Assembly (NCBI GenBank): GCA_903813345.2
Contig: CAIIXF020000004.1
Coordinates: 6,903,525-6,967,524, forward strand
From: Owenia fusiformis
Taxonomy: Eukaryota; Annelida; Polychaeta; Sabellida; Oweniidae
Reading direction: 5' to 3'
Length of the DNA: 64,000 nt
Positions within the stretch are counted from its first letter, which is position 1. Every line of letters starts with the position of its first letter. This document shows positions 1 to 64,000 of this stretch, piece by piece. The notes under the pieces are model-generated. The model was given only the letters and a program-made list of their open reading frames with translations. It was not told where the DNA came from and made no database searches. A program made the position numbers and the translations under genes.

Positions 1-1000
1 TGGCGTTTTGGCCCACTCTGTATGACCACAGACCACTGAATAATTGTTACTTTTTCACAACGGGCCAAAATCTGCTCTGGACCAAGTTTTAGACATTACA
101 ACAGTTAACAGAGAATCACAAATGAGGCTGCCTGCTCTCCGCCAGAGCCTACAGATGATTCAAGATGTATTCGTGACATCGAGGGACTAGCCAATCTATG
201 TGTATAGAGAAATGGTCGTGAAGATGCATGAAATGTAATCGTTCATGAGTAATCTTTCATAATATGACAGAGATTGGCATTGATTACACTGACTTAACTG
301 TTTATGCCACTTCTTTTTTCATGTTTTTAACGTTAACTGAAACATCAACGATAATGATGACCACTTAAAATTAATATCAACATTTTTTCTTAGTGAATCT
401 AAATCTGGAACTTTTTAACTCTTGTGGCCAGAAGTTAATCCCCACCCCCAATTACATAATGGTTTACCTGATTGCACAATAGAATCAGTTGACTGAGCAT
501 ATTTCAAAACTTGGCACAAAGGCCTTTTCACCCAAGGCTTTACAATGTTTTTGTGTGTTTTTTTGGGACGCACTGTACGAGTATAATTCAATAAACAATG
601 GTACGCCTAATTTTTGATGAAATGTAATTTTTTCAGATTTTGACCGATCGTACTACTGAAAGTTTGACAATGATAGTAATCACACAGATTATTCGATTAA
701 AAGAAACGATTGCATCAAATATAAAATATATCATTTGAAGGACAATATAAAAATGTCACCTCGTCCTCAAATTAATGAAACAAACATCATATCGATACAG
801 ACATAATCTTATTAAAAAGAGAGAGACATATAAAAGGTAGTTGGAAAAGAAACAGTATTAGATTAATCTGTACCAAGGTCGCACGGCTAAAGTCGAACTC
901 AAATAATTTTCCAGGAATAGAGTCGAATGTTCCAGCATGGTAATCAATGTATTTTAATACGAGACCGCCTTTGATCTTAACATCATACTATTTGATCTAA
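1..1000. other. Flank downstream of the SRCR gene
   Basis: A+T-rich sequence with no coding exon, RNA gene or clear repeat that I can support. It lies beyond the 3' end of the minus-strand SRCR gene. Confidence 0.4.
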
Positions 1001-1002
1001 AT

Positions 1003-1018
1003 TTTATTTCATTTTATT
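1003..1018 (-). promoter_or_regulatory. Poly(A) signals for the SRCR gene
   Basis: Two TTTATT strings on the plus strand (1003-1008 and 1013-1018) read AATAAA on the minus strand, about 125-140 bases after the stop codon at 1141-1143. Position and strand fit the 3' end of the SRCR gene. Confidence 0.45.
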
Positions 1019-1140
1019 AACATGCGTTTATCAGTACATTGAATAACTGGTCATTTTCCTCAAGACATTCTTGTAAATTTTGTGGCTTTTGGATCGTCTC
1101 CCTGTGCATGTTTTTACAGAATTAGTCATCTTTGACCACT

Positions 1141-4100
1141 TCATCCTTGATATCGAGTCTTCTTGGAGCGTTTTTTCTTTCTTATCCGAGTGCATTCGGG
1201 AAGTTTGAAATCGTTATCCACTACACCATTATCATATTTAAACCATTCATAGTTGACAGATTTGCCGCATGCAAATGTTTTCCCTTGTAAAGCGGTGGTA
1301 AACGTGGATGGACCTCGACACCTCAACATACAGACTGTCAGGTCATCAGCTTCATTTGTACATGTTCCAACTTGTTTGTAGTCCTGTGACAGAGCCTTGG
1401 CACATTTCGACTCAATATCTAAATGTAAATAATCAATTCTGCTTATAATATCATTATATCTTTAAAATCCTCCTCGCTTTTCTTGTTCATTTCACGCTGA
1501 ATAATATTTTTCTATGACGTTTAAAATAGACAAGAAGAACGATAGTGTCGCCCTGTACCAACATGACAAAGGGGTATCAACACATCCTAGGAAGGTTCAG
1601 TTTTTTCTAAATCTGGAGGGGGCTCATAGACAATTTTGACCAAAAATCAATTGAAAAGTGCTAAAAATGGTGAAAACTGCATGATTTTGAAAAAAATTTT
1701 GACCGTTCCACTACTGTTTTTATCTTCTTGATTAATCTTGTCTTCTAAAGTTACTGTTCCTATATAATAACCGTCTAATTACATATTATGGCAACCATAT
1801 TATGGTTGGCCTATTAGTATAAAGAGTGCATGCGTTGTTTACGGGTGTGTAGGCGTTAATTACGCTCGTGTAGATGTAAAATTACGCCCGTGCTGACGAA
1901 AAATTACGCCTGTGTAGGCGTAAATTACGCCCGTGAAGAAGTAAATTCTACGGGCGTTCAGAATACATTTACAGGCGTGAACTTACGGCGTTAAAATTAT
2001 TAATTACGGGCGTTAAGACTGTTATTTTACACGCGCTGAGAAACATCTTCACGCCCGTCGAGTTCATTTTAGCGCCGTGAATTATGAACCAATCAGCATC
2101 TTGCTTACATGATGATACGATGCATTATAGCTAAAAGTACAACTCCAAGATCCTTGTGCAAGTTAATAACATACTCATTATTGTGCCAGGAACAACTGTT
2201 GCAATTGGAGGCATATGAAATATTATTTCTTTTCTGGGTATCTCGGTGCACTATTTGTGCAAATGTGAAAGATTTACATCGTATATTAAATGAGTTATGT
2301 ATTCCTGGAAATAACATGTGACATATAAAGACGGCTGCATAAAGATTCCAAAAAGTACACATCTCCCTAACACCAAATTTGAACATATGTTGGCTAGGTA
2401 TACTAGGTATATAGGCTCATTTGACATTTTCAGTACATTTTCAAAGAATGCCAGATCTGCAGGATATAGTCTAGAGTCAATTTGCAGTTGATCAGATACT
2501 ATAATTCTAGTATCTGGACACATCCTTTAGAGGGATACATTAGCGATCTGACTGTATAATGAGACTGTAAGCTGCAATGCGTGTGAGCTTAATAAGTCCC
2601 TACCTAGCCTACCTCTGAAGCCGACGCCTAGATTGGAGAATTATCCAAAAATCATCGTATTTAGAAACCAAACATGTATACCTTCTCAAAATACTCTGCA
2701 ATTTTGTCGTTTCTACAATGGGTGTTGATAACTGCCAACACAGTACATGTCTCTTCAATTTGCCTTTTAATATAATTTGCTCTAAAAAATGAATACTTCT
2801 TTGGTTAAATCTAGTTCAATCTTGAACGAATATTTAAGGACCTCAATGCAATACACTAAAATGTAAGCAGGCTTCTGATTGTTGTTTACTAGCGCAAGTA
2901 TCTCGGAGTTGCTCTTTTAGCAAGGATCCATTAAATCATCATGTAAGTAAGGTTCTGATTGGTTCATAATTTACGCGCGCTAAAAATAAACTCCACGGGC
3001 GTGAAGATGTTTCTCAGCGCGTGTAAAATAACAGTCTTAACGCCCGTAATTAATAATTTTAACGCCGTAAGTTCACGCCTGTAAATATATTCTGAACGCC
3101 CGTAGAATTTACTTCTTCACGGGCGTTATTTACGCCTACACAGGCGTAATTTTTCGTCAGCACGGGCGTAATTTTACATCTACACGAGCGTAATTAACGC
3201 CTACACACCCGTAAACAACGCATGCATTCTTTATACTAATAGGCCAAATTACAGGGCAATACGCATGTTCTTTCTGGAAAACGTTTTTTGATGAGAAACC
3301 TTTAAATATGCCACTAATTCCAATCAAACCTACCGGTTGCATTACTTGCATTTTTCAAATTTTGTATCAATATACTACTATTTATCATTGTTTTCAAAAT
3401 AAATTTATTTTAAAAGATATAATATATAGATACCTACCATCTTTTAATAAAGAGCTACATGACACGGCAATCGGGGAATTCTGGTTCTTGTCACAACCCT
3501 CGGTGACTCCCCAACCATTGTGTGCACACCAACGTAACGGCGCATCACCGAAGCAGAACATTCCAGAGAGCCAAACTTTTGAACCGGAATTGGCGAACCC
3601 TATAAGGTAGACAGGATGATATTAATCTGAATACATCAGAGAAGTGCAAAATTCCCTAGATCTCTTATTGTAGGCTACTCGTGTAATATGAAGCATACGA
3701 TCAGATCCGATGCTAATGGATTGTGTAAAAAAAATCGATCCACCTCGATGGGAATCGAACTCACAACCTCCCGATTACACATGACTTACATTTCGAGAAA
3801 AACCTATTTGTTGTGAACTTTGACTCTCATAGTTCAGACCGGTGTGAAAGAAATGATGGTCCCCCAGGGATTGTGGTCCCCTTTCTTAACGGCCCTTACT
3901 GGCCCTGGTTGTGTATAAGATAATGAGAGAAAGAGTTGTATTTAGGTCACCATATAAATCAATGGAGAGTAGGACCATAATTTGACAGGACCTCCTACCC
4001 TTTTACACCTGCCTTATCTTTCGAGAGGGTAAGATTCAAGGGATTTGCACAATACCCTCCCCGTTTTAAGTGACCTCTTGAAAAAATGGTGAAGAATGTT

Positions 4101-7100
4101 GAAAAATGTTTGCTGTATCATTGGGCAATTAAAAAATTCATTTCTTCAGTACAGGTACACTGTATACGAATATTTGCGTGTACTCGTATGTATATGAGTG
4201 AGATTTTTATGATCATTTGAACAACTTTCTTTATACATAGTACAGCTAGATAGGGCACCCCAATTACGTTTTACTGGAGTGCATTGGGACCCTACAACCC
4301 AGAGACTAGCTGCAAAAAGTCATTGCATTCGGCGTACAACTGGAGGAGTAAACCAGTAATCACAATGAGGATTTTGTTAGTCTGTAATAGTGTTAAAATA
4401 TGGTCATTACCTGGGCTTTCAATAAAATTTTATCATTGCATTCGGCGTACAACTGGAGGAGTAAACAAGTAATCACAATGAGGATTTTGTTGGTCTGTAA
4501 TAGTGTTGATATGGTCATTACCTGGGCTTTCAACAAATTTTATCATTGCATTCGGCGTACAACTGGAGGAGTAAACAAGTAATCATAATGAGGATTTTGT
4601 TGGTCTGTAATAGTGTTAAAATATGGTCATTACCTGGGCTTTCAACACATTTTATCATTGCATTCGGCGTACAACTGGAGGAGTAAACAAGTAATCACAA
4701 TGAGGATTTTGTTGGTCAGTAATAGTGTTGATATGGTCATTACCTTGGCTTTCAACAAATCTAATGTCTTCATCTTTGTATCCAAGACTTGAGCACACTC
4801 CGGATTTCACCGGTAGCCGGGAGTTATTACAAATCGTTCCCCATTCTCCATCATGCAGGACCTCCAATATACCAGCAGAATCGTCATTCCCGCCTACTAA
4901 CCTATACTGAGCTAAAAAGGACATCTCTCCATAAATATTGGAACTAGAGACTTTAAATTGGAAAGCACATTAAAGCATGTTAAAATCTTAAAGGAATATG
5001 TCATCAAATAAGACCTTAAGTCCCTTAATTTTTTTAATTTTGTTATATTAACCGTAGGATCTTGACTATGATATAATGAATTAAACTGGCTATTTTAATC
5101 GTTCTATCGTATGTTCCTTCAATTCAATATATTCGAAAAACAAAACCGGAACATCACAAACCAAGGTGTCTCCCACAATACCTACCATTTCCGGTCGGAT
5201 TACAATCAACACCAGCACCATGACGATAGTAACTTTCTCGATTTGTGTCTCCCCAGATACAGCTTTGAATCTCGGCGTCCTGGAATAAGTTGTTTTTGAC
5301 ACTGGTATTAACAGTTCATTTGTTTCTATAATACAGTGCGTATCAAAAACGCAACAATGAATATATCGCGAAACCATAACACTGTTGATGACTGCATCGA
5401 TTTCATTCTATGAACCATGAAGCCATGTTTCTTCTCCTTTATGTCATTTATTCACACGTAAAGCTTAGGTTAGGGATGTTTTAGCCATTGCAAAAACCAG
5501 TGCATTTGGTCAGGTCCCTTTGGAAGAAGGTGTGGCAGGTGTCGATCAAACAGCTGCAGCGTGTTCATACTCATACAAGATTATACATCACACCCCTCCG
5601 AATGACCACCATTTCTTTGCACACATACACTCCCCTCCATAAGTTTGGCAACCAATATTGATGAAGGCGTAACTTGACTTTATTTCCAATACCTCCAAAT
5701 TTTCTCAATTTTTTTCCTCAATTACAATAGGTCAAAAATTGATGATAAATTTGATGAATTTTTGAAAATCGTCATTCCCATGTAATCCAATGGGAAATGG
5801 AGGGTTCGGGGCAAATCAGAAATCAGGATATCTTTTTAGTAAAAGATTCAGCAAAAAAATATTTTTATATAGAAAATTGAATTGTCTAACTTTTATAAAC
5901 ACTAAGTGTTTATTTTATTTGATGAATATTAAAGTTACGGCGCTTCAAAGTCATTTTAGAAAATAATTTTTCGCCTCCTGTGTTATTTCAATGGGAGAGG
6001 TTTTTTGAAAAACAATTTTGACTTTAAAGCCTTATAACTTTGTTGAACCTGAAGAAACATATCATTTTTTGTTAAATAAAGTTAGCAAATTCAATTGTCT
6101 GCCTAACTCGTATTTTTTGCAAGGACTCGGATGGATGGATTTTCTGTCATATGACTTGCGGCAAACCTACCATTTCCAATTGGTTAACATGGGAATGTCG
6201 ATTTTTAAAAATTCATCAAATTTATCATCGATTTTCGACTAAATGTAATTGAGGAAAAAAATTGATAAACTTTGGAGGTATTGGAATTAGAGAAATTACG
6301 TTTCCATTAATAGTATAAGTATTTTCATCGCAGGTTAAGTAAATAAAAATTCAAAGGTAAAGAGGCTTTAACACGTAGTTCGATGGGGGAAAAAAGGTTG
6401 CCAAACTTATGGAGGGGAGTGTATGAGATGGACTCATTTATCCATGTCATGCATGACTCTCAGTCATCTGTAGGATCGAGCAGTCAACCAAGACTCGGTC
6501 CGGTGGTTCAAATAAATGACATATCATTGGAAAGAGGAAAAACTTTACTTTGTGGTACATTGGTTTTGTGATTTTACAATTTGTTTATTTGTGCGTTTTT
6601 GATACGCAATTCATATCGCTAGACTTTTGTTGGTTCTGCGAATCATGATCAGAATTCAAAATGTTCATCTGGGAAATGATCGCGGCACACTCCTTTAATT
6701 AATGGACCGATGGTTATGAAGTGAAGTGAGTGTCGATTCTACATTGAGTTTAACTCAAAGGAACTTATCCGTAAACCTCTCCCCTCTTCTCTTTTCATGA
6801 AAATTGTATAATTATATATAAATCTCACATTTGCATCACACATTCGTGTTCCTGCAGTAGCCCAGAATAGTAAACTTTCACTCTTCCCGAAGTAGCCGGT
6901 GCTGTAGCCATATGGCGCCTCTGTGACGGAATTGCCAAGTTGTCTGCAGACTATCTTCGCCATATCCTCATTGAACAAGTAGTCCAAGAGTGGCAACCAT
7001 ATACCTTGTTTTAACACCAGCAAGTTTCCCCGTTCCTGAGTGTCACCTCCAACGAGCTTAACTAAAAGCACACATTCATTTATTATTTTGGCACTACATT

Positions 7101-10100
7101 AACTTTAGGAGCCTCTTTAATTGACGTTGATGAATCCTTTTAAATCGCTAAACATTAGTAGAGTTTTACGTGTACCAGAATTAGACTTTCGGTAGACAAA
7201 TGAAGTGTACTTACATAGTGAGTTCTCTTTTTAATTTCTCATTTTTAATGTCCGTTTTTCAAAAAATTGCAACATATTTCTTATATTAATTGCTCGTTAA
7301 CCACTGATTCGTCGGTGAAGCGTGAAATATATGAATATACCATAAAAATGAATAAAATAAAAATATAAAATAAAATGAAAATAAATAACAAATACAGTTA
7401 GATTTTATTTGTATGAATAATATTTAATTTCATTAGCCTACATATGTACTGAATTAATAAGCCAAAAATATTACATAATTTTCGATAATTTCGATACGTA
7501 TACAAATATAGGCTAAAATATTCATGCATTAACGTCTTGTAACGATTGAATAAATCATTACGAATTTTAAGCAAATTATATTCTTATCAGAAGTTCGTAA
7601 CATTTTACGTCACATTTCTTAAAAATAACAAAATGATAAAACATTGAAAACATTTCGCTCAACTCGAAGAATGTTTGTTTATAGTTTAATTCGATTAATA
7701 AGTTCTAAGATGTTAACATTATGCTCCTTTGCAACTAATACCCCACAAAAATTATTATATTTATCTCACAACTCTACATTATCATAATAGTCACAATAGC
7801 CATAACTCTATATAGCTATATTTGATGCCACACAGTACCTGTGTCCTCTTGTTTGACCTCTCCACATGTTATCACTATTCTTTCACTGCATTTTTCAAGT
7901 TCTTCATTGACTGTCGGATTGCATTCATCTAATGTATCCTCGTCACCTAAAGATATAACGTACACAGTATTGCAATAAGTCTTTAACGTTAGGTTTTTTA
8001 TAAATAAAGTCCACTAAATTATGAACGTATTCTTTGGAGAAGTCGCTACGGGGAATGACATTATCTCGATTGGATACAGAGCTAAGATAAGGGATATTTG
8101 AGATGCTATACGGTGAAGTTAGGACTTCCACAAGTAGAAAAAAGGACTTTTGAAATGTGAAAATAAACTCCATCTTGTTAACAAACCATTAACGCATATA
8201 GAAACAAGACATTAACAAGCAAAGTGTCACCATCTGCCATTTATTACAGACAGCAACCGCTGTTACAGACGCCGAACACCAACCAAAGAACACCATCAAC
8301 AAAAGGTGGAGACGATAACAATAACATAAAAACATAAAAATATTTACGTTCCCAAACATTTCAGGGATCAATGTCACGATCAGAACCAAAATACCATTTG
8401 AAGATTTTACCTTGACACCCAGCCGACAGAGTCACCTGGCGGAGAACATCGAATTCCTGCATGAAATACTCTATATCGAGTCCAGAAGAGCGTAGTATTG
8501 GGAAGACATCGCTGGTCGACGCGGCTGCTGTCCCACTGAATCCAAGCTCTTTGCAAACGACACTAGCGTCTTCTTGGGTGAATTCGTCGTCACCAGTCCT
8601 AGCACAAACGCCGTTCCACTTGCCGCCACGGTATATTTCTAGCTGGCCATAGTTAGGGTTACCATAGACAAGACGCGATTTGACTAAAATATGGAAAAGT
8701 TTGAACTGTTTATATATCAACATTGGTGTGTTGATAATAAACTTCATCTGTCCGGAAAGGCAGACCGATGATCATTTATGCACAGAATTATTTTGGATGC
8801 CCATGCTTCGATGTACAAGAATATTAAAAACAGAAAATAAATATGTCCTTCCTTTCGCCATCAAGTAGTGAAGGGAATGAATTATATGTTCGTTGATCAT
8901 AAATGTGCATGCATAATATGATATTTTAAAATTATAATTGCGAAAAGCTTGAAACAAGAGCGTATTATTTCCTTATTTTTAGAAAAAAAGTGTTAACGGT
9001 TTTAGGCGACATCTTTACAGAGCATTAAAAGTATAATTCATATTGGAACTTCTAATTCGCTCACTGGTTGGCTCATCTGGCATGCAAGTCACTCCGGCAT
9101 CTTCAACGTGTTTACACGGTTCAGTTTTCTCCTCTTCACATTCTTCAAAGCTGTTCTCTGTTCCTTTACACTTCAGACTTCTGATATGAATCGGCCCACT
9201 GCCTTCCCCGAAGTAAGCATTCTTATGTACAATTGGATCTCTACAAAGGATTGCAACGCATTCTCATGTACAGTTGGATCTCTACAATGGATTGCAACGC
9301 ATTCTTATGTACAGTTGGAACTCTACAAAGGATTGCAACGCAATTTTTATGTACAATTGGATCTCTACAAAGGATTGCAACGCAATTCTCATGTACAGTT
9401 GGATCTCTAAGGATTGCAACGCATTCTTATGTACCGGCTTTACTTAAAAGTGGTCCGATAGAAAACTTCTATTGCCAAACTTTTGAGTGATGGTGTAAAA
9501 AGTACTCAATTAAAGACTTGAGAAGTATCGAAACGTTTCATATCTTAATTTGTCAACAAAATACTGAACATTATATACGAATACAATGAGGACTTGCCTA
9601 GATATTCCAAGGCCGAGTTCTCTGCAGACAACTATGGCGTCTCTTAGGTCCCAGTGATCGTCACAAATAGTTCCCCAGACGCCATCGACTTGTATTTCAA
9701 CACGACCTTCATTTTCAGTGGTGCCCCCTACCAGCCTTATATTCTCTAGACAATACAAAGAAAAGATTTGTTACTAATTCATTCTGTGATCAACCATTGT
9801 GTTTATGTTATCCTGTCACCAAATAAACTCTAAGTATAAAATACAGTGAATCAATTCATTTAGAACACAACTAATTAAACAATTTACAATAGTGGATACG
9901 TAATTTCAAAGATTTAAGCCCTAGACTCAGTGTAGTGCGCTCAGTGCGCTGAATCATTCCTTTTGAAGGTATTATTTTTAGATCTTTACATGAGCGCGCA
10001 GCAGGAATGCAAAGTTTAGGAAACAATGCCTGGGTGGAATGAATCATCCACAATGCATCAAGTCTTGGGCTTAAATTCTTTTCACTCATTGCAAAATACT

Positions 10101-13100
10101 TTCTCCGAAATTACCTAAAAGATGCGAAATCACTAAAAATAACATATTTTCAATGAAACTTTTTGCGAGGGTCAAGGTCGCAAAGCATCAATTTTAATCC
10201 AACTGTCACCTTGACAACCACATTAGGAGTGACCTTGGATGCTGTGATTGCTGGTATAATGCCATGCAGTTATATGAACTAATGTGTTATGATTGGCTGG
10301 AATCGGACACACCTTGCCTAGCTCTGTGTAACTGTATCGTAAGCTACGGACTGGCCTATGCAATACATCTGAGGAACTTGGGTGAATTATTATGTAAACC
10401 CATTTATTTCCTTCGTATTCATCTTCTCAATGCTAATACAGCGCTAATGATTCAAGGAGAATACAATAGCATGTCAAGGATACTAATCTTAGATAGAAAT
10501 GGAATATCTTTAAACCATTTTATGACGTTTTAATGTTGTAAATCATTGTTAAAAATTATTTATTCTCTCATCTACAATCAAATTGCAACATTATCCGAGT
10601 TCGACGATGATTAATTCTGAGAAAAGTGATAGCTGATTTAATTTCCTATTTCCGCAATAATGTCCTTTTGTCTAGCCGCTGGTACATTATCCAGAGATTA
10701 TCATGACGTTCGGGATATTGAGATTACTAAGATCATCCCGAGCCAAATATGAAACACCCGTCCAAGAGCAATGGCTGGAGAATTCAATTGTAGATAAGAT
10801 GAACTCGTGGGCAAATATAATATATTGTCCAAAGGGATAGTTCCAACATCCTGAAACGATTAAATGATGATCCGTCTATTATACACTCTTTAATGTTCTC
10901 AATAAAAGAGATTAAAAAGACGTATACCTATATAATAGTACCCTGCGTGCAGAGTCTAGTTTTAAACTAAGACGAAGCAAAGTGTACCGAATGATCTAAA
11001 TTACACTAATTTTACAGATTTTTAAACGAAGGCGCAAAACACTTTACAATAACTTCACGATAACTTTAATTCAACATATAAATTATATTTTTCTACATCA
11101 AGGTATGATGAAAATGACACGCAATTAACATCCCGTGAGTATCAACGATATGTTGATCAATTAATTAATCAACTTTTCTAAGAAAAGAAAAATATCTCGA
11201 GAACAATATATTGGGAATTTATCAAGGAACTTTTAATAAAAGCAACATTTCAAAATGGAATAATGAAGTGAACATCGATCTCAATAATCATGAAGGGCAT
11301 ATCATAATTAAATACCATGAACAAAGTGAGTTATTTTGAGCCAAAGCTTGTATACTTTAAATATAAATAGCTCCTCACAGATTTTTGCCTCCAAATAAAT
11401 ATCTACATACGCTCGTATATGTGTGGTCTCGAAGAATCTGCCTTTTGCCGTTTTTTCGAAAACCACTTTGAAACTCTTGGGCACTTATTTTATCATTGTG
11501 AATTGGCAAACAAATTACGAAGTGATATTAAGAAATGGTTGCCAGAGGGACTTTCTATTTTCAGTCATACGAGAACTTTATATAATATTTGGGTCAAGTA
11601 ATCATGGACGAAAATTCTATCCTATTAAACACAATTTTCTGTATATATAAAAGATATATATTATCAATGCAAATGTAAAAAATGTACGACCAAATTTTGT
11701 AGGTTTTAAAAGTAATGTAAAACTTACAATACTTTAAGTTAGATGTAAAGTTAGAGAAAGGGGAAAAGTGGGACGAGATCAAACACTTATTATAACATCT
11801 CTTATAACACACTCCAAATAATCTACATGCGCATAAAATGTAGAAATTATCAAGTCAATAATATGATGTATTTCGGATAGTGCTCTTAGCAGAAATAATC
11901 TGCAACTTATTGAATTTTGTTTAATTGCACTGTGTATCTATTGTAATTGAAAAACTGCTAACTTGAAATAAAAACTTATTAAAAAGATAATTAATCAAGG
12001 TTTTTTTCAAGACTGATCGAGACGAGAAAAAGTTTTTATGACCTACGATATTTTTTGTTTGAACAATAGAGATGATGAGGATCACAAAGAGTTCATTGCA
12101 ATTTTATTCTTTAAGTTTATCTTAGCGATTTGCAATTAACTTTACGTTCCGTGTATTGTCAGTCTTATTGTTAAACCTATTGATTACTCATCAATATATG
12201 ACCGATCAATCTCATTATATCATACCAGAGGCAAACAATATGTTTCTGATTATACAATGTCAACTCCATCTAGTCAACACGCATGCGATAAATCTTAAAA
12301 TATTTCCTCGGGAATTTATCTGTTGTACTAGTTTACAAAGTGTGATTATATAATTTCATAATGTAGGTATATAATGTATTATCTGCTCGTATGCTATAAA
12401 TATTTAATATTTGCCAAGGATATAAATTTGTTGTACTTTAAAACGTCTAATTTGTATTAAACGATTTTAAATATAGTCGACCAGTATACTATGACACTAT
12501 GTATACAGGTCGGCCAAAATGAAATCGGTGAAAAGACGCGACAGATATATTTGAATATTAAATATTTACTAATTTAATTGAACTAACTAATTTAAATATG
12601 AATAGATCCTGCCGTGTATCCTGATTCAATAATTCCGTAATTGACTGATTAATTTTGGAAAATTGATAGGTTAATCCGGTTGCCGACTGCCGAAGAATAC
12701 AAGCAAAGTCCTCTCAGAACCTTTACCTCTTCGTTTGAAGAGCACTATATGAATCAATGAAGGATTTTATCTTGTTTAATTGATCCTTTGTGCCTGGTGA
12801 GAACAAACGCATTTAGTAAATTAGAAATATAACTACAAAAAGTTTCACTTTCGGTAAAACCTGACTACCAATGTCAGTAGAATATGATTAGCCATATCAT
12901 GTAGTTACATGTTTCGAAGTCAAAAGTATGTATAATACGACTATAAATTATGTCTACAGAGATAATATATAATTTATGTAATCATGCACATTAAAAGATA
13001 TGGATACACTTCATCTACGTGAAATTTAATGGATTTAATATGACGTGTTTTGGGCACTTGAAATTTACAGGGTGGGCCAAAAAACAATACTCAAGTTTAA

Positions 13101-14783
13101 AGATGAATGATTCATTTGTTAAATGTTAAACCATGCCATGCATTATGTATAATTTTGAAGATAAATCATTTTTTAACAAAAACAAGGGGTTTTCACTTGG
13201 ATGGTGTCATTTTGTTCAAAAATGATTTATCTTCAAAATTATACATAATACATGGCATGGTTTAACATTTAACATATGAATCATTTGTCTTTAAACTTGG
13301 GTATTGTTTTTTGGCCCACCCTGTAGATTTCCCATGGTGGCGTTCCTCTCAGACAGACAACCTACTCATGGTTTTCACCCAGACATGATATAGTTGAACA
13401 AATAGTTATGAACCACGATGGAGGATACACGATAAGGATATTATAGATGAAGCTAGGACATCTACCTGGCATCACGGGAAATTATTTTAAATTTCTATCT
13501 AGATCAAAGGTCAAAAACCAGGTCAATCTTATATTTATTTTACATTGTAGAGTTAATCGCATGCAATAATGATAATCAAATTGATATCTAATTGCCCTAT
13601 GCATGCTGGCGATTTGATGCTAATACTATCACATCTATCCTCACAAATCTTCACATTTTGGCCGGTCGTTGCAAATGACAGTATTTTGATTAAATATACG
13701 TGTATAATACATTTTAAGATAGCAGAATTAACACTTGAAACAAAAATCAATGGACAAAACGAATTTTGACATTTATAGAATCATTTGAAGTTTCTTATAT
13801 CACGGTCAATAGATTAAATACGTCGGGAAGAACAATATAGGTCTGAGGTCCTGAAATGTTATACAAGCATATAGGGGAAGGGGAAGAAATACATCTGTCG
13901 GATTTTATTGTAAAATGATAAAACCTCTTCTTTTGAGAAGCTTGTACGACCCTAATAATTAAATCAAGTCAGAAGGAGACTAATTTTTGTAAAATGATAA
14001 TCATGATAAAATACCTCATGCAAAAAGTCATAAAACTGTGATAATCCTTCCAACAGGTTGTCACTATTTATTTTCATTCTAATGCCATTTTCCATACATC
14101 GACTACACTTACTAAATGAAGTACAAAGTGTAAAGTGCGATTATAACACAATTGACATGCCAAATATTGTTTTTTTAATTTATAAGGTTAGAGTCAATGC
14201 GATCATTGCCGATCGATCGGGTTTTTATCAATTGTTGTTTTCTTTTCACAAAATTAAAATCGAGTATCTATTCCAGGTAACCTAATACCAAAAAGTAAAT
14301 TATCCGAAAATTAACTTACTATAATAATCAAATAGGGCGTTGAAAATGTGTCATATTCATTTCCATATATCCATATTTCACAGTTTTGATCAAAACAATA
14401 TTATGTGCTTTCATGTTTTAATATTAGTTTTCCAAATTTACGTTCACATCAAGTTCGATGGCGAATATCACATACGAAGTTACAGATACTTTTTAGAAAA
14501 AAAATTTCGAAAATAAAAAGTAGACATCAATAAAGAGACGGAACAATAAAGAATTTGAAAGCATGTTTATTAATGCATTGATTTAAAATATGAAACTATG
14601 TTCAAAAAGGCTCTAATAATCTTTGAAGAACGACTGATATGTAAGCACGGGTCAATTGCACAATTTCAAGGATACCACGAAGGCCTATTTTTAAAAAATG
14701 TGTTCAACTATGATCCACTTACCTACTGACCTCACAGTTGTCAGGAAAACACTTCCGAAAATCGCAATTAATAATTTCCTCAT
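1141..14783 (-). CDS. Secreted protein with four SRCR domains and a Cys-rich, basic C-terminal tail
   Basis: Ten coding exons (5' to 3'): 14783-14723, 9745-9598, 9240-9065, 8683-8411, 7946-7839, 7061-6829, 5279-5186, 4911-4744, 3599-3438 and 1418-1141. They join in frame to 566 aa. The first exon encodes a hydrophobic signal peptide ([17 protein letters not shown]). Each SRCR domain is split over two exons and begins after a phase-1 intron. Approximate domain positions are 24-122, 130-248, 257-362 and 366-470. Domain hallmarks are visible, such as [28 protein letters not shown] and EDAGVTC in domain 1. Domain 3 is divergent and lacks the first Cys (QGIWLPLLD). Residues 475-566 form a Cys-rich, sushi-like region ending in [12 protein letters not shown] proteins are typically secreted or cell-surface binding proteins, often in innate immunity; ligand unknown. 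The domain-1 internal intron is best read as GC-AG, which restores [13 protein letters not shown] alternative (exon ends 9585 and 9221) is less convincing. The signal exon is about 5 kb upstream but matches in phase. Confidence 0.85.
1808..3246. mobile_element. Foldback (long-TIR) element with G+C-rich arms
   Basis: The arms at about 1808-2110 and 2941-3246 are near-perfect reverse complements of about 300 bp, starting with GGCCTATTAGTATAAAG. Both arms are studded with ACGCCCGT / ACGGGCGT motifs at irregular spacing. The roughly 830-bp middle is A+T-rich, with no recognisable transposase. It lies in the last intron of the SRCR gene (between exons 3599-3438 and 1418-1141). It is interpreted as a non-autonomous DNA transposon. 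Confidence 0.75.
3733..3786 (-). repeat. tRNA-derived SINE fragment (B-box only)
   Basis: On the minus strand the sequence GGTTGTGAGTTCGATTCCC contains a good RNA polymerase III B box (TTCGATTCC). No convincing A box or tRNA fold surrounds it. This fits the head of a tRNA-derived SINE better than a tRNA gene. Confidence 0.35.
3839..4012. mobile_element. Small TIR element (MITE), family copy 1
   Basis: Begins CCGGTGTGAAAG and ends CTTTTACACC, imperfect inverted termini. The interior (GGCCCTTACTGGCCCT, AGGTCACCATATAAATCAAT) recurs at about 50291-50418, and the termini recur at 59250-59324, so this is a dispersed family. Confidence 0.6.
4322..4760. repeat. Tandem array of about 112 bp carrying copies of a 5' splice site
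   Basis: Four copies start at about 4322, 4435, 4545 and 4657 (ATTGCATTCGGCGTACAACT). On the minus strand each unit holds the last 15-20 bases of the SRCR-4 exon 4911-4744 followed by its donor. The genuine donor abuts 4744; copies lie next to 4634, 4522 and 4411. All extra copies are on the intron side. Confidence 0.8.
5627..6422. mobile_element. TIR element in an SRCR-gene intron
   Basis: Termini are ACACTCCCCTCCATAAGTTT and its reverse complement ending at 6422. Inverted similarity continues inward (TTTGATGAATTTTTGAAAAT against its complement near 6210). It has no transposase. Diverged relatives occur at about 15840-16230 and 34450-35125, which share the AATGGGAGAGGTTT block. Confidence 0.7.
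9217..9434. repeat. 41-bp tandem array carrying copies of a 3' splice site
   Basis: Copies start at 9217, 9258, 9299, 9340, 9382 and 9421 (plus-strand consensus GCATTCTTATGTACAATTGG then ATCTCTACAAAGGATTGCAAC). On the minus strand each unit contains TTTGTAG|AGATCC and ATAAG|AATGC, that is, the acceptor and first bases of SRCR-1 exon 9240-9065. The array extends into the intron. Confidence 0.8.
9592..9598 (-). other. Probable GC 5' splice site (GC-AG intron) in the SRCR gene
   Basis: Read on the minus strand, the exon ends ...TCTAG and the intron starts GCAAGT, a perfect GC-donor consensus. Paired with the acceptor CCTTTGTAG at about 9241, it gives an uninterrupted SRCR domain with VHKNAYFG, close to the spacing seen in scavenger-receptor SRCR domains. 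The nearest GT alternatives (att|gtattc at 9584) are poor donors. Confidence 0.5.
10680..11601 (+). pseudogene. Decayed LINE retrotransposon fragment (reverse-transcriptase C-terminal end)
   Basis: Several frames recall the end of a LINE ORF2: a stretch with [14 protein letters not shown] near 10750, [10 protein letters not shown] near 11380, then the open piece 11419-11601 with [10 protein letters not shown]. This resembles the zinc-binding knuckle (ETxxHLFxxC) after the RT domain of LINEs. Frameshifts and stops separate these pieces, so it is a dead copy. It sits in the first (5 kb) intron of the SRCR gene, opposite in strand to the host. Confidence 0.5.
12590..12720. repeat. Dispersed repeat fragment (relative of 26374-26712)
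   Basis: Shares ATTTAAATATGAATAG, GGTTAATCCGGTTGCCGAC and AATACAAGC with the element at 26374-26712, in a degenerate form. Confidence 0.4.
13067..13324. mobile_element. Palindromic MITE, mariner-like TIR (ACAGGGTGGGCCAAAAAA)
   Basis: A 258-bp hairpin. The two arms of about 110 bp are near-perfect reverse complements around a short loop. The termini match the first 18-20 bases of the 1.1 kb element at 45781-46901, so the two belong to one family and this is an internally deleted copy. Confidence 0.8.
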
Positions 14784-15839
14784 CCTCTGAGTAGAAATGC
14801 CTTTGAACGATCCTGCAGAAATACCAGAGAGCTGCACGCCTTTCTATTTCTATATCGATATTGAGTTATGATGATTTATCAATCGCTCATAAATAGTTAA
14901 CCAGTGCAGGGTATATTATAGCCGATATCATCAAGAAATTTGCATATATTGCACATTCATACAAACTGCTACCGCAAAAACCCAAGTTCTTGAAACTGCG
15001 ATGGCAATTTTCATCCAGTTTTTCAATTTATATAGTACTGATGCAATAGATGTTGACATTATCGAGCTTGCTAAGGCCTTTGATCATCATTGGGTCATAA
15101 TGACGTTCCACAGGGAACAACGCATCAATCTGATGTCTTCATTACAATAGAGCTTCAACTGATAAATTGCAAACAATTGTGCAATTGATACCTTCATTTG
15201 TCGTTTATGATTCACTTATTTGATGTAGCGTTTATAGATTTTGCTCGTATGTATCTTTAATCTCTGTAATACAAAGTGAATACATGTATCTAAACGTCAT
15301 TTGTCATTCAGATATCGCGTTTTCTTCTTTCACCTGAATTTAATTTAACTTTCTATCTTGCATTTTCAAATGTTGGATGCATCGTTGGTTCTGTTCGTGG
15401 CCTTTTTAATTTATTCAACTTTTAACAGGACTTATACCTTTCGCACATCGATCGATCATCTCAAATTTCCAAAGAATCTTATCGCTAATATTATAAATAT
15501 TCGAGAAAAAATTTAACTACACTACCTACAAAATGCATGTATAGTTAATTTATTTTAAGTTTACTTTAACATCGGGTAATTTCTTCAAAACTGAACGAGA
15601 ACAGGTGGGTTTGGCCGCAACCTGTTGTTCTTCTTCTTACCTCGCATTGTGATATATTATATTTCTATCTTTGTTTTTACCTATATTGAATCGTATAATC
15701 CCGATCCGCTAGAAACGGATTTATTTTTATCTCCTTGATATTTTCCCGAATGATATATGGATACTCCGTTGTAATGAGTTATTGATATACTTTTGGTCTT
15801 GGGGTAAAGGGTCAAACCATAAGAGGACACAATTCGAGA

Positions 15840-16230
15840 TGTTCCCAAAATAATAATTATGTGTCAATGTATGCAATGTATCCATCTATCCAATTTGCAA
15901 ACTTTGTTTAATAAAAAAACTATACGTTCTACACGTTCAACAAAGTTACAGGTCTCCAAAGTCAGAATTATTTTTCAAGAAACCTCTCCCACTGAAATAA
16001 GACAAGAGACAAAAAATGATTTTCAAAATTGACTTTGAAGATCTGTAATTTTAATGTTCACTAAGTAAACTTAACACTTAACACTTAACATAATTTTCTG
16101 TATAAACGTATTTTTGATGAAGCATTTACTGAATAGATATCCAGAAATCTGATTAGCCCCAAACCAACCATTGGTTAACATGGTAATGAAATTTTTCGAA
16201 AATTCATCAAAGGATGAGTATCGATATGGT
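15840..16230. repeat. Degenerate copy of the 5627-6422 element
   Basis: Contains the reverse complement of the AATGGGAGAGGTTT block and flanking sequence (AAACCTCTCCCACTGAAATA), plus the CAAAATTGACTTTGAAG segment seen in 5940-6030. The termini are not recognisable. Confidence 0.5.
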
Positions 16231-16351
16231 GAACTGAATTTCACAATTTATTTCACTTAAACCAACCATTAAAAACATTCTGTAAAAACACGGTCCTTTA
16301 TGCAATGTTGACTCATTGACAACAATTTAATGCGAAAATTATTCACAGTAT

Positions 16352-17351
16352 ACAGGGTGTCCGGAAAGTAAAGATACAAATGCTCTAACTTCAATAGATT
16401 TACCTGTTGTGAGATATAATTGCTACAGATTGTAAAATGACATTTCAACAATATATCATGTAACTGTCATGACATATAGATTCAAAATGAAAAGGTTATG
16501 GTCGTTATGGTAACGGGAGTTGGGGGTATGTGGAGCAGCGTCACAATTCATTTTTATTGTCTTTTATAAATCTTTTTCCTATTCCTATCATCTTGGCACT
16601 TAACTCATTTGTTCCTATAAAACATCAAATTATGTCCCACAACAGCATGAAGATTAGTACTCTGTTATTTTATCATTTAACATGACTACTATTATCCAGT
16701 ATTATGTTTTCCCCACATTATCTATATGTTCATGGTGCATCTTGACCAGAGATTCAAAGACCGGACAAAACCGCTGCTGTTTGTCTTCAGATTGCTGATA
16801 ACATTCGCTACTAGTTGAGTCTCATTTGAATACTGAAATTCTAACAGATTAAATATCGCTTTGAGATGCTCATTAAGGTAAAAGTCTAAAGGGGCCTTTT
16901 CAGGTAAATATGGGACATTGTAAAAAAGGTTTAGTGTCAAGACACTCCATTTTGAGATTTGTTGGCTTTGCTTTGTGAACTGGTGCATTTTTGTGGAGGT
17001 GGAATATTGACTTTCCTTATTAACCCAGGGAACTTATATTTTAAGCACTTCTATAATATTTCTTTGATTACACTGATGACATATAACATAGTTCTGACAT
17101 GTATCAATGACACCATTATACATAAGAGAACAAAATAGCAACAATAATATAATATTCAAGAAAACAAAACACTGGTAGAAAACACAATGATGAAGACTGT
17201 ATCAAATGGTTATATTTCAGCAATTAATCAGATTTTAGCTATGATCTGGTACTGTAATAATGTTCCTCTACAATCTGTAGCAATTTCATTGCAAAACTCC
17301 TAAATCTCTTAAAATTAGAGTATTTGTATCTTTACTTTTCGGACACCCTGT
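16352..17351 (-). mobile_element. 1.0 kb mariner-like element with a transposase remnant
   Basis: Perfect inverted termini ACAGGGTGTCCGGAAAGTAA at 16352 and their complement ending at 17351, flanked by TA. Inside, the minus-strand stretch 16988-16722 reads PEKAPLDFYLNEHLKAIF. This resembles the SPDLxPxDFFLWGxLK block near the C-terminal end of mariner-like DDE transposases. The remaining catalytic regions are missing, so the element is non-autonomous. Confidence 0.7.
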
Positions 17352-17428
17352 ATATTTTATATAACTGTTTTTATTAACATTTTTTGTTTTTTGAGTGCAA
17401 TTGTTTATAAGGGGGGGGGTATTTGAGA

Positions 17429-17706
17429 TATGCCTGGGTCACATATGCTCCGATTCATCGACCGGGGCCCGGCCGATTGAGTGTTTTGTTCAATATTGTA
17501 TTCAATTTTGAACAAAATACTCAATCGGCCGGACGCCGTAGTGAAAATCGGGGAAAATGTGACCAAGGCAATACGGAACAACCTCTGTAATGCCTGGGTC
17601 ACATTTCCCCAGATTCGGCCGGCGCCCGGCTGCTTGAGTATTTGTTTAAAACTGAACACAATTTTGAACCGCCGCCCGATAAATCGGAGCAAATGTGACC
17701 CATGGT
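17429..17706. mobile_element. Two tandem short G+C-rich TIR elements
   Basis: Each unit starts TGCCTGGGTCACAT and ends ATGTGACC(A/C): 17429-17572 and 17589-17706. Interiors are rich in GGCCGG / CGGCGCCCGG palindromic motifs. The 1.6 kb element at 40974-42603 has the same ends. Confidence 0.65.
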
Positions 17707-18695
17707 TCATCTGAAAAGTGTTCCACTATCAAGGCGTTGTTCCGCTTCAAAGGGTTAGATAAACATCAAATCATTAGACCATGAAACAGTCAAAAGTGTT
17801 TCACTAACAACCTAGTTCTACTTGAGCGGTTTTACCGCCTTCATCATTTATTTTGTTGTATCAAACACTTTTTTCCTCAATGAATGCCACGTTATAAAAA
17901 CCTAGAAAATAACAAGAAAATAAATAATTCCTTCTTCATCGGGTAATGTACAAGATAAACGTAAACTGCAATTTGATGTTCGTTTGTATTGTATTGTATT
18001 TTGTTTACCACCAATGAAGGTAAGCAATACCTCTTGGGTATATCCCGTATATATACGGTCGTAATTTACGTAATTAACCTGGACGATAGACCAAGAAACC
18101 CCTCCCTGGAGGAGCCCTGTGTCCTTTTATGTGCACTTAAACAGAGACATACAAATACACACCACTAGTCTACACAGCTTTTTGTACGAGTTGCGGACCA
18201 CTCAGATATATGCAATATCACGTGTTGCATAAAATGTCAAAGAGGTTCCCTGTTAGATACAAATACACTCTACTATTCCTTGCATTTGGTGTTCATGAGC
18301 AACCCATTTGGCTTATTAGTAATGGTAATGTTATTTGCTTTTATATGTCTGCTGCTTATGAATGGTTTATTGGATGACTGTTAGATATTAATAAGGTACT
18401 TTCAAAATGATACTATACAATACAATTAGACAAAGAGAATATCTTTTCTAGGTGTTAGGTATAGTAGAGTGAAATATTAACGTTGTCAAACACTTCTGTC
18501 GCGATTCAACGAATATTCGAACATGACTGTGTTCACGCCTTCTATAAACTGTAAACTGTAAGTCAACATTTCACCCGGGGTATATTCGCGAAGAATAACC
18601 CTGGTAATACGTGCAATGTGTGACTTCATAACGGCGGGTCGTAGTAATGGCAAACCCGAAACATTTTGGTGAGTTTTCATGTTCGAATCGTAATA

Positions 18696-18863
18696 TAGAC
18701 CTCAGACTGAGCAGAGGTAATATCGTTGAATACACCCCTTAGGGCTAGGAACAAAAGCTTTCGATCCCCTCACTCCCTTCGGTCGTCCGGGGTACAGAAA
18801 ACGCTTGTGGCTACCCCTGCGGGGTGTATTCGACAATATTACCCCTGCTCTTCGGTCTATATT
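18696..18863. repeat. Foldback repeat of about 170 bp
   Basis: TAGACC...GAGCAGAGGTAATATCG and GAATACACCCC on the left pair with GGGGTGTATTCGACAATATT and CTGCTC...GGTCTATA on the right. No coding content. Confidence 0.6.
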
Positions 18864-19479
18864 TCTTAATCAATACAATCGAACGTTCTGCACCTTTTCA
18901 TGTGTGATTATTGAACTGTGAAGAAATTGTCTGGATGTCAGATTTTTTGTCATGTTACAGTAATTACAACAATCTGTTCTCGTTTGAGTGGCATGTGTAC
19001 AGTCACGCTTTAACAACTTGTCCTTCAGTCAGTCACGCAATGTCAGAGAAAGCTTCGCATCATGTCATATTACATGTCATAACTGCTGTCAGTGATGATC
19101 ATGAATTCAAAAAGTCTGGATAGCCTTTTGATTCCAAAGAAACGTTATTACCTTATAAGTAAAATAGCCGCATCGGCAAATATTACTCCCTGATTTGTAA
19201 TATAGTCAATTAGCGGCAATACAGCAGTAAGGAAATACCCATTAATAAACATGCGCGCTTTAAATAAAAGCTTCTACCATTGTTGTATTTATGTATTATT
19301 TTCAATTTTTATTTTTTTCAATAATAAGACATCACATTTTTCAAAATATGGCTCTGCGACAGCGTGCTAAGTCTGTCCTTTAATTTATATTACATGTGTA
19401 CATGTTTTTATAATGATCGCTGGCTGCGTCGCCGCTTGGATCTATACTGAAATTAGACATCAAAAAAATTATAAAAATT

Positions 19480-19630
19480 ATTTGTTGAAAACACATGAGC
19501 GTGTAATTTGCACGGTAGCATTTGCACTACAAGGCTTATTGTTCTTTATAGTGATACCTAGGGAGGACACTCATTAAAATATTATGCAATTCACTTACAC
19601 CGCGGTCATACAAAAATACAGCCTATAATA
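19480..19630. repeat. Dispersed repeat, copy A
   Basis: TTGTTGAAAACACATGAGCG through CAAAAATACAGCC is about 80 percent similar by eye to 51490-51625, including TTATTGTTCTTTATAGTGAT. Function unknown. Confidence 0.5.
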
Positions 19631-20224
19631 AGATAGAATATGTAAGATTACCATATTGGTATGGGTGAGATCTTTTTAAAGAAAAAATTAGTTTTGAATG
19701 CTGCTTCAAGACAGAAAAATAAATGAATATTCAGTGTAGGTAACCTATACGCATCATTTAGCAATTAATGTATAACGGTTTAAGAATAAGTATTATTGAG
19801 AAAATAGTTGGTCGTGAAAATATCTAATGACATACGAATGATAATTTATGATACGTGTAAATACGAGTATATCACTATGCCCTTATTCTAGCGAATAAAA
19901 CAAGGTTATTTACACAGTAAAGGTAAACATTAAACACCTACTTTTAGAACACGTATTTGCCGACGATATAAATGTAAAGCTATGATTGTATTATATTAAA
20001 AAGATCTATGGTATAACATATTGCAAACGAGCGATATATTTTAAAAATGTATGATATATACATCAAGTGTTTGTGATATATTTACATATTAGGTCTAAAC
20101 GATGTGTAATGGTAACAATAAATTTATTTAAATATACTTGACGACTCATTGAAATGCTTAATAAATGTATGATATAGACCGGGATTATTGATGTTTTTGT
20201 ATCTTTATTTTCTCCCAAATGAAC

Positions 20225-21279
20225 ATACGAGGGTATATCATAAAGTTCTCATAATATCTCTCTAATTTTTTTATTTTTCAATATATTCTAATGAAATTTT
20301 CAGGAAATCTGCAGTATAGAACACTGTATTAATCTATCAAAAAATATTTGATATAACAGAAAAATTAAATAAGTAATGGTTGCCATAGTAACCGGAAATC
20401 AAGGCACCCGGGGCAAATAAAAATAATTGAGAAAATGAGCTTAATTAACCATGTTTACATACATATAAGAAACTCTCATAAATTATCAAACACATTAAAA
20501 TGTTATGTTAAATATGTTAAATGCTTTTACTATAAAATAAATTGATCATGTGAATTATGTGATGTCTTAGGGGATGCTTACATGCTTCATTAGATGTGAT
20601 ACCAGACTCTGGGAATCAAAGCTTAATGATCATGATGATAATGATAATGATCAGAAATGACAGAGTAAGATAATGCATAGATGCAGAGATCATCAGAAAA
20701 ATAAAATTCATACTAACAAAAAGTTTGGTTAAGTTCGAAAAGTCCTTTGATCATACTAAAGATGATCTAAAACAAATATGTTGCAAAGTTATCAACAAAA
20801 TTACCCCCCTATTTGTGGTCTAAACATATTTAAGATAAACTAAAGGGGGAAAATCGACTTTCCTTGGAATATTTGACAAAACAGTTGTAGTGCCTAACAA
20901 CACTTCTAATGATGCATTACAATCATCCATTATGAGATCACACAATTCACATGGCCATTATAATTGTTCAAAAGCAGCGGTCAAGAATACATGGCATTTA
21001 AAAATTTGATGTGTTTCATAGCTTATTTGATAACTTATTATGCATTTAAACATGGTTAGTTGGGGCTATTCTTGCACAATTTTTTATTTGCCCCGGGTGC
21101 CTTGATTTCGGGTTACTATGGCAACCATTTCTTAAATGATATTTCTGTTGTACCAAATATTTTTTGATAGATTAATACAGCATTCTATACTACACATTCT
21201 GTGAAAAATTCATCAGAATATATTGAAAAATAAAAAAATTAGAGAGATATTATGAGAACTTTATGATATACCCTCGTAT
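20225..21279. mobile_element. 1.05 kb element with TIRs of about 220 bp (ATACGAGGGTATATCA)
   Basis: Arms 20225-20440 and 21070-21279 are reverse complements (ATACGAGGGTATATCATAAA at the tips, GGCACCCGGGGCAAATAAAA inside). No transposase is readable. The tip resembles that of 32104-33207 (TACGAGGGGTGATCC), suggesting a shared superfamily. Confidence 0.75.
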
Positions 21280-22892
21280 GCCCCACACTTAACTATTTTG
21301 TTGATAAGTGTTGAAGATGCTCTTCAACTGGTCTTATGACGGACTCATCATTTCCTCATATAATTATCAATACGTGCCATTTGTGACTGGTCATTGGATA
21401 TTTTTAAGTCAACAATCCGTATACATTGTACGTCCTCTAGTCTTAGAAGGTTGGCCCTGTTCGGTTTAATGTTTAACTACTTCTGATTTAACTGTACGTT
21501 AAAATACAACATTGATTTAAATGTATGCCTTTAAACATGTACAATTCTTTAACTTGTAAACATTCAGTATTTTGTCAAACACAGTCTATCGTTTATAAAG
21601 GATACAGGTTACCGGGAGTATTGCTGTAAACAAGTGCATCATATATATTCATACATACGCAAGATCCGTTAGGGGGTTACAAAAGGTAGTCATATAGTGA
21701 ATTCTGTTTGGATGCGACTGACGTAGAATCGACCTTAACAGGCAGTGATATGTAAGTAACTATTACCATTTATAATAATTATTACATTTTAAGCCACCAA
21801 GAAAAAATACATATTTTAGTTTACTGTAGTAGTTTACTGTTATAATTTTTATTTTTCAGGTAGTGACAAACTGTCAGTGCCTCGTTCATAGTCTAGCAAA
21901 TGCATATATTTGATAAAATAGGCAAGCAAAATGGCCACTGGGGGGGCAAACATTACGAAGGGAACTTAATAAGAAATGGGGTATATTGAAAAGTACGACA
22001 ATGGGCAACATGAAAATAATCTCAAACTAAACATGAAACATATAAGTATGCCACAAACTCAGAGTTAGCATGAATAATATCTAGATTATCTAATAGTACA
22101 CATGTGATTTAACATTTTCAAGGCCATGGTAATTTATTAACACAGTAATATTTTATATCAGATAACGTACTAAGATGCACTAACGATTATGTATGTCCAA
22201 TTTGAATGCCGATTTAATAATGAGCATTGCCTGTATACACATATCCCCATTCTGATACTCTGACCATCTCTGCAATATGACATATCCCCGTCACGAATCC
22301 GTAGTGACCAGAATATACACGGTGTCCATAAAGTCTCTAAAATGACAAAATAAAGTTTGTGTAAGATGTAAAAAATACTTCATGGGCGCCGTGTACAATG
22401 AGACACAGACCATTCGTTCACCCTCCAGTGAAAAATAATATTTTAAACCTAAACTACTTGGTACTTACTACTGAAGTTTGGAGAAGATTCCAATATAACT
22501 AAAAAAATAATCTTGAAAACAAAGAGGTGTCTTCTTGTGCATTGTGTATTTATCAAATGATGCACTCAACTATGATGGCAAACCATATGTTATATGCATC
22601 GATTTATAATTTAGGCGTCAGAGTTCGGCATATGTAACAAAATGTTACACTCCCGGGGTTACACTTCTCCAATAACTTACCAAGTCTGTATACTCTAGTT
22701 TTCAAATATGCAATTGGTTTTTGATAATACTGAATATTAAAAGAGTTATTATAGAAAAAGTGACCCTTGAATAATTCTGTCTGGGCTACTATTTATTATA
22801 TGGCTAAACTAGCAAAAGAAAAATACATATTCGGCAAATCACAAGAGAATTGATGGTAATCAATATGAAAATGTATTCTTTTTAAATTACAG

Positions 22893-25745
22893 GACACTAT
22901 AGTCAGCTTACTGGCTGTCTCAATACGTTTGCCCCACGGTGTACATTAATCAACGATGTCAGAGGTGTCAAGGAGGATGTCAGGTCGGGAAGAGGTCACC
23001 ACAACGGTGGTCATCCTGCCCCTGGACAGATCACAAAATGCTCAACATGCTTTTCAATGTAAATAAGCACCTTAAGAGAAGTATTATGTTGTTGGCTTAA
23101 GATTATTTACACATTAAGATAATATAATATATTGGTTTCCTAGATTACCATATAATGTCTACTAATTGATCATTTGTGCTTGTGTTTATAAATAACATGT
23201 AACCATGGTGATCATTATGACATATCTCTTTTCTTTGTAATTATTTCTAGAGTTCATTGTGAAAAGTAAGTGCATGTTTACATGCTATTTCAACGTATTT
23301 TTCAAATTAATGTTTTTGGATGAAATAAAATAGCTATGAATTGGAAGTCATGCTTTGTCTTAAAGAAAACGGGAAATGTCGAAAATGCACGGTTGACTAC
23401 AACAAGGATATGTTTTAGGATATTATTTATATGAGATATCATGATTTGTTTTTTATAATATAATGAACCGTTGTTCCCTTGTTTTGAGTAATAAAGGTGT
23501 GATATGCACTTGAAAGAAACATTGAGTTTTCTCAGATAGAAGTGTCGGACCTTTGTTGATTTTTGAAAGAAATTAGTATCAGAAGGGGCAATTACTTGAT
23601 AATTATGTCTGAGCCATCACTTTATTGAAATAAAGTTAAACAATGGTCGGTAAGATATGCCCAAAAGTTTTTCTCACTTTTCAAGAGTTGTTTATAACTA
23701 TTTAATATTCATCACTTAATATCTTAAAAGTATCAACATCAGGTTTATATTTACTATGACAGCTTGACTTTTGAATTTTGACGAAAGGAATACTATAACG
23801 CATGGGCACGTCCTGGTTGTATCGAATTATACATACATTGTACTTAAAGAGGACGAAGAACTAGAATACTATACTGTATCCTGAATTAATTAATTAAAAT
23901 GACACACAGATAAAAACAACAATAAATTATATTTCAGGGTACGTTGACACAATCTACAGACAAGACCACTTGGTACATTTAGTTCATATTCACGAACCTC
24001 CGATTCTCAAATCGAACATTATGAAAGGAAATGGCTCTCTCCTTGACTGCTATATAGATAAAGACTACCCTGCTGCTGCTAAGCCTAGTGCAACACCACG
24101 CCTCATGGGTGAGGCTTCACTGAGCTGTTTTATGACTCCAGATTTTAACCCAAGCCAGGAGAAAGTTATAACCCAACACCAACGAGGTAAAAAGGTTGCA
24201 TAGTTTATCATATATCTTTAAATTAAATCATGTCATTTAATTAGCTATGAGAAAGTTATAACCCAACACCAACGAGGTAAAAAGGTTGCATAGTTTATCA
24301 TATATCTTTAAATTAAATCATGTCATTTAATTAGCTATGAGAAAGTTATAACCCAACACCAACGAGGTAAAAAGGTTGCATAGTTTATCATATATCTTTA
24401 AATTAAATCATGTCATTTAATTAGCTATAAGAAAGTTATAACCCAGCACCAACGAGGTAAAAAGGTCGCATAGTTTATCATATATCTTTAAGTTAAATCA
24501 TGTCATTTGATTAGGTAGGAGAAAGTTATAACTCAACACCAACGAGGTAGCATAGTTTATATATCTAAGTTAAATCATGTCCTTTGATTGGCTGGTGCTA
24601 CTGGATATTTCGGTTCATCAACATTCCCTGGATCCCGTTGGCCGGTATCTACTTCTACCATTACCTCTTTACCTTCTACCCCTTCGACTCTCAGGCAGAT
24701 ATATTATATTTGCCTCGGGATAAACCGAATAACCATAATATATCTAAGTTAATTACGTCCTTTGATTGGCTGGAGCTACTGGATATTTCGGTTCATCAAC
24801 ATTTCCTAGATTCCATTGGCCGCTATCTACTTCTACCATTACCTCTTTACCTTCTACCCCTTTGGCCCTCAGGCAGATATATTATATTTGCCTCGGGATA
24901 AACCGAATAACCATAATATATCTAAGTTAATCACGCCCTTTGATTGGCTAGAGCTACTGGATATTTCGGTTCATCAACATTTCCTAGATCCCATTGGCCG
25001 CTATCTACTTCTATACCATTACCCCTTTACCTTCTACCCCTTTGACCCCAAGGCAGGTATATTATATTTGCCTCGGGATAAACCGAATAACCAGATCCTC
25101 ATATAGGATAATCTGTTTATTCCTAATATCATCACATTTATTCATCCAGATATGCAGAGACTCGTCGATGAGGAAGAGAAAAGGGTCCAGCAGCTTTTCA
25201 AAACATTCACACAACAATTGCACAAACGAAATGTAAGCCAAATTTTTCAAATCTGTTTTATTTCATATACTTAAACTATTGTTTATTTTCGCACATGTAT
25301 GACTGTTATATGCTTAATTTAAATATATAAATTGTAAGCTATTGAATTGTCGGGGTACATTCAGATATGACATGGTAGTTGGGTTAGGTCAATTTTTTGC
25401 ATCATTTCCATGTATGTTCATAATATCACCAAAACGAGATTCTCCGAAAGTTTCTTTGTCTATGCTATGAATATTCAAATTGAAATGAAATACTAATATG
25501 AACAATAATATAAGTACATTAGCTACATGTTTTTTTTTCAGATAAAGTGTTCTGTCCATGATAAGGTTAGCACCCAACCAGGACAGACAATATGTGACTT
25601 TGTTACGTCATTAAACGCTGACGTTGTGGTCATGGGGTCAAGAGGTCAAGGAAAAGCTAGACGAACAATTCTAGGCTCAGTATCGGATTATGTGTTGCAC
25701 CATGCTAACATCCCTGTGCTCGTGATCCCTATGTCAAAACAGTAA
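22893..25745 (+). CDS. Universal stress protein (UspA family), 212 aa
   Basis: Coding exons: 22956-23058, 23938-24186, 25150-25232 and 25542-25745. The first exon probably starts at 22893 after ATTACAG, implying an upstream untranslated exon. The joins restore HAFQWYVDTIYRQDH and the last exon gives a full UspA C-terminus. The ATP-binding motif G-2x-G-9x-G-S is present (G177, G180, G190, S191: GSRGQGKARRTILGSVSDYV). The first strand LPLDRSQNAQHAF is the usual DxSxxAxxAF start, with Arg-Ser-Gln in the loop. A roughly 40-residue insert between the HIHEPP strand and the helix MQRLVDEEEKRVQQL makes the protein longer than the typical 140-160 aa. USP proteins bind ATP and are linked to stress responses in bacteria, plants and some invertebrates; the role here is not shown. 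Intron 2 consists largely of two tandem arrays. Confidence 0.88.
24159..24560. repeat. 90-bp tandem array carrying copies of a 5' splice site
   Basis: Five copies start at 24159, 24249, 24339, 24429 and 24519 (GAGAAAGTTATAACCCAACA). The first 28 bases of each unit are the 3' end of USP exon 2 and the rest is the start of intron 2. Donors (CGAG|GTA) therefore recur after 24186, 24276, 24366, 24456 and 24546. Copies 2-3 are essentially identical to copy 1 and the last is shortened. Reading past the first donor meets TAG after four codons. Confidence 0.9.
24561..25100. repeat. Tandem array of about 179 bp, three copies, in USP intron 2
   Basis: Units begin ATATCTAAGTTAA at 24561, 24740 and 24918 and run through CTTTGATTGGCTGG and GCCTCGGGATAAACCGAATA. 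The start of the unit matches the end of the preceding 90-bp unit, so the second array appears to have grown from the edge of the first. Confidence 0.85.
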
Positions 25746-28700
25746 AAAAAGACATTGACATGCAAAATGTCACCACCAGCCATGTGTTAGACTATATCAC
25801 CAAACACCAAGCGCCGAACACTTATCACCGGACGCCAAATACCGTAACAATATGTCACCACTTATGGCGGTGACATAATTGTAAATCAGCACCAACGATT
25901 TAATTACAGGACGTTCAAGTTTTGGAAAACGCCTGCAATTTTTATTGTTTTATATTTCTGAGACAATGTTAAAGTTTGAGAACTCTACAATAACGTGATA
26001 GTGTTGCCTGTCAATATTGTACATGTATGTCGTACCTTTTTGCAATTATATTTAAGATGATTTGAAAAACGAACGAAGCTGTTATCACAGACACCTATTC
26101 GAGATATTTTATCATACTACGTAGTGTAGGACACTTTGAACACATGAGCATTGGCGTACGTACGTTCTCAGGTTCGATCCTGAATTTTTAGAATGATAAT
26201 TCTTAGGTGTAGACCAAAATCATCACCAACTCTGGCCTAACTTAAGAACACTTTCCAAATAGTTTCACAGTTCAGTAACTACAATACTCAATAAGGTACA
26301 ATAGAATGATAAGGATCTTGAATGGAATATAACATGAAATCATATAACATTCTTTTATAGAATAGAATGGAATAGTGGCAGGTACTATTCATATTTAAAT
26401 GAGTTGCCCATAAGATATCAGGTTAATACGGTCGCCGTCAGGCGTTAGTTGCATTTGCGAATACAAGCTAAAATGGAATATAACATGAAATCATATAACA
26501 TTCTGATCTTATCAATATTTGTTGTACGTGTTGTGTAAACCATAATATAACAAACTAACCTTTTGCAACTAACGCATCTCGGCTACCGGATTAACCTCCT
26601 ATTTTATGACCATCTCATTTAAATATGAATAGTGGCAGGTACTATTCATATTTAAATGAGTTGCCAATAAAATAGTAGGTTAATCCGGTAGCCGACAGGC
26701 ATTTGCGAATACAAGCTTAGACTCTCTATTCCTTAGTACTATATTGTAATAGCATATTTGAAATTGATACGTAATAATGGATACCAATAGGAAATAGTTT
26801 GTTTAAACTCTTGAATAATAAGATCAATGAGAGAACATGTAACACAAACAAATATCTTCAATAATATTCATCCAATTGCAAACATTTTGTTATCAAAACC
26901 AATTAACAAGCATTTTTGTCTATTGTAGATATTAGAGAGTATAAGGTGTTATCCTTTTAGGCTAGTAGATTGTATTATATTGTAAATTTCAAAATATCAA
27001 CATGTGCACAAACGCAATAAAAGAGATAAACATACTGTACTTTTTCTTTTGTACACATTCAATATAAAACATATTTCTAAGAGATCAAACGTTAATACGG
27101 TATCGACATTTTGCCTATATTAGTTATTCAGTTTTTCTTCAAGATATAGTCGAAATATTTTCGAACCAGAATCAGGTGAACAACATTATTAGGTCTATGT
27201 CTTAAGCAATACTCACTAAGGTCTAAAAATCTCATTTTTTGTTAAGAATAGATGAAGTAAATGATATATGATACCTTTTGAGACTAGAGAGGGGGGAGGT
27301 TTTGATGTTTTGAAAAATGTGAACAGTATCCCTATATCATATCTCAAAAAAGCAATACTTTAAGAACGAAGATGAATATGTGAAGAGAAATATTTGAGCG
27401 ATACCCGGGAGCGATATAAATAAAAGTGTAAACATGACTTTTCACAATTGGGCTAATCAAAAACCAGTCGTCTAAATAATTCTGCAATATAACTTGAATG
27501 CATGGCGTTGTGAAAAAGTATACTTTCATTATAGAGAATAAATAAGTTCTTTGGAAATATGTTACAATACTTTTGAGATGTTTGATACGAATGAGAAGAG
27601 CATATGGTCGCCATCTATTGACAAAACATTTTAGAAATATCTTATTTTACATCAAATGTCAAAGGACTTTCCATCCATCCATCAATTCCCTTAAAGGGTA
27701 CACAAGTCCAAGTAATAAGTTATTGTAATTCATACTCCGGGTCAACGGTCAACTGGTACATTGGTCGTTACCAGGTTACTTTTGATACGGACCAGTTGAT
27801 TTTTACCACAATGTTCAGGAAAATAACATTGCAACTGGTCCCTAAGGCCATTTTTACCAAAAGCTTTCAGATCCTTATGGCATAAACTGCTAAAGCAACT
27901 ATTCCTTTGAAGAATTGAAATTTACAAGCTCTGTGTTTTACCTTGGATGGTTAATATTTAACACTCAGTTTATGATATTGTAGATTTTAAAAGTAAATAT
28001 CTTGAGACTTGACACCTTCAGTCAGTGATAGAATGTCTGTATATCCCTCCCGTGAATTAAAGTTCGTTACGAGTCGCACATTAGGAAAGAAAAATAAAGA
28101 TCGTGGAAATGAAATTCATAGAATTACAACTATATCAAATATGAATAGATTTATAAGACGTAAACACATATTCTATACATCTTCCTGACTTAGTTATAAA
28201 TATGAAAAAGGACTTTGATGCGCAAATAAACTTACCATTAGATATATGACCTGTAAACATGCGTATATCATGTAAAAGGGTTAAACAAGGGTTTATGTTC
28301 TAACATAAGTGTGTTTTCTAATTTGCAAATAATGAAATGGCACCCTCATAGTGATCCGACGGAACATGAAGCGTTACAAATCTGAACACCTAAAATAAAT
28401 TCAAACGAGGATCTTGATGCATAGGCACGATATTTGAATAGATATACGAAGGATATAACACAGCTATTTGGGTAATATATGATATATGTATACGTTATAA
28501 AAGTCAAAGAGAATGATGAATTATACATGATTTATAGGAAAATCACAATCAACTTGTCCCAGAGTTTAAGTTGAACTTTAATAAGCTGGATTGAATTTAG
28601 CTTGTCTTAGTCGGATTTACGTAAAAGGGAGATGATATAGCATATACTAAATACATCTCTGACAGAAATAAGAATCTTAATATAGAGAAACGGTAGGAAC

Positions 28701-28881
28701 AGGAAACTACATGTGATATACATTAAATTACTCAATCGTATGTGCTGCTGCATAAACAACAAAGGGCAACACAAACCTGTATGACCAGAACGTATGTAAA
28801 TCTGCAATATATTCAACGAATTTCAGATGTAATATATACATGTACATAATTCATACAACAAAATAAAATAAAGGTATATAG
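25746..28881. other. Intergenic region after the USP gene
   Basis: No coding exon is supported. It holds the repeat at 26374-26712 and an isolated tRNA-like B box near 26170. The rest is A+T-rich. A poly(A) signal for the USP gene is not obvious within 300 bp of the stop; AATAAA occurs only at about 27017. Confidence 0.4.
26374..26712. repeat. Foldback repeat with internal duplication
   Basis: GTGGCAGGTACTATTCATAT with ATTTAAATGAGTTGCC occurs twice in direct orientation (about 26375 and 26631), and the complement of the same block lies between (CATCTCATTTAAATATGAAT at about 26610). GGTTAATCCGGTAGCCGACA and its complement repeat likewise. A nested or partly duplicated TIR element is the simplest reading. 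Confidence 0.55.
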
Positions 28882-29598
28882 AAAGGAGGAGGGAAATTAG
28901 CGCAACAGATTTTGGACAGTCATATGTTGGATTTTGGCCATTTTCTGAGGATTTAAACAGGTGCATATGTTATGGGAATGCATTACCTCCGGGAAAATCA
29001 CTTCAAGAGATGATAAAATAATTTCAACTTTGAGACAGGGTAGATGCAAACAACCCACCCACATGCTTTTTCTGAAATGTTTTCCTAATTTTCGACTCCT
29101 TCCATCCCTGCTTTTTTAATTTTTCTTGCATCAATATGTTGCATTTTGACACATAACTAACCACTTTAAAGGAATAAGTGATTCCTTCAGGGGTTTTAAA
29201 GATATCCATTATGGGTGACCAAACTTAGCTGAAAGCAATAATTTTTCCTATGGGAAAATAACATGGGAAATATTGTTTTCCACTTTATCTAAAAGGAATC
29301 ATTTATTCCTTTTAAGGGATTAACTGTGTGTCAAAACGCAACAAATTGATGCAAGAAAAATTAAAAAAGCAGGGATGGAAGGGGTTGAAAATTAGGAAAA
29401 CATTTCAGAAAAAACGTGTGGGTGGGTTGTTTGCATCTACCCTGTCTCAAAGTCAAAATTATTTTATCATCTCTCAAAGTGATTTTCCCGGAGGTAATGC
29501 ATTCCCATAACATGTGCACCTGTTTAAATCCCCAGGAAATGGCCAAAATCAAACATATGACTGTCCAAAATCTGTTGCGCTAACTTCCCTCCTCCTTT
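28882..29598. mobile_element. Foldback element immediately upstream of the GH31 gene
   Basis: Arms of about 330 bp (28882-29210 and 29290-29598) are near-perfect reverse complements, with tips AAAGGAGGAGGGAA and its complement. No transposase. The right tip is about 120 bp before the GH31 start codon, so the element probably forms part of the proximal promoter or 5' UTR region. Confidence 0.75.
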
Positions 29599-29716
29599 AA
29601 AGAATTGACTAAATACTGTAAGAAATACAAATATACGGACCATAGCTGTACTATTCTATGATAGTGCTATTAGTTTAGCATCCGGAATACACCTGTTTTG
29701 ACATTTATCCACAACG

Positions 29717-50105
<20,389 letters not shown>

Positions 50106-50196
50106 CAACGACACAACACAAAATAACATCCGAATATAGCTACATTGTTTAGATGGGGTGCAACGTTTTATATAAACCAGGATTTTATTCTGTATA

Positions 50197-50202
50197 AATA
50201 AA
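50197..50202 (+). promoter_or_regulatory. Poly(A) signal of the GH31 gene
   Basis: AATAAA 92 bases after the TAA stop at 50103-50105. Confidence 0.7.
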
Positions 50203-50290
50203 GACACATTCTATGTTAGGTATAAGAGGTAAAAAGAAACTGAATGAAGATATAGATGATATGTATATACATATTTCTATGATTGACAAA

Positions 50291-50418
50291 GTTCCTTATG
50301 GCCCTTACTGGCCCTGACTGTGTATTAACAATAAGGAAAATAATTGTAATTAGGTCACCATATAAATCAATAGAGAGTAGGACATAAATTTGATAGGACC
50401 ACCTACCTTTTACACCGG
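50291..50418. mobile_element. Small MITE, family copy 2
   Basis: GGCCCTTACTGGCCCTGACT through ACCTTTTACACCGG matches the interior and right end of 3839-4012. The left end is eroded. Confidence 0.5.
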
Positions 50419-50926
50419 CGTGCCGAGAATTTCACATTTGAGTTCGGATCATAGCATGGATCATGTGACTAACCACTCATATTTAATGTTTTGGTAAGTC
50501 GGGTGACTTAGCCTGCCATGAAGCGTATATTTCTTGACTTTGCACATATAGAAGCTTGAAAGTTATTCAATATACAGTTATTTGCACAAGCATATTTAGT
50601 CAGATCGGATTAACTTTGACACACTTTTAATTGATATGGTATAAAAACAGTTAATAATATGTTACATTTTATATGAGGTATACCTGTATGTATTTTTTGC
50701 TTTTTATTTTGAACTTTTAAACATTACTGAACACGAATTGCAGTTAACATGAAAGGAACCCTAAGTAAATAATTATTTAACTGTTGTATATAGCTTGCAG
50801 ATTGTGTCAGGTGTGGAAATCTCAAAAATAGGTTAATAAATAACTTGACCTGATAGCAACAACAAACATTAACCTATTCTAAAGTTGTATATTACTTTAA
50901 AAATATTATATTTTAATATTTAAAAG

Positions 50927-50932
50927 TTTATT
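50927..50932 (-). promoter_or_regulatory. Poly(A) signal after the Cys-rich terminal exon
   Basis: TTTATT on the plus strand reads AATAAA on the minus strand, about 20 bases after the stop codon. Confidence 0.6.
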
Positions 50933-50950
50933 AAAATCCGAACAACACAA

Positions 50951-53900
50951 TTAGAATTCTTCTATTTCGCAACAACACACTTCTGGGTCAGCGTTGAAGA
51001 TCATCTGCTCTCCATCCATGTTTACTGGGCAGCAAAGTAGACGATCATTGTCATTTCCCTCTGCTCCAGCAATGGTGTACTGGGTGCTATCCGGGCCAAG
51101 TGAGTAGAACAATCCGTTTCGGCAACAGTCTCCTGAAGTCAGAAATATTGAAACGTTATTGTATAATGGTATAAGTAGATACTGCATACTCCCAGGCTGT
51201 TGTTTTGAACTGCCCGCGGTGCAAGTCAATTGCATAATATTTCATAAGTTTTCCCCAAAGGTATCATGAAAAAGAACAATTAACCCTTTCGGTGCAAATT
51301 ACATGGTAACATGTTTTCAAGAAAAACAGCTCATTCAAGTGCACTTACATCGCTAATTACGAAATGCCAATCGTGTCGGCTAACCGCATGTGTGAACCGC
51401 GTCGGCTTGTTGCTAGTGCTCGGGTGTTCGATTGCAATAAACCAATTCAAAAGAATAATGTGAGTCTAAGTGCTCTTGGATGAGCTATTTTTGTTGAAAA
51501 CACACGAGCATGTTATTTGCACTGTAGGGCTTATTATATTATTGTTCTTTTTAGTGATACCTTTGGCGAAAACTCATAAAGATGTTACGCAATTCACTAG
51601 CACCACAAAAATACAGCCCTAATAGTAACAATAGGCATGTCTGTAATAACTTATATTTTCATCAGCAGGCACATATAGCTTTACGACTCGGGCTTCGTCA
51701 TAATCGTTGTTCGCACATTGGTTCATATTTGTAACTTTCGCAAAATTACTGTAAACAAAAATGGAGAAAAGTTCAGAAAATAACGACCAGTGATTATTTA
51801 AACAATTGAAGCAGCAGCAGCATATTAATCCCTGCTAATAATCAAAGATTAGAGAATAAAGATATGGATAAATCGGTCAAGCCAAGTAACTTAGTCAACA
51901 TTCGATATTCGTATGTTCATCAATATTAACTAAGAATGGTGCCACAATTGAAGTAAACCTCTGTTTAATTATTTTCAATAAACCTATCAGCAAACGTGTA
52001 AATGATAAATTTGATGTTCTGTTACATATTGGTGAAGCAATCTTGGGGATATGGCCTAAATTTCTGAATTTCCATTATGTCCCTGTATACCCCTACTTCA
52101 AAAGATGTATGTTATTGGTCATTTTTCATTATGCATCAACCATTATGTATTTTTTCTTGTTTACATACAGAATGAACTTTCTGTTTTCAAATATTGAAAG
52201 ATGGTACTGCATCTATTTTTTCATGATATGGAGCAAACAAATGCGTGTCAATTTACACTGTAAATACTAATACTAATATTTCAAGGGTAGTTTTGAAGAA
52301 TAATCAAGAAAATCCATGTTTTCAAATGAATTCATCCTTGTTAAAGAACGTAAATGAGGATGTGCGGTTTGAAAAACTAACAACATGTTTTAAGTTCTTA
52401 CAATTCTTGGTTAAAACAAATATTTCGAAAGTTGTGATTTCGAATGTAATATCCAACTCAATGAAATTTGTTGATATTTGTGAATTTTTTCTTTCGGAAT
52501 GCACATTGCTGGATCACAGAACATTGCCTCTTTCGAGATGCACGAAAAGTGTATTGCTAATACTTGACGTCGTTCGGATATTTGGATGTGATTGACGTTT
52601 TTGTTAATCTCCAACCACTGTAACTTCCAACTTAATTTTTGAAAGCCAAATATGATAGTCACGAATTGATATCTAAGTCACACGTTGATGCATACATCAT
52701 GTGTGTACATTAACTGTCAAATGCACGCCGACTTACATTTATATAAATATCCACAGTTAACTCAAATCATCAACTCTCGAAACGGTTTATCAAATAACCT
52801 GGTGAGTTTAATGTTTCATTTTAATTCATAATTATGGTATCGGATTTGAGTATGATATTAGTCGAGGCTTAAACAAAGCAATAAAATTGCGTGAAACCTT
52901 TTGTGAAAATTTGAACGATTTTTCAAGAATCCTCCTTCAAAGTGTTACCACAGTGCTCCCCGGGAGTAGAAATTTCGTCTTGTGTAATCAAAATAATAGC
53001 GGGTGGTTTGAATTTTTGTTTGAGTTTATATCCGGGCATATATAAATTTAAAAACGTGTCGCCTCATTGAGAGGTACATGCAGATTTTGGCGATCTATCA
53101 TTCTAAAAGGCTAAATTTTGTGCAAAAACAGGAGTTGACACGCTTACATTTGGAATTGAAATTTCCTACATAATTGTCGACTCATGTTTAAAAGTCATGC
53201 AAACAAGGTTGAACACAAAACAATGACCTAATTACTGTTTATTTAGCATGGGATCACTTAGGGAAATATTATTAATGACTTAAATCGTTAACAGTTGAGT
53301 TGTATCCCAAGAAACTTAATTAATTTAGAAATGCAAAATGTTCAATTTTGTTTTTCAATTATAAAAATGGCACCTGTAGAGAACAACGTTTACAAAATTA
53401 TTTAAAACAGAGATATTTACTTATGTAACATTCGTTGGCATGTGTCAGCGAGTAAACAAGAAGAATATGCATATGATTCTATATCTTGTTCAAAAAAGGA
53501 GTTTGTTAAGGAACAGTATATCTTAACGTACTTTTATCATCCCGAACTTAAATATTTCGAATACTTATTTCGAGAACGCTTTGTTGAGAATGGATTCGAG
53601 ATGTACTCAAAATTAATACGTTAAAATGTGTATAATCGTCTTAATAACCACCTCACAAATTATTTTGGAAATCAAATATGTACGATTTTTGAGATTTTTA
53701 TTTTCGAATGTTGACTTACTTACTCGGCTTGACTGAAATGTCTGAAAGCACAGGAAAATCCGGCAATGGCCAAAAAAATAAAGCTGGACATGAAAATTCT
53801 AAAAGAATTCCTGTGGTTGAAATCTTAGACTCGCCGCGGGGCCAATTAAGCTATCTGTGAGCCAGATGAACATGATTGGTATGGGATGGATACCTCATCC

Positions 53901-54321
53901 TAGAGTCAGTTCAGGATATTGGGACTTTCCCTTTGGTAATTAATATGATATACAAGTGTATCTCATATCTTGTATCTTATAGTATTGGCCACAGGATTAT
54001 CCCTATATCCTGAACCGCATATTGGATAATCTCTATTGACAAATTCTTCTCATTTATATTTAGTTTCATAATTTTTACCTTCGAATGTATCTGGGCATGG
54101 TTCATCAGTCATCTCAACTCCACAATCAGCATTCATACAATCCATGACGTTATACTTAGTGTCACACGTTTTGTTGTCGTCATTCCACACACTTGGTGAC
54201 ATACATGGAACGGTGATATATCCGCTTCTGTTGTAAAAACATTGAAGATATGAACAACATTCGTCATCAGGGTTGGTGAAGAAATATGCGCTTGTGTCAT
54301 CACATGGCGGACGCATGTAGT
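50951..54321 (-). CDS. Chitin-binding (CBM14) exon plus Cys-rich terminal exon; upstream exon shared or missing
   Basis: Two exons in phase: 54321-54079 and 51132-50951 (stop TAA at 50953-50951). The first encodes one peritrophin-A type domain (CDDTSAYFFTNPDDECC, LQCFYNRSGY, VPCMSPSVWNDDNKTC, MDC). The second encodes a Cys-rich tail ending PEVCCCEIEEF, similar in shape to the tail of the neighbouring 54685-54453 exon. The exon at 54321 begins in phase 1 and has no start codon. The only matching upstream exon is the signal-peptide plus CBM14 exon 55540-55273, which would give a 230-aa secreted protein with two CBM14 domains. Alternatively this is a duplicate gene that has lost its first exon. 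The 2.9 kb intron (51133-54078) shows only one dispersed repeat. AATAAA follows the stop at 50932-50927. Confidence 0.65.
51490..51625. repeat. Dispersed repeat, copy B
   Basis: TTTGTTGAAAACACACGAGC through ACAAAAATACAGCCCTAATA resembles 19480-19630. It lies in the intron between 51133 and 54078. Confidence 0.5.
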
Positions 54322-54452
54322 CTGAAATTAAAGGATCCATTGGTAAAACGAGCTGAGAATTCTATGGAAAAATAGTTGGAGCAGATATCTTCAGATTTCT
54401 TATCACCAAGGTCAATTAATTGTATCAATAGAATTATGTACTTCAAAGTCCT

Positions 54453-55540
54453 TCAACTCTCACATTCGTATTCACAACAGCATGATTCCAGATTGAAGAC
54501 CTGGCTAAATGGAAATGGACATGATTGTTCCTCGCGGTCATTTCCACGGATAAAACTTCCACGTGATGATCCAGCGGTGAAGACTGGCTCGTATCCGTTT
54601 TTGCCTCCCTCTCTGTTCTGTCCAATACAACATGTGGTACCAGTTGGCTGAGGATCGGCGCACTCGGCATTGGTTCTCTTCGGAACTACAAGCAATGATG
54701 CAATGACAGATGATATGGAAATTGTAGAACATGTGTTGACGTGTCATTGTCCGTTTTTTGTATTCATACCTTTTTGATGACAACATAAAAGGTAAAGCGA
54801 CAATTTTAATATTCTTAAACATGTTCTTCGGGTTGGATGATTAAATCACAAAATTATTTTCTTCTTTTCACAACCTTTATTTTGACTTCACAGGTCGTTT
54901 CGGATCACATCTGGGGCCGAGAATTCGTACGATCCCCAATCCAATCGGATAAATGTTATCTTTTGGGATGAATCTTGGAATGGATTACTTATCCGATAAA
55001 TATTTGGTGAATTCCTATGATCCGAGGATTATGAGGGGGAATCCCCAAGATTTATTCAATTTGCATTGGAATTCGAATAAGATTTATCCAAAAAGTAGTC
55101 GATTGAGATTTATCCTGAGATTAATCCCAGGATCGTACGATTTTTTGAATTTGTTCTTGGATTAATGCCTCAATGCATCATTACCATGGCGAAATTTATC
55201 CGAATCGGATCGCGGATCGTACGAATTCACCGCCCCCGGATATTATCTATCACAAAATCAAATTTCTAGTACCGTCGCATGTAGTTGGGTCGCACTCAGG
55301 AACATATTTTGCATCATCGCAGACCAGGAGAGCTTGGTTCCATACGGTTCCTCCCATGCATTTTCCCTGGAATCCAGTCTTGTTGAGTCTTGCGTTGTCG
55401 CATACAACGAAAGTGCAACAGTCAAAGCCGAGGTCTACCCCTGAGATGTAGCCGCTTGGAAGACATTGTGTTGGGTCGTCAATGGTAATAGGGGGACCGC
55501 TAGCGAAAGCGGTGGCGAAGAGGAGAACAAAGGGCAACAT
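54453..55540 (-). CDS. Small secreted chitin-binding (CBM14) protein, 166 aa
   Basis: Two exons: 55540-55273 and 54685-54453 (stop TGA). The start codon at 55540-55538 opens a short signal peptide (MLPFVLLFATAFASG). A peritrophin-A type domain follows at about 26-83, with cysteines at 26, 41, 42, 47, 61, 74 and 83 (VWNQALLVCDD), the pattern used to bind chitin. The second exon encodes a Cys-rich tail (TTCCIGQNREGG, SFIRGNDREEQSCPF, ESCCCEYECES). Such proteins are secreted into chitinous matrices such as cuticle, shell or gut lining, or act in defence; which applies is not visible. Only about 130 bp separate its stop from the acceptor of exon 54321-54079, and I see no AATAAA between them. The exon may therefore be an alternative last exon of one gene. 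Confidence 0.75.
54922..55225. repeat. Foldback repeat in the intron of the chitin-binding gene
   Basis: GAATTCGTACGATCCCCAAT and CCAATCGGATAAA near the left are mirrored by TTTATCCGAATCGGATCGCG and GATCGTACGAATTC at the right. The interior repeats CCxAGATTTAT/ATCCGA-type motifs. Confidence 0.55.
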
Positions 55541-56265
55541 TGGGACAGAGCTGAAGAAACGGATATAGTCATAAATGATGTTACATATCATTATACATAT
55601 GTACATCTAAGATTATTTACCAACCAACGGACATTTTTATACATGAATTTTGTTATTTTGTTTTGTATTTATTCTATCAATGCGTAGTATTTTCTAAACT
55701 TCACACTCGATGCTGCGCATATCGTGCTTAGGTTGAAATAACACATTTTTATTTGAAGTATGATTCAGTCCACATTGCACTGAGTCCAAAACTAAAATCC
55801 TAAATTGTAAAGATATGTCCGGTGTTATGATTCTGCCAATATCAGTGTAAGTATCAGATTTGATAATATTGATGTTAATAGGCCTCATGTTATCGTGTTG
55901 ATATCATCAATTAATTTGTACTTCCACGCATGGGACTGATGTCAGTAACAAGTAGTTGATTTCTCCTCTAATATGGGTGTTATAGCATCAATTACTTTAT
56001 TCCATAATACTACTGTCTTCCCAGGGAAATATGAAGGAATAAAAATAGTATTGAACCGTATTACATGAAAAAATCGTATTGTCCCTGGGAAAAAATCGTA
56101 TTGCAGCGTATTACATGAAAAAATCGTATTGTCCCCAAGAAAAATCGTATTGGAGCGTATTCACCTATTTTGGGTTATTTTTTATTATTTGTTTTTCAAA
56201 CAGTGTGCATTTATTTTTGCATTATCCAAATGTAACATTTTAGAGGGATGTTTTATGGAATAAAT

Positions 56266-56455
56266 AGGTTATTTCTGGTCGGGATTGAATATGAGTTTAT
56301 TCCTCGGAAAATATGATATTGACCTTGGGTAATATCATATTGACACTCGGTCGCTGCACCCCCTCGGTCAATTTCATATCACCCTTCGGTCAATATATTG
56401 TCCCTCGGAATAAAACCCATATTCAATCCCTCCCAGTGAATAACCTATATTTATA
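56266..56455. repeat. Foldback repeat with TTCCTCGG / CCTCGGAA motifs
   Basis: AATAGGTTATTTCTGGTCGG and ATTGAATATGAGTTTATTCC on the left pair with GGAATAAAACCCATATTCAA and CAGTGAATAACCTAT on the right. Next to it, 56050-56160 has a short direct repeat of AAAAAATCGTATTG. Confidence 0.5.
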
Positions 56456-56529
56456 GCTAGTACATAGCGTTCCTTTCTCGCATTTGGGCCTGATGTCAGC
56501 AACTAGTTGGTTTTTTCCTCGCATATGGG

Positions 56530-57060
56530 TGTGATATCATCGATAGGTGTGATATCTTGAACTGGTTGGTTATACGACGCATATGGGTGTGATATCATCG
56601 ATCGGTGTGATATCTTGAACTGGTTGGTTATACGACGCATATGGGTGTGATATCATCGATAGGTGTGATATCTTGAACTAGTTGGTTATACGACGCATAT
56701 GGGTGTGATATCATCGATAGGTGTGATATCTTGAACTAGTTACTTATACGACGCATATGGATGTGATATTATCGATAGGTGTGATATCTTGAACTAGTTG
56801 GTTATACGACTCATATGGGTGTGATATCATCGATAGGTGTGATATCTTGAACTAGTTGGTTATACCACGCATATTGGTGTGATATCATCGATATCTTGAA
56901 CTTGTTGGTTATACGACTCATATGGGTGTGATATCATCGATAGGTGTGATATCTTGAACTAGTTGGTTATACGACGCATATGGGTGTGATATCATCGATA
57001 GGTGTGATATCTTGAACTAGTTGGTTATACGACGCATATTGGTGTGATATAAGTAACTGT
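56530..57060. repeat. 57-bp satellite array
   Basis: About nine units of GGGTGTGATATCATCGATAG then GTGTGATATCTTGAACTAGT and TGGTTATACGACGCATAT. Weaker relatives flank the array on both sides (about 55920-56000, 56480-56530 and 57235-57510), suggesting an old array with a recently homogenised core. Confidence 0.85.
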
Positions 57061-57529
57061 TTTTTTATTCCACGCTTATGGGAATGATGTCAGCGACTAA
57101 TTGGTTTTTCGGTTTATATGGGATACCAATATCAGTGTAAGTATTAGATTTGATAATATTGATATCGATAGGCCTTCACTATAATATACGACTTATAATA
57201 TATATAATATAATATACTAATTCAATGTTATTGGTTATTCCGCGCAAATGGGTGTGATATCATCAACTGGTTTAATTTGCTTTTCCACGCATATGGGACT
57301 GATGCCATCAACTAGTTTTTACTTCCAAGCATATTGGTATTATGTCAGTAACAAATTGGTTATTCCCCGCATATGGGTGTGAAATCAGCAATTGGTTGAT
57401 TATTCCACGCATATATGTGTGATACCATCAACTAGTTGGTGATTAAACGCATAGGGATGTATTATCAGCAACTAGTTGCTTATTCCACGCATATGGGCAT
57501 GACATCAGCAATTACCCAGCAAACAGTGA

Positions 57530-58850
57530 CGTCCATGTAACGTCACACATATGTGGTATATAAGTTCACTGGAGACGTTGTATATTTCCGTTATATAAAC
57601 GTCAAAGCAACGTAAAATTGTGACATTCAGCAAAACGTCGGTGGATGGTTAAAAAATGACGTTGTAGTAATGTGTTAGTAAAGTTCGAAATTTGTGCTGG
57701 TGTGAAAAACGTAACAATGACGTTGAATTTTTACCAGTTTGGTTCATTTGCAACGTAATATAAACGGCAAAATTTAACGTTGTCGTAACGTTTTTTAAAT
57801 GTGTAAAATATTTGTAAGTGCAGGAAACATTACAAAGACGTTGCAGTTCTCACCAAATTGTTTCATTTGCTACGTAATATAAACGGTAAAATTTGACGTT
57901 GTCGTAACGTGTTTTAAATGTGAAAGATATTTGTAAGTGTAGAAAACGTTACAAAGACGTTGTGTTCTCACCAAATTTGGTACATTTGCTACGTGATGTA
58001 AACGGCAAAATTTGACGTTGTCGTAACGTGTTTTAAACGTGAAAGATATTTGTAAGTGTAGAAAACGTTACAAAGACGTTGCACTTCTCACCAAATTGTT
58101 TCATTTGCTACGTAATATAAACGGTAAAATTTGATGTTGTCGTAACGTGTTCTAAATGTGAAAGATATTTGTAAGTGTAAAAAACGTTACAAAGACGTTG
58201 TGTTCTCACCAAATTTGGTACATTTGCTACGTAATGTAAACGGTTAAATTTGACGTTGTCGTAACGTGTTTTAAATGTGAAAGATATTTGTAAGTGTAGA
58301 AAACGTTACAAAGACGTTGCACTTCTCACCAAATTGTTTCATTTGCTACGTAATATAAACAGTAAAATTTGACGTTGTCGTAACGTGTTTTAAATGTGAA
58401 AGATAATTGTAAGTCTAGGAAACGTTACAAAGTCCTTGTTTTCCCACCAAATTGGTTCATTTGCAACGTAGGGAAAATGGCTAATTGTAACGTTGTCAAA
58501 ACATGGTTTGAATGTGAAAAATATTTGTAATTGTAAAACACGTTACAAAGACGTCATTTTCTGACCAAAATGGTTCATTTTCAACGTAGTGCAAACGGTT
58601 AATTTCAACGTTGTCGAAACGTGTTTTCAATTGAAATGTAAAAAAATATCTGAAGTGCAGGAAACGTTACAAAAAGACGCTATGTCCTCACGAAATTGGT
58701 TTATTTGCAACGTTGTCGAAATAGTTAATTTTGACGTTGACGAAACGGGTTTTAAACGTGAAAAATACATATACATGTATGTGAAAAAGAACGTGACAAA
58801 GACGTTGTGGTCTCAACAAATTCGTTTAATTTGTGACGTGAAGTAAATGT
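57530..58850. repeat. 119-bp tandem array with alternating subtypes, rich in ACGT
   Basis: Ten anchors of the type AACGTTACAAAGACGTTG lie at about 57707, 57828, 57946, 58065, 58184, 58303, 58419, 58539, 58661 and 58787. In the middle, two subtypes alternate: CACCAAATTGTTTCATTTGC and CACCAAATTTGGTACATTTG, so the evolving unit is about 238 bp. It begins near ACCCAGCAAACAGTGACGT. Confidence 0.85.
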
Positions 58851-59249
58851 TCAATATATAACGAATATACATTTATGCCTCGAGTTGTGGTAACTTTAAA
58901 TACTGATCGGTGGAGGCACAGGCATATGTTGGCTCACACAGATGAACTTAACGTGGTAATTGAGAGTGAGAGTGGAAATATGATGTAAAGAAAACGTTTC
59001 TCCGACGTTGTAATTTTGCCATGGGTTATTGCTGACAAAAGTCTGACGTTCTGTCCCGGGGGGTTCACTCCAATATAACTCTTAACACCTATGTGCCGCG
59101 CCAAAGACCCCCTTTTTGAGCATTTTTTCCATGTCATTTTCCTCTCAAAATTGGAAGTTTCCATGTATTATTCCTCTCAGAGTTATAAAATTCCATATTT
59201 TCTTCCTCTGAACTTCATAGATGTCCATGTCGACTTCCTGTGGAGCTTG

Positions 59250-59324
59250 CCGGTGTAAAAGAAATTATGGTCCCCTGGGGATTATGGTCCCCTTTCTTTA
59301 GGACCTCCTACCCTTTTACACCGG
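59250..59324. mobile_element. 75-bp deletion derivative of the 3839-4012 MITE family
   Basis: Runs from CCGGTGTAAAAGAAATTATG to CCTCCTACCCTTTTACACCGG-type end, with perfect CCGGTGTAAAAG termini and only the two end blocks of the family. Confidence 0.65.
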
Positions 59325-59480
59325 GACTAAAGTTTGCGGTTTTAGTCCCTTTCAACAAGGGCGAGCGTTACAAACGGAAAGTACATCGTTCGCAAATTTG
59401 ATGTATTTCTCGTTCGGCTTTTTATCGTATTCTGTTCTATCAACCAATAGAAATAGAGGAATTCCCGCGTCGAAATCAAC

Positions 59481-59553
59481 ATGGAGGACAGTTCCAAGTT
59501 CAAGATATTGCTACTTAAAAGCAACTTGGGAGCCGTACTGCCAGCTTTCGAAG
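59481..59553 (+). CDS. Candidate first coding exon of an unidentified gene
   Basis: ATG at 59481 in a good initiation context (CAACATGG) opens MEDSSKFKILLLKSN followed by LGAVLPAFE and a strong donor AAG|GTAAGA. Possible later exons: 61562-61656, 62054-62130 (a diverged duplicate of the previous one), 62553-62651 and one beginning at 63073. Joining to 61562 or 62553 gives only 12-13 more residues before a stop, so the gene structure is unsolved. It could also be a non-coding transcript. Family not recognised. Confidence 0.35.
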
Positions 59554-60303
59554 GTAAGAATGATGCATGCATGTTACACAATCACCAAAGGTTAAAATGA
59601 AAGCATTCCATGGCCGGTACTTGCAGCGAGAACACAAATAATCTCATGTGAAAGTTGGGATCGTTTCAATTTTCATAATTTTTGAAATGAACTTTTGAAT
59701 ATTCTGATATTTGAATCGATGTTATTGATTTTCAATTTCATCACGATTTTCAATCATAATTCCCGGTTCATAATTTTCGTTAGGTCAATTACAAGGGGTC
59801 CAGGGGTCAGCATACTATATTTAGGGAGTTCTATATTTTTTTTGAAAATAACATGGCAGAGAAGCATTGAAATATGAGGTCACAGATATGATAGCTAAAC
59901 TACAAAACAAACTAAAATAAACAAAAGAACATGTATAAATGTTTCTATTTTTACATGTTCTGTTTCAATGTGGTCCTTTAATTGCTTATTTTTTAGATTC
60001 AGAGAAGTTCCAAACATTCAAAATTTTACTGTAATCTCATCTACTCTACGACCCCCACTTAAATTTGTAAAAAACATAAGTGGGGGTAACCAAACTCGTC
60101 TGGCCCTGTTATCCACTCCCTGATTCTGAAATGTCGTAGACCAACAACGTCAGGCGTAGATAACTGGGCCATACGGGTTTTTGTTAAAATGGGGGTAGAA
60201 TGCGATAAATCACATGATGTATGGTCTCTCTAAAATTCTCTTATTTTTAACATGGGAAATCGTCACTTCAGCAAATTCACATGTCATTTATTTATGTTCC
60301 AAA

Positions 60304-60899
60304 ATTCACCCTATGCAGACAGAGCCTGTGGGAAATATTGGGTGCGGAGCAAATGAGCGGAGGGTGCGGAGCTAACGGTCATTTTTGAATTTAAATTTGG
60401 GATATTTCTGAAACTAAGCCGTTTTGGGACTTCAAATATACCAAGATATGTGTATTTGACACCAAATATCAATACAATTGTGAAAATAGTAGCGCAATTC
60501 ATTCTGTCATGTCTGTAGCGACGCAGTGTGCCTTAAACCTTTCCCAGACCTATATATTTTGAAATTATTTATTAAATAATTTGCATGGGTAGTGTATCTT
60601 GAACACCATTTTTTATGAATGCTGGGGACGCAGTATTAAAAGGATAGTCTCAAAATATATAGGTCTGGGAAATGTTTAAGGCATACTGCGTCGCTATAAA
60701 ATGAATTGCACTACTATTTTCACAATTTTATTGATATTTGGTGTCAAATACACATATCTTGGTATATTTGAAGTCCCAGAATGGCTTAGTTTCAGAAATA
60801 TCCCAATTTTAAATTCAAAAATGACCGTTAGCTCCGCATCCTCCGCTCATTTGCGCCGCACCCAATATTTCCCACAGGCTCTGTCTGCATAGGGTGAAA
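60304..60899. mobile_element. 596-bp foldback element
   Basis: Arms of about 230 bp are near-perfect reverse complements (tips ATTTCACCCTATGCAGACAG type), including GCGGAGCTAACGGTCATTTT and its complement. No coding content. It lies in the putative first intron of the candidate gene at 59481. Confidence 0.8.
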
Positions 60900-61108
60900 T
60901 TTATTTAGGCTAGTATTAATATGTATATAACATATGCCTGGCAAAATTTTGTGAATTTAATTTAAAATCAAACATTATCCATTATGATTTAGGTTCGCCT
61001 TTGACAGTTTTTGATGTGGAAATGTGTCTGTTATTAAGCATACACCCTTTACCAATTTACGGAGACTGAAAGGTGAACTTCAACCTTCCTTGAAACTGTA
61101 TGATTATC

Positions 61109-61317
61109 AGGCCCGTAGCCAGGGGGGGTTCGCAGGGTTCGGGCGAACCCCTCCCCCCCTGGCCAAAAATTCTTTCAAAATCATGCAGTTTTCACCATTT
61201 TGAGCACTTCTCAAGTGATTTTGTCCATATTTGGGCCAAAATTGTCAAATGTGAACCCCCCCTGGAAATTTTGGAAAAATTAACCCCCCTTGGCAAATCC
61301 TGGCTACGGGCCTGATT
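61109..61317. mobile_element. 209-bp MITE (CAGGCCCGTAGCCAGG)
   Basis: Ends CAGGCCCGTAGCCAGGG and CCTGGCTACGGGCCTG. The interior holds GGGTTCGGGCGAACCCC and AAATCATGCAGTTTTCACCA. Fragments of the same interior occur at about 1615-1700, and relatives at 36905-37052 and 33962-35232. Confidence 0.75.
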
Positions 61318-61499
61318 ATTGATATTAAATTTTTTAATCGAAATGGTGTTTGTTATAAGCACACGCCTTTTAACAATTGATAGAGACTGAAAAGTGTATT
61401 TCATCTTCAGCAAATCTGAAATTAAGCTTTGTTTTTATTGATCGAATTCAATGAAAGTTAATTTCTTTTAAGTTAAGTTAACTTTTATCAGCCTTTAAA

Positions 61500-62150
61500 A
61501 AACTACTATTGTCATCTGTTTTTCCATCTTAGTGTACAATAGTTCTCTACTCTGTTTTCAGAAGTAGGAGATGAACCAGATTTTTGTAGCTTTCATCCAT
61601 GATAACCCTGAGACCTTGTTGGTTGTGTTTAGATGATGGTGTTTCATACTAATCAGGTATATTATTTCATCGTTTGATTTAATTAACTTGCATCATTTGT
61701 GGCTCCTTGCTACAGAAAGTATTCATTTGTATTTAATGCAGTTATTATTTAACTTTCACAGTTTCACAGCAAATGAGATACTGTAAATTGCTTTAATTTG
61801 GTGCTATTTAATTTGGCGCCCTGTGCAAATTTTAAAAGTATGACTGCTATATAATTAAGTTCTTTTAAAAGGTTTGAACTTAATCCTGATTGACACAATG
61901 TTAAAACATCTCAGTAGATTTACTCATCATATTCACAATTTAAAGGTCTTATTTTAATCAATACAATTTGAAATAAAAGTATAAAATAAAGTAACAGTCT
62001 TTTAAAGTACTACTATTGTCCTCTATTTTCCCATCTACCTATTCTGTTTTCAGGATTGTTGTAGCCTTCACCCATGATAACCCTGAGATGATTTTGGCTG
62101 TGTTGAGATGAGTGGTGTTATGCTAATCAGGTAGGCCTATATTATTTCTA
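61500..62150 (+). repeat. Duplicated exon-like segment (two copies about 490 bp apart)
   Basis: CTACTATTGTC...CTGTTTTCAG, then TTTGTAGCTTTCATCCATGA, ACCCTGAGA and CTAATCAG|GTA, appear at 61505-61660 and in diverged form at 62010-62135. Both copies keep a plausible acceptor and donor, so they may be duplicated exons. Neither has a long open frame. Confidence 0.5.
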
Positions 62151-63072
62151 GAGGTGTCACACTGACCCGAAGTTGACCTGCCATACTTTATCTCAGAAAG
62201 TTAAGAGTCATTCTCAGGTATCTACTTTCCTACCGTTCCAACATTTCAAATTATTATCCAATATAATATTTTAATAAATAGATCTCTAGTTAGATCATTG
62301 GATGAAGATTATGAGAGTCAACGAAGGAATGTTTTGGCTATATGATTCTACTGTAGAAATACAAAAGGATAGTACAAAAAGCTACTAGGGATCTATAAAC
62401 AGATGAGCAAAGGGATTGTTTTACCCCAGAGTAGTCCCAAAAAGTCTCCTGAGACAAAGATCAGATCTGGTGGAAGAAAGATTACACCCTCAGGTGCATT
62501 TTCAGATAACCAACTAATAAAATGTTTATACTACAAGTCTAAAATATTTCAGACAAACTAGCAGTACAAGCAGAATGGAACATTTGACAGTTTGGAAGTT
62601 AGGCAGTCTAGAGTCCTCTGAGCTTGGGGAGTTGCAAGGAAAGTGACTTCGGTAAGTCCAGGTTAATCTATTATTCATTATAGAAGTATTTTATATATAT
62701 TAAGTTTACAGCAGAATCAAATCTAGCAAGATCCTTGTCATTCTATTCTAAAAATATAAAGTGCAGACTTTACTTCAGGAATACTAGAGTATTTTACCAA
62801 AGAATTTTACAATTATGTATTTTAATTTATATATATGGCTTCCATATTTATATTTGGAAGAATTTAAAAAATTTCCCGATTTTCGCACTTTTAATCCTCA
62901 ATAACTTACTGATTTACAACACATTGTAGACCTTTGAGACATATTGTATCTGAGATTGTAAAGAATAGATCGCTAGCTCAATTTTGGTTGAAAATGACAC
63001 TGCAAAATATACAGAGTGGGTATGGGTATACAGGTTACATTTCATACTTTTCAATAGATTGATTTTTTCCAG

Positions 63073-63195
63073 GAAAATGTCCAAAAACAAGCAGAAATGG
63101 CAATGTGTTAAACATGCAACCAGGGAAACAACGACTGAGCTGTACAAGTCATTTGAAAAAACATTTGGAAAGTGATGAGGACCAATGAGAGCTCA
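63073..63195 (+). other. Weak candidate coding exon near the right edge
   Basis: A polypyrimidine tract and CCAG precede 63073. In one frame it reads to GKQRLSCTSHLKKHLESDED before TGA at 63193-63195; TSHLKKHLES resembles part of a BED-type zinc finger but the first cysteine pair is not intact. Another frame is open to 63175. Support is weak. Confidence 0.2.
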
Positions 63196-63679
63196 TGCTT
63201 TCAAGGAAAAATGAACACTTAGCATAAACAATATCTGTTCCGATAAGCAAGCCAGTTTGAATTAAATTTTTATCTCTATAACAAGTAACGGGACAGTACT
63301 TTTAAGATTGCATAGATATAATGGCTTCATATCTGAAACATGCAATTTTTCTAGATTTATTCCCAACTTAAAATGGTCATTATTGCTTTTTGAAAATCAA
63401 TACCATGTTAACTAATAGAGCATTTGTTCAAGCTCAAATTAGAATATTTATTCATTCCCGTTCAGAAAAATAACAATATAACCCCTAAACAGTTAGGCTA
63501 TAGATAATTACATTCATAGTAAAGGGGGTGAATAGATCTGCCGAGATCTGGGCACAATCTCGGAAATGAAATATCGAAATATCATCAAAGGTTAATCCCA
63601 TACTTAGTAGTGTTATAGGTAAATAACATGCGGGAATATAATTGATATCTGAGTTGAGCGGGAGATATATAAGGGTTAT

Positions 63680-63812
63680 GTACTGGGAGGTTTTGGATAC
63701 AGGTTTTATCCCAAGGGAAATATGTGTATATCCCGAGGGACCGCAGGGACCAAGGGATATACACATATTTCCCGAGGGATAAACCCTGTATCCAAAACCG
63801 ACCGTACATAAC
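63680..63812. repeat. 133-bp palindrome
   Basis: GGTTTTGGATACAGGTTTTA and GGGAAATATGTGTATATCCC are mirrored around CGCAGGGACC by GGGATATACACATATTTCCC and ATAAACCCTGTATCCAAAAC. It is probably a compact MITE. Confidence 0.75.
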
Positions 63813-64000
63813 AGATGTATTTCATACCTACTGATGTTCTTAGTACGTCATATACCTTATAAAGTTCCAAAATTCAAAAATATACTTAAGATACACATTT
63901 TCTTGGTGTTTTAAAGTTGTTTTTTAAGTTTCTGAGATTATCAAACTCATATAGCCTAACTCATATTTTGAAAAATAAAATTTGAAAAAAATGTGAAAAA

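Follow-up and report, generated by a model that had tools for sequence, protein, structure and literature searches.

Tandem arrays whose repeat unit runs across an exon–intron boundary have been described in amphioxus under the name "mirages". These minisatellite-like tandem duplications were reported from Adh3 (Canestro et al. 2002, as cited in PMC3087553), from the globin genes BflGb6 and BflGb9 (PMC3087553), and from PGBD5 and troponin C (PMC3902484). According to these reports, they occur at 5' or 3' boundaries, with units of 10 to about 160 bp, and it is the terminal site of the array that is genuine; many of the copies, not all, keep the AG or GT, normal splicing is reportedly undisturbed, and the number of copies reportedly differs between haplotypes (PMC3087553, PMC3902484). 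The mechanism was called unclear by the authors, who suggested a role in intron gain (PMC3087553). The sequence-only reading followed up here had known of no established name for the pattern, a statement that is superseded by these reports.

Several other systems share part of this architecture. In human segmental duplications, variable internal tandem repeats are found at exon–intron boundaries, and 27 intron modifications were kept after inspection (PMC2812944). Like the arrays considered here, these are minisatellites at exon–intron boundaries that alter gene structure, but they are described for recently duplicated genes only, with an average unit of 30 bp, and concern variable repeats and new introns; in the passages of PMC2812944 on these repeats, no test for an excess at junctions was found. 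Intron gain by tandem genomic duplication (Rogers 1989, reviewed in PMC3443670) likewise creates surplus splice signals; in that model, both new splice sites are provided by the duplicate of an exonic AGGT segment. Tandem exon duplication with mutually exclusive exons (PMC9013439, PMC6071210) shares the tandem exon copies, each copy being complete and usable there. Intronic minisatellites are mentioned for earthworm metallothionein genes (PMC12783039). Our literature search revealed no study in which the number of junction-straddling arrays is compared with a null, which is no proof that none exists. The minisatellite of the human interferon-induced gene 6-16 reportedly supplies multiple splice donors (Turri et al. 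1995); these stand in series as they do here, but at a single locus and with a short unit.

The window, i.e. the whole stretch of DNA that was analysed, covers 64,000 nucleotides of the annelid Owenia fusiformis (C4:6903525-6967524), and the genome searched comprised 498 Mb in 525 contigs and contained three matches to the annelid haemoglobin linker family. Five tandem arrays adjoining splice junctions had been claimed for this stretch, and TRF found all five at the claimed places. The junctions of arrays 1 to 5 were placed solely from the sequence, with the reading frame and the splice consensus as guides. Together with a further array from the same intron as array 3, the features, with copy numbers as assembled, are:

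4320..4760, minus strand: array 1, 110/112-bp unit in four copies across an SRCR exon donor (TRF, sequence, Pfam SRCR)
9217..9434, minus strand: array 2, 41-bp unit in 5.3 copies across an SRCR exon acceptor (TRF, sequence, Pfam SRCR, profile 49-99)
24159..24549, plus strand: array 3, 90-bp unit in 4.3 copies across a universal stress protein (USP) exon donor (TRF, sequence)
24559..25093, plus strand: 178-bp array, 178-bp unit in three copies in the same intron as array 3, no exon straddled (TRF)
42932..44527, plus strand: array 4, 146-bp unit in 11 copies across a GH31 exon donor (TRF, sequence, Pfam GH31, copy alignment)
48026..50032, plus strand: array 5, 19-bp minisatellite in 104 copies in the GH31 intron 47735-50036 (TRF, sequence)

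Sequence reading and Pfam bear out the claim that the unit spans the exon–intron boundary in the first four arrays, and that three of these copy a donor (SRCR, USP, GH31) and one an acceptor (SRCR). The structure recurs in unrelated genes and shares several traits with the amphioxus mirages. The unit carries exonic sequence in arrays 1 to 4 (about 17 of 112 bp, 24 of 41 bp, 28 of 90 bp and 122 of 146 bp, respectively), both boundary types are represented, with donors in arrays 1, 3 and 4 and an acceptor in array 2, and the GT is kept in 3/3, 4/4 and 9/10 of the surplus donors of arrays 1, 3 and 4. Work on the amphioxus cases, as far as their reports describe it, dealt with single genes of cephalochordates and included RT-PCR and haplotype data, whereas the present case is a genome-sequence analysis of an annelid with a count against a null. 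As a list, the five arrays are real but selective: the 178-bp array in the USP intron was missed and the arrays at 56-59 kb were left out (28/50, 58, 40/120, 119 and 32 bp at 56041-59209), and TRF also reports 22-bp and 13-bp arrays. This selectivity made a test outside the window necessary. A search of the window against Rfam gave no match at gathering score.

In array 1, the exon extends from 4744 to about 4912 (minus strand) and the first base of the donor is 4743. Surplus donors follow at 4633, 4521 and 4410 (minus strand), and each of these three copies scores 5.35, compared to 5.07 for the genuine donor. Among the genome matches listed in a DNA search, the own locus of array 1 is the only place at which it occurs. 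In array 2, the first exon base is 9240 (minus strand) and belongs to the copy that adjoins the exon body. Acceptor-like AGs are present in the copies, and the AG at the far end of the array is ruled out as genuine acceptor by the reading frame, as judged by eye. The SRCR exon upstream of array 2 (~9595-9605, minus strand) has an apparent GC-type donor, AG/GCAAGT, as read from frame and sequence only. Elsewhere in the genome, SRCR matches recur about every 400 bp, some with internal stops, at C7:35817010-35819162, C7:35835372-35836349, C7:37461208-37462478 and C287:7637-9640. Copies of an 82-bp dispersed repeat, 84% identical, lie at 3922-4003 and 50330-50411, each some 300 bp away from an array (arrays 1 and 5, respectively).

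The first intron base at the array 3 donor is 24187 (plus strand), with surplus donors at 24277, 24367, 24457 and 24547 (plus strand). Assignment of the gene stems from a Pfam Usp match in a downstream exon; the straddled exon itself is without Pfam match. Because the reading frame is kept, the acceptor was placed at the end of intron 24187-25149, and this intron is almost wholly tandem DNA, consisting of array 3 followed by the 178-bp array. The 43 matches to the USP arrays listed elsewhere in the genome (40 of 739 candidates scored) all fall in one 48-68-bp piece of the 178-bp unit. This piece (24700-24760) matches at least 40 other places at 84-94% identity over 48-68 bp, in the manner of a dispersed repeat. 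Among the genome matches listed, there is no other copy of the 90-bp unit of array 3. The notion that the arrays constitute one mobile family is rejected, as no outside copies are listed for array 1 or the 90-bp unit in a genome search that covered array 1 and the USP arrays.

In array 4, the unit takes in 122 of the 149 bp of exon 42905-43053, together with the donor at 43054 and 24 intronic bp, and a degenerate twelfth copy runs on to about 44625. Both the genuine exon and the next exon match GH31 in Pfam. Directly after the degenerate last copy lies an inverted repeat (44626-44938) with arms of ~101 bp that are 91% complementary; 22 inverted-repeat pairs are listed for the window. The surplus donors of array 4 are nearly as strong as the genuine one, as are those of arrays 1 and 3. 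Acceptor scores range from -0.59 to -1.66 in nine copies and the tenth is without AG, compared to 8.1 for the genuine exon. Divergence among the 11 copies, including the genuine one, is 0.087 in the exonic and 0.085 in the intronic part (mean about 0.09). Variants are spread over the codon positions as 17:15:14, with 14 synonymous and 32 non-synonymous changes, and open frames remain in several copies. Examined as a cluster of mutually exclusive exons, array 4 revealed neither a good acceptor in each copy nor coding constraint, which distinguishes it from such clusters; an assignment of the GH31 copies as alternative exons is rejected on account of the weak acceptors and the neutral-like variation. 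Judged from these sequence features, they look like passive donor copies.

Array 5 covers about 87% of its intron and stops 4 bp short of the exon, with an acceptor score of 7.48 at 50037. The observation that it ends at an acceptor was correct, but it is no instance of the pattern and is rejected as a mirage, given that the 19-bp unit holds no exonic sequence and that abutting without straddling is at chance level in the sample described below. A comparable case is found in L038 (1-776), where the intron is occupied by a 34-bp minisatellite that stops no more than 25 bp from the matched exon core.

The test sample outside the window consisted of 166 exon neighbourhoods with a total of 271,384 bases. 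Sample 1 comprised 100 exons of kinases, ABC transporters and helicases, each flanked by 800 bp on either side, and sample 2 comprised 66 exons of kinesins and myosins, each flanked by 600 bp on either side. The exons were found by Pfam models and hand-picked among the best candidates on C1-C12, with no internal stop and an open frame of at most 300 aa. Small contigs, matches over ~450 bp, neighbours of rows already taken and some paralogues were left out, and so were the remaining members of the myosin exon cluster and the remaining copies in the kinesin array, both discussed below. In sample 1, 100 of ~106 exons listed were taken, the last few helicase rows being omitted; the search with profile PF00005 gave 25 matches only. 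It should be noted that 88 bp are shared between L121 and L137, and that the 66-bp events in L108 and L131 are apparently one array that was split (both counted as non-straddling).

A tandem event was defined as an ungapped self-match of 34/40 bases at a distance of 30-400, with a duplicated stretch of at least half that distance. This provided 29 and 24 events in samples 1 and 2, respectively, and event counts are those of the algorithm unless reading is stated. Neighbouring exons were called by a small exon finder, for which the matched exons served both as training set and as scoring set. At threshold, it recovered 161 of the 166 matched exons and called 195 others, with 21 calls on the whole opposite strand; 361 exons were left once array copies had been dropped. 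Introns predicted within these regions are short, with a median length of 300 bp. For the null, a seed with the unit length of the event was placed randomly within the same region. Seed length was chosen since the presence of a junction in the unit is determined by the segment first duplicated and not by the array into which it grew.

Under this null, an exon edge was straddled by 18 of the 53 events compared to 6.18 expected across the 166 neighbourhoods (P = 4e-6), i.e. duplication events hold an exon edge about three times as often as random seeds of the same length. With units of at least 60 bp, 14/20 events straddle compared to 4.5 expected (P = 4e-6), divided into 8/9 vs 2.18 in sample 1 and 6/11 vs 2.32 in sample 2, and with units below 60 bp 4/33 events straddle compared to 1.68 expected (P = 0.08). 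Acceptors account for 10 of the straddlers and donors for 8. The excess persists at 80% and 90% identity, as well as without the low-complexity filter. TRF calls gave a similar picture (14/39 vs 4.95 expected; 13/23 vs 4.3 for periods of at least 60), although sample 1 alone is weak (6/22 vs 3.0, P = 0.06; for periods of at least 60, 6/14 vs 2.68, P = 0.03). When the null was matched for GC, the 14 straddlers with units of at least 60 bp compared to 5.27 expected (P = 2.5e-5), and additional exclusion of exon-internal seeds raised the expectation to 6.55 (P = 4e-4).

Manual reading of the straddlers showed L139 to be false and L094 to be doubtful, while L071 and L080 are real additions; by reading, long-unit straddlers then amount to 13/20 (P = 3.3e-5), or 14 with the doubtful L094. 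In the opposite-strand control, 3/53 events straddle a call, and 9/53 do so at a looser exon threshold. Pfam was used to verify straddled exons (nine neighbours and one array copy), and 7 of these 10 match the expected family. L062, L071 and L080, with lengths of 27-43 residues, gave no Pfam match. By eye and from their motifs, we take the latter three to be DDX-, ATRX- and CHD-like exons, respectively. Independently of the event counts, L037 (620-930) contains a diverged pair of kinase exons, GSK3-like by eye, which cover the same profile range in the manner of a mutually exclusive pair; the pair is below the event threshold.

Events that do not straddle behave differently. Within 30 bp of an exon, 5 of 33 such events were found compared to 4.99 expected, and overall they are slightly farther from exons (mean quantile 0.58, KS P = 0.04). 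In sample 1, coverage with duplicated DNA does not rise towards matched exon edges, amounting to 2.8-2.9% there as opposed to 3-5% up to 450 bp away and 6-8% farther out, and a shift null at array length likewise revealed no enrichment, with 4 matched-edge crossings seen compared to 9.1 expected. When matched edges alone were considered at seed lengths, 8 crossings were obtained compared to 3.5 expected (5 vs 1.57 and 3 vs 1.93), an excess that is similar in size on smaller numbers. The enrichment depends on the seed-length argument, which we consider correct, given that the exon part is present in the copies of those straddling arrays that were read. The sequence-only reading had proposed a recurring process that links tandem duplication to splice junctions, and a scan of repeats by their distance to splice sites; outside the window the association holds for straddling arrays, and it finds no counterpart in coverage, in the array-length null or among the non-straddling repeats.

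In summary, arrays 1 to 4 are probably best described as mirages, i.e. local tandem duplications that are tolerated by exon definition and over-seeded at junctions. Exon definition is an established concept, and it suggests the following sequence of events. A segment with an exon edge would be duplicated in tandem, with one junction staying joined to the rest of the exon. Splicing would then continue as before under exon definition, because only one copy is joined to the exon remainder at normal exon length. The unit would subsequently multiply, presumably by unequal exchange, whereby donors or acceptors end up in series. Duplications wholly inside exons, on the other hand, would be removed by selection. 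The surplus copies look mostly passive, and those of GH31 are neutral-like and without good acceptor. The likeliest reason for the excess would be that exon or junction DNA is prone to duplication and that exon-internal duplications are purged; the over-representation of exon-edge seeds may reflect exon DNA that is more duplication-prone, or arrays of this type that are longer-lived. As a tentative proposal, junctions could be hotspots for tandem duplication of ~60-180-bp segments, via transcription, splicing or exon chromatin, with a few per cent of edges carrying arrays of their own site and the same process behind the lancelet mirages.

An excess of survival instead of origin is rather unlikely, though the largest array met speaks for it. 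Here, a constrained exon would correct its copies by gene conversion and keep the array recognisable. The array in question, from a kinesin gene (L167, C2:23266001-23269400), has a 159-bp unit in which the acceptor is repeated together with most of the exon. The unit is present in 18 copies, a number that we note as a difference from the amphioxus mirages as reported; by reading, surplus copies reach an in-frame stop. Its copies differ by 8 synonymous and 2 non-synonymous variants (P = 3e-4). Two of the 8 synonymous variants are located in the presumed genuine exon, and without them the ratio is 6 to 2 (~0.004, calculated by hand). This synonymous excess is not in line with wholly passive copies, and the variants suggest constraint or conversion from the working exon as possible origins. 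However, the GH31 copies show no such bias, neither between exonic and intronic divergence nor between synonymous and non-synonymous variants, and in arrays inspected by eye, such as that of L062, the intronic parts of straddling units are well preserved too. A myosin heavy chain region carries a tandem exon cluster at C9:37986009-37994334, with about a dozen listed matches (profile ~27-81) several hundred bp apart.

It appears unlikely that junctions are not preferred at all, which would leave many duplications in a genome with short introns, inclusion of an edge by chance, and survival whenever one good site stays. The flat coverage at exon edges, the array-length shift null, the chance distances of non-straddling arrays and the median predicted intron of 300 bp are in agreement with such a scenario. 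Conversely, the excess under the seed-length null was obtained in two separate samples and with several definitions, and chance would give more purely intronic long-unit events than the 6/20 that were seen.

A function of the surplus copies, be it as decoys or timers provided by the splice sites or as alternative exons, is improbable. The near-genuine strength of surplus donors in arrays 1, 3 and 4, the open frames in several GH31 copies and the synonymous excess in the kinesin copies may be interpreted along these lines. Decoy or kinetic splice control, which had been offered as an outcome, and extra exons nevertheless lack support because the GH31 copies vary like neutral DNA, evenly over the codon positions, and have weak acceptors (about -0.6 vs 8.1). 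Moreover, straddling in the sample affects genes of diverse types, and amphioxus mirages reportedly leave splicing undisturbed in the accounts given (PMC3087553, PMC3902484).

Very improbable is a recent gain of the introns in which an exonic AGGT segment was duplicated in tandem. The mechanism is known, as reviewed in PMC3443670, and introns such as that of USP consist largely of tandem copies; however, the units hold old intronic sequence and the partner splice site is outside the array in arrays 2, 3 and 4, on which grounds AGGT-type gain is rejected for these three. Inflation of copy numbers by the assembly is hardly credible, since the copies differ by substitutions and indels (mean ~0.09 in array 4) that mis-assembly of one copy would not produce, even if assemblies are known to be error-prone in tandem arrays.

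Taken as mirages, the arrays belong to a kind already known from amphioxus, and what is unexpected is their excess at junctions. Mirages have so far been described gene by gene in lancelets; a similar edge preference in a distant lineage would, if true, make the phenomenon a general one. In genomes of this type, gene predictors may call surplus exon copies as exons. Should junctions indeed be hotspots, they would be a standing source from which new introns and exons could arise, and if the phenomenon is general, the origin of new splice sites and introns would become testable.
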